This document shows, in pieces, positions 1 through 64,000 of a DNA stretch of 64,000 nt. Position 1 is the stretch's first letter. Each line of letters starts with the position of its first letter. The position numbers were made by a program, and so were the translations under genes. The DNA is from Nereocystis luetkeana (taxonomy: Eukaryota > Sar > Phaeophyceae > Laminariales > Laminariaceae). The stretch is from positions 1,922,001-1,986,000 of the forward strand of contig JARUPZ010000024.1 in NCBI GenBank assembly GCA_031213475.1. The letters run 5' to 3'. The notes below the pieces were generated by a model, which was not told where the DNA came from, searched no databases, and worked only from the letters and a program-made list of their open reading frames with translations.

Positions 1-333
1 GTAGTCTGGCGGCCGGGCGCGTTCAGAGTACAGTAGGGACACAAACGTATGCTGCAATATGGTTGTGCGTGTTAGGTGTTGCACAGTGTTACTCTTGTGA
101 AGGGAGCAATCATGCTATAAACTCGCCCTCGTTTTCTGCCATGTGCTTGGGTTCTCCGGTACACCGAGTTTATCCTCTGGCAAATACCTACACTTACGTT
201 TTTCGTCATGCCGTCTGTAGTCGGATCCGAGTGGTCTCGGTACCGAGCAAGTTTACCGTCGAATTTCAGATCTATCAATCTCACATAATTTGGCCGCTGC
301 CGGCGAATTATTTGATTGCCCTCCCCCGGTAAA

Positions 334-571
334 GTTCCTGCGGGCACTCAAGATGCAGACGAGCCTTTGGAGGACTTCCGACGATGCCTGGGTCGACTCA
401 AGCCGTTCAAGACTCTGTCAAACCTTCGCGCGTGGAAACGGGCGCTCGACAGACTCAAGGCTACCAGACACGTTCAATCTCGAGCGAACATCACCCTGAC
501 ACTCAATGGTGATCCAAAACATGGAATACAGCCAGTTGTGCAGGGGTGCCCAATGAGCACAGCTAATAGGT
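334..571 (+). CDS. possible internal exon of an unrecognised gene
   Basis: An open stretch of about 79 codons runs into a strong donor (AATAG|GTAAGC) at 571/572. The translation is charged and looks protein-like, with a Leu/Arg/Lys-rich helical part (around EPLEDFRRCLGRLKPF) followed by a more polar end. The left boundary is unsure: AG dinucleotides at 332-333, about 352 and about 358 could each be the acceptor, and an in-frame stop lies just upstream at 313. I recognise no family. It could be the end of a gene extending left of the window or a transposon exon. Confidence 0.33.
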
Positions 572-2423
572 AAGCCTTCGCGTTCATTTTGTTTTTTATG
601 AACCCCCCGAAAACCAAAATGCATGCCCATTCAGTGATACGCACAAAACAGGGATCGCCTAGTTGCCCGTTTTAGAACGTAGACGAATTGTCGAGTTGGA
701 ATACGCGGGGGGGGGGGGGGAGGGGGTACTCATGTTATACATGGCCGCAGCCGTATTTCCATAGACCCTTGCATCCCCACAATGCCGGGACGGAGCACGT
801 CGGGTTTTGACCGACCAGGCAGACATTGGGGGGGAGGGGGGGTAGCACAGTGGTCAGGGACAGCCTTTGGCCTGATCGATCGTGTTTTTCATGTCTAACG
901 GTATTTTAGACGAGTTAATGGGCGACATCGAGGCCTGGAGACCAATGATTGACTTGCTCGTCACCGTTCATGCCGTGCCTCCACTGTTGTAACCATCCAG
1001 GTGGGCCGCCTACCTAAGACAGGTCGACGTCTGCGAAGACAGGGACTGCTGCAAGGAATCCGAACTGTTGGCAAACGCCCTAAAGAAGCACCCCGCCCTA
1101 TCAAAACACGCACCCCAGCCCTCTTAGAACGGGAAGTAAGCTCGGGGTTGTCGTTGGGTTCCCCCGCCAACTAGACTAAACGAAACAACCATTCTCTGTG
1201 CCGATGTTGTAAGAGGCTGCGTCCTTGGGGGTGTGAGGTTTCGGGATCGCCAAGTATTTTAAATACCCTACTGATTTTCGCTGGTTCAGCTACGGGCAGA
1301 AGCTGCGCGCTCGTACCGGGGCGGATGGCGGCGGCGGGTGTGACTGTAGATGGTGACCTACAGTAGCAAAGTAAGGCCGACTAGATTGGCGTTCTGGTTG
1401 CTTGTTCCGGTATACTAGGTAGCAGCGCATAATGCTTGTCCGGGGGGGCAAAGGGGGCTATGTATATGAACATGCCTAGGGCGACCTGTGTTTGTCCTGT
1501 TTGTGAATTTGGTTACCACGGTGGAAGCCAGGGGAGGGGGAGGGGGTGCTATATTATGTTACGAGTGCCTATAATACTCGACCTACTGTAGAGTTTAGTT
1601 CTTGTTGGTTGCAGCACATGCAGTCGCACCGTGTTGAAAATGTGCAAGTGTGGTCATGTCGTTGCCTAAGCTGGCGTCTTATCCTGTTCTTGCGATGGGC
1701 GTATGATAAAGTGACGGTGGTGGGTATATGTTGTCAAGTATGTGAATGCGTCAACGCTTTCTATATGATTGGCGTTCTTCGGCGTCCGTGTCGGTCTACT
1801 CGTAGTACGATTCAGCGCATTTGGGAGTGTCATAGGGGGCGGCTGCGCTGGGGGGGTCAGCGGTGTTGGAGCTATGAGCAAGCTTTCTTGCTTGAGCTTG
1901 CTGCGCTTCACGGGGCACTGTTATTGAGGAACGGCGCTCTGCCCTACGGGCAGAGAATCTATTGTTGATAATTTTGCGCAGTAGTGTTACAAGCTACAAA
2001 TAACACATAAACTGATGGGTTATTCCGTAGGTCTACCCCTTGGACTACCTGTAACTTTCATGGGTAGTGCACGCACACACAAGGGAACAGTTATGAGTTT
2101 GTCAAACCGAGTCTTTATTATGGAAGTTCTCAGTTTGTAGAACTTAGTCTCTATTGTGGTAATTGCAATCTGCCCGTCTGTCTGTCTGATTATCTGTCTG
2201 TCCGCATCCCTTAAATTTGTTGTTTCCTATGATCGATATATCAGTTCATTTCAGATGATATTCATACGACGTTTTCGACTCGTACAGACGTTATATACCG
2301 GATCGTACCATACCACCAGGCAATATTTAGCCACACAATATATCGACCACTCCGTACCATCATACCATTTCTCATTCCGTGATTTTTCGATCTACAGTAT
2401 TAGCAGTATATCCCACGAACCTT
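572..2423. other. region without a supported gene
   Basis: Only short ORFs without family resemblance. It holds G-runs near 708-722 and 828-841, one copy of a dispersed repeat (700-840), and TA-x-TA motifs such as CTACAGTAG near 1360 and CTACTGTAG near 1585. The 140-codon ORF at 1546-1968 has no recognisable domain and is overlapped by an opposite-strand ORF of similar quality. Confidence 0.5.
700..840 (+). repeat. dispersed repeat, copy 1 (pair with 29458-29590)
   Basis: About 120 bp including atagacccttgca and aatgccgggacgga are shared with 29458-29590 at high but imperfect identity. Both copies start after a G-rich run. It has no coding capacity and its class is unknown. Confidence 0.75.
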
Positions 2424-2560
2424 ACCATCATATACTATACCAACATACGTTATCACATACCGTGCCACACCACACACTGTACCATCATATACCGTACCAA
2501 CATACGTTATCACATACCGTGCCACACCACACACCGTACCGTACAACGTACCATACCATA
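2424..2560 (+). repeat. 57-bp tandem repeat
   Basis: Two near-identical 57-bp units (from 2424 and 2481) share accatcatatac, ccaacatacgttatcacata and ccgtgccacaccacac, followed by a decaying third unit rich in CCATACC. ORFs read through it on both strands only because the period is a multiple of three. Confidence 0.85.
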
Positions 2561-2610
2561 CCCATACTGTACCAACACCACCCGAGGGGCTCAACCATAC
2601 GAGGACACAA

Positions 2611-2728
2611 GAAGGGCATGCCTTCAGGGTGACAGAGCAGGAGCGAGCGCGCGACGAGCGATGGCAGAGCCAAAGCTCTCTGACCGCAGAGCACGCCGGG
2701 GTGGGAGCCCTCTCGTGAGCGATTTCCA
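2611..2728 (+). repeat. dispersed repeat, copy 1 (pair with 3161-3272)
   Basis: It shares gacagagcagga, cgagcgcgcgacgagcgatg and ctgaccgcagagc with the second copy about 550 bp downstream, in the same orientation. Class unknown. Confidence 0.75.
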
Positions 2729-3160
2729 CCTGCTACTCGTATGAGTATTTGGGCTGTATTTTGGTTGGTCGTTGGGATGCTGCCGGTCTGTGTGCTGTGC
2801 TGTGTGATATTTGTTTCGCTGTGTTGTGTGTGCATGCCCATTGCAGGCTCGCTGTGTACGCGATCCTCGGAATAAATTGAGGGGAGAGTATACTTTTCAA
2901 GTTCGTAAAGGCACGCCGCTCAGCCACACGAGCGGGATATCTCTCCCCACCGCCAACGCCGCTGGTGTTGTTGCACACGTGTTAGGCGAATTTATTTGGG
3001 TTCGTGCTAGACCAAGCGGCTAGCTGTAGCTGGGCGTTGCAATATTAACGAAGGCGTGCTGTGTGCTGCTGCTGGCTGTGTCTGTGTTCGCGTTGCCCCG
3101 TTTTTTCACTAAATGGATCCTTGTTGGTCTGCTGGAAATTATTCGAATGCTTTGTTCAAG

Positions 3161-3272
3161 TGAGCACGCCTTAGCGCGACAGAGCAGGATCGAGCGCGCG
3201 ACGAGCGATGGCAGCACCTCAGCTTCCTGACCGCAGAGCGCGCCGGGGTAAGAGCCATCTCGTGAGCGCATT
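3161..3272 (+). repeat. dispersed repeat, copy 2
   Basis: Direct repeat of 2611-2728 with scattered differences. The intervening 430 bp is also T/G-rich, so the pair may come from one local duplication. Confidence 0.75.
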
Positions 3273-3457
3273 CCTAGTTAGGTTGCAGTATGCTCGAGGG
3301 GCTCTAAAATCGGGTACCCCACAGATACTCGACCACATTACATGATCTATGCGAAATGCTACTAGACTCTGGCCGGCCAGAAAATGAAGAACGCTGAGGA
3401 ACTAACTATTTAGATCAAAACGGCTCTTACTTTTATGCAGATTGGTCAGGAGTGCTA

Positions 3458-3562
3458 TTACGGGGGACCACAGTTAATAGGACCTATGGTACACACAAAA
3501 ACCTCTATGTTTACCTACTTTTACTAACAATATTTGGTCCTATTTACTATGGTCCCCCGTAG
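3458..3562 (+). mobile_element. TA-targeting MITE, copy A
   Basis: A 105-bp near-palindromic element flanked by TA on both sides (3456-3457 and 3563-3564) in a C-TA...TA-G context. Terminal inverted repeats are about 27 bp, starting TTACGGGGGACCA; the right end is GTAG instead of the consensus GTAA. It has no coding capacity. TA target duplication and size fit a non-autonomous Tc1/mariner-IS630-type element. Ten base pairs to the right is a TATTAATA motif (3573-3580), read here as an excision scar of the same family. Confidence 0.88.
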
Positions 3563-3572
3563 TAGGAATGCT

Positions 3573-3580
3573 TATTAATA
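3573..3580. other. TATTAATA motif, likely excision scar
   Basis: TA-TTAA-TA equals the TA target duplication plus two base pairs from each end of the MITE family. Other copies: 13802, 14592, 22993, 23288, 34847, 36736, 38134, 43864, 55905 and 55943. Confidence 0.6.
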
Positions 3581-4519
3581 GTAACGTCATTTGAGAGGGG
3601 TCAGTGGTCATGATTTCTTTATATAATATATATAATATGTCTAATAAGCTATAACTAATTGCGCCAAGTTCACAGCAGCACGATAGGGCAGGGGTGCCCA
3701 TTGTCACATCATTGAGGAGGACGTGTATTTAGATAAAGTCAAGTTTTGCTACATGGTCTCCAAGGAAATACGTACCCGGTATGAGACACATAAGCTCAAC
3801 GTATTTTATCTAGGGAGAGTCTAGTATTGCGTGCGTACTTGTATGTATGATGCAGGTGAGTTGAAAGTACAAGTACGTGTTGCATACATTACGCGGACCA
3901 CTTGAAGTAAGTACATACGTGTTACGTACGTGGCAACGACCAGTTGAAGTCAGTACGTAATTTGCATACGTGTTACGGATCTTTGCCGATAACTTAGTGT
4001 AAGTTGAAGAAGGTTCCATGATTGTGAAGACTTTGACGAAGCAAGCACGCCCCCATGGGTGTCACTCCTCAGTCGCTCCTCGATCGCTCGTCAATTGCTC
4101 TCCAACAACCAGTCTTAACAGACTAGCGATTAATATATCTACAAGGCATCTCCTTTCTTCTCCAGGGTTCTTTAGTCTTCTTCTAGAGACTATTTACCCA
4201 GCGCGACTGCGCCGGATCCACTCCCACATACCAAGTGTGCTGTGGTATCTGATTCATGAGTTCCGCTTGCTCGTTTGCAACTGCTGCATATATATACAGT
4301 TCTTGCTGTGTTGTGTATCTCAGCTTTGCACTCGATCGTTCATCCGTGTTTTTTGCTCATAAGATTGCACACGAAGTTGCTCTGCCTAAACCTTGGTATA
4401 CGCTCACTGACGATACACTACTATCAAGAGTACACACCTCAACACAACAAGCACACGAGAAGATCAAGATCGACTATATCAGGCCACACCACGCACAAAA
4501 AAAAAAAACATTGGACTGA
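3580..4519. other. region without a supported gene
   Basis: A/T-rich, with repeats of acgta/gtacgt between 3830 and 3990 (tacgtgttacgtacgt type). Overlapping ORFs at 4018-4362, 4256-4519 and 4275-4523 have no recognisable domain and no clear splice or start context. Confidence 0.45.
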
Positions 4520-4635
4520 TTAAATAGTTGATACTCAACTTTGCAAGCTGCGTAATACGCCTGTCCTATGTTTCATTCATAGTATGGGGTTGTACACAAT
4601 TTAATACCAGGTATGTGTTTATCTAGGAGTTACTT
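4520..4635 (+). repeat. ctcaactttgcaag-type repeat, partial copy
   Basis: It contains the core gttgatactcaactttgcaa followed by the pyrimidine-rich block, as in the array at 13255-14384 and the copy at 49745-49865. It ends with a TACCAGGTA motif at 4605-4613. Confidence 0.7.
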
Positions 4636-5345
4636 ACGGGGAGTGGGGGGAGAAGGGGGGGCGGGTGGAACGGGGGGAGTGGGGGGAACGGGGGGAGCGG
4701 AGGGAGAGGGGGGAGCGACGAGAGAGGGGGGAGCGGGGAGAAGGGATAGGCAACACTCTTGTTAGCTGGCCTGGAGGAGGGGGGGGGCGGAGGAGGCAGG
4801 GGGGGCGGGGGGAGCGGGGGGAAAAGGAGGACGGAAGGAGCAAGGGGAACGGGGGGAGAGAAGGGGGCGGGAGGAGCCAGGGCAACGGGGGGAGCAGGTG
4901 GAACAAGGGGACCAGGGAGAGTGGGGGGGGCGCGGGGAGCGGAAGGAGTGGAGGGGGTGATTGGAGAGGGGGAAATGGCGGGATGAGATAGGGCGGCGCC
5001 CCCGCTAGCAGGTTGGGGGGGGGAGAGAGGGACAGGGGGGACGGGGGGGGCAGGAGAAGCGGTGGGAACGGCGGGAGAGGGAGGAGCGAGAGCATGTGGA
5101 AGTAGCTGAGAGAACAAGGGGAGCGCGGGGGGACTGGGGAGAGACCGGGGAGCGAAGAGAGCAAGGCGGACCGGGGGATCGGGAGCGATGGAGAGGACGG
5201 GAGGGGCTGGGATGGGTACAAGGAGCGAAGCTAGCGGAGATGGGGGGGGGTATAGGGAAGGTAGAGGAGAAGCGGAACCGGAGGAACGCAAACTAGTGGT
5301 GGAGAGGGAAGCGTAGGGAGAGGAGCGAGTAGGAAGAGGAGCAGA
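4636..5345 (+). repeat. G-rich minisatellite
   Basis: About 700 bp of degenerate ggggggagcgg-type units on the plus strand with many runs of four to nine G. Long minus-strand ORFs here (222 and 195 residues) are almost only Pro, Ser and Leu in repeated PPLP patterns and exist in several frames, so I treat them as products of the repeat and not as genes. The tract could form G-quadruplexes on the plus strand. Confidence 0.85.
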
Positions 5346-5589
5346 GAGCGACAGGGGACATCAGACACCAAACGCCGAGGATCCGGCAGGAGGATCTCCC
5401 AGGGCGCAGGGGAGGACAACACGAAACGGGACGCACCCCCGGGCCTTCACTGGCGACACCACAGGTGGAGTGGCATGCGGGGTCTGGGATGTAACACTTC
5501 AGCTAGGGCACCGGGCGGTACGTTTTGTACGTTTTCCATGTGAGCAAGGGCGCCACGTGGTCCACGCTCGCTTTGTGGTTTAGGCCCTA

Positions 5590-7219
5590 GTGAGAGGCAC
5601 GGCACCAGCACCACTCTGCTGTACAGCCGCCGACTGCGGGGCCCGGCATCCCAGACGGGACGCACCGGAAGCAGCGGTCCAAGCCGACCCGGGTCTTCGC
5701 AATCGGGTGGCGCGAATGGGAGGAGGGATCATAGGTGATGAGGACCTACGCAGCCGGGGGCTTTGGGACGGATGGGACCAAACCAGCCCGGGCATAGGGC
5801 CACCACTCGATTCCGTGTCCTTGGAGGACCTGGGGCAACGTTTCGCTACCCGGAAAACAATGCAGCTGCAGCTGGCAGGAGCACATGCGCGCCTGGGCGT
5901 TCATGCCCTTGGCATCCTCAACCACGCTGTGAGAGAGCACCGGCCGAACCGGGACTCGGCGACACCGAACTCGCTCCTGCGGGCGATAAAGTTATGGTAC
6001 CTCATGCCAGCCCTGCTCCACTCACCGGACGGCCGGATTAAGAGGCGACAGAGGTTCGCGCTGGTGGAGAGCGGGGGCATAGTGCTTCCGCTCCCATGAT
6101 GATACCGCACACCAGGAGAAAAGGCTTGAGACAACGGGATGCCGCCCAGGAAGCTTCGGAAGAGGCGAAGATTGAGCGAGCGTCGTCGGCGTGTCGCCAC
6201 GCGGGAGGGGTCAAAGTGGCAGCACGCAACCTTCTGGCAGAACCACGATCAGCGGGGAACAAGGAAATGTGGAACACATTGGTGGCCAATTCCCCCCCCG
6301 CAGACCACACCGCCGCGTCCGCGGCGGCGGCGGCTGCAGTGCTGGCGAGCGCCACCGAGGTGGAAAATGGTAACGCCCCCCCGTGGCGCCCTGACGATGA
6401 GTATGCGTCCGAGGTGCTCTTTGACGTCATCAACTCCCAGAGCGCCCGCTCAGGCCCCGGAAACGACGGTCAACGATTTGCTCATCTACAATCCATCATT
6501 CAAACCGATATCGGCAGAGAGGAGTTCGGAAGTGGTATGACAGCCTTCTGGCGGAGAATCGTCGACGAGCCGTACGCGTTCCTGCCAGAGTTGGGAAGCT
6601 CTTCCTGCAGTCGAGCCTCACTGCGTTGAGGGAAAAGTACCGGCCGGTTTGCGTGGGTATGACATGGAGGAGGCTCATCACCGCAGGGGTATTGCGACAG
6701 TGGCTACCGCGGTTGGAGGAGGTAAACCGAGAGATGAGGCAGTTTGGGGTCGTCGTACCCGGAGGAGAGGAGCATGTGGGATTGAGGGCTAGGATGCTAC
6801 ACGAGAAGGGAAACTGGCTCGTTCTCACGGACTGCTCCAACGTCTTCAACACCGCAAAAAGGACGGCGGTGCTAGAAGAGGTGGCAGAATGCGTGCCAGC
6901 ACTCACTCCTCTAGTGGCCAAGTGCTACGGCACAAGACCAGCCGACGTGTTTTCCGGATGGACTCAGGGGAGACCAGGACGATCGCTTGCTACAGCGGTG
7001 TCCAGCAAAGGGACCCCATGGGACCAGCAACGTTCTGCCTGGCGTTGCGACCGGGGCTGAAGCGACTCCGGCAGGAAATCGAGAGAGAAGGAGTGGAAGC
7101 CTTCGCGTCCATGGACGATGTCTCTCTCGGCCTTACAGGGATCACGGTCAACACGGCTAGAGCAATGCCGCCAAAACAATCGCACCACCACCCAAAGAGC
7201 ACGCCCCGACGATGGAGGA
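5590..7219 (+). pseudogene. reverse transcriptase part of R2-like element, frameshifted
   Basis: The first frame (5590-6099) ends with a block like those preceding the polymerase in these elements (ALLHSPDGRIKRRQRF). The next frame (6096-6629) has a GPGNDGQRFAHL block before the fingers. The frame at 6626-7060 has YRPVCV and motif A, LTDCSNVFNT, with the first catalytic Asp. A frameshift near 6965 moves the reading to 6889-7272, which has motif B (GVQQRDPMGPATF; the usual Gly in QQGDP is Arg) and motif C, SMDDVSLG, with the paired catalytic Asp. The catalytic residues are therefore present but spread over different frames. Calling it R2-like rests on the C-terminal part (8164-8838). Confidence 0.75.
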
Positions 7220-7619
7220 GATTTCGTTCCTTGAAAGCGTTGAGGTCCGCATCGAAGACGAAGGAGGGGTGACGATGGTGGGTGTCCCAATCGGCACGGA
7301 AGAATACGTTCGGGGGCGATCAATGGAGGTAGTGAGGGATGTTGGTGCGGACCACCTTGCGCGTTGTCTCGCTAACATGCCCGACAAACAAGCGGGGGCC
7401 CTCATCACCGCCGAATCTCGATTTCGTTCCTTGAAAGCGTTGAGGTCCGCATCGAAGACGAAGGAGGGGTGACGATGGTGGGTGTCCCAATCGGCACGGA
7501 AGAATACGTTCGGGGGCGATCAATGGAGGTAGTGAGGGATGTGGGTGCGGACCACCTTGCGCGTTGTCTCGCTAACATGCCCGACAAACAAGCGGGGGCC
7601 CTCATCACCGCCGAATCTC
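7220..7619 (+). repeat. 200-bp tandem duplication inside the retrotransposon
   Basis: Two head-to-tail units, 7220-7419 and 7420-7619, differ at one visible position (gatgttggtg against gatgtgggtg). Because 200 is not a multiple of three, the duplication itself breaks the reading frame after the reverse transcriptase core. The near identity shows it happened late in the decay of the element. Confidence 0.95.
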
Positions 7620-8163
7620 TCGGGCAACGGACGAGTTACCTCGAAAGGGCTCTGGACCCGAGGTTGTCCCTCGAAGCATGTAAAAAAGGAGACAACGGGG
7701 CGCAGTGGGCGTACAAGAAACCCTCGAAGTTCCGGGAGCGGCGGAGGCACAATAGTTTCCCAGGAGGGGTGCCCGGACAGTCGGCTGACTCTCAAACCTT
7801 ACCAGCAAGCCCAACCACGCCTGTCTTGGGGAGCGGGAGGGTTAGAGCTGCCGTCGACAGAAGCAAGGAGAATGTTGGCATCCACCGGGAGCAGGATGGG
7901 GACCTTGCTGGGGCGATAAGTTGAGGAGGGGGCTCCCAGAACCAAGCATCGTTGCTCAGCTGGGAGACAGCTTGCGGGAGATTAGGGATACATGGGGGGT
8001 GTCAAAGGAAGCGATGGCGGACCTCGCCCCCGAATCTTGTTTAGAATGGGGTCTAGGCGCAGACGACAGAAGTTGGGCAAGCTGGTAAACCAACGTCGGC
8101 ACGCAGCCCACGCTGCCTCGCTGGAGGAGCTCCCTAGCACGCCCCCCGGGACTGGGCAACCCG

Positions 8164-8838
8164 ATGGGTAGAACCGAAACCAAAGCCCTCGCCAAGTCTC
8201 GCTGTAGGAGCCTACAGGAGGCAGGGGCCACGGCATGCCTTCGGGTGAGACCAACGGACTCACTCCGGGTCATACCCGCAGAAGAGTTTGTGGGCATGGG
8301 AAGGCGGTTCATGGGGATAGAGGAACACGTGGCAGTGAGATGCCCCTGATGCGATGCAGTTCACGTGGACACCCGCCACGCGCGCATCTGTCCCAAAGCA
8401 GGGGCGCGGGTAAATCAGCACCAACCGCTTGTCCACGCGATGCCTCATACGTTGAAGTGGCTAGGAATTCGACACCAAGTGGAGAGGGGCGAACCGTTCA
8501 CCGCAGGCCGAAATCTGCGGATGGACATTGTCGTCAGGAGAGAAGGTCTACGGGACACTCCTAACAGGGAGTATAGGGAGAAGTCCATCCTGCTGGAAGT
8601 TACCCATACTGACCCTCAAGCGCAGATACACCTGAGAGGAGGCAGTGTGCTGATCACGCTCTACCTCCGAGGCGCGCAAGCGCCTACACTACGCTTGTCC
8701 GGGACATGTGTCCTTGGACGAACGGAGTCACAAACTTGCCACTTTAGAAGTGGAAAGCTTTGGGCGTCTCGGGGTAGAGGGCAGCTAGTATCATGGGGGG
8801 GAGGGATGGTGGGTCGATGGGAAGGAAATGATTGGTGA
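8164..8838 (+). pseudogene. C-terminal zinc finger and endonuclease-like domain of R2-like element
   Basis: One frame reads through except for a TGA at 8347-8349. Across that stop lies a C-x2-C-x8-H-x3-C pattern (the x2 includes the stop codon), then a conserved-looking block (GARVNQHQPLVHA) and NLRMDIVVRREGLRD...SILLEVTH. The D-I-V...L-E-V-T arrangement fits the PD-(D/E)xK core of restriction-like endonucleases downstream of a CCHC finger in R2-type elements. The nuclease assignment is inference from position and spacing. The last 50 residues are Gly/Arg-rich and may lie past the true end. Confidence 0.6.
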
Positions 8839-9219
8839 AGCAAAGCCTACTCCAAATCGTCTCGGTGACTAAACAGGTCGCCATTTCGAGGAGAGTGTCG
8901 CGATTCAGACTCCAGCTTAGGGGTCGTCAGGAATCGAGAAGGAGCAGAGGGGGGGGAGATGACAGACCCACACCGATGGGGATGGAGCTTGAATGCGGCT
9001 TAGGATTTAAGAATAGAAAGTAACGAGTACATATTGAGATGTAGGGGGGAGCAAGGACAACACATAGAGTGTCATCGTAGATAAGGCATAGAGGGAAGTA
9101 GACAGAGAAGCTTGATATACCTTGTGCATAGGTTTCCTTTGTATCCGGGGATTTCTTCTTTCAGAAATGTTTTGAGGGATCAACGTGGAAGCTCATGCTT
9201 GCACATTGTTGGATGACAA
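8839..9219. other. short region between two retroelements
   Basis: Probably the 3' untranslated part of the R2-like element followed by older sequence. A G-run sits near 8950. No ORF of note. Confidence 0.4.
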
Positions 9220-9224
9220 GCATA
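9220..9224. repeat. 5-bp target site duplication, left
   Basis: gcata immediately left of the 5' LTR, repeated at 13221-13225 right of the 3' LTR. Confidence 0.9.
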
Positions 9225-9485
9225 TGTTGACTGTGCTCAAGAACACGATCCGTAAGATCCATCGTAGATTGAGGAGTTCCATGCTGAACAGGGATTCTGG
9301 TGTAGGGTATTGGGATGTCGGGGTAACGTGTACCCCACCAATACCACTCGTTAGATGTAGCTCCATATGAGGCGAGTCAGCTCGACAGCTCGGATGTATA
9401 ATATAAGATGAGTTCCGTGTTATTGTCTGGAGCAACCACGCGTTCCCGTGCCAGCTGCGTCTATACCTTTAGAGATCAATCAACA
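9225..9485 (+). repeat. 5' LTR
   Basis: 261 bp, TG...CA termini with a 6-bp inverted repeat (TGTTGA/TCAACA). It differs from the 3' LTR by one base (cagctcggatg here, cagctccgatg there). A TATA-like stretch (tataatataaga) near 9396 could serve as promoter. Confidence 0.95.
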
Positions 9486-9899
9486 CACTAGTGAAGAACC
9501 GGTGATCTTCTATTTGCAAGCGTGGCCCAGGCCAACCTAGAGAGGTGGGAACCTTCCGGCATGTCTGGTTTAGATGGCGTGTCTAGTCTGGAAGCCAACG
9601 TGGGAAAATAGTAGAATATGCATGTATATGCATGTAGAGAAGCTGCTGCTGCGGATGATCCCGGAGAGGATCGAGGTCCTGGTGGAAAGGACGTAAGAGA
9701 AGAAGAAGAAGATGCCGCACCAGAAGCAGCAGCGATCCCAGCAGGGCCAAGTTTGAGCCGGACCTGGTAGATTCGCTTGGCACTGGTGGCGAAGGCTCTG
9801 GAGAGCAGCAGTTGCAGGGGCAACAGCACCTCCAGTAGCACCGTCGCAACAGCAGCAGTCAAAGGACTGCTGCGCCTGTTGCGACGATGAAGCGCACGC

Positions 9900-10000
9900 A
9901 GCAACCACCGTCATCGCCGCCGCCGTCACCACCGCCGCCGCAACCGCCGTCTTCGCTACCGCCGCTGCCGCCGCCGTCGTCTCGACCGCCGCGTTTCCGT
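9900..10000 (+). repeat. CCG-rich microsatellite inside the LTR element
   Basis: Imperfect CCG/CCA/GTC triplets, giving poly-Pro on plus and Gly/Asp-rich ORFs on minus. It is part of the non-coding interior. Confidence 0.8.
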
Positions 10001-11109
10001 CGATGCTGCAACACCCCAGGAGAGCCAGGTATCTCCCTGAATCTATCTGTGGGTTCGTTTCGCGCTGGCGAAGTAGAAGTAGAAATTAATAAGGATATAT
10101 GAGAGGGTGAAGGACGAGTATGTGTATCGCCGGGAGGAGCAGGGTGGAAGGTGGAGACCGCGGGTGGAAGCTGAAAGTGTTTTGGGCAAAATCGTTTTCC
10201 TGGACTGCTGAAACACAGCGCCCGCAGGTGGTTGATGGAGAGGGGACGTTGCCCCCGAGGAAGGAGATGAAGGAGAGTGAGGATGGGCGCAGGGGGGGGA
10301 ATCTGCATCTGCTGTTCGGGATCAGCGCACGGGCGCGACAGGATGCACTGCCCCAAGCGAGAGAGGGTGAAAGAGAAGAGACCGAGGCGCCAACAGCAAG
10401 GACTTACGTCCGCAACAGGCACGTTTGACTTTGTTGATTGTTTGCTGTCGGTAATTTCCGTTTTTAGATTGATTTTATATCGATTTAAGAGTGGCAGATA
10501 ATATCCGAACATTGCGATTGAGAATTGAGAATGTTGGAATTAGAATGAAATGCACGGACGTGTTCGTATATAGCTTCCCTCACTGAAGCTATTATGTAGA
10601 CGATTGCAGGACAATGACGTCTGTCTGTTTTATGGTTGACTGGTCGAGGGCTCTGGTTGGGCATCGATGCGAGTGCGAGTACTTGTACGAGATGAAAGTA
10701 AAGTATATGCGAAAGCGTAAAATTCGAGTTGTGGCTGAGCATTCGGGGGAGAATGAAGTATCGAAGACAAGTGCACAAAGTTGGCGCCGAGTTAAGTTGC
10801 ATTGATGTACTGGGCATGGAAGCCGATACGCGCTGATGCTGGATGTTTTTTTTTATTGAGTTGTTTGCCCAGCACAGGACTATCATGCCCATCGCGTTGC
10901 TCGGCCTGCGGAGCACCACAATGTCAAGTTGTATCTGGTACAAGCATCTGTCTGTATTTTATGCAACTATTGAAGAATGAAGAATGAAGAATTTCGTTAT
11001 GATATTCATACTGCTGTATGCCTGCGACCGATGCATGGCGTTCATTTTATATGGCGTAAAAACGTATCGTCTTTCAGCTCTTCGCTATCCAACCCTTTTC
11101 CCCCCCATC

Positions 11110-11240
11110 TAGCAGTGACTGAGTAGCTCAGTGGTCCATTCCTTCTAAGTTACGCGGAATGAGTGGTCTAGCAGGTAGTGCTGTATAATTCCCAAGGGTG
11201 GGTCGGGGGTTCGAATCTCGCCGAATTTCGTAATTTGTGC
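11110..11240 (+). repeat. tRNA-derived SINE-like sequence inside the LTR element
   Basis: It has a pol III A-box-like start (gactgagtagctcagtggtc) and, about 90 bp on, a B-box (gggggttcgaatctcgcc). The arm lengths do not fold into a tRNA. It is related in its head to 33945-33970 and to blocks at 43.2-44.9 kb. Confidence 0.6.
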
Positions 11241-12947
11241 TTTTCGAGCGTGCGCGCTGGAGACAATACGAATGATTATGATAGTGTGCCTCCAGACACC
11301 AGTAGCGTTTGCCGAGGGGAGGGCCCCGGAGATCACTGTTACCTAGTTGGGCAAATATGGGCATGAGATGCAGGTTACAGTTTTGTCTGAGCATCTATGT
11401 ATGTGTTGAACCCTTGAGCCCAACTACGTACAGCAACACGTTAGTTGAGACTCCGTTAGTTTGCGGCATTCCACATATTTAGATCTTCATACGCGGACAT
11501 CTCGTTTTTAAGTTTTTGAGTTGATGTGTAGGACCACCCATGTTACTTGATACGTACCAAAAGGCAAGATGCTCGTATGCGAACGGGGTAATATTCAATA
11601 AGAGTACAGGAGCAGAAGTAGAATGGAAAGAGAAACATCCGGGTTTATGTAGTGGTCGAGGAATACATGGAGTTGATGTGGGACCAGATATTCTCGTTGA
11701 CAAGCCTCTGTTTATTTACAGTCGCATTTGAAACTTTAGTGGTAAAGAGGAGTTGGAAAGCTGTGAGCAAAACACCCAATGCAGACCTAATCGCTCGATT
11801 GCACGCCCCATCCCTCCTTGTGTGTGTCGGGTCATTACTGCGGAGGCGACGTTTGATTCACCCAGGAGGATAAGCTGGATGACCCGAGCTGCGGCGACGC
11901 CACGAGACCGGACGGAGAGGCAGCCGCGGCGGAGGCAACAGCAGTAGTGTCTGGGGTATCGGGGTGGTTTCTAATGAAATGTGATTGCCTGTGAATCTGA
12001 ATGAATGATTTCATTGTTTTTTTGTTTTTGAATTGTGTTTCCGGTCGATTTGGATTCCACGAGAGTTTTTGGTATTTTCCGAGTGGTCGCAACGTCAAAT
12101 ATTCTTCTAGTGGGGAAACCTATGTGCTATCTCGCATTACCGTCGCGATCTGTGTATCTATGGCGGGAGTAGGGGATAAGGGGAGACTCTTGTCCGGAGG
12201 AACGGGGTTCCTCGCGATCTCTGGCATTAAGTTTCTTGACTTGATTTTTTTTTATTGGCATGACCACTCCTGTGGTATTTTTCTGATGATACTTGTGATT
12301 TACCTGGTAGGTTTTTGACAAGGCTGAAGTGAGACTAGGAAGCTGGGGGCGTGTGCGGTCCACATAAAAATGTTTTCTGACGAGGGAAGGTTTGGATAGA
12401 AGTTGGAATACTGAGAGAGAGGTTGGTAGGACTGAACACTGAAATGCCAGGGGGTGCATACGGTTCGGATTGAATACTTTTCGTTTTCGGTTTTTGGCAA
12501 CTAACACGCTGATTATTTGTCGACAGGATTGGAATTTCTACAATTACGTTCGAGTCGATTTGCGTTTTACATTTTCTTGAAAGTGGACGAATATACTTGG
12601 ATCAATTCCGCGGACAACGCCGTTTTACCTGGCTGAATCCCGAGAAGAGTGCCGTTTTACCTGGCATTGGATTTCGAGAGTTTTACATGTTTGGAACAGA
12701 GAGGCTTTGGATTTGATCGTTTGAATAATGATATGACGATTTGAGTGTTGATTCGAGGACTTGATTTTTGAGTTAGTTGCAGATTGGAGTTTTGAGTTTC
12801 TGAGTTTGGTATGAGGTGATTCTGATATTGCGATCTATCAACCCTGCTATTTCGTGCCTTGTCATGCACCGGAGCAGGGGGGACATTAATAGGGTCGTGT
12901 ACAGTGTTACCGACCTGGGGGAATATTGGAGTATGGTCGTGTATAGT

Positions 12948-12959
12948 GAGCAGGGGGGA
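12948..12959 (+). other. polypurine tract
   Basis: gagcagggggga directly before the 3' LTR, the expected plus-strand primer site. The same string occurs again 75-80 bp upstream (near 12872). Confidence 0.75.
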
Positions 12960-13220
12960 TGTTGACTGTGCTCAAGAACACGATCCGTAAGATCCATCGT
13001 AGATTGAGGAGTTCCATGCTGAACAGGGATTCTGGTGTAGGGTATTGGGATGTCGGGGTAACGTGTACCCCACCAATACCACTCGTTAGATGTAGCTCCA
13101 TATGAGGCGAGTCAGCTCGACAGCTCCGATGTATAATATAAGATGAGTTCCGTGTTATTGTCTGGAGCAACCACGCGTTCCCGTGCCAGCTGCGTCTATA
13201 CCTTTAGAGATCAATCAACA
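12960..13220 (+). repeat. 3' LTR
   Basis: 261 bp, identical to the 5' LTR except for one G-to-C change (13127 against 9392). Followed by gcata. Confidence 0.95.
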
Positions 13221-13254
13221 GCATAGTAATACTAATTACTTATTGTGATATGAG

Positions 13255-14384
13255 TGTCGGACATATCATCACATTACGCACTGAATTTTGCAAGTTGTAT
13301 TATAAGCCATTCGCGCGTGTTCTATATACTTTTTAATAAAACTCTGAAATACGTCAGCTGTGAGTTCGACTGATTATTAAGCGATTTTTATACTCAACTT
13401 AAAAACATTACGTCTCGTCTATACCCCATTTTTTCTAATCTTTACAAGTTGTATGATGAGCCGTTCGCGCGTATTCTATACCTGGTATGTAATTACTTGT
13501 TAAAGGTACAGGTAAGTGGCTCCCCTGGATGCTACCCGGGTCTGGATGCCACCTGGGTCAACACGACAATTGTCGTAATCATTCTGCTCACTGATACTAT
13601 GTAACCCGAATAAGGGAGAGTAATATGACGTTGCATATAATAAAAAACTTAAAGAGCACGTCAGCTGTAAGTTCAACCGATCGGTCAATACTCAACTTTG
13701 CAACCAGCGTGATGCATGACAACCGTTCGCGCATTTTCCGTTAATCCCCCCGCGATTGGGCGATTGGCTACTGTTTGTTCGGTGACTCCCCTGGACCCTA
13801 CTATTAATAGTACTGGAGATGCTACCAGGGTCGACGAGACGATAATACTGACTGACTCGATTTCCAATTGATTGCGGCCACAGCAGTACCCTCTCGTGCA
13901 CTGGCCAGCAGTAACTAGTTCGCACGCGAGGGCCGGGGTACACAAGACAATCGAAAGCTTGTTTATAACAGTTCACACGCGACAGGCGCACAAGACACTG
14001 GACTTTTATAAAATTGTGAAGTACGTCAGCTGTGAGTTCGACTTATTATAAAGTTGAAACTCAACTTTGCAAGCTGCGTAATATGTCTCGTCTATATCCC
14101 ATTTTTACTGATTTTCCAAATTGTACGAGTGAGTATGATAAGCCGTTCGCGCGTATTCTGTACCAGGTATGTGTTTCCTTGTCAAGGATATAGGCCAGTT
14201 GAATTTATGATTTTTTTATAAAATTATGAAAGACGTCAGCGATGAGTCCGACTAATTATATAGTTGATACTTAACTTTGCAAGCTGGGTACTATAATATA
14301 TAATATGTCTCGTCTATATCCCATTTTTACTGAGATTCCAAATTGTATGATAAGCCGTTCGCGCGTATTCTATATGCATTTCCT
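13255..14384 (+). repeat. array of about 200-bp ctcaactttgcaag repeats
   Basis: At least four diverged units share a Lys-codon-like A-run, tacgtcagctgtgagttcgac, a ttgatactcaactttgcaag core, a tcgtctatatcccattttta block and ccgttcgcgcgtattct. Units start near 13325, 13640, 13985 and 14215, with partial ones between. Other copies lie at 4520-4635 and 49745-49865. Several units carry TA-x-TA motifs (TACCTGGTA 13479, TATTAATA 13802, TACCAGGTA 14161) that the other units lack. Function unknown. Confidence 0.8.
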
Positions 14385-14715
14385 TATGTGTGTGTTCTTC
14401 ACATTAAACCGTTCTTTCTACCCGTCGGCATCCAGCACAACCAGTGTCCGTGCCGATTCTTCAATAATACTAGAAGAGATACAAGCTCTGTGGTCACAAA
14501 GCTACGCCACAGAGATACTACGTTGCCACGTGTCAGGTACCAGGTACGCAGTAAGCACAGCAGTGGGCAATGCAATGTCATGTCAGCATACTATTAATAG
14601 ATACGACAGGCACGGCATACACATTCTATGGAATAGAGAAACGAAAGGAAACAATCAAAGAGAAAACAAAAACAAAAACGAAGAAGACAAATCGAAGAGA
14701 AAAAGAAAAAAATGA
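14385..14715 (+). repeat. 330-bp dispersed repeat, copy 1 (pair with 40115-40411)
   Basis: Copies at 14385-14715 and 40115-40411 align over their whole length, from tatgtgtgtgttcttcac to an A-rich tail of gaaaaagaaaaaa type. Differences are mainly short indels, several of them TA-x-TA motifs. The A-rich 3' end suggests a retroposed element. Confidence 0.88.
14592..14599. other. TATTAATA scar with paralogous empty site
   Basis: Here catactattaatagatacgac; in the paralogous repeat copy (40291-40306) catactagatacgac. The extra six bases turn CTAG into CTATTAATAG. This is direct evidence that the motif is an insertion. Confidence 0.85.
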
Positions 14716-15458
14716 AAGCAAAAACTAGAAGAAACAATCTGTCGTGCCCCCCCCCCCGCAGGCGAGGTGGCCAACACTTGAAAAAGAACGAGCTGGAAAG
14801 AAAAAACAAAAAAAACAAAAACACGACTGTTCGTAAACAGAGTAAGACAAAGAACCGAGGAAAAAAATAATAAAGGGAAAATAACAGGCAGACCAAAGCA
14901 CAAAGCACTCTCCAGGTGGCGGCAGCAGTTTGTGGTACGAGTAGTATAGCCAGGTTCTCCCTGCTAATCCGCCTGGTACCTTGCTACCCAGACTGCCGTC
15001 TCCGCCCTGCGTTCGTCAACTATGCCTAGCCCCTTGGCGTCAGACAATACGAAACGAGCAGAGCAGGCTCGTCATCCAACCACACGGCACACGACTCCTT
15101 CAGTACGGCTTATCAATCAAAAAAGGAATAGAAAGAAATAAAATGGAAATTAGGGAGAATCAGCGCAAGAAAGTAAAAAACAAAACAAAAAGAGAAGACA
15201 AGGGAAGACCACGTTCGAACCAGCTGCACCAGTTGGTGGCACTACTAGTAGTATGGTCATGTTCTACTTCCTAGTCGGCCTGGTGCCTTGCTACCCTGTC
15301 TGCCATATCCTTCCTACTTTCGTCTACCGCAGTTTCCCTTCTACTCCTCCTGTTCCCCCCCCTCTCCGCTTTCCCTCGGTCGGGTTTTCTGCCACTTCTC
15401 CTGTTGCTCCCCGCCCCCCCCCATTCCCTTGGACACTGTCCACGGCGGATGCGCGGCG
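14716..15458. other. region without a supported gene
   Basis: A-rich on the plus strand (14640-14890), so minus-strand ORFs are Phe-rich and not credible. The second half is C-rich. ORFs at 14981-15274 and 15253-15801 show no domain, and the latter overlaps the LINE tail antisense. Confidence 0.45.
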
Positions 15459-16240
15459 CTACCTACTCATCTCAGCCTCAGCCTCGTGCCATCTCACCAT
15501 GAACCGTTCGGCTGCTTCGAGGATCCCCCGGTACCACTTCCCCGCCTTTTTGGCTGCAGTGGACCGCAACGCGTTCTCAACTCCAAACACCAAGGGGGCA
15601 ACTTCCGTTGACCCTTCGGTGGCTCGGAACTCCCTAAGGTCTCGACTATGCATCTATGCCAAGTCTTACACTGTCCGCCTGGTCTCGGCTTCTCCCCACC
15701 AGCTATCGTCCCGAACATTTCCCGACTGGGTAATCGCTCCTTGCGTTGCCGTGCCACGCCCCCCGCAAAGAAGTGCCGCCGTTTACGAATTTGAATGGTA
15801 GTTTCGATGCTCTCGCAACGTGCCATCTTGAGGGCCTTCGCGTACGATAGGGTGGCATGGTCAGTACGAAGTCGGCGCTGGAAGCCAATGACTCGCAACA
15901 GGACTTACTTGGTGGTGAGCCGTTCGAAGCTTGGCAAAGTGTTCCGCTCTGAGGGTCCACGTCACACACCCGCACAGCAGGGTCTCAATCACCTCGGCCT
16001 TCAGCATTCGGATTTTAAGGCTAAGGGGGGCGGTCGTCCTAGCATACAACTCCGGGCCGGACCGTTTGAGGCATGCTCGCATGAGGCGGATCCGTCGGTC
16101 GATTTCGAGCGAGAGGTCAGCGTTTTCGTGGATAATGCCGCCTAGGTATAAAAACTGGGTCGTCTGCTTATACCTCTGGCCTGCCGCTTCGATGACGAGC
16201 GGTGGTGCAAGGGTTTTGTCTGGTCTGGTGTCAAGGATAT
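15459..16240 (-). pseudogene. 3' part of a LINE reverse transcriptase ORF, frameshifted and 5'-truncated
   Basis: Read on minus, the first frame (to 15861) has the block after the polymerase core of LINE ORF2 proteins: TTQFLYLGGIIHENADLSLE, a run of paired basic residues, LLCGCVTWTL and a final HHQV. The protein continues in a second frame (VIGFQRRLRTDHATLSYAK, KTWHRC) down to about 15640 and in a third (DLREFRATEGSTE, KAGKWYRG) to 15459. Two frameshifts, near 15880 and 15645, break it. The catalytic core is missing, as usual for 5'-truncated copies. The minus-strand ORF extends to 16331, but beyond about 16240 similarity is doubtful. Confidence 0.75.
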
Positions 16241-18166
16241 AGACGAGAGACTGGATTTTATGGATTTCCTTCGTAGGTCGTATGTCGTAGGTTATCCCCA
16301 ATGCCAAAGAAAATAGCACGAAACGATACAAGTTGCGCCGCTCGATATTTACTTGAGATCTTGAGAGATAGTTTAGGGTTTCCCCGTAAAAAATTTAAAA
16401 ACGTCGTGAAAGAACGTCGTCTCAGTTATTTTCCGGCAAAATAAATCGTCGCGAACTTCGCCGTGACGTTTGAACCACAGTTTGGCGAGTAGTCTGCGGA
16501 AATGATGTAGATCTCGACGTTCGGCCCGCTTTTTCATCTACCAGGTACCTGGTACCTGCTATTTCCTGTCCCGATTGCGCATTCCTCATACTCATGTACT
16601 CTCATCGCCTACCAGATACCGGTACAAAGCATGAACCCGCAAGAACTAAAACCTCCGGTTTATCAACTGGCGCTACTGCCGTTGTACACCCCTTCCATTC
16701 GTGGGTCCAATCACGTGTGTGTTGATTACTGTATGTGTGCCTGAAGCTCGTACAGCAGCAGTTGCCGGACGTACGAGTACATACAGCAAACACACCATCA
16801 GGTGTCATACCTGGTTTACTACTACTACTGCTGTAGTGGTATAAAACACTCGTATCTGGACAGCAAGCTTCAAAAACGCAAAACCATATGGAGCGATCCT
16901 CCGTCCTGCTTCTTCGTACATCATACTCGTACGAACGCCATATATATGCTCCGATGACCCGCTACATACAACCTCAAGCGCAACCTGCTGCGGTACCGCC
17001 GCCTGCGTTATTCCCCCCCCTGCTCATCATCCTCGTCCTTTTCATCTGCCTCCTCCACCCCGCTCGGATCTCCAACCACAGCAGCAGCTCCCCCACCTCT
17101 CGTGCCCACAAATTCCATCTCCGGTGAGCGTCCCAGGGAGCCAAAGCTATCATCCAGACGCACTGGAGAGCTGTTGCTCCCGGTCGCCCTCAGAGGCCCA
17201 ACGCCACCCCTCTCGACCCCCAGTCCGGCATGCTGCGGCTCTCCACAGCCTTGGCGATGGTCTCGGCTCGGCGGGGTGCCAGTGCAAATGGAAAATGTCT
17301 TTTGCGCTCGCTGTTGGTGTGGTTGCATGCCCCTGGCTGCGTGCATCCGAGGACATGTTTCCTCTCGTCGACAAGAAACTCAACAAGCGATCAGCGCAGA
17401 GCTGTAGATGGGTTTCACACAAACAGAAAGCAGTATCTATCTCCCGCGGTGCCGGCCGGCCACACGTTGAAGCGGTATATGCCGTCGTGGTGCACTGCTG
17501 CTGCTGTGGATTGCTTACAGCGCAGGAGATGAGGGATGCCAAGGCTGGGAGATGGGGATGGCCTGGCTGCGGTCTGTTCGCAGCTGTTCATCCTCTCACG
17601 ACGAAAAAAAATACTCGTCGTGGTAAAATTTCTAGGTTTTTGAATTTTTACGTACCAGTATAATTTAGCGGCGTAACCTCGAGACGACTTTCTTTTGGCG
17701 AGACGACGATCTTCACGACTTTCTTTTTTTACGGGGAAACCCTATAGGGCCTGGTATGACATATTCCACGGAGACGACCGGCACGATGAAAGGGTAGACC
17801 ATACTGACCAGCTGACACATATTGAGAACTGAAAACACGATAACACACTATACACTATACACACAGCAGGACGAGAGATGTACGATTGGACGATTGGTCG
17901 CTAATCGATTGGCACGCAGCCCGACAACAGTTCCCCAGTACCCAACTAAAAAATCCCTTCGAATTCCACTGAAACCCACTCTCCATCCTCCACACACATG
18001 ACACCCGCGGGTGTGAGAGCATAGTAGTGGTACGCTGAGGCTTTATCCTTGAGTGCATTACGTGCCACGACACTGTGAGTACCTGTGTCGGGAAGCACTA
18101 TCGAAGGCGTTGGTGGGGCCACCAGTGAACCAGAACGTAGGGTTCTGGTCCACACTAACGATTGCG
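16241..18166. other. region without a confident gene
   Basis: It has the double motif TACCAGGTACCTGGTA (16539-16554) and TACTGCTGTA (16826). Between 17008 and 17663 several frames are open on both strands. The minus-strand frame 17346-17008 ends in a natural acidic tail (EEADEKDEDDEQGGE) before a stop and might be a C-terminus, but its start and exons cannot be fixed. A minus-strand frame 18155-17946 with a protein-like end (CVEDGEWVSVEFEGIF) is another weak candidate. Confidence 0.35.
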
Positions 18167-18451
18167 ATGGACGCCAAAATTGAATTTGGGGGGGGACGCA
18201 ATTCGCTGCCTGGTGGGAGCCGGCCGGCCTCTTGCTCTGTGGACGAATACTTCAAGGCAAGTCTTGATCAACCACGGCATACGACGTCGTTGATATCTAA
18301 CAATGTCACAGTGTCTGGGTTCGTATCTCCACACCGTGTTGAATCCATGTGTTCTGGGCCTGGATGCTCAGCGGCGGAACCAACATGTTCTACGCATCTG
18401 TGCTATTTGCGAGTATTGTGCGAGATAACGCCGGTCGCGGGTCGCGGGTGA
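18167..18451 (+). CDS. short ORF of a three-member N-terminal family, copy 1
   Basis: 94 codons from ATG. Shared with 57148-57471 and 32214-32393: a start block M-x2-(K/V)-(I/V/K)-E/I, and GG-x-RPASCSVDEYFKASL (compare GGTRPASCSVDDNCRESL at 57 kb). The middle block with SQQTLE is absent here, so this copy is deleted or differently spliced. The sequence before the ATG (tggtccacactaacgattgcg) is also related between copies. Function unknown. Confidence 0.35.
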   Translation: MDAKIEFGGGRNSLPGGSRPASCSVDEYFKASLDQPRHTTSLISNNVTVSGFVSPHRVESMCSGPGCSAAEPTCSTHLCYLRVLCEITPVAGRG

Positions 18452-19072
18452 CTCTATCGACCCCTTTTTCCGCGTCCCCATCGCCAGCTGGTGTGACAAA
18501 TCCCCATCGTATCCTGGAATTCTCCCGGTCTAACTGGCATGCATACTTGCTGCCCTTGCAGCCCAGTTGTTCTACAAGAACACCAGGTTCCTGGTGAGGC
18601 AGGTTTCTCTTCCTGGTGAGGCAGGTCTCTGGTCGGACAGGCTCCCAAGGGTGCAGTTGGCAAAACCCAGGTACCTCGTACTCATACTCGTACGTCCCAG
18701 GTATATACCACGACTACTCCTGGCGTGTACCTGGTACGTATCACGCAAGAACGGTACGCAAGGATGAGGAGCGTGGCAGATGCCTTGAAGTGGGCGCAAC
18801 TATCACGCCTGACAGATTACGATCTACTACTGCTGTGTAGATCATCTAGACCCCATATGCAACGTTCTCCTTCGGAGTATGTTTGACTTGAAATCCCGGG
18901 GGTATCGCATGTTGAAAAGGGGCAATATCGTCATCTGGCGTTCTTATTTACTTGCGGGAATAAGAGGCCTGCGCGCCCGCACGTTGTGTGTGACTGATTT
19001 TCGCCCAAAAGCATCCAGGTATACCTGATTTTGACCAAATCCCTTCTTTTTTTATTGTACGCCTGGCCAGCG
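18452..19072. other. region without a supported gene
   Basis: It contains a small direct repeat (ctggtgaggcaggt, 18592-18627), TACCTGGTA at 18728 and TACTCGTA-type motifs (near 18677). ORFs are short and overlap on both strands. Confidence 0.4.
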
Positions 19073-19113
19073 CTCGCCACATATCACCGGTCATTGTGTG
19101 AACACGATGACCC

Positions 19114-19122
19114 TACGAAGTA
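19114..19122. other. TACGAAGTA scar with empty paralog
   Basis: gaccctacgaagtagggtggg here, gacactagggtggg at 22648-22661. Seven extra bases (CGAAG plus TA) at a single TA. Confidence 0.65.
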
Positions 19123-19167
19123 GGGTGGGTCGGAGCCTCTGAGGCCGCTTCTTATGCAGTCGGAAAC

Positions 19168-19174
19168 TACAGTA
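19168..19174. other. TACAGTA scar with empty paralog
   Basis: Left terminal repeat: gaaacTACAGTAagattg. The right arm of the same element (19968-19978, reverse complement) has gaaacTAggattg. CAG plus TA was gained at a TA. TA-CAG-TA is the known footprint form of several Tc1/mariner elements. Confidence 0.75.
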
Positions 19175-19537
19175 AGATTGAAAAAGCCGGTTTCCGATCG
19201 GAGATAAAAAATGGCATTCTTCTGCAGTTGGAAAAACGCCTCTTCAATCCAAGATTTTTCTATTATGATTTCCAACTGGACCAGACAGTCGGGAAAACCG
19301 AGATTTTCGATCCAACTCGTCAGTCGGATTCATGAATCGGAAATCTTATCAAGTCCCACCGCATACTCGTATAATACGAGTATCACACACCCACACAACA
19401 ACACCACATACGACACAACAACCCACACCACAGCATCGGCGACGCTGGCTCGGCTGCAGTCACTTCTGCTGCTCCTCAGCGCCAGTCCGCGTGATACATC
19501 CTTATCTACGCCCGTCAGCAGCACGTGACAGCACCCA

Positions 19538-19835
19538 ATGGTCGCAGTGCGCAGTATCGATGACCTTTCGCTAACTGCTGCGCTGGCTGTAGCTTTGGCG
19601 ACTCTCGAAGAAATCCAGCGCCGCGATGGGCTCGAGGACGAGGTGGAGGAGAACGCCTCGCGTGTGAAGCTCACACCACGCTGCTCGAGGAAGAAGCGAG
19701 ACATCAGGATGTTTGTGGAGTTGGGCGCAGCTGCTGGAGGATGAAGACCTCTCTGACCCCACGAGCACTACGGCGAAGCTGTTTCGACCCGATTTCCGCC
19801 TGCCCTACGTACCCTTTTTTCTTGGAGTAATCTTA
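19538..19835 (+). pseudogene. fragment of a HARBI1-like (DDE) transposase N-terminus
   Basis: Frame 1 (19538-19744) encodes an acidic/basic stretch (LEEIQRRDGLEDEVEENASR...KKRDIRMFVEL) and then runs into a stop. After a one-base shift near 19715 frame 2 continues with QLLEDEDLSDPTSTTAKLF and DFRLPYVPFFL. This order, a short LLEDEDL block followed by F-R-x-DFRLPY, is what I recall from N-termini of Harbinger-type nucleases in protists. The catalytic DDE part is absent. Location inside TIRs supports the call; the family assignment is from memory of the domain pattern. Confidence 0.5.
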
Positions 19836-20095
19836 TTGAAAGTCACTCCCCCAACAAACGTCCCCAGAAAAAAACACAAAAACTGTAAAATCGATCCGAC
19901 GGACGATAAGCAGGGTAGCTATTCACAATCCAGTGGGAAAAACAACCGATCGGAAACCGGCTTTTTCAATCCTAGTTTCCGACTGCACAAGAAGTGGCCT
20001 AACAAGCGCACTACGTTCAGAGTTCATGACGCATTTGTTGGTTTTGTCGATCGATGTCTGTCGAGGGCTCGGAATCTTGCCGCTTCGAAGTAAAC

Positions 20096-22196
20096 ACCCG
20101 CCTGAGTTTTTCTGAAGCCACTATTCGCCCAACATCGGTCCCAGAATTGTTTTTTTCGGGGAACTTTTGGTTTGAAGAATCGTGCTCATTATGGCAAGCT
20201 GTGTCTGAAAAATTATGGCGCGTATCTTTGAAATTCGAAGGCATAGGTCTATGAATGGTGAAGAAAATAGAAACGATGGGGATTGACTCCGAATCAATGC
20301 GGGTTGTTTGATGAAAAGATGTCTATAATAGATGGCTAGCAGGGGGGGAAGGGGGACCCCTGGCTGCTTCCCAAGAGCACGTTATTTGTTGTTGCCGGTT
20401 GCCCGTCTCGTGGTCTCTGCGGAAGAAGCTTGCCAAATCGCTCGGGAGACTGTGCTGATGGTCGAGAGCATTTGACTCGTGCATGCGTGCATACCGAATT
20501 TTCCGTGAGAAATATAATTGGGCATAAATACTACCAGGTATCTGGTACTCGGCAGAATTGATTGCTGGGTGTGTACGACCGTACAGCAGGCACATTGGAC
20601 GCATGTACGCACCAGCTGGTGCGCCCGCATGTACGTACGTACTGTTCATACGTGCACGAAGAGCATGACATTTTACTAAGGGATGACATATTATCCTCCC
20701 AGCGGGGAAGGGTTCATTGCGTGTCCTCGGGAATACGGGGATGCACTGATCGTGTCCCCGGCAGCAGTGGTCGTAATACGTACGTATTATATACCTGGTA
20801 TAATACTACCTATAAACGTACACAGATTGTATGCACGTACAAGGCGCTTCGCTCAGGAAGGAAAAAAGTACATCAAATTATGCGAAGCGAACAGAGGTCC
20901 ACGTTTGAGTTTAGTTTTTTCAAGGATCGTAATTGCAAACCGGCGACTTGATAATGCCAAGAGTCCCGCCGCCATGCTTCAGGAAAAAACAGCTCCGACG
21001 TCAGCTTGGATGCCACATATACGCTTCGCGTCGCGGATGTCGTACGTACGTACATACCCCAGGTAGGGTACTACTGTCTGTACTTATTTTCTTCTTTCGA
21101 TATGCTCTACCTGGTATGTCTGTACTGTATGTACGAAGAAAGCGAAAGCACAGCACGGTACAGCAGCAAAAACAATAAAAATGAAACCGAAAACTCCGAA
21201 AGGAAAAAAATCCCCGTCCCCTCTCGTGTAATATTTTTCTGCCTGATTGGAACACCTTACACCCGCAGCCCGGTCGAAAAGAAGAAAAGAAACAAATCGC
21301 ACAGAAGAGCTTCTCTCTCAGCCTCGTACGCCGCCCGCCCCTCTCGCGACCACCTCGCTACCGATTCGGTCCGGGTAAAGCTTTTATCACTCTCTGCCAC
21401 AATCAGCCCCGTCGCCCGTCTCGCGTGAAGCCCGGTGCTCACCGTGGCCGTCGTTCGCCAGCTCGATAACGTTGGTGTTCAAACTGCACACCTCCCTCTT
21501 CAACTTTAGCGTGGTCTCAAAAATAAGCACCGCTTGAATATTATCTTGCCCTCCCGAACGACCTTCATAACTCGTACATACTCTATCAACAACCATAAAT
21601 CGAAGCCAGACAAAGCCCGTTCATGCATCCCTCGTGTCTCGAGGCACACGCGACGCCTAGGCACGAAAGCGGCGACCGCGCTCCTTGCAACCCCCCCTCT
21701 ACCCGCCAGCACCCGCTGACACCCGCGACGGTGCCGGGTCCTCCCGCGATGCCGTGGTCGGAGAACACGCACGCACACGAAACGAAAGAAGAAAAAAGGA
21801 ATAAAGGACCGAGAAAACAAAGAACTGCTGGAAAGGTCCGGCAAGTAATGAAAGGAGGCGGTTTGGAAGTGGGAGCTCTGAGAGGCCAGGGATGCACCAA
21901 CCGAGCACGCTCAGGGGTTGTGATCTAAGTATGTAGTTCTATGTACGTATAATACGTACATCAGGCACACTGTGTGCACGTACGTACAGCATCGCGTGAG
22001 CATCGCTCTGAACATGCTTTGTCGTCGAAGAGCTATGGCGTCTCCAGGCACCGTCTTGCCTGGTACCTGGATCACATTAGTGCGCCGCGTTTGTAAAAAA
22101 AAACATTTGTTCGCCACCAATTTGTTTCATGTTTTCGTGATCAGGAGAATGAAATCGTCGTTGTATCCGTGCAAAAGCGCTTTATAAAATACTCGC
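20096..22196. other. region without a confident gene
   Basis: Rich in acgtacgtac stretches (20625-20640, 20780-20830, 21040-21060, 21940-21990) and TA-x-TA motifs (TACCAGGTA 20532, TACCTGGTA 20802 and 21108). Several ORFs of 60-140 codons overlap on both strands (such as 20562-20951 +, 21006-21428 +, 21506-21844 -) without domains, so none is called. Confidence 0.4.
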
Positions 22197-22290
22197 TTGC
22201 GAGACTGTGCTCGTTATGATCAAGAGGGCGAAGAGAAACAGGTAGCTGTGGTTCTGTGGTGTGCTCGTGCGAGGCGTGGTGTACCGGTCC

Positions 22291-22381
22291 ACAACAACAG
22301 CAACAACAACAACAACAACAACGACAACGACAACGACAACAACAACAACAACAGCAACAACATCAACAACAACAGCAGCAG
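22291..22381 (+). repeat. CAA/CGA trinucleotide microsatellite
   Basis: About 30 units of CAA with CAG and CGA interruptions. It reads as poly-Gln, poly-Asn or poly-Thr in the three frames. Confidence 0.95.
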
Positions 22382-22411
22382 TACGTACAGTACAACCGCT
22401 GCACTGCTATC

Positions 22412-22500
22412 GAGTGGGTCGGAGCCCTAAACGAGTGGGCCTCGTTCAGATTTTATGAGGCAGTCGTTGGGTTTGTACAGCAGTAGATTGGTGTCAAATC
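22412..22500 (+). repeat. copy of the 19.1/22.7-kb repeat, Harbinger-free
   Basis: gtgggtcggagccctaaacgagtgggcc...gttcagattttatgaggcagtcgttgggtttgt, followed by TACAGCAGTA (22476-22485) where the sister copy at 22.7 kb continues directly with tcgatcgat. Confidence 0.7.
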
Positions 22501-22608
22501 TGAAAAAATATCAATTTCTTGCCTTCGGAGAGTGGTCGAGATTTGTTGTTGTCTGTTTTTTACACACCTGCGGCCAAATGTTCTTGTATCAGACGCCTAG
22601 CCGGCCCA

Positions 22609-22745
22609 CGCCACATATGATATAACCGACTGAGGTGTGAGCACTGTGACACTAGGGTGGGCCGGAGACCCTAACCAGCGAGCCGTCCAGAATTCATGAC
22701 GGAGTCGTTCGGTTTGTCGATCGATATCTGCCGAGGGTTCTGATA
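22609..22745 (+). repeat. copy of the 19.1-kb repeat, uninterrupted
   Basis: It contains the intact joint gccggagaccctaaccagcg (TAA at 22672-22674) that is occupied by the 857-bp element at 19143-19999. Confidence 0.75.
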
Positions 22746-25046
22746 AAGGTTGTCCCCAGAACCTGCCAGAACAGAGGTTTTGTTACGCATTACGCAGGGT
22801 TCGCTTCAAGGCTGCGAGAGCTGTCCCATTGGGTGAAAAAAAAACACATGGTGCAGGATGTGTCCTGGCGAGACGTTGGTATACTCAATCAAGCGTTGTA
22901 CCAGGTACTGTGTAAGCTGTTCAGAGCGTTGTGGGTCTCTTCCTCTTGTGTCCGAACCCTCTCTTTCTCTTGTTCAAACTGCAATGTGAAACTATTAATA
23001 GGTTATTTTTTGTGTTGTTTTACTGTCAGTTGATTTCAATGTCAAGGATATTTTTTGTGTTGTGGTGGGCATCCCTCCAGCTATGTGTAACAAATAAACG
23101 TGACGGATAAGGTTCGACGATGTGTTGGCTGACCATAAAATTGTATGTAGTCACGATTGCATCTCCCAGTGAACAATAACAGTGCACGCACACAAACGCA
23201 AAAGCACCGTGGCTGTCACAAAGACCAGCGCATGAAGCGCGGGTTCTGTCGTACTGTTGTACTGCTGTTGTACCGCTGCTCGCGCTGTATTAATAGTGTG
23301 TACCGTGGCTGCGCTGTTGGTTTTGTGTTTCCGAGGAAGTAGTTATTTGCCGCAAAAATAGCACCGCTCTTGAGATGATGTGTTCGTTTCTATTTCCTAC
23401 GTTAGGACGACAGGATCATAGCGCACACGCACATGCAGAAGCACCGCCCGTGGCCGTCATATGGGGAAGAGCTTGACATGCCACTGTTTTCGTATCGTGG
23501 ACCGTGGCCGCCGCAAAGTAGAGAGCTTGAGAGCTGGAGGGACGATGTGATACAGCAGCAGCAGAGCGAATAACTGGAAATATGGCAATTGGTCCTGGGC
23601 GACTCGGCGTCGCGCAATGCATCCCGTGAACAAGAGCCAGCTCGCGCGCGATGCGAACGCCAAGAGCATGCGCCACGAAGCCCGGACGGGGTCCCAACTC
23701 GCACCGTAGTGTACACGCAGTCCTCCGGCGTGCCCCGCAGCCGGCGTTGCGAGAAACGACCCGCGGCCAGAAGCGAAATCCTTGCCAATTGCGCTAAAAA
23801 ATGAATTTCATGCATGTCGAAACAAATGCGCAAGAGCCTTGTCATACCGATCGCACCCAGTAAACCATATCTAGATCATGCAGATATTGTGCATCAGGAA
23901 TCTATCCTCACACCCCCGAGATATTTTTCGAACGAGTACAGCAGCAAATTCCAAAATGGGGATATTATCTACGATTTGAAAAGTAACCACAGCAGTCCGA
24001 ACAGGCGCACGAGAAATAGGCCCCAGAGGGGGAAACATCAAAGGAACTGTATGAGAGGGATACCTGGTGACATCATTCGGAACGTTTGCGCCTGTTTTCT
24101 TCCGCTCTGCCTTTTGAGTACAGGTAGTCAGCTCCCCTACGTTTTTGTGTGGACTTTGAGATATTAATATCAACACCCGTATCGATGAAAAGAGACGTAC
24201 CAGGTACGTTTTTCTGGAACTGTAGTCGGTGTTCTTTCTCTTTCCTCAAACCAGATTTTGCACCGCTTGCAGTACTGTCGCACTTACGATCTCGATTTTC
24301 TTACATACACATCGTCGAGCTTTTCGGGCGTGCGCGAAGCCGCTGGCGGCCGTCGACCCGCCGCGGTGAAATTCCCTTGTAACATATCAGGGAAGGATAT
24401 ATTGTTTCACCGTGCCGCCTGCTGCCCCGTCTCCACTTTTCAATGTCCGTTCCCGTGCCAGGTCGACGAAGCCTCGGCGTTCATTGTTAGCGGAACCTTC
24501 CAAAGGGTGGCCTTGCGATTCCCCGACCAGCTTCTTTGTGATTCGCGCGAGGTGTTGCGGGGGGTTCGAACTCGGGTGCGAAAGTTGGAGACGGAGAGGA
24601 AGAAGCGCAGAGAGGGCAAGAGTGGACGTTGCATGATGGTAATATTCATCGACAGTGATATCTTCGACGACACGTCCAGCGCGGACAGGAGCTCTGAGCG
24701 TCTCCGACCGGCCGCTGTAGTCGACTACGGTGAGCACAGGGTGAGGGCAGACTGTGGGGGGAGGGGGGCGGGGTGACGCGGGAGGCCACGGCTTGTTGAA
24801 GCCTAAGCCTGACTTGTGTACATACATACCTGCTATAGCCGGGTCTACCAGGTACCTTGTATATACGGATGTTGCGAGTGCTCCGCTTGCTGGGTGTGAG
24901 AATGCGGCTCGATGGTCGCTGCGGAACTGTTGTTGGCTGCCGTAGCGCAGACAATACTATGCCAATCTGCTCGACCTCGCCAGGCAATGTACAAAGTGCG
25001 TCCTGTTACAGGAGCCGGTCCATTCCTCCCCTCTGGTGGCCAACCC
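22746..25046. other. region without a confident gene
   Basis: ORFs overlap head to head: 23402-23845 (-, 147 codons) against 23589-23804 (+); 24258-24776 (+, 172 codons) against 24387-24827 (-, 146 codons). The plus frame at 24.3-24.8 kb has a basic helical stretch (RVRKLETERKKRREGK); the minus frame has a mixed composition (VVEDITVDEYYHH). I cannot decide which, if any, is real. Motifs: TACCAGGTA at 22899, 24198, 24846; TATTAATA at 22993 and 23288. Confidence 0.35.
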
Positions 25047-25206
25047 CTCGGGGGGTGGCTTGCTTGTGTTGCAAGCAAGGGCTTTACCCTTTCCGGAACC
25101 AGAATATAGAGACCAACACAGCGTGAGCGTGCAGCAGTGGCTTGGTCGTGTTGCAAGCAAAGGGCTTATTTTTCCTTTTAGAGTCAAAGGTATAGCGACC
25201 AAAACA
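25047..25206 (+). repeat. two-unit tandem repeat of about 80 bp
   Basis: gtggcttg(c/g)t(t/c)gtgttgcaagcaa followed by aagggct, a pyrimidine stretch and tatagagaccaacaca or tatagcgaccaaaaca. Diverged. Confidence 0.7.
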
Positions 25207-25565
25207 AGGACGAATTCGGTATTTCTCGGCTGTTAGGTGTGGGCAAGCAGCAGTGCGGGTGTCGCGAGGCTGCGTATGTGTCGTGCAGCAGCTTCTTACG
25301 TTACAGTTCGGACGCATCCAGTCCCTATCCCCGACTCCAAAAAGAAGCCTATCATAGGCTGCTTCGTGTGGCCGATGGTCGAATCTTCTTTTTTTTTCGG
25401 ACATTTTCACACACTGAAGCCCCTATAAGAGGTTAACTGCACAGACAACAGCGAGGCACACCATGCAATAAACATGTGGTGTTCGACCTCCGCCCCACTC
25501 CTCGCCTGCCCTTTGCGCCGCTGCTTGCTCGCTATCTTGTGCTTTAAACAAAAAAAAACATTTTA

Positions 25566-26429
25566 GGGTGCGCACGCGTCGGCTCGGCGGACCCCTCGGT
25601 GCCGGTTTTCTACCCGTTGGACGGCGGCTCCCTCGACGTCCAGGTTATTCCCGGCCCGCGCACAGCCCACCAATCGTCGCGCCCCATTACTCCTCTGGTC
25701 GACTCTTCGACGGCCCACATACCGTCGGGCTCCATTTTTCCTCTGGTCGATTTCTCGACGGCGTCACCCATCAAATCCTTCGGCGACCTCATCGACACCG
25801 TCACCACGATCGAGATAGGTAGGGACGCCAGGGTTTGGCTCCCGCAGAAGATCCTGGCCGCACCTGGTTCACTGGGGACGTCCCTAGACACCGACAATAT
25901 CCTGCGGGTTTGTTTGAATCTCGTCAGCTCGACCGAGGCGGATAATCCACCGTCGATAACAGCGCTAGCGATAGTGGCGGCTGTTAAGGGGGGGGGTACA
26001 AAGACGATCCTCCTCCGAACCCAGCGCTCGCTGCTGGAAGCGACCGTGGGATACTTGTGGCGGGCGGCCGACCATGGCGGGATGGTGTTAGCCTCGGGCC
26101 TAGTGGTTCTCCCCACCGCCCGCCCCCCCCCCGACCCGTACAGAATCTCGGCTCCGGCGGATTCCCGATACTCCTCTTCGGTATCCCGCAGGGAAGCGCC
26201 GGAATGCCGCCGCGAGGACAGCCGCCGCGATAGCGCCACCAAGCGATTTCGTGTCGACAGCGACGAACACGACGACAAGAAGATGAAGAGTATTGTCGGC
26301 GGGTTCGGTCCGCTGGGGTTAGGGCTGGGTTCAGGGGCGAAGAGCGTCCGGGAGATAACGGGGTCAGGAAGAGCAGCGATCAGGCCGCCGCCCAAGACGC
26401 TCTTGACGACTGTGACCATACCCAAGCAG
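25566..26429 (+). CDS. long exon of an unrecognised gene
   Basis: An acceptor (A-run, then cattttag|GG) at 25565/25566 and a donor (CCCAAGCAG|GTGAGA) at 26429/26430 bound 864 bp that stay open for about 287 codons. The protein starts with a Ser/Pro/Thr-rich part (around PITPLVDSSTAHIPSGS), has a mixed central part (residues about 80-190 with ARVWLPQKI, NILRVCLNLV, TILLRTQRSLLEATVGYLWR) that looks folded, and ends in a basic/acidic linker (RREAPECRREDSRRDSATKR) and a Gly-rich segment. No domain recognised. A minus-strand ORF of 271 codons covers the same DNA, so the strand rests on the splice signals. A diverged copy of the exon end and following intron (about 100 bp) lies at 26572-26680. Confidence 0.5.
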
Positions 26430-27370
26430 GTGAGAAGTTCCGCTGGTTTTTAGAGTTTGCAGCCACCCGACCACCCTGACCCGGCATCGTACCTTTTGGT
26501 TCGCAATAGCATACAAGCAGTACAAGCTGTTTCGCGCGTTTTCACTCACCCTCGGGTCGGGTTGCCTTCTTGGCCGACCACTGCCGTGGCCGTACCCAAG
26601 CAGGCGGCAGGGTGTGTTGATCTGTAGCCACCTGATTCCACTGGCCTGCATCGTGCCTTGAGGTGCGAAGCTACTGCGGTCGTAGGTGTCCCGTCGTACG
26701 CCCACCCCAACGTCACATTAGATCGAGCAGCGTTCCACGTCGATGTATGTCTTCCTGCGAAAACGATGCGGATGTTAAGTATCAAGTGGTGCCTGGCTTC
26801 AATCCTTGTTGTATTTCTTTACCAGGTATTCACTACTTGATTTGGCAATACTATCTCGTTGTATACCAGGCATACTACCAACGCCTTTGATGCTGGGGCT
26901 GGCGGGCCAACCCTGGGACCCTGACCTTCTGATGTATATACCCTTGGGCACTTTGTTTTTTCTCTCTTTCGCATAAGGGCAAGTCGAGCACATTCGCACG
27001 CCGTTCACTCAAAACAGATGTCCGCGCGTGTCACAATTGTTCGGATTGATACAGTCACGGTAGCGGCACGCGAGCGCGCACGCAGAGACGTGCACGGTGC
27101 AGCTCACCAGCAGCAGTGGTCACGCTTGCCACCGGGTACAATCAAGCACAGCCACGGGCCTCTAAGTTTACCCCCAGCCTTTTATGCACGCTCGTTATCT
27201 TGAACCCACCCACTCACTCAGAAAATGTTGGTTTATTCGAGCCCACCCCCCCACCCTCCCCTTGTTTGACGTTTTGGTTTGTTTCTTGTGGCACGTCACA
27301 AATGCGGTAGTTCTCCAGCCAGTTCAACTCATTGCTAGCTTTGTGCGAGATTTTGGAAAGAGGAAAGTTC

Positions 27371-28198
27371 ATGGCTGCGCAAGAAGCCGCAGAGTTGGTG
27401 GTACAGGCGAGGACCAAGGTGGAGAACTTACAGCGAGTGTCACAGCTCGACCCGGCACTCTCCGAAGAGAACCGAATCATGCGCGACTTGCTGGGAGGCA
27501 TCGATGCGTACGCGATGGGGAAAGGGCCAGCTTCAGTCGCTTTGTACATTCACGACGAGGTGTCTTCGATAGCCGACCCCGAACGAGAGGTTCTCATGGC
27601 TGAGGTCACGGCTGATCTCGAAAGAGTGCGTGAATCCATGGGGATTGCCGCAGAGGATTCCGACGACTACCCCGCGTGGGACTGGGGTCCCGCTTTTGGT
27701 TGGGCCCCCGCGGCAGGATCACCACACGGGGGCGGCTCCGGTACCCACGCGTCTTATCGCGCTCAGGGCCGTAATTCCGGGGTCTCCGAGGGTTATGGAG
27801 GTATACAGCGTGGGCCGGGACCGAGCACTCAATACACCGCCGGACGCAATGTCTCCCCGGGAAGAACACGCGGGAGCGGCAACGGCTCGCCGAGAAGAGC
27901 ACGCGGGAGCGGCAACGGCTCGCCAGGAACAGCACGCGGGAGCGGCAACGGCTCGCCAGGAACAGCACGCGGGAGCGGCAACGGCTCGCCGGGAAGAGCA
28001 CGCGGGGGCGGCGGGGCAGCCCGAGGTCACCCCAAGGGGGGGCACAGTCACGCACCGGGTGCCCCTCGGAAGCCGATATGCGCCATGTGTTCTCGCAAAG
28101 GCGCGCCCGCCGATCACTCTTTTCGGGTGTGCCCGGGTACGACTTGCTACAAGTGCGGCCAGAGCGGCCACGTCGCACAGACGTGCAAACGCAACTAG
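27371..28198 (+). CDS. gag-like protein with two zinc knuckles
   Basis: 275 codons from an ATG in good context (aagttcATGG). Residues 1-110 are Ala/Glu/Leu-rich and helical, about 120-170 Gly/Ser/Trp-rich, about 166-210 four copies of an 11-residue RGSGNGSP unit, and the C-terminus has two CCHC fingers: C-x2-C-x8-H-x4-C (CAMC...H...C) and a classical C-x2-C-x4-H-x4-C (CYKCGQSGHVAQTC). Helical N-part, disordered middle and C-terminal knuckles are the layout of retroelement gag or ORF1 proteins, but cellular RNA-binding CCHC proteins look alike. No polymerase follows, so it may be a solo or domesticated gag gene. The reading frame is intact. Confidence 0.7.
   Translation: MAAQEAAELVVQARTKVENLQRVSQLDPALSEENRIMRDLLGGIDAYAMGKGPASVALYIHDEVSSIADPEREVLMAEVTADLERVRESMGIAAEDSDDYPAWDWGPAFGWAPAAGSPHGGGSGTHASYRAQGRNSGVSEGYGGIQRGPGPSTQYTAGRNVSPGRTRGSGNGSPRRARGSGNGSPGTARGSGNGSPGTARGSGNGSPGRARGGGGAARGHPKGGHSHAPGAPRKPICAMCSRKGAPADHSFRVCPGTTCYKCGQSGHVAQTCKRN
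27868..27999 (+). repeat. 33-bp coding minisatellite
   Basis: Four in-frame units of 33 bp (acgcgggagcggcaacggct...) that differ at a few bases, each encoding an 11-residue RGSGNGSP-type unit. A partial fifth follows. Confidence 0.95.
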
Positions 28199-29457
28199 AT
28201 ACGAGTAACGCCCCTCCTTGTATGTATATTGCTGGTACCTGGTGAAATAGACGATAGAGGGGTCACATCGTAAAAACGCGAAGTCGGTGTAGTGCTTCGG
28301 CTCTGCAGAGAGAGCACCTGGGGGCATTCTCTGTTCGCCGGACGGTACTTGGTTTTTTCGAGTGCTCTTTAGGGCTATCGCAACATCTGCCACGGCGGAG
28401 CAAGGGTGGGGTTGGTTTGTTACGGTGTTCTATCATTGTTCAAAGCTGTGCTCGGGGTTGCACTGATCCCCCTGTGGTGTTCTGTAACCTTTGACACGGG
28501 TACGCGTGGTAGCTCAGTTTAATCACGTGCACAATTGTGCCGTTTTCGATGGGTTCGAGCAAACCCGCAAAGGTTGGCGAACGGATGATACGATGATGTT
28601 TTGTTAGTGCGTTCTGTTACGGGTAGGATGGGTCGCAGGGTAAACGAGGGCAGGTTGTTTTCGATTGGTTTAGACGCGGTATCCTTCACTGCAACTCCAA
28701 ATTATACTCCAGTATATTGTTCAATAGTAATGGGGCGTACAAAACAAGGGGAACTGCATGCCGGGTATATGCGCATTTTTACACTGTACATACTTCGATC
28801 GTGTTATCAATAATACACAGTTATGTTTTTCTTGGATTTTTCCCGGACTTACGGTCAGGGTTTACGGTAGGTTTGTGGCATTTTTCACATAGCCTGATGA
28901 TATACCGGGACTACTAAAACCACAAGAGGGTCACACGACATTCCCCGAATCCCGTACTACAACCCTGTGAGCTCTTTGAGGATTTAGAGAAGGCCGCTCT
29001 TCACCAGAGATTCGGGACCGGGTTAAGGTACATAGCGAAGTTCGGGAGGCTGTCACCTAGAAAGTTTTTAAGGCTTGATTTGCACCGACGCGCGGGCACT
29101 AAAGTCTCATACTACAGTACTAGTGGCGATCGTCATGAGCCATGAAGTCGAAGGTGTGGCATAACCCGATTTCGATTCTCGGATTGGCCATCATGCAACA
29201 GACTTCTGTACCAGCTTGAAGTAGAGGACACCCAGTAAGAACCAGGCCCAGGTTGATGTTCTTGTTTGGGAATGGGTGCGTTCCGCACTCGACTTTAGCA
29301 CAGCGACTCCCGAATTGCGTTTTTCTCTGTAAATACAAGTCCCTCTTTTTTGTTGCGTGTTTTCTTATTGGGTCTACTGCTGTAGCCCTGTTGGTGCTTC
29401 TCACCAAACAGACGCTTCAAGTATCATGTATGTGTCATCATATAGGGCCATGCTACG
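28199..29457. other. region without a confident gene
   Basis: A minus-strand ORF 29407-29120 (95 codons) has a protein-like composition (LVLTGCPLLQAGTEVCCMMA, FDFMAH at the end) and could be an exon, but no family is recognised. The rest holds a SINE-like block and short ORFs. Confidence 0.35.
28506..28580 (+). repeat. tRNA-derived SINE-like head
   Basis: A-box-like gtggtagctcagttta and B-box-like gatgggttcgagcaaac 40-50 bp apart. The stems do not pair well enough for a tRNA. Confidence 0.45.
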
Positions 29458-29590
29458 GTGGTAGCGGGGGGGGAGGTATACTCGATATCATGCATGGCCG
29501 TAGTCGTATAACCATAGACCCTTGCACCCCTACAATGCCGGGACGGAGGACGTCGGGTTTTCACCGACGAGACAAACATTGCGTGCGCAA
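29458..29590 (+). repeat. dispersed repeat, copy 2 (pair with 700-840)
   Basis: It shares atagacccttgcac, caatgccgggacgga and cgtcgggttttcaccgac with 700-840. Confidence 0.75.
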
Positions 29591-30840
29591 AGGACGAAGC
29601 GCCGTGAGGCGCCCGGCGAGTCGCATGAATGGTGAGCTGCATCCTACTAGGGGGGGGGGGGATGGGGCGGGCTTTTAGACCACTATTTTGTTTAGCTGGC
29701 GGGGTTCTCCTTCCTCGACCGAAGAACTACCCAACTAACCTATTTGCAGTCCTAAATCATGTTTTGCAACAATTTGCAATCCCATAATATGTTTTGCAAG
29801 TCTATTCGTTTTTTGGCGGGGTGCGGGAACAATCGTCCTCATATAAACCCGGTCTTGGGCGAGGTTTAGACCTCATCCTGGGAACCTGACGAAAAATAGG
29901 TATCGTCTCCCTAGCATGGCCCTACACGCTGTACGAATCCCGGCCGCAAAAGCAGGGTCTCCATCCCATCCTCTAGGCTGTCCACGGGGAGAAAGATTAC
30001 CGGGTTCGAGCATTGGGTGCCACCTGCGTTCCCGGTGCCGGGGTCAGCGCCCTGGCTGTGACATCTATCTGCTCGTGCGTCTCGACGCTCCGGCCCAAGA
30101 GAGGGGGTGTGGTTTAGACTGATACTCTAAATTTGCCGAGTCGCTTGCTTGAATAAGCTCGAACGAGCTGTGAGCGCAAACGGCTTACCATGCTCAAGGC
30201 GTTATTCCGCTTGAACGATGCGCCGCCTTAGCAGCGCATAATTAGACCTTCGCCCTCAGGGCACTACTGTAGGTTCTCTTCCAGGAACGCCCCCCACCAA
30301 GGTAAAGCCCCAGGCAAACCTACGAGTACCCAGGTGCATCTCGGCTGACAGTAACGATGCACAGAAAATTTCGGCTCCCAAACTGAACATATTACCGAAA
30401 TCGCGCCCGGCAGGACGAAATAGAAAGTTATTACCGTACATACATGAAATACGCCGAAAAGCACATCCCCAACCCGGCCCCAAGAACTCGGAACACGTGT
30501 CCTGTGACACAAGTGAGGCCCGACTTTCCAGACCAGCCTCGGCACTGAGCGGGAGGGGTAGACAGAACGAACGCAAAATAACTATCAAAATCATTTGAGA
30601 AACGCCAAAGAAAATGCACCCGCAAGAGAAACCCCGACCCGAAAGCTCGGAAAACGTCAAAGGACCCCCCCCCCCCCCCCCCCGAAAGTGAAGAGAGCCC
30701 CCCCCGAAACCAACAGAAACAGAAAACTACCGAGTGTAGCGGCGACACGCATGTCAGCTATCTGCGGCTGCCCCTCGGGATTCATTTTGTAGTGTATGTT
30801 ATGCTGGACCCCCCGTGCAAACGCGCTACTATAGCTGAGT
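29591..30840. other. region without a supported gene
   Basis: It includes the 19-base C-run 30665-30683. ORFs at 29916-30122 (+) and 30256-30660 (-) have no domain. Confidence 0.45.
30665..30683 (+). repeat. poly-C run
   Basis: Nineteen consecutive C, followed 13 bp later by a second C-run. Confidence 0.95.
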
Positions 30841-31805
30841 GTGTTTGCAGACACCAAGAGCCTCGTACAGCTCCCGCTGGAGTCATGTAGCGCGTCGGAG
30901 AACGAGAAAGCTAGATCGGTCCCGGGTCATCCTAAAATCGAACCAAACAGACCCCATCCGTCACGTTGTACACGCTTTGATTTTCGTAAGCCACCACAGA
31001 CAGTAGTCGCCTATACTCAAAAAGTGGGCCCCGTTGAGAAGCATTGTAGCGCTGTGTCGGCGAAGCCAATCGGCGTGCGGTACGCAGCCATACCCGGGTG
31101 CAAGGAACCGCTCGCCGGTACTCCGACAAAGCTTCCGTCGTGCTCCGCCAATTCGCATCCTGGGGTATACTTGCACAAGCGGTTGGTATAGCGGTGCTAG
31201 TTCGGGGTGCCGACCCAGTAGCGCATTGTTCTTGGTTAGAGAGCTGAAGGGCCATTTCCCGTTCCCAGGACAGTCGAGAGAGTCCTGTCGAGTGCGACTC
31301 GTACCTCACCGCGGTGACCCCACCTCGACCAGGAAGAAATTGATGCCGTCCGGTTATCTTCTCCACCTGACTTCGAGTCGTTGAAGAGGAGTCGAAACGT
31401 CGTCCTGGGCGACGTGGTACAGGGTGATTTTCTTGGAGAAGTTGTTGAGCACATATATATATTGCGCCAACCCCGCTGGCAAATACTTCGGCATGTCACC
31501 ACGGTCGTGGGGTTGGCACAGGGCTTGCAGCGTTGTACCGATACCCGCCGGCGAGCATAGCGCCGGGCATGTCGAACGGCAGATCCAAATAAATGCAGTT
31601 GGCGCCAAAAGGAAAAGGGGATCCGTCCGGGGTGTCCGCGGAGGAGCGAGGTCCCCAACGGCGAGGACTTTGTAGAGGGCCACCCAGTTGAGCGAGAGTT
31701 TGGCCTAGAGGACCTTAGCGCCCGTGTCATCCTTCGCGCTCTGACGGGTGTTTGTTGTGGCAGCCGTACTGTACACCCACGCCCAGCCACCAACGACGCA
31801 GCCGT
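30841..31805 (-). pseudogene. decayed Ty3/gypsy integrase C-terminus and polyprotein tail
   Basis: Read on minus from about 31805: AWVYSTAATTNTRQSAKDD, then TGAKVL, a stop, and AKLSLNWVALYKVLAVG, the K-L-x-x-x-W-x-(G)PYKV signature that closes gypsy integrases. Then RCKPCANP and, in shifting frames, YLPAGLAQY, VAQDDVSTPLQRLEV, MRIGGARR, GERFLAPGYGCV, LWWLTKI, DDPGPI and AVRGSWCLQ near the end. At least four frame changes and two stops break it. The matching order of blocks supports one ancestral polyprotein tail. The left part (protease, reverse transcriptase) is missing; upstream on minus an oligo-T (31817-31833) interrupts it. Confidence 0.7.
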
Positions 31806-31833
31806 GCACGACCCAGAAAAAAAAAAAAAAAAC

Positions 31834-32213
31834 ATCAGTGAAACGGTCGTATATACCGTACCACCTCTGTATCTGGTACGTTTTTTCATAGAAAGAAAAG
31901 TAACCGTTGTGTTTGCCCGTGTAGAGATCCAGTCATGATGTACCCGTGGTACATATCTGTCTACACCGGCAAGTGTACCGTTTTTCTTCTCGCTACTGCT
32001 GTGGCTTCCTTTTGGAACGGCTGCGGGGAGCGCCGTATCTTGTAGTTGGCGGTGGGTATAACGAAGATATAAAAAGCCCCGAGTGACCCCTTATATTCCA
32101 CGAAACCCGCTTTCCCTCAAAAGGGAGGCGCGGTAGAGTCCGACAACGCTTGTGGCTCTAGGCTCCAGGGTACAGCTAACCAGAGTTCTGGAGTCTGATC
32201 CACCATACTCACA
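31834..32213. other. region without a supported gene
   Basis: No ORF of note. It includes several gtaccgt/acggtac motifs and a TATA-like tatataccgtacc stretch. Confidence 0.4.
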
Positions 32214-32393
32214 ATGTCTCCGAAAGTGGAAATCTAGTTCGACCAAACAGTAGTCTCTCAGCAGACTCTCGAAAACGATGCTGCTGAAGTAACGGATGCG
32301 CGAAGCAATACTACTGCTTGCTGGAAACGGTCGGTTTCTTGCTCTATGGGCGACAACCAGGGGTATGGTCTTCAGAATGAAGCAGGTCAGTGA
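32214..32393 (+). pseudogene. N-terminal family, copy 2 (broken)
   Basis: From ATG 32214 the frame reads M-x2-KVEI, a stop at codon 8, then SQQTLENDAAEVTDARSN, SVSCSMGDNQ and NEAGQ before a stop at 32391. These blocks align in order with 57148-57471 (KIEV, SQQTLEDAAGVAGAGGN, ASCSVDDN, EGGQ). The sequence upstream of the ATG (gatccaccatactcaca) matches too. So this is a diverged copy of the same N-terminal exon. Confidence 0.6.
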
Positions 32394-32628
32394 CTGCTAT
32401 GCCGGATTTTATGGGCCCGCGCCACATTGGGTTGTTCGCACATGGCATACTACCAGAGGCCCTAGTTCGGGTGGTCTGTCTATACCATGGCTAGCTCGTA
32501 CTGCTGTCTTGACCTCTTCAAAATATTCAACAAGCAAAGAGTGGATTCAAATATTATTCAAAACAACCTCAAGCTTGGACAGCATGTCTGCTGTGACCGA
32601 TCTCCCACCTCGTTTCGCTTTTGAGTTT

Positions 32629-33560
32629 ACTTCCATGGAAGTTTCCATGCAGCAAGTAAAAAGTACTTCTATGGACGTAAAAATACTTACATGGAAGCGA
32701 GTTTAACAGTGTACTCCCATCTTGCTTCCATGGAAGTACATGTAAAAACTAAACTCCCAGTAGAAAAACTTTAGTGAAAGTTGGACTTGTTTCCATGGAA
32801 GCAAATAATAGATTCCTGGAACCTCCCTGCAACTTCCATGGAAGCTTTCATCGACTTCCATGGAAGGACATGGTGCTTCCAATAAAAAAGTTGGATTTGC
32901 TTTCAGGGATGTTGTGTAAGCTTCCATCTGCCTCCGTGCCTCCGTTGGATACTCCTCCAACTTCCCTAGAGTACCGCCCTGCTCCCGCTTGGTACCTTGA
33001 CCCCGCAGTGGGCCCTTCCCAGTTGCCACTCTGCAAGGTGCAGAAAATTAATTAACCCTCCGCAGGAACCGCCGGAGGCCCACCACTCACCCTGATCCCA
33101 GGAATCATGCACGCAAACAAACTTCTGTTATAAGGATTACCTTGGGCTGGGTAATCGATCGGTATTTTACCCCTATAGCTCAGTAGGTAACACCTTCCCA
33201 TTTGACGTCGTCGTCCAGGTCACGGGTTCGACCCTCACTTCGAACGTTTCTTTTACAGAAACGCTTGCGCGTGCACACCTAAAAAAACACATCTCCCTGG
33301 ATCCCCAGGTAATGAAACGAAGCGGGTAGGTCAGCGTACGGGCGTATACGGTTCCGACGCCCCAAAGACCCCGCCGTTCAGAGGGGGGGAGAGTGTTAGA
33401 AGGATTACCTTGGGCTGGGTAATCGATCGGTCTTTCACCCCTATAGCTCAGTTAGTTGGAGTAGGTAACACCTTCACACTTCCATGGGAGCGAACAAAAT
33501 TCCATAGAAAGAAGTAAATTTTACTTCCATGGAAGTGGAAGTTTCATTTCCATGGAAGTA
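32629..33560. repeat. cluster of a 12-14 bp palindrome (ACTTCCATGGAAGT)
   Basis: Exact or nearly exact copies at 32629, 32725, 32790, 32833, 32855, 33524 and 33547, plus decayed ones (32664, 33478, 33499). Spacing is irregular (20-100 bp) apart from a gap of about 600 bp. Such a palindrome can be a protein-binding site or the fossil of a short inverted repeat. Confidence 0.85.
33118..33480 (+). repeat. two tRNA-like (SINE) copies with a shared leader
   Basis: aaggattaccttgggctggg, taatcgatcggt and acccctatagctcagt occur at about 33136-33193 and 33397-33455. The first copy also has a B-box (cacgggttcgaccctcac). The anticodon arm does not form, so these are tRNA-derived repeats. The second copy is cut off by the palindrome cluster. 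Confidence 0.65.
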
Positions 33561-33753
33561 ATTACAAAAAAGGAAAATAATGTGGTGGACCCTCTGTGAC
33601 TTGTAACCTTTTCCACATTTATTCCGTGAACGTTAACATCTGTAGGGAGTCTGGCGCGACTCGGCAAGCCCACGGTACAAGTGGTATGTGCGTGCAAGGT
33701 ATACGTACGCATGCGATTTTGTCAAGAGTGTGTATATGTCAGACTTTCTACTA

Positions 33754-33858
33754 TTACGGGGGGCCATAGTTAATAGGACCAAATTATGTTGGTAAAAATG
33801 GTTAAACATATAGGTTTTTATGTATACCATAGGTCCTGTTAACTATGGTCCCCCGTAA
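33754..33858 (-). mobile_element. TA-targeting MITE, copy B
   Basis: 105 bp, opposite orientation to copy A, flanked by TA (33752-33753, 33859-33860) in a C-TA...TA-G context. Ends TTACGG and CCGTAA are both intact. Confidence 0.92.
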
Positions 33859-33994
33859 TAGTAATTGGTGGTAATGAGGCGCGACCTCAGTACCCGCAGT
33901 AAGTCAAATCTGCTGTGTTTCGCTCAAGAGGTACTTCTGGGCTGACTGAGTAGCTCAGCGGTTTAACCTTTATAGACGAACATACCGAAGTATC

Positions 33995-34140
33995 GTACTC
34001 CGAACTTTGGTAGTTCGGTATCGGTATATTCCATTTTTTCTGCTTTTTGTATAGCACGCCGACACCGTACTTACGATATGTTCGGTACGGTACGGATTCG
34101 GTGTCCTTCACCGCAAACACATACCAGTATATTTGAGGGT
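33995..34140 (+). repeat. dispersed repeat, copy 1 (pair with 36785-36955)
   Basis: It shares ggtagttcggta, a cggtttcggta-like block, acaccgtact..., tcggtacggt, tcggtgtcc and ttcaccgcaaacac with 36785-36955 (diverged). Both copies stand next to the aaaatcggg-type repeat. Confidence 0.6.
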
Positions 34141-34144
34141 TTTT

Positions 34145-34266
34145 GCCAAAATCAGGTATACCTGGCCACTTTTCGGCCAAAGTCAGTTACATTCTAAAAA
34201 CGGTTTCTTCCAAAATCAGGTATATCTGGCAACTTTTCGGCCAAAATCAGTTACATTCTAAAAACA
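34145..34266 (+). repeat. two-unit tandem repeat (63 bp)
   Basis: ccaaaatcaggtata(c/t)ctggc, cacttttcggccaaa and tcagttacattctaaaaac occur twice in tandem. The same word family (ccaaaatcgggtatacc) makes the ends of the fold-back element at 37-39 kb, so this may be a relative. Confidence 0.8.
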
Positions 34267-36060
34267 GGTACAAAACACACCCCAGGAGCCCTGCTATTGG
34301 CCAGGCTGACATCGTAACTGATTTTGGCTCGTAAAGGCCAAGATAAACCTGTTTTTTTCTACTCTGTCTAGCTTTCAACTGATTCCGGCCAACTTTGAAC
34401 CAATCAGAGAGGCCATACGTGCACTGTTTTCTCTCTCCGTATCCGTCTGCCCTCCCACGGTTGAAATTATTCTGTACTAACGTATAAACTCTGTACTGGT
34501 ACGTTGTACGTGAAAGCACGTATTTAGATATGCATACATGCGTGCGCTAATGGTTTCACTTTTATTCGTTGGGGTGTGCGACGATCTTCAGTTAGTTGTT
34601 GTGATGGGTACTGCTGTGTTGTGTTCTATAGTCACAGCGGTCTACCTGGTATACAGCACCATAGTCTTTATCTGGACCACCCCGCGTAGAGGTGGTCTCA
34701 GGTTTGGTACGGCAAGATTAATTCGTGCCGAGCAGGCGGTTCCGCGAGGACGGCCTACAGTAGAAGACTTCAAGCTGTCAACGGGGGGGGGGCGCCAGAA
34801 CAATCAGTCTTCTTGGCGCCCCCGCCATGGCAAAACAAACGAAGCTTATTAATAGTGACTCTCTGCAGGTCCAAGTGAAGCCCGTGGTATCTAAACCCTA
34901 AATGAGACAAAATGGTTTAGATTTTGGAGGCCATGTGGCACGCTTCTTTTTTACCGGGCTTTCATGAACAGAACACCGCTCGTGGCGCGCGTTTTTACTT
35001 GGTTTTAGTATATACCTGATTTTGGCTCAAACGGATCAGGTACAACGGATTTTGGCATTTGCCCTATATATAATATATATGAAACTTGGTAGGCATTTTC
35101 GACTCCATAACCAAGTTTTAAGAACGGTATGACTCATTTAGGGCCCGTATTAACGAGGATTAGTATTTATGGGAATTCGAAAATGTTTTTTTTTTTCTTC
35201 GATTTGTGAATCTTATTGGTCGAAAATTGAATCACCGAGCAGACGATTATATTTGAAATTCGAAAAAGCAAGGAGTCTTTGAGAACTTCTTTTGCTCTTC
35301 GTGTTATTCATTTTGGGGGTTTTGTCCATCCTGACGTGGCATGTGCCATGAAATCGAAGCAAGCCACGCAAATTCGAGCCGTGTCGTCGACTGCTTCTGA
35401 GGCGAGATCCATCATTCCCGAGAGGCAGGACCACCGGAGCAGCCGCAGTGCGAGATTCGACGGCCCCGAGCACAGAGTAAACCACGCGCGGCGCCTAAAA
35501 AAAAAATCAAGACCGTCGCAAACCAAGTTTTTCATCCCTCTTTGCCTCCCAAATCATACGAGCACCGACCAGGTCGCGACTTTATTCAGAACTTCGATCG
35601 TTGTATCCCCGTCGCTGCTGCATGCGTGGGTCTTCGGGGCTGCGCCAGCCAGCCAAGACATATCCCAAGAGCGATAGCCTCTTAGGCGGTGCCGGCATAG
35701 AAAAACAGCCGCTGGCCGCGGTGCCCCGGGGAGGACGCGAGCCATCGCCCGCCTCGCTGGTTGCCCTGGGGTATTCGTTGACCCTTACGCGTTATTCGAT
35801 TTTTTTAATAAAATTTGCCATTCCTCGATAGGGGAAGCCCAAAGTAACATTTTTCACGAAATTAAATTCAACTTTTTTTATGCGACATGTATGTGTAAGA
35901 GAAAAAAAAGCCCCTCGTTAATACAGACTCTTACGCCTGTCTCCTAACGAAAAAAACAAATGTCTACGTAGGCTCACAGCCTGGACAAGCTACAAAGTAG
36001 ATTACGTATTTTACGACGTATTGTATGCCCAGGATGTACGACGAGTAAATCCCAAGTACT
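34267..36060. other. region without a confident gene
   Basis: ORF 34538-34852 (+, 104 codons) starts with a hydrophobic stretch (LQLVVVMGTAVLCSIVTAVY) but has TACCTGGTA and other motif sequence inside, so it is probably chance. ORF 35279-35677 (+, 132 codons) overlaps minus ORFs of similar length. TATTAATA at 34847. Confidence 0.35.
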
Positions 36061-36135
36061 TGGAATTGCGGCAGTGGGGGGGGTGGGATAGTGTTTGCAG
36101 AAGTGGGATAATGTTTGCAGACAAAAAAAAAAGTG

Positions 36136-36208
36136 CACCGAAGGAGGGGCTCGAACCCTCGACCACAAGATTAAGAGTCTTGCGCTCTACCGACTGAGCT
36201 ACTCCGGC
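36136..36208 (-). tRNA. tRNA-Lys (CUU), copy 1
   Basis: 73 nt on minus. The acceptor GCCGGAG pairs with CTTCGGT (G-U pairs allowed), D arm with GTAGCTCAGTCGG, anticodon stem CAAGA/TCTTG around loop CTCTTAA (anticodon CUU), T arm GAGGG-TTCGAGC-CCCTC, no intron. Ten T follow the 3' end on minus (plus-strand A run 36123-36132), a good pol III terminator. It is flanked by a conserved cassette also seen at the other three copies. Confidence 0.95.
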
Positions 36209-36784
36209 TGGAGATAATATAAACAGGCGTTGTGCCCACCACAATCGTTCCCGTCGTGGCGCAGCCCGCATATATATATATACGGAGTCTGCATATTACG
36301 AGTACGGTATTTGGGTCTCGGTAGAAGTAAATACACAAATACCTACATCTTGCCGCCTTTCTGATATTCTTGCGTCATTCAGAATTATTATTTCTCTTCT
36401 TGCCATCCGACAATGTGCAGCATGATCTTCAACATGGATCACTCATAACTTTCCCGAAAGAAGAAAACCTCGGAAACAAAAGGAAACCCATGCACCGAGT
36501 CTACCTCCCTTCTGTGCCAACTTTCGGCTTGTCTACTCTATTTGCTGTCTTGATTCATACCTGGTAATTGTTTTCGTTTTATTGTAACTTGGTTATTTTT
36601 TCTGTTGTTTGTTGTTGTTGTTGTGTCCTCGATCACCGTACGTTGCCAATTCACTTGCTTTACTTGATTCGTTTGCTGTTATTTTTTCTTGTTTTCTCTG
36701 TCTAACAGTCTGTGACGATATAATTTGTATCTCTCTATTAATAGGATAACGAATCAGCACGGATACTGGGTGTACCGATGTACC

Positions 36785-36955
36785 TGGTAGTTCGGTAGAA
36801 AGAACGGTTTAATGTGAAGACCACACGCACCGAACCCATTTTTTTCCGGTTTCGGTAAAGCATACCAACACCCTATCTACTGTAGGTTCGGTACGGTTTC
36901 GGTATCCATCACTGCGAACACGTTCGTACCTACAGTAGTTCGGAGGCATTTTCGA
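36785..36955 (+). repeat. dispersed repeat, copy 2 (pair with 33995-34140)
   Basis: It begins with TACCTGGTA (36781), contains CTACTGTAG (about 36880) and CTACAGTAG (about 36931); these motifs are lacking at the matching places of the other copy. Confidence 0.6.
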
Positions 36956-36983
36956 AACCAGAAATGGGATTAAAAAATAACTA

Positions 36984-38976
36984 GACAAGTGGCCAAAATC
37001 GGGTATACCCGATGTCTTTGTGGTCAAAATCGGGTACCTTTCTGTTTCAGTGACCGCGAAGGCCCCAGGATGCCATCTCATTGGTCAACGCCGGCCAGCA
37101 CCCGATGCTGGCCACTTTTGGGCGGGGTATCCCCGATTTTGGCTACTTACCCCCCACCAGGTACCCGATTGTTGTAACCACCTAGCCGAAAGTGGCCAGA
37201 CTATTCGACCACAACGACCGACCACCACCTCGGGGCTCATGCCTCTCGTCCCGACGAAGACGGGCAAGAATCGTCTGCGTGATGTCCATGATTAGGTTCA
37301 TTCTAGACTAGTTAATTCGCTTTCTCTCTGCTGTAGTGCATAGCCAACCACACACAAACCACCGCTGTCCCTCCCTCTCCTCTCGTATCCCAGAACAAAT
37401 CTAGCACAGCCTTCTCTCTCCCCGTCTCCCGAACCAGAAGCAACTTAAGCACAGCAGTAGTAGTGACGGATCATAAGCAACGCTACCAACTTCGTGACAA
37501 ATAGAGTGTTATTCAGACACAACGAGAGTGGGCATTGCTGTGCTGCATCTTCTGGCCACACGCTGGAATTCTTATGTAAGACAAGGTGTGTCCCACGCTA
37601 TTTTCAGTACAGTACCAAAAATGTCAGTTTCTTATTTTCGTCCAGCACTCGAGCCTGAAATTATCAGCAGCTGCAGCACAGTCAAATTCGTGCGGGTGAT
37701 TGCTGTCGCGTCGTAGTCATAATGCATCTCTTCGTGGCACGAACACGCCGGGTTTTGCTCGGTGCTTTGGGCAGCATACGTATCTGGAGTAAAAACATTC
37801 GTATACGAGTGAATCGTACTGCGTATCGTCAGCTATTATTATAATAATAGTTGACGATACCCAGCATTAGTTCGTCCGTCATCGTCCAAGATTTCACTAC
37901 CTATTGCCTTGCGGGGCATATTCTTCGTATCGTATTTATTGCCCGAGGCTTTATCTCATGATGACCGTATCGTGTCGCCATGATAATTTACTCGCATGCT
38001 CGACCATGTACGATAGCAATAGGACAATTTTACTCGTATACGAATGTTTTCATCCCAGATACGTACGTATGTATGCTGCCCAAAGCACCGAACAAAGCAC
38101 CGGCGCGTGCGTGCCAAAAAGATGCATGATGACTATTAATACAACGCGACAGCAATAATTACCCGTACGAATTCAAAGCTGAGAATTTCAGGCTCGAGGG
38201 CTGGACGAAAATAAGAGGAGGATATTTCGAGTGCTGAAAATAACTTGGGACACACCCTGTACACAAGAATTTCAGCGAGTGGCCAGATGTAAGCAAATAT
38301 GCTGCATAGCAATGCCCACTTTTTGTGTCTGGATAACACTTTATATTCGTCACGAAGTCGGTAGAGTTGCTCATGATCCGTCACCGCTACTGCTGTGCTT
38401 AGGTTGCTTTTGGTTCGGGAGAAGGGGAGAGAGAGGGCTGTGCTACATTTGGTCTAGCAAGATAGGAGAGGAGAGTGAGGGAAAGCGGTGGTTTGTGTGT
38501 GATTGGTTCGGCACTACAGCAGAGAGAAAGCGAATAGACTACTACGGGGGACCATAGTTAACAGGACCTATGGTATACGTAAAAAACTATATGTTTAACC
38601 ATTTTTACTAACAATATTTGGTCCTGTTAACTATGGCCCCCCGTAACAGTCTAGAATGAACCTATCTTGGACATCACGCAGATGGTTCTTGCCCGTCTTG
38701 GTCGGGACGAGAGGAATGAGCCCCGAGGTGGTGGTTGGTCGTTGTGGTCGAATGGTCTGACCATTTTCGGGTAGGTGGGTACAATGATCGGGTACCTCGT
38801 GGGGGGTAAGTAGCCAAATTCGGGGATACCCGGCGCCAAAGTGGCCAGCATCGGGTAGTGGCCGACGTTGACCAATGAAATGGCGTCCTGGGGCCTTCGC
38901 GGTCACTGAAACTGAAAGTTACCCGATTTTGGCCAAAACGTCGTCGGGTACACCCGATTTTAGCCACTTACTTGTC
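36984..38976. mobile_element. 2-kb fold-back element with long inverted arms
   Basis: The left arm (about 36984-37811) pairs with the right arm (about 38031-38976, which includes a 105-bp MITE). The arms share the gacaag start, repeated aaaatcgggt words, ccacctcggggctcat, tttctctctgctgtagtgc, ggatcat-agcaac, gtgggcattgct and cggtgctttgggcagcatac. They have many mismatches, perhaps one in five by eye. The loop of about 220 bp contains a smaller hairpin (37826-37864, 19-bp arms). There is no transposase. No clear target duplication is visible. Candidates are a fold-back or a long-TIR Mutator-like element. Confidence 0.8.
38542..38646 (+). mobile_element. TA-targeting MITE, copy C, inside the fold-back right arm
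   Basis: 105 bp; the left end is mutated to CTACGG, the right end GTAA. It interrupts gaatagacTA|CAgtctagaatg; the matching place in the left arm (37300-37318, reverse complement) reads gaattaacTAgtctagaatg. The unoccupied paralog proves insertion at a TA inside CTAG with TA duplication (right TA now CA). Confidence 0.92.
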
Positions 38977-40114
38977 AAATAAATAAATAGAGTCCTATGC
39001 CAATGGTACAGCGAAGTTGCAATAAAATGTTTGAATTTCAAAGATACCCGCCAAATAAATTCAGAACACGCTTCCTATTGGTCACGTAAAAAAAAAAAGT
39101 TCCTAAAAAGCTTAACGAAAGTGTTTTTTAGTTTACGCCCCTTGCCCAAAATAAACATCGGAGGTAGGATCTGAGGTAAAATCTTGAAAAAAAGGCAACA
39201 AATTACTTTAACGAAGTCAGGAGTTTGACGAAATGTAGTACAATTTTGCTCTCTATGCATGTATGATTGGCCTATAAACACCGAGCACCTCCCATGCCTC
39301 TGCGCACCATGCTGTATACTGAACACAACACGACAACCGCTGAGAGCACAGAGGCTCGAGAGGTGCGTCTGGAGTACAACGCGGACGAACTGCGTTGGAA
39401 TAATATATATGCCAGCGGGCGGCCGTCGGCCCGCTGCTAAGGTACGCTCTCGCCCGCTTGGTGTCGTGGGGGATGCGTCGTCCCGAAAGAGCTCGTACTA
39501 GTACTGGTAGTGCTTGTACCGCCTTGCTTGTAGAGCGCGACAGCATGACAGCTCGTTTATCATATTAATTCCACCATACTGCGGTAGGAGCAGCATCGGC
39601 GGCGACGACGGCGGCGGAGCGGAGCGCGCCGGCGCTGTGGCGCGCGTAGGCCGAGCGCAGCAGCAGCAGCAACAGCAGCGGCAGCAGCAGCAGCAGCGGC
39701 AGTAGCGGCAGAAGCAGCAACAGCAAATCTAAATGTCCTGGTCCTCATATCAAGTTTTTGTTGCTCGAGCTGATGCTGCCCCTAGCTGCGGCTAGCGCTA
39801 GCGAGCTGCCGCCTGCTGTGCTGCTGTTGGCGGTCGTGGGATGACAGTGGCGGCACTGCGATCAACTCTGCCGCCGACGCTGTTGCTGGGCTGTCGTTGC
39901 TGCTCGCACACTGTTTTTTTGTTTTTCGTCATTTTTGTTGGTTTGCCGCGTTGCCGCACATCCCCACTTGCCTCCTCAATGCGGAGCGGGAGGCCTCGCC
40001 TACAGGATTTGGTTTACCTCATCCGCAAATACACCAAGATCATGACGGGAAGGGAGTTCACATTTTTTAGCGGAAGGAAAGTAAATTCCTGACGACGGTT
40101 TTTCACAAACACCC
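38977..40114. other. region without a supported gene
   Basis: A/T-rich first half, then GC-rich triplet repeats. ORF 39841-40092 (+, 83 codons) has a hydrophobic start but no other support. Confidence 0.4.
39658..39726 (+). repeat. CAG-type trinucleotide microsatellite
   Basis: CAG/CAA/CGG triplets, preceded by gacgacggcggcgg. Poly-Ala and poly-Gln ORFs across it are artefacts of the repeat. Confidence 0.9.
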
Positions 40115-40411
40115 TATGTGTGTGTTCTTCACCGTTCTTTCTACCCGTCGACATCCAGCACAACCAGTGTCCGTGCCGATTCTCCAGTCCTAGAAGAGAT
40201 ACAAGTTATGTGGTCACAAAGCTACGCCACAGAGATACTACGTTGCCACGTGTGCAGTATGCACTGCAGTGGGCAATGCAAAGCCATGTCATCATACTAG
40301 ATACGACAGGCACGACATACACAATCTATGAAATAGTGAAACGAAAAGAAACAATCAAAGAGAAAACAAAAACATAGTAGACAAATCGAAGGAGAAAAAG
40401 AAAAAAAAAAT
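40115..40411 (+). repeat. 330-bp dispersed repeat, copy 2
   Basis: Aligned with 14385-14715. It has CTAG (40297-40300) where copy 1 has CTATTAATAG and lacks the TACCAGGTA region of copy 1. It ends with an A-rich tail. Confidence 0.88.
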
Positions 40412-40565
40412 AGACAACAGTAAATAAATAAATAGTTATGCACGACTCATTTGCGCCTACTACATTTTTTGCACGTAAATGGCTTCCAGGTTCAGCCTAG
40501 AACACCAATTATTTGACTGCACATTGTATGTCCGGTATGTACGACGGGTAAATAAATCAATACTA

Positions 40566-40676
40566 TTACGGGAGACCATAGTTAATAGGACCTATGGTAT
40601 ACATAAAAGCCTACTGGTATATGTTTAACCATTTTTACTAACAATATTTGGTCCTATTAACTATGGTCCCCCGTAA
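40566..40676 (+). mobile_element. TA-targeting MITE, copy D (with internal 6-bp insertion)
   Basis: 111 bp instead of 105. Flanked by TA (40564-40565, 40677-40678). The six extra bases are CTGGTA in gcctactggtatatg, where other copies have acctatatg. Confidence 0.92.
40612..40619. other. TACTGGTA scar inside a MITE
   Basis: TA-CTGG-TA against a single TA in the six sister copies. A second transposon probably entered and left this MITE. Confidence 0.75.
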
Positions 40677-40743
40677 TATGAATACTTACAAATAATTGCG
40701 GTAGTGGGAGATGTGCGATACTGTTTGCAGAAAAATGAAAATG

Positions 40744-40816
40744 CACCGAAGGAGGGGCTCGAACCCTCGACCACAAGATTAAGAGTCTTGCGCTCTACCG
40801 ACTGAGCTACTCCGGC
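40744..40816 (-). tRNA. tRNA-Lys (CUU), copy 2
   Basis: Sequence identical to copy 1 over 73 nt. On minus it is followed by cattttcatttttc, T-runs of four and five as terminator. Cassette flank: gcggtagtgggagatgtgcgatactgtttgcag (compare copy 3). Confidence 0.95.
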
Positions 40817-41326
40817 TGGTCATGTCGCTTTGAAGCGTCGTTCCCACCACAGTCATTCCACTCGTCGTGCACGCGGCTACTTCAGAGTCTTTCGCACCAA
40901 GTTATTACGGCGGTGCATATCATACAAACTTATCTGCTACCAGGTATTTACTATTATTTTCGTTGAGAGAACGCTGTTCGGAACATTTGCTCCCTCTGAA
41001 ACCCGATAAAAAAGCAGACGACCGCGAGAAAATATCGTGAGAAGTCGAGGCTGCGCTCGCTTGACCGGTGGGCGCCCCCGGGCGGGGAGCAGAGACTCCC
41101 TCACGTGCGCGCGGCGCCCACCGAGGCTCGAAGTTGGGGCGGAAACCCGAGGCGTGCGCCTTCTGCGCGCGAAGCCCCTCGAGCGAGAGAACATTGAAGA
41201 GCAGCATCAAGATAAAGAAAAAAATACGGTATTCTTAGAGGTACGTCGGTATGAACGGCAGCCGGGACAACCCCTTCGATCAACGTTAAAGTTGTCCCAC
41301 AGGCCATCACACACACAAACAGTATA

Positions 41327-41430
41327 TTACGGGGGGCCATAGTTAACAGGACCAAATATTGTTAGTAAAAATGGTTAAACATGAAGTGTTTATGTGTACC
41401 ATAGGTCCTGTTAACTATGGTCCCCCGTAA
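41327..41430 (-). mobile_element. TA-targeting MITE, copy E
   Basis: 104 bp, TA on both sides (41325-41326, 41431-41432). Same orientation as copies B and G. Confidence 0.92.
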
Positions 41431-41489
41431 TAGTATACCAGTATAATCTTCGCACAAAAGGGTACAGCAGCACACCCAAACCACGACGC

Positions 41490-41990
41490 GCCAGATCATC
41501 TGTCCTGGGCTACTATTCTTAATAGTACGCATATATATTTCACAATTTGGACCTTCGCCGCTGCTGTTGAGCGGAGACTGTGCTGCTGCTGTGCGCGTAG
41601 ATTTGGAGTAACTCCATGTCGCCGGTTGTCGCAGTGATGTTATGCGAGTGCTCGCAGGTTATCTCGTGATCCTCCTGCCTGCTCTCTGTTGATAGTTACT
41701 GCGTCGGTACTACCTGTAGAGTATTTTTGTGCCGGTATGTACGAAGACGACCCTTTTTCCTACTTTGTGTTCTACGTACTCTAGGTAGCAACAGCAACAG
41801 CATTCCAACCGCTACTCACATCGGCCACCGAGCAGCTAGCTGTATAATATACAGCAGTAGCTCCGGGTGGAGGGATGTAATTGGCGATCGAGCTCCTGCT
41901 GGTGTACATTATCTCGAAATAAAGGTGTAGCTGATGTGTTTCTACTTCGAAGAAACCGGTACACTTGCTGAGTTTGTGTTGAAAGGATTT
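41490..41990 (+). repeat. repeat family X, copy 1
   Basis: Shared with 42330-42720 and 45130-45560: cctgggctacta, ttggacct-cgc-gctgctg, agctgagactg..., gtcgcag; the second half (ccgagcagcta, ggagggatgta-ttggcgat, atctcgaaa) is shared with 45165-45300 only. Differences between copies include clean TA-x-TA insertions. Confidence 0.75.
41850..41859. other. TACAGCAGTA scar with empty paralog
   Basis: aatatacagcagtagctccggg here, aatatagctctgg at 45195-45207. Eight bases (CAGCAG plus TA) gained at a TA. Confidence 0.85.
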
Positions 41991-42199
41991 TAGTCCGCTG
42001 GCCTATAGGTAGGTTAACCAAACTACCTACCCAACACAAGCTTTATATAACACTCTCACCCCGTTCGGAACAGCTGGGTCCTTGGTCTTCGTATGGGGCC
42101 GTACGAGCCTAGTCCGCAGTTCTTCACACAATCTCTGGGGACTCAGTAGGAGCGTTTATCAGATTCTTGACACGAGGAAATTCACTTTTCTTTAAAAAA

Positions 42200-42290
42200 G
42201 CGTCTTCAGGGTGGATGTGAGTTTCAAACTCACGACCTAAGACTCATGTCCTGCCGACGACGCCATTTGTTAAGGTCTTATCAGTAGTCC
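42200..42290 (-). repeat. tRNA-like repeat on minus
   Basis: gtgagtttcaaactcacgacctaag...ctgccgacgacgccatttgttaa is the reverse complement of a B-box-containing tRNA-like head. It does not fold into a full tRNA. Confidence 0.4.
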
Positions 42291-42329
42291 GTTGGATTAC
42301 TGGTAAACCGCCTTCCGAATCTAAGCCTT

Positions 42330-42720
42330 ACTTACAACATTTGTTTGCCAGATTTATTCTGTCGACCGAGCGATTCCCTTATTTCTTCTCATTTTTTTCG
42401 CCACTTCACGTGTGCACATACATGTGTATGTCATGTTCGTTCGAGAGTGCACAGCACCTGCGCGGCCACCACGCCCCAGGCCATCTGATATGGCTACTAC
42501 GGTACGCTCTTTTCACCATTTGAAAATTCGCCGCTGCTGTGGAGCTGAGACTGCGCTGCTGCTGTCCGCATGGATACGGATTGCTGTCTGTGTCGTCTGT
42601 CGTCGCAGTTTTTCACGTTTGCTCGCATGTTATCATTTTATACTACTACTGCTGTATAGTGCATGGTCTCTGTTGTGTATTGCTCTTAAATACTTGTATT
42701 CGTACTGTAAGTACGTACCT
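42330..42720 (+). repeat. repeat family X, copy 2
   Basis: ccacttcacgtgtgcacata...gagagtgcacagcacctgcg...ccccaggccat...ggctactacggtacgctc matches 45350-45560. The CGGTA in ctacggtacgctc is absent from copy 3 (ctatgctcg). TACTGCTGTA at 42647. Confidence 0.75.
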
Positions 42721-42726
42721 TTTTGT

Positions 42727-43020
42727 GGTACTGCTTTGAATGAGGCTGAGAGCCCAGTAATTACCTGGGTTCAGGTATTGGGGTCGTATTGGCTGTACTT
42801 GACAGGCGTTTCTTCGATGGGAAAAACAGGAGCTTTCTCAGCGAGGCACGAGCCTTACCCTCAGTCTCTTCGTGCACGAAATGAATAATACTGCCCTTCT
42901 TCTATATCTTAGCAAACAACACAAATGAGCACCAACTACATAGTACCTGCTCAATATGTAGGCAAACCTGGCTAGGAATACAAAGTGTCCCGACCTTGAT
43001 CTTAACAAGTGGCGTCGTCG
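42727..43020 (+). repeat. 290-bp repeat R, copy 1
   Basis: It starts ggtactgctttgaatgaggc, has aattacctgggttcaggtat, ccagcgaggcacgagcctt and catcgtgcacgaa-like blocks, and ends gtgtcccgaccttgatctta and acaagtggcgtcgtcg. No coding capacity. Confidence 0.88.
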
Positions 43021-43159
43021 GCTGGACCCGAACCTGCACGTGAGACCGGTATATGCACGAATGTTCGTAGGCTCTAGGCGAGATTGGTTTCAAGTCAAAG
43101 TTATAGTCGTCCCAACAGGGCAGGGGCAGAGAAGAGGAATGATTCGAGATATTCGGGAT

Positions 43160-43885
43160 AAACCACTTAGCTACTTAGTCAGCACAAAATAATTGGGGCA
43201 AACCACTGAGAAGCGACTCAGTCAGACTGAGCTACTCACGTCAGCTGACTGAGTTGCTCCTCAGTAGCTTATCCCAAATAAACGAACCAAATAAGTATGT
43301 TTGGGCTCGATACGGCCTCCCCGCCGATAACATCATCCAGGGTTGATCAAGCCCCTAATCAGCGCCCGGCTCATCTTTCGTCTGCCCCCCCCCCCTAGTC
43401 GTACGTTCTTTTGGACCACTTGGGCAAAGTAACGCACGACTTGAAAGAGGGACCATATAAAGGGAAAAAACAGCGCTGAGTGAGTAACTCAGTAAGTGGT
43501 GTATCCCAAATAATCCAGCAACAAAAAAAACACTAAGTTACTCAGTCACGGCCGCTGAGTAAAAGAAGTCCCCGGCTCGAGTCCCGCCAGACGTCGCTTT
43601 TCCGCTTTTTCTACCGCGGGTAAAAAAGGGGAATCAAGTGGAAAGAACCATGATAAAATAACACTCGGCAAGGATGTGAGTCGAACGTGGAGTGAACCAC
43701 TAAAGTACTAAAACGCATATGAAGGAAAAACCAGGCGCCGATTAGGGGCTTGATCAACATCGGGGGATGTTATCGGCGGGAGGTCGTATCGACCCCAAAA
43801 AAGGTACTTCTTTTGTTCGTTTATTTTAGATAAACCACTGAGCTACTCAGCTGCCCGGCTGAGTATTAATAGTGGCTTATCCCAA
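43160..43885. mobile_element. non-autonomous element cluster with ctgagctactcag ends
   Basis: Inverted copies: 43304-43369 (gatacgg...gataacatcatcc...gatcaagcccctaatcagcgc) is the reverse complement of 43731-43796. Outside both lie (g)gataaaccactgagctactcag-type words, themselves near palindromic. A third, partial copy of the inner block is at 44778-44860 with the same outer words at 44890-44950. This looks like a small element with compound inverted repeats, nested in repeats. Confidence 0.6.
43568..43700 (+). repeat. 130-bp SINE-like repeat, copy 1
   Basis: ggctcgagtcccgccagacgt (B-box-like) followed by a tctaccgcgggtaaaaaaggg block and aagtggaaagaaccatgat. Copy 2 is 43899-44032. Confidence 0.7.
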
Positions 43886-43898
43886 ATGTTTTGAACAA

Positions 43899-44032
43899 TG
43901 AAGTCCGGGGTTCGGGTGCCGCCAGACGTCGTATTTCTGCGTCTTCTGTGGCGGGTAGGAAAAGGGAAAACAAGTGGAGAGAACCACGATGATATAAGAA
44001 CTCTCGACCAGAGAGTCGAAAGTGGGGTGAAT
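43899..44032 (+). repeat. 130-bp SINE-like repeat, copy 2
   Basis: ggggttcgggtgccgccagac...gtggcgggtaggaaaaggg...acaagtggagagaaccacgat. Confidence 0.7.
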
Positions 44033-44037
44033 GTTAT

Positions 44038-44311
44038 GGTACTGCTTTGTATAACGCTGAAAGGCCGGTAATTACCTGGGTCCAGGTATCGGGATCGGAT
44101 TTGTAATACTTGGGAGGCGTATCTTAGATGAAAACCCAGGGGTTTTCCCAGCGAGGCACGAGCCTTGCTCCCAATCTCCATCGTGCACGAAGAAGGAATA
44201 AAGCTGCTCTTCTTATACCTCTAGTGACTCCCAACGAGTACCTGCTCAATAGTCAAGCCTAAGAAGGGATACAAAGTGTCCCGACCTTGATCTTAACAAG
44301 TGGCGTCGTCG
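44038..44311 (+). repeat. 290-bp repeat R, copy 2
   Basis: Same blocks as copy 1, shorter by small deletions. It ends at the same gtggcgtcgtcg. Confidence 0.88.
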
Positions 44312-44448
44312 TAACCCTGCCGTTCAGAGGTGTGGGAGTGGGTTTTGAGGAGCCGCATCTTCAACTGGTGTTCTGGCTCGTGGAATCGGGGTTCCCGTGA
44401 ATTTCTCATAATTTTGCATATACGGCTAATCAGAGTGGGCTAGTGTTA

Positions 44449-44722
44449 TGGTACTGCTTTGTATGAGACTGAAAGGCAGGTAATTACCTGGGTTCAGGTA
44501 TCGGAATCGTATTTGCTGTACGTGGGAGACTTATCTTAGATGGAGAAGTAGGGGTTTTCCCAGCGAGGCACGAGTCTTGCTCCTAGTCTCCATCGTGCAC
44601 GAAAGGGATGAAGCTGCTCTTCTTTTATCTCTATGCAAACACCACATGTGAGTCCCAACGAGTGCTTGCTGAATAGGCAAACCTAGCAAGGGATACAAAG
44701 TGTCCCGACCTGGATCTTAACA
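44449..44722 (+). repeat. 290-bp repeat R, copy 3
   Basis: It ends after gatcttaaca without the gtggcgtcgtcg block. Copies 2 and 3 are 137 bp apart in direct orientation. Confidence 0.88.
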
Positions 44723-45129
44723 TAAACCACTTGATTTAATACAATAACGCACGACCAGGGAGGGGGGCATTTTGAAGGAAAAACCAGGCGCTTATCAGGG
44801 GTTTGATTAACCTCGGAGGATCCGGAGGATGTTATCGGCGGAAGAACGTATCGAGTCCAAAACTACTTTTTCTATTCGAATATTAGGGATAACCACTGAG
44901 CTATTGCGTCAGGGCTGACTATTAAAAAGTAGCTCAGTGGTTTATCCCAAATAAACGAACAGGAGTGCCCTCACCGGGCTCTCTCAGGCCATCACCCCAT
45001 CACATAAAAAACGAAAATTAAGACCCGAATAACCCATATTATGCCATGTTATTCCGATAGCCCAAACCGGCACATAGTAATTGCCACATTCTAGAAGAGT
45101 CCAAACCATTATTGAAGACGAATATTTGT

Positions 45130-45560
45130 CCTATTTCCTGTTTTAGGTATCGGCAGTATTTAAGCCGACACCGAGCAGCTATGAATAGCTGTACAATATA
45201 GCTCTGGATGAAGGGTTGTGTATTGGCGATTGAGGTGTTTTTTACACCTTATCTCGAAAGGTGAATGTAGCTGCTGTGCTTCGCTTGAAAGTTTGGTAAG
45301 CGGGTGAACTCGCTGTGGCTGTAGGTCGGACTTGTTCTGATCCGATTGCCTTCTCCTTTCTTATTTTGGCCACGTCACGCGCACACATGTATGCCATGTT
45401 CGCACGAGAGTGCACATAACCTGCGTGTTAGCACGCACGCCCCAGGCCACATGTTATGTGTCTTGGGCTACTATGCTCGTTTCGCTATTTGGACCCTCGC
45501 TGCTTTTGAAGAGCTGATACTGCATTACTGCTTCCCCAAGGTTATGGGGTGCTGCCTGTC
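45130..45560 (+). repeat. repeat family X, copy 3
   Basis: It includes both the ccgagcagct...atctcgaaa half (45165-45265) and the ccacgtcacgcgcacac...gtcgtctgtcgtcg half (45370-45570). Confidence 0.75.
45180..45187. other. TATGAATA, diverged TTAA-type scar
   Basis: agcagctatgaatagctgta against agcagctagctgta in copy 1 (TA at 41837-41838). CTAG became CTATGAATAG, one base from the CTATTAATAG form. Confidence 0.7.
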
Positions 45561-46694
45561 GTCTGTCGTCGTTGTGGTACACTCTACACTGCCTTCTGCC
45601 TGCTGCTGCCTTCGGAACTGTTACTTCTATCACATCGAAGGCCCTGCCGAGCTCAACGCGGACACCTCTTCCGTGATGAGACATCGACGGGCGATCCCCA
45701 TTCGAGATGGCCCTGCGGATGGCTCGTTCACGTTTTCTTCTAGCATAGAGTCAAGGCGACTGCTCCAAATCGCAACGTGATGCACGGACGAAACAAGGCG
45801 TTCTCTTCAAGCGATAGCGCCAGGAAAATACTGTGTTCGGAAAAATCGAACAATCAACCTCAGGCTGCGTCAGAAATTATTTTTTGTTTTTTTTCCGGGA
45901 AATCAACTACCGTGCATTTGTTTTTTGTCTCCCAGCACAGAACATACAGCAGCTATAATTTGCCATGCAGAGCAGCTTGGAGATTGGCGAATACAGAGCA
46001 AGTTTGAATTGAAGTTGTCCAATAAATGAACCAATTCGACGCGATTCGACGAAGAACGTGCGTCGTGCCGTGGGGAGGGGTACCTGCTATGTTTCCTCAA
46101 GATCAAAGTTGCGACGAGAGACAGGTATCATCTTCATGAACTCTATGGCATGCAATATAACATTGGAGATCGAGGTAAAATTGTCAAGATTATATATCTT
46201 GCAAGTTCCTTGTCTATCCCTCTTCCTCCTCCTCCCCTTCCCCGGGCATGTGTGTGCCCTTGACTTCCCATCACTTGGCATTGGCTCCGCACTTAAAACC
46301 CTCGAAAACAAACGCAGTGATTATGATGATGCTATGTCCCAAGTGACGTCTCAAACTCTCAACCCCTTCACCGCTTCCCGGGGCATGTGTGCCAGCGACA
46401 GCCTGCAAACATGTGCAGCCTCGTAGATCGTACGTACCTGGTATTTCGGTATCGGTATACCGTAATGTCCTTTGATAACACCCCCCGGGGCGCATACACG
46501 TTTTTGGCGAAAAGTAACACCACGGGCGTACCCAGAGGTAGAGGGATGATCTTTTCACAATACCGAGAAAAAAAAAACACGGGGCGAAAAGCCCCCGGGG
46601 TGTTGGTCTCTTATTTTCTGTTCTGTTCGGGGCACCCACCGGAGACACACACGAACACATAATTTGCCGCGGAGCTCTCGCGCTGGAACCTAAG
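45561..46694. other. region with weak exon candidates
   Basis: Plus frame 46058-46426 ends with a plausible coding stretch (LGIGSALKTLENKRSDYDDA to a stop), but no splice sites fix it. TACCTGGTA lies at 46435. An inverted pair (accccccggggcgc near 46481 and gcccccggggtgtt near 46590) can form a hairpin of about 110 bp. Confidence 0.35.
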
Positions 46695-46950
46695 ATGTCG
46701 GGCCTAAACAACATCTACGAGCAAGCATTCAAGAAGCAGAAGGCGGGCGGTTGGGGAAGCTTGCGCCGCTCGCCACAAAGGTATATGAAACCCCCTTCGA
46801 CAACAACAACGGCAACAACAACGGCAACGACAGTAGCAACAACAGCAGTGTTGCCGGAATGTATGCCTTTAGTTCATGTGAACGCCCCGTAGGACGGCCA
46901 AACAAAAGCCGAAAAAATGGCACCCCGGGGCGAACTCAGAGGTATGAGGG
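46695..46950 (+). CDS. possible first exon(s) with Asn repeat
   Basis: ATG at 46695 in good context (aagATGT) opens MSGLNNIYEQAFKKQK. In the next frame the sequence continues as KLAPLATKVYETPFDNNNG, an Asn-rich run, then FSSCERPVGRPNKSRKNGTP with an AT-hook-like GRP, and meets a donor (CAGAG|GTATGA) at about 46942. The two frames could be joined by a short intron or reflect a frameshift. No family recognised. Confidence 0.3.
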
Positions 46951-47276
46951 CTCACGTCTTGATCTAAATATTGCAAGGCAGCTCTATTCCCGATTTTGTA
47001 TTATATGAGCTACTACCGTAGCTCATATCGCCGGGTGGGGCCCGTATGTTCTGCATGATTCAGCACGTGTTTCCTGGGTTGGATCTATCTGTGGTCTGCA
47101 GATCCTGGTGTGCAGATCTTGCACAACCTCTCACAACGGCAGGTAGGGAACTATTATTATTCGTAGATGATCTATCTGCAGGCAGATAGATCATGATCTG
47201 TCCGAGGTGTGAACTACTTGGAATCACGGTAGTGGGAGACTTAGGATAGTGTTCGCAGGGGGAAAAAAAAAACATG
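46951..47276. repeat. tRNA-Lys cassette flank (pair with 48600-48859)
   Basis: gtagctcatatcgccgggtggggcccgtatgttctgca, acctctcacaacgg, gatcatg and ctatctgtccgaggtgt-like blocks repeat before the tRNA at 48.9 kb. Confidence 0.7.
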
Positions 47277-47349
47277 CACCGAAGGAGGGGCTCGAACCCT
47301 CGACCACAAGATTAAGAGTCTTGCGCTCTACCGACTGAGCTACTCCGGC
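47277..47349 (-). tRNA. tRNA-Lys (CUU), copy 3
   Basis: Same 73-nt sequence as copies 1 and 2. On minus a run of ten T (plus A-run 47263-47272) terminates it shortly downstream. Confidence 0.95.
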
Positions 47350-48599
47350 TGATTGTACTTCAATATATCGTCGTCGTTACAACAATCGTCCCCGTCGTGG
47401 CGCACGTGGCATATTCAGAGTCTTGGCAATTACGGTACATATTCTACGTACTTCGGTATCGGTATACCGTAAGGGACTCGTTTAAACAATATATATGCTC
47501 GTACTTCGAATCGATTTCAAATCGATTTTTGATTTCGAATCAAATCGGTTTCAAACGACTATTTTTATTAATCGAATCGATTTTAAATCGATTTGGCGGG
47601 AATGTGCTTTGGCTCCTATCGGGGAAACACCTGTCCCAGCGTATTCTCGATTTTTTTTATGACGTCGCAATACCGCATAATCTCACACGACACCCGGCTG
47701 ACAAGCGCAGACGAGAGCGACAGCGTGCATCGTCGCCCCGCCGCCAGCCTCTGTTTCGTTTTGGCGACGCAGGCTAGGAAGCTATCACGCCAAGCGCCAC
47801 ACACGGGACAGCGACGGCGATGCAACTATCGGAGTCTCTAACTTTTATTCCGTGTTTTGGGTTGATCGCTTGGTTCTCGTGGCGCTTGGCCAAACCATCT
47901 GGTGGAACAATTGGGTTAGAGACCACCAGGAGTTTGTTCTAGGAGCCACCGTCGGGTTACGCTGAGCTATGGTCTGTGGCTGTGGGCGCGGCTGTTGCCC
48001 CGGTTGCAACTCATCCAGGTTCACGATTTATCGCCCCGGTGGTGGTCGTCGATAATACCCGAACAGCGACGGATTGTCTGGGGGACGTTGGCACAGTGGG
48101 GGCATGCCATGCAAGTTGGATGTACTCATTCCACTTCGAATCGATTTGATCGGATCGAAGTGGAAAAAATATGTATCTTGGGGAACTAAATTCTTACTTT
48201 TCCACCAAACCGAATCGACTTAATTTATACCTGGTATTCATAAACCATGAATCCATTCGATTCGAAAGTGTCCTTTGTTCAAACGGGCCCAGACATCTCG
48301 TAAAAAGGCGAAGACGAATTATGTGAAAGCAGAGCCTAGACAAGCTACTACTGTAGATAGGCTACGAATAGTTAAACCGGGCCTCTACGTCTCCTGAAAA
48401 AAAGCACATCGAATCATTTTGAGGCTGAGCCTAGGCAAGCTCCTAGACTATCACATATATATACGTATTTTTGTGCCCGGTATGTACGACAAAAAAATAC
48501 TCCACACGTCAGCCAGATCATCGATCCACCCTTCATGAGCTAGATACTTCAAGGCAGACATATCCCCGACCTTGTGCATACGATACCAGGTACCGGGTA
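47350..48599. other. region without a supported gene
   Basis: It contains repeated cgaatcgattt words (47505-47600, 48133-48260) and cassette sequence (gagcctagacaagct, gagcctaggcaagct) also found at 35960-36060 and 40440-40560. Confidence 0.4.
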
Positions 48600-48814
48600 C
48601 TTGATATGAACTACTCTACTGCTGTAGCTCATGTTGCCTGGTGAGGCCCGCATGTTCTGCAATATCTAGCAAAATTCATGTTTACGGGGTTGGATTTGTG
48701 GTACACAGATGCTACATACACGACCTCTCACAACGGGAGCGGTGAGGAACCAGATTGATTATCTACTGTAGATCATGCGATCTATCCGAGGTGTAGCTGA
48801 ATGGGAATCGTCGC

Positions 48815-48980
48815 GGCGGTGAGAGGTGTGGGATAACGTATGCAGAAAATAAAGAGATGCACCGAAGGAGGGGCTCGAACCCTCGACCACAAGATTAGGC
48901 GGTGAGAGGTGTGGGATAACGTATGCAGAAAATAAAGAGATGCACCGAAGGAGGGGCTCGAACCCTCGACCACAAGATTA
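48815..48980. repeat. 83-bp tandem duplication cutting into a tRNA gene
   Basis: Units 48815-48897 and 48898-48980 are identical by eye (ggcggtgagaggtgtggg...accacaagatta). The unit spans the tRNA terminator side and the 3' half of tRNA-Lys. Confidence 0.95.
48860..48897 (-). pseudogene. 3' half of tRNA-Lys created by the duplication
   Basis: It has the acceptor 3' strand, T arm and part of the anticodon arm only; the 5' half is missing. It sits directly downstream (on minus) of the complete gene at 48943-49015. Confidence 0.95.
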
Positions 48981-49015
48981 AGAGTCTTGCGCTCTACCGA
49001 CTGAGCTACTCCGGC
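48943..49015 (-). tRNA. tRNA-Lys (CUU), copy 4
   Basis: Complete 73 nt, same sequence as the others. Its downstream flank (tctctttattttc on minus) has only short T-runs, so termination may be less efficient than at copies 1 and 3. Confidence 0.93.
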
Positions 49016-49104
49016 TGATCTTACTGTCTTGACATGACCAAGTATCTCCGCAACACAATCAATCGTTCCCCTCGTGGTACGCCCAGATTCAGAGTTTCGC
49101 GCAT

Positions 49105-49124
49105 ACCGACTGAGCTACTCCGGC
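49105..49124 (-). pseudogene. 5' fragment of tRNA-Lys
   Basis: accgactgagctactccggc, 20 nt of the acceptor and D arm, 90 bp upstream (on minus) of copy 4. Confidence 0.85.
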
Positions 49125-51730
49125 AGACGAAACTTACGGATATTGTTATGTTACATACTAACCGTACGCTACGGCGGGCCGTAGGACATGACGGAACGAT
49201 AACCCCGGAAACGTGTTCTACATCATGCGGATTATCCCAGCCGGCAACACGAGCTAGACAATGCAAGAACGGGATTGCATCTGCCTGGTGAACCTAGACC
49301 ATGAAGTGGGAACCGGTTTTCTGTCCGAGGTGTGGATACTTGGGCTGCCGTGGAGTAGACGCACGGGACACCATTTGTTAATTTGTTGCGGCTCTACGTC
49401 ACCCATGCTGAAAACGCCCCGCGAGATGACGTTGTAAAGCTGTGTCCCGTGCACGGAATATAACCGTTGCTTGGGACCTGGTTTATCACAGACGAAAAAC
49501 TGTATTTTGTCCCCATCGACAAGGGCTGCCCAGATTCCGCGCACAGAAAGAAAATTGACCAAAATCGTGGCATCCAGAGCAGTCACCGGCCTATTCCTTC
49601 CCGAGGAATGTACCACTCGCGCGATCGATGTGCCTAAGTTGTGATGCGAACGTGAGAGTATACCCTGTCTGTCCAGTCTGAACAGAAATGAGGATTCAGA
49701 ATCAACGCCCGAGGTTCATGTTTGACGTTTTGAGTCCGGGTTTCAGCTTATGTTTTTATAAAACTATGAAATACGTCAGCTGTGAGCTCGACTGATTGAA
49801 GAGTTGATACTCAGCTTTGCAAGTTGCGCAATACGTCTCGTCTGTATCCCATTTTTTAGTTTTTAATGACGTGTTTTTTGTCTGATTCTGTCCATGTGCC
49901 CATTCCGAACGAATTGTGAGCTCTTCAAGCTCTTTCTTGTCTGTTCATAACACGTTCACGGCGGCACTTCGAAATTGTCGAGAGTGGCAAAAAAAAGGCA
50001 TGTTTCGATCAAATGGGAGAACGTCGCATCATAGTGTAGTACAAAAGGGGTGCCAATTAAGTACCTGGCACCGTATAATTTCGGGGACCCCCCCCCCCCC
50101 CCCTAAGTTGTAGTCAAAAGGGGGCATCCTTGGGCACCCTCATACGTCACGGTGCCCGTCAGCCCCAACAACTTGCCCGAAAAAAAAGAAGGGTGTGCGT
50201 ACGTGCTCTGCATGGGCTGTGGGTTTCTTGCCAGCGCGTCATAATTAAATTTGTGGCAGGCTGAGGCACGCGCGGGCACCTCCCGCGAACGGGTTTTCCT
50301 AACCCCCTGTTTGGCTAGGTAGGGAGGGGGGCACCCCCGTTCGATTGTTTCCCATACAAGACAATGTTTAAAAAGAGGATGTAGCTTTTGTTAGAAAGGG
50401 GAAATTCATATAACAAATGAAAATATTCAAAGTTATCGACGAAAACAACGTGCTGTCTTGGTTTTTTTTTATGTGTGCTGTACAGCAGTTCTCAACTGGA
50501 CTATGAAATAAATAATACCCTGTGTGTGTTTTTATTCCCTACTCGCTGGTGACTGATATGTATGGAGGGTCGGTGTTGTGATGATATGCTACTGCTGCTG
50601 TACCGCAAACACCAGGTGATGGAGCGCCTCGTGGTGTGGCACAACAGCAGCCATCTGGTCCCGGCTCCACGGCAAGAGGCAATCCTGCCGCCGGGAAAGG
50701 CGCCAGGAATCGCGCTGCGACGTAGGCCCGCGGGTCCGCGAGGGTTCGAGACTCCCAGCAGTCGGAAGGGGTTTTTGTTGAGGCACAGGGCCAGAAACAG
50801 ACGGCCGACCGGGTTGAAATGCGCGCCACGGTTAACGTTGCAGTCCACGACGCCGTGAACGAGCTCGTCGGCAGTAGCGTGTCCCAGTAGACCATCTCCT
50901 CTATAGCCACCAAGAAGACCTTAGAAACGTCCGTCGCGGATACTAGCAAGAAGGTTCCCGTATACAAGACGCAGCTGAAAAAGGCAAGCAGGAGAACGGG
51001 GCAACGGTCCTCAATATTTCGCAGACGGCCTTAGTGCCTCAACTCGCCTAAGCGACGGCGGTGGGCACGTACGAGGAATCTTGCTATGTCAACATCTGCG
51101 TGGATGCTTCAGAGTATTTGTCGTCCATTTACAGTAGTGCTCGATTATTCCAAATGCTCTCGTTTCAGTGTTAATATTGGTAGTGACCGAAGCGCCCGAA
51201 TCTCGTTATTTTGTTTATTTTGAAACTTCGTGGTGTCGAAACGACGATATTATGGGGGCTTCCGGGCCGAGAGCGATGTGCATCTTGTATTGTCCACACG
51301 CGGATGCATATTGTTTTTTTTTCTCAGCATTGCCTGGCTTCTTTCGTGGCGAGGGCAATTCTTCTTGCTTCTCCTGCCCGTTTCGTTGCGCCTAAAGTAC
51401 TTGATCGGTGACCGCACCTTATTTTATCATTTTAGCGTTAACGCTAAGCCCGATGCCGCTATAATTCACGCAACGCAATGTTCGGCAGGCCACGGGAACC
51501 GCGACGGCCGAGCTCAAAGCATCCTCGGGCGCCGGTATGACGGAAACAACACGAAGGGAGGGCATCAGACGAAGTCGAACAAGCATTAGAGAGTCGCCGC
51601 TCTGCCGCAGCCGGGCCGAAGGATAAATAAAGCGCACTTCCCATTTTTGTAGTTCCGGCAGAGCGAGGAAAGAGTCCAGTGTCGTGCTATGATATGTAGG
51701 CCGCTTTTTATGCGAGGTTGGATTTTTCAG
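49125..51730. other. region without a confident gene
   Basis: One copy of the ctcaactttgcaag repeat (49745-49865). Overlapping ORFs at 50501-50967 on minus (142 and 115 codons) and 50562-50858 on plus have mixed composition, with no decision possible. A C-run lies near 50090-50103. TACTGCTGCTGTA at about 50587. Confidence 0.35.
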
Positions 51731-52195
51731 GCTCCAAGAAAAAGAGTGTTTCTTTGTTTCGATTCCGTTTTGCCCCAGAAATCCAGGAGATCGGCCCCTT
51801 TCTTCTCAGTACGAGTCCGATAACGTCCGGGGAGGTAAGCAGATCAACGCCCCGCTTCTCAAAGGTCACAGTTGTAATATTTTCCCAATATGTGCAGTTT
51901 TTTTTTGTTTTGTTGCCAGAAGGTGGCCGTGAAACAAAAAGGGGGTCTCGGATTGAGCGGCGTTTGCTTTTTGACAAAGCATCCTCAACTAGGAGCTAGT
52001 CTGAGATTCTTGCAACTGCGACCCTCGCGAAGCGGGAAACGTGCTACGTACCTCTCCCGAGAGACTGATAGTCGGACTTCTTCCGAGGAAAGCGGGCCCA
52101 AATTGCCCGCTTTCCTGGGCGAAACGACTCCGAACGTTTACAGCCTCAACAACGTCTCGCCTGAAAAAGGGACTGACATTTCTGTGCTGGCGTGA
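51731..52195 (+). CDS. 3' end of an unrecognised gene (two exons)
   Basis: Exon 51731-51834 follows gatttttcag and ends at a donor (GGGGAG|GTAAGC). An 85-bp intron ends in a strong tract (ttttttttgttttgttgccag). Exon 51920-52195 continues in the same phase to TGA. The junction reads ...SPITSGE/KVAVKQKGG.... The last exon encodes a Ser/Arg/Lys-rich stretch and ends NNVSPEKGTDISVLA. No domain. A minus-strand ORF (51977-51708) overlaps, but the splice signals with frame agreement favour plus. Upstream exons were not found. Confidence 0.5.
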
Positions 52196-52396
52196 AATTT
52201 GGTATGGGCGTGTATCTGAAGAGATTGGTGGGGGGGGGGGGGGGCGCTCCTTTGCTTTGCCTCTATTTATTTGTTGTCCGGTGTGAGTAGGTCGTTACGT
52301 ACTGTGTACCGTGTACGCTTCGTGAAAAAACACTACGTAGCCTGCAGTGAAGTGCTGGGTGGTATTTCGTATGTGATGCGGCATCATGCAGTCGAA

Positions 52397-53576
52397 ATGG
52401 CCTTCGACCCGGAATCTCTCGCTTTGTTTTCGCTCCTTTGCCTTATCGGGCATGAACCTGGAAAGGTGATGGCGATGCCGGATGATTTCCGCGTCGAGAT
52501 TGTCGAGGAGATCACGGACAAGATCATGAACAGAGTCACAACAAACAGAAAGGAGGACTTTCGTAACGACTTGCAGTTGAGACTCCAATCAGCCGTCAGC
52601 ACCATGCTCACAGCGTTTGACTCCAATGACAAGCAGGAACGTGAAGAACAGGCCGAGCGTGGGTAAGCCCCCCCCCCGTCTACTGTAGAGTCCTGTGTAT
52701 GTTTAGTAAAGCGTCCAAAGATGTCTCCAGCGATGAAATATTCATGGCTCGAGCGCTACGCGTATACCAGGTATGAATGGACTTGGATTTGCAATGGCAA
52801 TAATACTTGTGAGCCTGTTCTCTGCGAGTCTATATATAGATCCCGCCGAGAGTATTTGGTTAACGTTTTAAGACACCCTCGAAACCAGCGCCCTGCTTGT
52901 GTCCGTGTTGGTTTCTCTTTTCCCGTCTTTACAGTGAAGGGGCGCAGAGCGGAGAGGAGGGAAGAAGCAGCAAGCGGCCCGCCCCAGTCTCCGAGGCATT
53001 CTTCTCTGTGGGGTCTTCCGTGGAATTGTCGGGCGAGGCACCCACCCCATCGCCAGAGCCCGGGAAGGGGAGTAGCAGCAAGAAACGAGAGCCATCTGAT
53101 AGGTATCAGTATGTTAGTATGTGATTGCGAATTTAGTAGTCTGCTAGCAGGTCTGTCAATGATGTAGGTGGTTAACGTAGTGCCGAAGGCCAAACGTTGG
53201 AGCTTGCGCATTGCGCGCATATCGACTCCCCTAAATCCGGCGTGCGGCACAATTTCGCCGCAAATTTGGTCATCATGGCACGTCCATTCTAATGTGATGC
53301 AACCCAGCCCTTGCACGTGCACTCGGTGCACTTCCCAGCAGGTCAGCGTCAGCCACGGTACCTTCTGCGGTCTGCCCTCGCTCGCTGCCCGTTCCCCAGC
53401 AAATCATCCAGACCCAGCCCCCTCCCGCCCAGATGGTAGCGACCCTGCATCATATTATGGTTTGTGTTGGGTGCGTCGGCACTTCAATGGACCGGCTGCC
53501 GCAGAGTTTCGACAGCGACGACCTTCAAGTTTTCTTCAGCCCTTTCCGCTGCGACCCTTTGCGCGAATTGTTGTAG
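52397..53576 (+). CDS. three-exon gene, 222-residue protein of unknown function
   Basis: ATG at 52397 (cgaaATGG). Exons 52397-52662, 52935-53102 and 53342-53576 are joined by GT-AG introns of 272 and 239 bp (donors CGTGG|GTAAGC and GATAG|GTATCAG; acceptors ctttacag and ttcccagcag). Exon lengths sum to 669, an exact multiple of three, with the only stop at the end. The first 80 residues look folded and helical (DDFRVEIVEEITDKIMNRV...), 85-145 are Ser/Glu/Pro/Lys-rich and probably disordered, and the end (QIIQTQPPPAQMVATLHH ... SFDSDDLQVFFSPFRCDP) may fold again. No family recognised. The start is only 200 bp after the stop of the previous model, so the two may be parts of one locus. Confidence 0.5.
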
Positions 53577-55904
53577 CCATGGTCTCTTTTTTGCTGTGAA
53601 CAGCTATTGCGGCCGTGTCCCTGCTTCGTTCGGGCTGTGTACGTAGTTGGTAGTGTATGCTCTACGAGAGTACGTAGCAGTGTTTCACGTCGGTAGCCTG
53701 TGCCGTCACTTTGTTTAAGGGAGTTGCGCTTGTTGCGCCACATCTGCATGGTGTCATGTATGTTGGCGTGGGGTTTCATACCTAAAATATATAGTCTTGC
53801 GCATTTCTTGCTTTGTTCGGCCTATAGTATAGTCTACAGTTGTTGTCTGATACACTATTTTCCCTTGTTGGCTCGGTATTGACAGCGACAATACCTCAAG
53901 GAAATAGCTGGGGAGGGTACCGCAGCAGCAGTGTTTGTAAGTGTGGCTTTGATGTTTTTATCTCTAAAGCTGTTCACCAGGCAGCAGTGTTTTTGTTTGG
54001 TTTATCGTCTTACTGTAGGTTGACACAGTAACGAATCTATGCTCTACCGAAGTACCAGGTAACATGTATTTCAGGCGAGTCATCCTGCACATTTTTAGGC
54101 GATTTCGCTTGTTGTGACACACGTTGTTTTGAGTTGCTGCTCAGTGCGGGCCCTTAGTTAGGGACGTTATACCGGCGCAGTGTGGGTAATCTGCGAAGAT
54201 TATTGCTGCGGTGGTTTGATGTACGTGCAGCCAGCAGCAGCAGCGTTGCGCTTGCTGTATAGGACCGACGGCCGGCACGGTTATAAGGTATTGTGCAGTA
54301 GAGGAGCAGGGGGTGAAACCCAGACTCTGAGAATGGCGACTGGCCGCCAGTGATTTCTTGCCGCCCACTCGTCGCTCACCAATTCGAAAGAGCGGGGGGG
54401 GACGGAGACCGGCTACTGCTGTACTTGTGTTCAACACCATGTAGACCAATTGTTACCCGTTTTCTTAACATGTTTTACCATGTCGGAGGAGAAGGAATCT
54501 AATCGTAGTTACTGGTACATACAGCAGTACATTTTTGCGGGACTCCACGTGCTGTCTGAGGCCGAGACTGCTGTGTACAGCAGGAACGGTCGGAGTCTAG
54601 GGAGGGAGGGAATATAAAACTTTTTACACAATACTCTGGCCCACGCATACTGCTGTACCGCGTGTAAATGAGTGGTTTGCTGCTGAAGGGGCGTCTACGA
54701 GGTGCCTCGGGCGGGAGTTCTCATTTACCTCAAAGTAATACATTTTACCCTCTTGGCTCTGTGGACCAACTCTGAACGTTTGTGCGACATGCAGGGTTTT
54801 CTTTGTTTCTAGAGGCTGCAAACATTGCCCCACTCTATTTCCAATTTATTCGCCCTAAATACATAGGTGCAGTTCTAACAGGATTGAGATGCGATCGGTA
54901 CTTGAGAAAAGGGTTTCGTGCCCGCGTTATTCTGTACCAAGGGATACATGGATGTCTCCCTTTGTTTTCGCACACAGCAGTACAGGAGGGGCAGAAACGG
55001 ATAGCCCTCCCTCCGCGAAGTGACACGCGCATGAAGTGTTGGAGCGCGAATCACTCGCGCCCGATTCAAAACATGATATTTGTTACATTCTAGGGTTGAC
55101 CCCGGGGACAAAATGCTTGTTACAGTCAGCACCTGGGGGTTGTGTTCATGCGGGCGAGCACCGCTAAATCCCCAATTGTGTCCGCTAGACTCGATAATAT
55201 CCTCAAAACGGTGTACCGGTCCCCCCCCCCCCGCCACTTGACGGTATAGAGGAAACTCGGCACAGAAAGGCTCTTTGTATCGGCGACCTCAAGGCACAAC
55301 AAAGCTTAGGTCACACCGTCTCCTATCTAGGTCAACTGGCGCGACACGCCGCGAGTATACCGTCTTCCGTCGAGTAGTTCGTGTCCGAAAAGCCATCTCC
55401 GGCCTCTTGTGGGTGCTGGTGGGATGTATCCAAAAACCTCCCGCCTGGGCTGCAGGAACGACTTGAACACGCACACCGAAACCCTTCCCATCGCTACTCA
55501 TCGCACAATGTAAACTCCTGAGCTCCGGAGACCAGCATCGATCACGGCAGCAGCAGTATCTCAAACATGCGTGTATTGTGGAACGCCCAGGAAAATATAT
55601 ACCTGGGGCGAACTGCGTTGGTTGGAGGGGACAACTTAGTATTGACCCGGACTTCAGAGGGAAAAAAATGTAGGTGAATAGTGACGATTACAGCAACGAC
55701 GGTCACTGCGTGGTTGGGGGGCGATATAATAAATTGGTGTCCGAAGCACAATGCAAGGAGCCGACTCGTATAGTATAGCACGGCCGCGACATGATATTTC
55801 TGTGCTGCTGGGCGCATGCTCTGCTCGTAGACGATGGGTGGCACCGAAATTAGTCATTGTTTCAGTCACTACCACAGGGCGCCCCCAAGGGGTCATTAGT
55901 CTAC
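53577..55904. other. region without a confident gene
   Basis: Motifs TACCAGGTA (54053), TACTGCTGTA (54414, 54648), TACAGCAGTA (54530). Frames on both strands around 54624-55100 look partly coding (minus: YYFEVNENSRPRHLVDAP) but no model holds together. Frame 55275-55564 has no domain. Confidence 0.35.
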
Positions 55905-55950
55905 TATTAATAGGGTACTCAGTCAGCGCTGACTGGGTAGACTATTAATA
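55905..55950. repeat. inverted pair of TATTAATA motifs
   Basis: Two CTATTAATAG motifs (55904 and 55942) flank ggtactcagtcagcgctgactgggta, itself near palindromic and similar to the element ends at 43.2-43.9 kb. Confidence 0.7.
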
Positions 55951-56052
55951 GGCTAGGCTATCGCTTCCAACCAACAACAAAATTTGCTGTTGTGAGTGAG
56001 GCCGGCTCGGTCTCTCGGCATTGGCCTTCGGGGCGAACCCCTCCCCACATGT

Positions 56053-56060
<8 letters not shown>

Positions 56061-56107
<47 letters not shown>
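56061..56107 (+). repeat. CTG microsatellite
   Basis: About 15 perfect CTG units after a short ACT run. It reads as poly-Leu on plus and poly-Ser on minus. Confidence 0.97.
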
Positions 56108-57147
56108 ACTATTCATATTACAATCTAGGATACCCAGCAGCACATTTTTCGTAAGCATTCACGATGTCTCCAGCGCGCAGGCTCGAATTTTCCTGGTAAC
56201 AAATATGAATGTCTGCGATAATCGCACTCACGACTCAACCTTGGTGGTTCTAGAGCCCATCCCACTTCGTATATACGGTCCGTAGAGTCTGCTAGAAGCG
56301 AAGCACAAGAAGATCCAATCCTGGTGGATATACAATACCTACCCACTAGATGTGGTTGTACTTAACTTACAGTAAGTACAGCACTATCCATTAGATACGG
56401 TATGATACACGAGCAGCGGGTCGTGAGTTCGAACCTTGCATAGCTCCCGTTGCAACAACAGAGCAGGCTGCTGCTACCACTGGCGCTTGGGCAAGTTGAC
56501 CCGACTTCCCCCCCGAGAGGAGCAGGTGCGGTGGAGATGGCCACCCCCGGGAGAGTCTTCTGCTCTGTAACTGTTTTGTTGTGCTATAATGGACGATCGC
56601 GATTGACCGTTTGATCGACGGTATCTATAGATTGACAAGATTGAAATGTTGGACCGGATCTGAATCTGCTACTTTTGCTCTGCAATTCTGAAGTCCTGCT
56701 AGACACAAAAACGAGTTCACCGAAACGAGACACACCGGCCCGCACCTGATTGCCCGGCAAGGCTGCCACTCCTGCTCTCACGGTGCTTGCTTCCTTTCGC
56801 AGTAGTGCAGTCGTAGGGGAACACCACTGCTGTACGCATACGTAAGCTTTCGCTAGAAGCAGCGCCAGTTTGTTTCACAAACAAACATGCCAACAGGTAG
56901 GGGATGCCAACAGTATAGCCCCGACATGCCCCTGAAGAAAAACGCCGCACCATATTCCACAAACCCTCACTCTGCTACAGACACACCTTGCTGCACACAT
57001 GCGCTTTGCGGAGTTGTGGAGACATACACTACGACGGATTTGCCCTTGCAGTGAGTGCCCTGCCTTGGCGAAGTGAGCACCTGGATCGGACATCACTTGG
57101 CTCCAGTGGCACAATCGATTCGACCATCCGATCCACCACACTGCACG
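56108..57147. other. region without a supported gene
   Basis: A tRNA-like B-box (gtcgtgagttcgaaccttgc, about 56419-56438) suggests a SINE fragment at 56380-56450. Other ORFs are short. Confidence 0.4.
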
Positions 57148-57471
57148 ATGGAGGCGAGAGTGAAAATCGAGGTTGATAACAATCAAAATGGAAGAAGCAG
57201 TGGCATCTCTCAGCAGACTCTGGAGGACGCTGCTGGAGTGGCGGGTGCGGGAGGCAATGTCGATGCCGTGTTAGTCGGGGGGACACGGCCGGCTTCTTGC
57301 TCTGTGGATGATAACTGCCGGGAAAGTCTTGAGAGCGAGGGAGGTCAGTGGCCGCTGCGTTGTCATTCATGGCTTCGCAACATGTTGGAGCCAGCAGTCG
57401 ATCAAACCCTGTGGCTAATTTATTTGAATGCGAGTACAAGGTGTCTGCGGCTGACCCTGCTCTCTCATTGA
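57148..57471 (+). CDS. N-terminal family, copy 3 (longest)
   Basis: ATG 57148 opens 107 codons: a KIEVDNNQNG start, SGISQQTLEDAAGVAGAGGN, GGTRPASCSVDDNCRESL, then EGGQ. Order and spacing are shared with 32214-32393 and, without the middle block, 18167-18451. A possible donor (GAGGGAG|GTCAGT) near 57340 lies just after the conserved part, so the true exon may end there. Shared upstream sequence (gatccaccacactgca) implies that DNA beyond the coding part was copied as well. Function unknown; it may be a host gene family or the first exon of a transposon gene. Confidence 0.4.
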   Translation: MEARVKIEVDNNQNGRSSGISQQTLEDAAGVAGAGGNVDAVLVGGTRPASCSVDDNCRESLESEGGQWPLRCHSWLRNMLEPAVDQTLWLIYLNASTRCLRLTLLSH

Positions 57472-57839
57472 AGCGACCCCCAAAACTCAAAACTCAAGAC
57501 TTCGGTACAGTAACGGTGGCTGTCAGTTGCCGGTGGCCATGGAAGGACGCGTGGTAGGTCGAGCGTGGATCGTGTAGACCCAGAAGATTGATATACGCTG
57601 TCGCTAGGAAGTCGCCTAGCAGGATATTTGGAACTGTCGTCAACTTTTGTTCGTTCGTGGATGGTGGACCGCAGTGGATACTTTGTTGTTGGTTGTCGTC
57701 TCGTCGCCATCATCAAAAGGCACGTACTCGTACCTACGTACCAGGTACGGAGGAAACGAAACGCAAACATCAGGAACCTGCAGGAAATGTACCATAGGCG
57801 TGCGTGGTGGAAGGCACGGCAACCACCACGAAGCCATCG

Positions 57840-58420
57840 CCACTAAAACCGCCATCACCACCACCACCACCACTAGGCTTTTCGGCTTGCTCCGCTCCTC
57901 AGTCAAACCCCCTCCCTTCCTTCTTCGGCTCGTCGCTGACTGGTGCTTTCTCTTCCCTCGGCGGTGCGTGTGCCTTGCTCAGGAGGCACGTATCGACATA
58001 TACTAAAGGAAAGCAACACATAAAAGTCCAGAGTAAGGTGGGAAAGTAGTAGACGAGTACGTGGCGTCAATCAAGCACGACGACCACGACCACAGCCTCT
58101 GCCGCCACCATCACCACCACCAGGCTTCGCGTCTACTGTTGCTCCGCTCCACAGTCAAACCCTCTCCCTTCCTGCTTCGGCTTGTCGCTGGCTGGCGCTA
58201 TCGCTCCCCTGGGCCCGTCACTACGAGTACTCTGCTGCTGCGCCGGCATCCAACCAGCAACAACACACCCAACCGCCAAACACGCCCGAACACCACCACC
58301 ACCACCTCCACTACTGCCACCAGACCTTCGCGCGTCTAGCCCCGCTCCGCAGTCGACCTCTCTCTCTTCCTGCTTCGGCCGACGCTGGGTGCGGGCGGTC
58401 GGATCACTGTTTGTTTTCTG
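57840..58420. repeat. degenerate tandem repeat of about 200-250 bp with coding-like bias on minus
   Basis: Three units contain ccgctcc(t/a)cagtc(a/g)a(c)cc, tctcccttcctgcttcggc and a following tgcgcc-like block (57873, 58122, 58322). On minus they encode similar peptides, ending KPKQEGRGFDCGAE or RPKQEEREVDCGAG, each next to a Gly run. Confidence 0.7.
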
Positions 58421-58738
58421 TTCTGCTGCTTCTTTTGTTTTCGAGCAAGGCTCAATCAATAGAAAAAACAGTAGAGCAAGGTATGAAACAAAAATAGGTC
58501 GACTGTAAAATCCACGCCTGAACATATTTTGGTCGCGACACCTGTGTCCAGCATGGGTTAACCCCTCTGGGACCCCCTCGATAGCGACCAGAACAACGGT
58601 TGGTAACGTTGGCGTTATCAACCATTGAGTCGCCTCTAGGAGCAGCGTGTGCGCCCGGCAATACGGGTAGAGGACTATGTTGCGCCCATACCGAACGAGT
58701 TCTTGGCATTTTAACTCAAACACCATCCATTGCATCAT
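58133..58738 (-). CDS. uncertain minus-strand ORF across the tandem repeat
   Basis: 201 codons; the N-terminal 90 residues have a mixed composition with a hydrophobic stretch (IFVSYLALLFFLLIEP) and the C-terminal half is repeat-derived (PKQEEREVDCGAGL, Gly/Ser run, PKQEGRGFDCGAE). The end is open towards further repeat units. It could be an exon of a repeat protein or chance. Confidence 0.25.
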   Translation of the reverse strand: MMQWMVFELKCQELVRYGRNIVLYPYCRAHTLLLEATQWLITPTLPTVVLVAIEGVPEGLTHAGHRCRDQNMFRRGFYSRPIFVSYLALLFFLLIEPCSKTKEAAEQKTNSDPTARTQRRPKQEEREVDCGAGLDARRSGGSSGGGGGGVRACLAVGCVVAGWMPAQQQSTRSDGPRGAIAPASDKPKQEGRGFDCGAEQQ

Positions 58739-58741
58739 CCC

Positions 58742-59518
58742 TCAATCATGAAGTGGCCGTTGCTGTAACCGGGATTTTTTTTTACCGTCAATTTTCCACG
58801 CTGAAGTGTCCTCAGAGAGGTCATGCATGTTTTCATGCACGATGTGCCATATAGCGTTTTTTGCGGGAAGAGTGGGTTCAATGGGGGGGACGAAACACCA
58901 AGGCGGCCTGAGTGAGCTGGGGTTTCGTCCACATGTGGTCTTGGCTTTTCGGCGCATTTCTTCTTGTGAACCGTTGAAAAGTTTACTTCGACAGGCGTGA
59001 CGAGGGTTGCGTGATAACCTACGTGTCGGACGCACAGAAGAGCAATAAGCAGGATAACGTTGCGTTGCGTTGCGGTGCGGTGGCACGCTTCGTACACACG
59101 CTTCGACGGCGCGCGTTGTACAATTTTGGCGATGCGGCCGTTCACTTGCGAGTCGATGCAAGTTTAGACATCAGGCGTGCCGGAGGTTGCTTGTTCAGCC
59201 AGTGTCGAAAGCAACAACTGATGCCAAGCCCGAGGATGTTTTGTTACAGGTTGCACGCTGCTGCTGTACATTCACGCGATCCGCTGCTTCACGTGGCACA
59301 CCTTTCGTGAAGCGCTCTGCGGCCTGCGAAGAAACGAAATTGAGGCACAGCATTGCGTGCAGCGTATTTTCCAGGCACGAAATCTCGCGAAACAGCCGTG
59401 TGTCTTGTTTTGGACTTGATCTCGTACACGACGAGTCCTTTTTCATTTTTATTCCAGGTTTAAGCCCAATTGTAGCTCCCATCATGGTACCCCACGCCAC
59501 GCATTCCACGTAACACAC
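58742..59518 (-). CDS. possible minus-strand gene, exons not settled
   Basis: Frame 59518-59195 (107 codons from ATG) and frame 59161-58742 (139 codons) both look protein-like: the first has SCLENTLHAMLCLNFVSSQA, the second ends with ENMHDLSEDTSAWKIDGKKK before a stop. They may be neighbouring exons, but no convincing donor/acceptor pair was found. No domain. Confidence 0.3.
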
Positions 59519-59714
59519 TAGAATTTAAGAACTCCTGCCCCCAACACTCGACACACACCCTTTCACATTCTTCTGCGTACGCGGTGAAAATGATGATATC
59601 CCAACTCCAACGTTCCCGTGCGCATAAAAAGCAGGCCTGTAGGTACCAAGTCGGGTGCTCTTGTCGATTCGACCGACGATTTGTTCGCCGAATACTTTCA
59701 ACGATGGTATACTA

Positions 59715-59819
59715 TTACGGGGGACTATAGTTAATAGGACCTATGGTATACATAAAAACCTATATATTTAACCATTTTTACTAACAATATCTGGTCCTAT
59801 TAACTATGGTCCCCCGTAA
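59715..59819 (+). mobile_element. TA-targeting MITE, copy F
   Basis: 105 bp, C-TA...TA-G flanks (59713-59714, 59820-59821), both ends intact. Confidence 0.93.
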
Positions 59820-60064
59820 TAGGCCCACAGACCGAAACAACATTGCCACTAATCTTCCCTTCTATGTACAAAGGTAGAAAATGTACCCCCCACCCCACCC
59901 CCCCCCCCCTTCGCCCGTGCGGGGGGGGGTGCGTATGATAGGACGTCTTTCTGTTTTTTCGTCCGCACCAACGACGGAAATAATATCGCAGAACGTCTGT
60001 CGCGATCACGCTGCCGGCCGGCAATGACTGCGAGAGACACCTTCATGAATACCGGTAGGTTCTA

Positions 60065-60169
60065 TTACGGGGGGGCATAGTTAACAGGACCAAATATTGT
60101 TAGTAAAAATGGTTTAACATATAGGTTTTTATGTGTACCATAGGTCCTGTTAACTATGGCCCCCCGTAA
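60065..60169 (-). mobile_element. TA-targeting MITE, copy G
   Basis: 105 bp, TA flanks (60063-60064, 60170-60171). It lies 245 bp from copy F in opposite orientation. Confidence 0.93.
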
Positions 60170-60171
60170 TA

Positions 60172-60834
60172 ACAATAAAATCAATAACCTAAGGGGGGGT
60201 CTTGTATTATCAAATTCGTTGCAACTTCAACCTAAAACATCAAATTTTTATTGTTTTTGTGCCGCTGCCTCTGAATCATCAAGTTCCTCTTTCAGATCTG
60301 GGCAGCATCGTGTTATATCAGGAACCTCTCCTGTACAAAGATGTCACGTTTAGATTGGTTAATGTCTGTCGGAGACCTTTTTTAACCTTCTATACGGCGA
60401 TCCCCCATCCCCTACAGCTCCGTATGTGTATGGAAACCCCTGCCCTTTCGCATGCATGCTATGGTATTTGTTCTTGGTACATGCATGCTGTGATTCTGTT
60501 CCCACTGTTATTGTGTCGTACGCCTGCGATATACACTGTAAATATAAAATTCTGCATTAAGCGCCGAGCACGTCGAAACGTTACTTTTAGAATGGCGTGG
60601 CAACGCACTTCCACGGGATCGAAGATGGCATTGTGTTGTGCCCGCTGTTTAGCCGTTCCGGTGGCACCACACGTCACAGCGTCGTGCCTGTTTGTGGTCT
60701 GCCAGAGGCCCGAACTGCCGTCTTCTGGCCTGTTTGCTGATTGATATCTGCTGTGACCCACACGACCGCAACGCACGACCACCCGCAACCGCCGACCAGC
60801 GGACCAAGCACCCCACAGTAACAGTGAAACCCGC
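60172..60834. other. region without a supported gene
   Basis: ORF 60202-60744 (+, 180 codons) shows no domain and has no clear start. It lies upstream of the next gene and may include its 5' exons. Confidence 0.35.
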
Positions 60835-61597
60835 GTGGAGCAGCGAATGAGCGCGAGGGTACGAGTCCCGTCCCTGAAGCTCCGAATCGGTGGCGCTGGC
60901 TCCGACGTCGACATGCCCCGCCGGAAAAAGAGAAGAGAGGGTGCCGAGGAGGCGGAGCACGTGTCGGTCACCGAGACGGTCCGCCGCAAGATGCAGCAGG
61001 TCGTGGTCGAGCAGCGAACGAGCGCGAGGACGCGGGTGCCGTCTCTCAAGGTCCGAATCGGCGCTGGCTCTGGTGTCCGAACCAGCGCTAGCTTCAACGT
61101 CGACATGCCGAGTCCGACAAGGATAGTCGAGGGTGCTGAGGAGGACGTGGAGGAGGAAGAGGAGGAGGAGGAGGAGGAGGAGGAGGGGGGGCAGGGGGAG
61201 GAGGAGGGGGGAAAGGAGGAGGAGGAGGAGGAGGTGGAGGATGTGGAGGAGGAGGAGGAAGAGGAGGAGGAGGAGGAGGAGGGGGGGGGGGGAGGGGGTG
61301 GAGGAGGAGAAGGGGGAGGAGCAGGAGCAGGAGCAGGAGAAGGAGGTGGAAGACGAGTCGTTCGCCGAGATGGAGATGGTCCGCCGCGGGATGGTCGTTG
61401 AGCTGAACGGCGAAGACGGCGAAGGAAACGAGGATAATGGCACTCCAAACAACCAGAACGGAAAGGAGCCGTGGGGCAAGCCCGACGGCGATACGGTTCT
61501 GGAGCCTGCCGGAACTAACGCACCGTGGGAATGGACGCTGGCCATGAAGCTCGTGCTGATTCAGTTGGGTGAGATTAAGAACCACCTTCGTGCATAG
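60835..61597 (+). CDS. glutamate-rich protein gene, frame change in a GGA tract
   Basis: Frame 1 (60835-61401) has two copies of a block of about 60 residues: (V)EQR-x-SAR-x-RVPSLK-x-RIG ... VDMP, with a basic patch (RRKKRREG) and VTETVRRKMQQ between, then poly-Glu and poly-Gly from the GGA repeat. The natural-looking C-terminus (EDESFAEMEMVRRGMVVELN ... WTLAMKLVLIQLGEIKNHLR, stop 61595-61597) is in another frame. Either an intron lies in the GGA tract or repeat slippage broke the gene. The start is unclear: an acceptor such as ccccacag before 60820 is possible and ATG occurs at about 60847. Function unknown. Confidence 0.5.
61143..61345 (+). repeat. GGA microsatellite in coding sequence
   Basis: About 200 bp of GGA/GAA triplets with G-runs. 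It makes opposite-strand Ser/Pro ORFs up to 329 codons, which are rejected. Confidence 0.97.
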
Positions 61598-61675
61598 CCG
61601 AGAGGGTGACCGCTGCTCGCACACTTGCGCAGACTCGTGGCCGTGACCCCGTGCAATCTATCGCGGCTCAAGCCA

Positions 61676-62149
61676 TGTCCCAGCTATACAGCAGTAGAGT
61701 CAAGACTCGGCTTCACGCGTTTACGCGCTCAATCGCTTGATAGCTTCTCTCGTACTGCTGACGGTATTCTAAAGTTAATGTATACAGTAGGGCATGTGTG
61801 GTAGTATCACCAGTCAAGCAGGAGCATTACTACTGTAGTTATGCCCCCGCATCAAAAAGCGGCGTACCGCCCCTCCTAAGAGCTGTCGGTGCCTGCTATT
61901 GCTACTAGCGTGTGTCCCAGCTATACAGCAGTAGAGTCAAGACTCGGCTTCACGCGTTTACGCGCTCAATCGCTTGATAGCTTCTCTCGTACTGCTGACG
62001 GTATTCTGAAGTTAATGTATACAGTAGGGCATGTGTGGTAGTATCACCAGTCAAGCAGGAGCATTACTACTGTAGTTATGCCCCCGCATCAAAAAGCGGC
62101 GTACCGCCCCTCCTAAGAGCTGTCGGTGCCTGCTATTGCTACTAGCGTG
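61676..62149 (+). repeat. recent 237-bp tandem duplication
   Basis: Units 61676-61912 and 61913-62149 differ at one visible position (tattctaaag against tattctgaag). Each carries TACAGCAGTA (61687, 61924), ATACAGTAG and CTACTGTAG motifs, so those motifs predate the duplication. Confidence 0.97.
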
Positions 62150-62850
62150 TAGGCCTCCAGCCCAGAGTTGTCCGACGAGGAGCGCATCACACTTGTCTTG
62201 TCTTCGTTGGGCCATAGGCACCCACCCTTGTATTGTTATTTACCCGTTTGATCCTTCAGAGAAAAGGACAAAGCCGTGCAGGTTCCTGGGATAGGGGGTG
62301 GTGCATGGAGTGCTCGAACTACGATGCAACTAGTTGCACGAGCGACACACGAGCAGCATGTTTTACACTACTCGGACCGCTGCGCGCTCACGCTCACACT
62401 GTCTGCAGCCGATTGATAAGATCACCCCTCTCGTCTTTGTGGTCCCGGCACGGTACCTGTGGTCCCCCAAAACGTTCAAGAACACTGCAGTCTGACTGCC
62501 AGGCGAACAATGGCGTAGGCGTTTCCTACTCGATAATTCCCAAACCTTGCGCGCGGGTGCGGGGGGGGCAGGGGGGGGTTATCGCTGTTGATCCAACAAC
62601 ATGTTTCAAGCTGCATAAAGAGCACTGAACCTGAACGATGGGTGGTAGTGCAATACCACTTTTTTCCTACCCCTTCTTTTTGTATCTCTTTATGCTTCCA
62701 ATCTCAACTCGTAGACTATTGAGGAGGTTTCATCTTTCATCCGATAGCATCATCGGTGCTGCTCCATTAACCGTTGTTTTTGCCTGTCTGAGCTTATCGA
62801 TAATGGTACTGCAAAACTCATCTTGTTATTTTCCATCCACGTTATTTTCG
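62150..62850. other. region without a supported gene
   Basis: ORF 62233-62628 (+, 131 codons) has no domain. G-runs near 62561-62578. Confidence 0.4.
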
Positions 62851-63117
62851 ATGACGCAGTGAAGGAGTTCCGGCCGTTCAAGACTGCCGGCAGGAAAGGC
62901 AGCGTCGCCGAGAAGTGGGGGCTGATGCATGCCAAAATCCTTGCCGAGGAAGGCAGCGCGATCGGAGTCGCGCTAGCGGGAATTTCCAAGTCGCGGTTGA
63001 AGTCACATTTCCGTCTTCTGCTGGCATACAAGCGCAAGAGCATCGGTGAAGCACGACTTGCTTCCGGCGGAGACTTGGAGGAGGTCGAGGGGCGAGACGC
63101 CATCCCGGTGAGAATTG
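62851..63117 (+). CDS. exon with a possible Myb/SANT-like (trihelix-type) domain
   Basis: The open frame runs into a donor (ATCCCG|GTGAGA) at 63117/63118. The translation has FDDAVKEFRPFKTAGRKG..., W at the expected place (AEKWGLMHAKIL), then KSRLKSHFRLLLAYKRKSIG and ARLASGGDLEEVEGR. The order aromatic-AV-PF, Trp, basic F-x-LL, (A)SG-x-x-E resembles Myb/SANT-like DNA-binding domains found in many transposon-related and host proteins of protists. The acceptor is not certain (cgatgacgcag at 62862, or further left). Family assignment is inference. Confidence 0.45.
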
Positions 63118-63964
63118 ATAGCCCTGCAAGCTGTTGACGCGCAACACACCCGCGGTAGCCGACGCTTTATCATAACGGCGCTGCTGAGGTTAAGCTTGCA
63201 TGCGCAGTATTGTGCCCGCTAGACGTAGGTCATGCTGTACTGAGCTCGCACGTGCAGGAACTGCTAAGCTTGGGGTCAAAACGTAACTCGGGCAGCAACA
63301 TTAACTTTAAGGAGAATGTACTCGGCAGCAGCACGCTGATGTTGTAAATTGTATCTTTATAGTGGTATGCTGGGGGTTGCACTGCTGCTGAAGACCCCTG
63401 CTTCGATCGAGACATCGGTGTACCGTTTTTTGGCCAAAACATATTCTGACTGACGGGGCCCCTCAAGGGCGCTGAGGAACTACATGCTCAATATCGTTGG
63501 AAGGCCGCTGTTATTAGTGTTTTACTTAATTTTGTTATCTGCGTGCCTTAAGACATGCGGCTATTTTTTTTTGTTCCTCGTGTTGCCATATTTTGGGTGA
63601 ATTGAGGAGCACACCCGAATTTAAGGAGCCTCAGAAAAGTAAAACCTACCCCAACCGTGGCACGCGTCTAAAAAAATGCTTACTTTTGTCCATCGTGCAC
63701 GGTGCCCGGGTAGTATCAATAACTGCAATCTGCGTGGAACCTTTCGCCGGCCTGGTGCTTGGGCCTGTAGCAAACGACACACGCGCGTCTCGCGAAGCTC
63801 CAACTTGAGCTCGCGTGAATCTGGCGTTGCGTGTGACGAGACAGCAGTGTTTGCAGCTCTGCAGCGCGACTCAGGGGTTTGTCAAAGGTCGCCGGAAGGC
63901 CCACTTTGTTTTTATTTTCGTCCCATCTGCAGTACGCACCCGCGGTTGAGAAGCTGGGAGTTCG

Positions 63965-63965
<1 letters not shown>
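63118..63965. other. intron or intergenic sequence
   Basis: It probably begins as the intron after the previous exon. ORFs 63593-63808 (+) and 63716-63904 (-) are short and without domains. Confidence 0.4.

Positions 63966-64000
<35 letters not shown>
63966..64000 (+). repeat. GAT microsatellite at the window end
   Basis: Perfect TGA/GAT triplets up to the last base; it continues beyond the window. Confidence 0.95.

Follow-up and report, generated by a model that had tools for sequence, protein, structure and literature searches.

Short words of the form TA-x-TA recur throughout a 64-kb stretch of the Nereocystis luetkeana genome (the window, meaning this stretch at its full length), and the question they raise is whether they are scars left by departed transposons. 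We conclude that the main motifs very probably are excision scars of cut-and-paste transposons that duplicate a TA target and work like Tc1/mariner elements. A sequence-only reading of the window had proposed such footprints; copies with a single TA for the CCWGG and TTAA classes (named by x), and a matching element, MITE A, for TTAA, support it. The features are listed in Table 1.

Over-representation of TA-x-TA words

Exact counts in the window are 14 for TACCAGGTA and 11 for TACCTGGTA, 7 for TACTGCTGTA and 5 for TACAGCAGTA, and 12 for TATTAATA and 6 for CTATTAATAG, close to the earlier counts by eye (15, 12, 8, 6, 11 and 6, respectively). TAC[AT]GTA occurs 28 times, TACGAGTA and TACTCGTA together 14 times and TAC[CG]GTA 14 times. 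Window expectations under a second-order Markov model are 0.5 for the CCWGG pair, 0.18 for CAGCAG, 0.38 for TTAA, 8.7 for CAG, 2.1 for CGAG and 7.4 for CCG. The 25 occurrences of TACCWGGTA, all with different flanks, compare with a mean of 0.43 and a maximum of 2 in 100 dinucleotide shuffles, and TACCAGGTA ranks second in an unbiased 9-mer ranking, behind the C/G homopolymer. Over-representation is thus confirmed against both Markov and shuffle expectations. The proposal that the words have TA at both ends holds for the main words, but CACAGCAGTA is also enriched (7 versus 0.2 expected). The palindrome TTCCATGGAA is strongly enriched as well, with 7 copies in the window; it belongs to a local repeat at 32.6-33.6 kb and has 0 copies in the 240-kb sample described next.

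This sample, made up of 24 10-kb stretches taken beyond the window in the same genome, shows an excess of the same words: observed (expected) numbers are 93 (2.7) for CCWGG, 67 (2.2) for TTAA, 29 (0.4) for CAGCAG, 38 (6.4) for CGAG, 70 (25) for CAG, 118 (56) for CG and 50 (29) for CCG. The density of CCWGG is similar to that in the window. CCWGG and TTAA alone amount to an estimated one scar per 1.5 kb of the sample, and genome-wide figures given here are extrapolations from sampled DNA.

Around a given core, TA on one side is not independent of TA on the other. In the window this dependence is strongest for CCAGG (odds ratio (OR) 22, p = 3e-12), followed by CG (p = 4.5e-9), CAG (p = 3e-7), CGAG (p = 4e-7) and TTAA (p = 9e-6); CAGCAG (p = 4e-4) falls narrowly short of Bonferroni significance among 177 six-mers. 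Over 284 kb, with similar flanks collapsed, the values are OR 17.6 (p = 6e-42) for CCAGG, 10.9 (p = 2e-26) for TTAA, 6.6 (p = 2e-19) for CGAG, and 3.2 (p = 3e-6) for both CCAG and CAGCAG. Nine of ten reversed-sequence control cores were null and the tenth, GGACC, was weak (p = 8e-3). The floor of the test is high, since single-base cores also pass (A, OR 2.4, p = 2.5e-100; C, OR 1.8, p = 2.4e-39), and it therefore lends little to classes with an OR near 2 (CG, CA, CAG, CCG).

Single-TA states in repeat copies

Homologous repeat copies were used in place of strains to compare sites with and without x. Single-TA paralogs, from which precisely x and one TA are missing, were found for 5 of the 11 CCAGG sites covered but for 1 of 163 controls (p = 2e-6); after one shared site is reduced to a single count and a questionable self-match is removed, 3 of 9 remain (p = 4e-4). 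For TTAA, 4 of the 8 sites covered have such a paralog, compared with 5 of 255 TA-x-TA controls (p = 4e-5). The predicted single-TA state is thus significant for both classes, with paralogous copies as the comparison. In the clearest case, an alignment of 1312 columns that is 95% identical, GTGATTTA-CCTGG-TAGGTTTTT stands opposite GTGATTTAGGTTTTT. Among 259 non-tandem indels, 32 are bounded by TA, the top ratio among all dinucleotides. Five of six seven-base TA indels contain CCAGG (two of the five are one shared site) and four of eight six-base ones contain TTAA; four-base TA indels show no enrichment for x such as CG or CA (5/10, P = 0.17). In a cruder control that admits tandem duplications, TA indels reach a 4.3-fold enrichment, no more than AG (4.3) and little more than GT (3.9).

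These comparisons bear on the view that selection maintains the words as binding sites or for some other function. Their palindromic form would suit it, as would the sharp definition of CCWGG, with 113 intact sites while variants with one mismatch are in excess by 43 sites, although a recent burst explains the scarcity of decayed copies equally well. Homologous copies, however, differ by an exact insertion of x plus TA in more than one class, the flanks are otherwise unrelated, and those of TTAA match the target preference of a transposon. Since x plus TA is cleanly inserted at a pre-existing TA, we consider selection on functional words very improbable.

The scar reading is less secure for the other values of x. 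Lone single-TA cases were found for CCAG, CAG, CCG and CAGCAG, while single-TA paralogs were found at 0 of 16 covered CG sites and 0 of 2, a very small number, for CGAG. The chances seem to us equal that CG, CA, TAA and CCG, and in part CAG and CAGCAG, are products of microsatellites and base composition, which would leave as scars CCWGG, TTAA and perhaps CGAG and CCAG. In keeping with such a background origin, single-base cores pass the two-TA test, CA and CG jointly do not exceed the control in single-TA states (2/56 versus 3/159), and TAA sites do not show the MITE A flank. CAGCAG has asymmetric flanks and overlaps a background of CAG repeats. Against it are the contrast between CG (p = 3e-20) and reversed GC, which shows no excess (p = 0.16), and the lone CAG, CCG and CAGCAG cases with a single-TA paralog. 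The suggestion that all classes are scars is therefore upheld by single-TA copies for CCWGG and TTAA, but not for CG and CGAG, which have no verified empty site, or for CA, which does not exceed the control.

MITE A and the TTAA scars

MITE A is about 105 bp long, has the terminal inverted repeats TTACGGGGG...CCCCCGTAA, and is flanked by a TA target duplication, features that agree with Tc1/mariner. Two paralogous empty sites were found, one in the window and one in the pair L016/L011. The element prefers TAC before the TA, within the palindromic target (T)ACTAG(TA), and the TTAA scars occupy the same context. The C...G around TATTAATA, formerly taken for scar bases, is this target preference. 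Of ten scar classes, the TTAA profile fits 37 MITE A end flanks best (+28.7 nats, compared with -0.6 nats for the best of 2000 random draws), and among the 64 possible 3-base overhangs TTA scores highest and CCA second. TTAA is the only class for which x corresponds to the termini of a known TA-duplicating element. An origin of the TTAA scars from MITE A has good support from flanking sequence as well as from empty sites. We found no partner element for MITE A, the ORFs of two other TA-flanked elements matched no Pfam family above the cut-off, and no transposase was identified.

The palindromic preference of MITE A might also suggest that the motifs are hot spots into which TA-inserting elements prefer to go, rather than leftovers. 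But the sequence at empty MITE A sites is CTAG rather than CTATTAATAG, and repeat copies of TTAA sites carry CTAG with a single TA, which contradicts the hot-spot explanation for TTAA and makes it extremely improbable overall.

The CCWGG class

The centre of CCWGG is A in 55 cases and T in 58. In one tandem repeat, one copy has CCTGG and another CCAGG at the corresponding position, and two more have neither. Both observations fit the earlier proposal that a central mismatch is repaired either way. CCWGG scars should come from a second transposon family with ends that begin CCA/CCT or CCAG/CCTG. In 284-304 kb, where a low-copy family would escape, we could establish no element that has CCWG ends, and 338 non-scar TACCWG starts in 304 kb yielded no inverted pair with at least 13 of 16 matches and two pairs with 12. 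A repeat starting TACCTGATTTTGG, with 5 copies, is a candidate source. Tc1/mariner was considered as the source family, but we do not file CCWGG there because its 5-bp footprint lies outside the 2-4 bp given in the available text of PMC7913693.

That a CCWGG source element is not established in the sampled DNA would also fit small TA insertions from failed transposition or end repair, with no full element ever present. We regard this as quite improbable, given that x is a fixed near-palindrome with A and T about equally frequent at its centre, as self-annealed inverted-repeat ends predict, and that TTAA has a matching element.

Proposed mechanism and known systems

For excision scars, the following course of cutting and rejoining is our inference, as is any assignment to a superfamily. 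Insertion would convert TA to TA-element-TA; staggered cuts by a transposase would then leave behind several end bases of the element at both flanks, and annealing and joining of these overhangs by the host would give TA-x-TA, in which x is a perfect or near palindrome. Overlaps that contain A:A or T:T mismatches would yield a central A or T, and different families would give different x and different preferred flanks. For MITE A, two 3-base TTA overhangs may overlap by their self-complementary TA and so produce TTAA.

The Sleeping Beauty footprint has the form C(A/T)G. A review of Sleeping Beauty and Tc1/mariner, in the portion available, describes 3' overhangs of 3 bases and footprints that match these overhangs exactly (PMC7827188). 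TA duplication plus terminal bases from staggered cuts is the likeness to the scars proposed here; the footprints in this study were instead read from a genome by word statistics. Compared with the 2-4 bp of Tc1/mariner, our best-supported classes have 4 (TTAA) and 5 (CCWGG) bases. Footprints of 5-6 bases (CCWGG, CAGCAG) are longer than that range. A Stowaway MITE in a Triticeae beta-amylase intron left several different footprints per site, short inverted-repeat fragments within TA duplications at orthologous empty sites, according to the accessible part of PMC1925063. That study concerns one intron across species, whereas here just two classes yield an estimated one scar in every 1.5 kb. Between Oryza sativa and O. 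glaberrima, a genome-scale study of DNA transposon excision reports, in its accessible part, 8 perfect excisions of 94, the remainder with deletions or filler (PMC4423477). Rice outcomes are messy while a few stereotyped products stand out here, but the two are not directly comparable because word statistics miss messy excisions.

As for brown algae, the available text of PMC12477816 gives 17 Mariner-Tc1 families for Ectocarpus, amounting to almost 12,000 mainly non-autonomous copies; these families were not set against the present elements by sequence. The words footprint and excision occur 0 times in the main text of that paper. Titles and abstract openings among the open-licence PMC matches listed describe no scar ledger of this kind. 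A reverse-transcriptase fragment had named matches that, among the matches listed, were all from Laminaria digitata, which points to a brown alga.

Table 1. Positions of TA-x-TA sites and MITE A copies in the window
Feature	Position	Comparison or remark
TA-CCTGG-TA scar	12301..12309	homologous stretch in L018 (95% over 1312 columns) has single TA
TA-CCTGG-TA scar, diverged tandem repeat	13479..13487	repeat copies near 13,320 and 14,370 without scar
TA-CCAGG-TA scar	14161..14169	same place as 13479..13487 in another repeat copy; centre A for T
TA-CCTGG-TA scar	36781..36789	two homologous copies without 7 bases there; TA itself diverged
TACCAGGTA	4605..4613	
TACCAGGTA	14538..14546	paralog at 40.1 kb without 14 bases here
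Two CCWGG scars with one TA in common (TACCAGGTACCTGGTA)	16539..16554	
TACCTGGTA	18728..18736	
TACCAGGTA	20532..20540	
TACCTGGTA	20792..20800	
TACCTGGTA	21108..21116	
TACCAGGTA	22899..22907	
TACCAGGTA	24198..24206	
TACCAGGTA	24846..24854	
TACCAGGTA	26820..26828	
TACCTGGTA	34643..34651	
TACCTGGTA	36558..36566	
TACCAGGTA	40938..40946	
TACCTGGTA	46435..46443	
TACCTGGTA	48228..48236	
TACCAGGTA	48584..48592	
TACCAGGTA	52765..52773	
TACCAGGTA	54053..54061	
TACCAGGTA	57739..57747	
TA-TTAA-TA scar	14592..14599	CTAG with single TA in the 40.3-kb and L018 copies
TA-TTAA-TA scar	38134..38141	opposite inverted-repeat arm (37.3-37.8 kb) has single TA
TATTAATA adjoining MITE A copy	3573..3580	
TATTAATA within TACTATTAATAGTA	13802..13809	
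TATTAATA	22993..23000	
TATTAATA	23288..23295	
TATTAATA	24162..24169	
TATTAATA	34847..34854	
TATTAATA	36736..36743	
TATTAATA	43864..43871	
TATTAATA	55905..55912	
TATTAATA	55943..55950	
MITE A copy (inverted repeat TTACGGGGG), TA flanks	3456..3564	
MITE A copy	33752..33860	
MITE A copy, TA / decayed CA flanks, one inverted-repeat arm	38540..38648	other arm is empty site AACTAGTC
MITE A copy	40564..40678	
MITE A copy	41325..41432	
MITE A copy	59713..59821	
MITE A copy	60063..60171	
TA-CTGG-TA scar inside MITE A copy	40612..40619	0 of 6 other window copies have scar; 4 have TA there
TACAGTA (TA-CTG-TA, other strand)	19168..19174	homolog at 19.97 kb has single TA
TATGTA	42955..42960	homologs at 44.0 and 44.4 kb with single TA; CA class overall not above control
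TACAGCAGTA/TACTGCTGTA, 12 sites	54414..54423	other starts 11009, 16826, 22476, 29375, 41850, 42647, 48617, 54520, 54648, 61687, 61924
TACGAGTA/TACTCGTA, 14 sites	57725..57732	other starts 1797, 2734, 14936, 16772, 16924, 18685, 19364, 19375, 28200, 30321, 36297, 38031, 58222

Implications

We offer tentatively, as a joint proposal that may well prove wrong, that TA-inserting transposases with overhangs or joining unlike those described for Tc1/mariner produced the CCWGG scars (5 bases) and the CAGCAG scars (6 bases), and that the host joins the ends by a near-deterministic short-overlap pathway. CCWGG scars would then number roughly 10^5 per genome, or tens per surviving element, every scar would add a new TA target, sometimes producing chains (TA-CCWGG-TA-CCWGG-TA), and the genome would be a countable ledger of past jumps by almost vanished families.

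The data are best explained by scars dense enough to form a readable record of past jumping. Enriched palindromic k-mers in a genome are not necessarily binding sites. If there are hundreds of recognisable scars per megabase, sortable into families by x and flank preference, past excisions could be counted. If such scars persist, bursts could be dated from scar decay, the termini of lost transposons inferred and the way a lineage repairs transposon breaks measured, all from a single assembly.

Over-representation of TA-x-TA words

The window contains 25 copies of TACCWGGTA, compared with a mean of 0.43 and a maximum of 2 in 100 dinucleotide shuffles, and the flanks differ at all 25 sites. A sequence-only reading had proposed that such words are footprints of the excision of TA-inserting cut-and-paste DNA transposons (here scars, with classes named by x, the bases between the two TAs); its counts by eye lie within one of the exact counts. 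The over-representation extends beyond the window to 240 kb of the same assembly, sampled as 24 stretches of 10 kb (named by L handles) from twelve contigs. In this sample TACCWGGTA occurs 93 times (24.8 per 64 kb) against 2.7 expected, TATTAATA of the TTAA class 67 times against 2.2, TACAGCAGTA of the CAGCAG class 29 times against 0.4, TACGAGTA of the CGAG class 38 times against 6.4, TACWGTA 70 times against 25 and TACGTA 118 times against 56.

The density of CCWGG sites is uneven, ranging from 0 to 22 per 10 kb among 22 stretches. Stretch L023 (1-10000) is a hot spot with 22 scars, a triple chain among them; the adjoining 10-kb stretches hold 6 each, and L023 is also richer in TA. The palindrome TTCCATGGAA was considered as a sister motif and rejected as a local repeat, with 7 copies in the window and 0 in the 240 kb sampled elsewhere. 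The first word in the 9-mer ranking of the window is CCCCCCCCC, and poly-C/poly-G runs are very frequent (19 of length at least 9).

Interdependence of the two TAs

For each core x we asked whether a left TA raises the odds of a right TA over 284 kb, leaving out the telomere-rich stretches L001 and L003 and collapsing sites with similar flanks. The odds ratio is 17.6 for CCAGG (p 6e-42), 10.9 for TTAA (p 2e-26), 6.6 for CGAG (p 2e-19) and 3.2 for both CCAG and CAGCAG (p 3e-6 each). Those for CG (2.6, p 3e-20), CAG (2.3, p 1.5e-10), CCG (2.1, p 2e-6) and CA (1.9, p 9e-15) must be read against a floor at which the single bases A (2.4, p 2.5e-100) and C (1.8, p 2.4e-39) also pass, presumably through clustering of TAs, so that odds ratios near 2 mean little. 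The highest-scoring 4-mer, ACCC, is a telomeric repeat, and further cores also pass, among them the 4-mers ATAG, ATAA, TGAA and CCAC and the 5-mer TAATA. Reversed, uncomplemented control cores gave no signal in 9 of 10 cases, the tenth (GGACC) being weak (p 8e-3). In the window, palindromic x is enriched between TAs (95 vs 65 at length 3; 47 vs 19 at length 5), far more than between ATs (66 vs 63; 19 vs 15); the corresponding figures are 67 vs 75 and 22 vs 18 between CGs, and 63 vs 75 and 15 vs 21 between GCs.

Single-TA states among repeat copies

Repeat copies, found by self-comparison of the window and sample, were used in place of orthologous sites, and for nine classes every site that fell within a well-flanked alignment was inspected. 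The single-TA state expected of excision footprints is present at homologous sites, above control for CCAGG and TTAA. Eleven of 113 CCAGG sites were covered, and at 5 of these a copy lacks exactly x and one TA, compared with 1 of 163 control sites with other 5-base x (p 2e-6); in the remainder x is missing with a diverged TA (1), the same motif is present (2), the length is equal (1) or the difference is of another kind (2). A stricter count, with one site common to two copies and one doubtful self-hit removed, gives 3 of 9 (p 4e-4). For TTAA, 8 of 79 sites were covered and 4 have a single-TA copy, vs 5 of 255 in the control (p 4e-5). Single-TA copies were also seen at 1 of 5 covered sites for CAGCAG (an asymmetric class that overlaps CAG repeats), 1 of 10 for both CAG and CCG, and 1 of 4 for CCAG; in the same self-comparison CG (0 of 16) and CGAG (0 of 2) had none, and CA (2 of 40) was not above control.

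The clearest case, at window position 12301, sets GTGATTTA-CCTGG-TAGGTTTTT against GTGATTTAGGTTTTT in an alignment of 1312 columns with 95% identity. MITE A, a miniature element of ~105 bp with inverted ends, provides two more: CTGG lies inside one window copy and is absent from all 6 others, four of which have TA there, and in 11 alignments of a copy in L019 with others, the CCTGG of the L019 copy is absent from its partner. The scar is thus the newer state. At one position of the tandem repeat located at 13-14 kb, one copy has CCTGG, one has CCAGG and two have neither. The arms of the long inverted repeat (listed in the table) differ in three insertions: a MITE A copy, a TTAA scar and a further one bounded by TA are present in one arm and absent from the other.

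TA bounds 32 of the 259 non-tandem indels that are 3-16 bases long, which is 22.5 times the single-placement expectation; the next dinucleotide, AT, reaches 11.3 times. A cruder control does not single out TA (4.3, vs 4.3 for AG), because it counts tandem duplications. CCAGG accounts for 5 of 6 seven-base TA indels and TTAA for 4 of 8 six-base ones, while four-base TA indels are unremarkable (the listed classes make up 5 of 10, P 0.17). Readings of the words as binding sites or as target hot spots are disfavoured, since repeat copies differ by exactly x plus TA.

MITE A as probable source of the TTAA class

The window holds seven copies of MITE A, of the form TTACGGGGG...CCCCCGTAA and flanked by TAs. 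One lies in an inverted-repeat arm and the vacant opposite arm reads AACTAGTC; the empty site that matches a variant copy in L016 lies in L011 and reads CTATCCTAGGAGAT. Outside the TA, T-A-C is found at 21, 23 and 23 of 37 MITE A ends (background near 11, 10 and 8) and at 80, 89 and 78 of 146 TTAA half-sites (background near 42, 40 and 32). The TTAA-flank profile scores +28.7 nats on MITE A ends, followed by CAG with 13.2, and 2000 random draws all score -0.6 or lower. This shared preference indicates that TTAA scars sit where MITE A would have sat. The 304 kb contain 39 ends of MITE A, or some twenty copies, vs 79 TTAA scars in 284 kb. Of the words TAACAATA and TAATAGTA, 6 of 9 and 5 of 12 respectively fall within MITE A copies or at their ends.

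Candidate sources of the other classes

The flank context of CCWGG is unlike that of MITE A, with A or G ahead of the TA, often as ATA, and a different transposase is therefore likely. No source element was established for CCWGG: in 304 kb, 338 non-scar TACCWG starts gave no inverted pair at 13/16 bases, the 19 pairs that reached this level all having a scar at one or both ends, and a search of ~0.3 Mb could miss a family of up to ~1000 copies. Repeats beginning TACCTGATTTTGG were considered, with inverted copies at 34.2-35.0 kb, and no element with TA at both ends could be defined. The elements with CAG ends in L014 and L022 are possible sources of the CWG class; ten ORFs tried from them match no Pfam family above its cut-off. 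The single-copy 580-bp element may have given rise to the CAGCAG class, and a partial relative lies in L022. No transposase in the sampled DNA could be tied to any scar class. Ectocarpus reportedly has Mariner-Tc1 elements of 17 families, adding up to almost 12,000 copies of which most are non-autonomous (PMC12477816).

The reverse-transcriptase fragment has 150 protein matches; the named ones among the 120 listed are all from Laminaria digitata (59-82% identity, with 69% for the one that scores best), which points to a brown alga. A megablast phage search of window 30-50 kb and one IMG/VR scan gave no matches.

Features of the window and of sampled stretches (L handles)
Feature	Location	Strand	Remarks
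Reverse-transcriptase fragment	window 6425-7057	+	protein matches
Tandem duplication	window 7220-7619		200 bp, 99%, near-perfect
Repeats beginning TACCTGATTTTGG	window 19022, 34158, 34222, 35013; L007 2994		partly inverted; candidate termini
Open frame, gag-like	window 27332-28198	+	CCHC zinc knuckle at its end
Palindrome TTCCATGGAA	window 32631-33557		seven copies across ~0.9 kb
tRNA-Lys(CTT) genes (4)	window 36135, 40743, 47276, 48942	-	each in a copy of one repeated unit
Long inverted repeat	window 36987-38969		arms 78-90% alike
Tandem duplication	window 48815-48980		83 bp, in one copy of the tRNA-Lys(CTT) repeat unit
Tandem duplication	window 61676-62150		237 bp, 99%, near-perfect; doubles a TACAGCAGTA site
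Two TA-flanked elements	L014 6187-9675; L022 6004-8057		long inverted ends beginning CAG
TA-flanked element beginning CTGCTG	L026 9563 to L023 142		580 bp including TAs; inverted ends CTGCTGAT

Proposed formation of x

We infer that x may form by joining of overlapping overhangs: staggered cuts would leave 3-base overhangs w, and joining at varying overlap would then give a predictable x. When the 64 possible w were scored on window counts, TTA, which is the actual start of MITE A, was best, although its score rests on 34 counts of which 21 are TATTATA with flanks unlike those of MITE A; CCA was second and CCT third. TTA overhangs overlapping through their self-complementary TA would give TTAA, and CCA overhangs overlapping by one mismatched base would give CC(A/T)GG. 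The central base of CCWGG is A at 55 sites and T at 58. For CCWGG plus CCAG, a still higher score is obtained with a 4-base overhang, CCAG. In the literature, Sleeping Beauty and mariner are described with 3-base overhangs (PMC7827188) and Tc1/mariner with footprints of 2-4 bp (PMC7913693). Compared with these published values the x of CCWGG (5 bases) and CAGCAG (6) is longer, which makes these classes unusual.

Scale and age of the scars

The excess of CCWGG and TTAA over expectation is ~155 in 240 kb, or one per 1.5 kb, and at the sampled density the twelve contigs, which sum to ~179 Mb, would carry ~70,000 CCWGG scars. Seven adjacent CCWGG pairs have a TA in common, two of them forming one triple, and scars can thus serve as new targets. 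Decay ratios are usable for CCWGG only, since that of TTAA is spoilt by TAATAATA (181 copies) and that of CGAG is 2.2. One-mismatch variants of CCWGG are in excess by only 43, vs 110 for the intact form, a ratio of 0.39; steady accumulation with neutral decay would, by our reasoning, give ~1.1. This difference suggests that the CCWGG scars stem from a recent burst.
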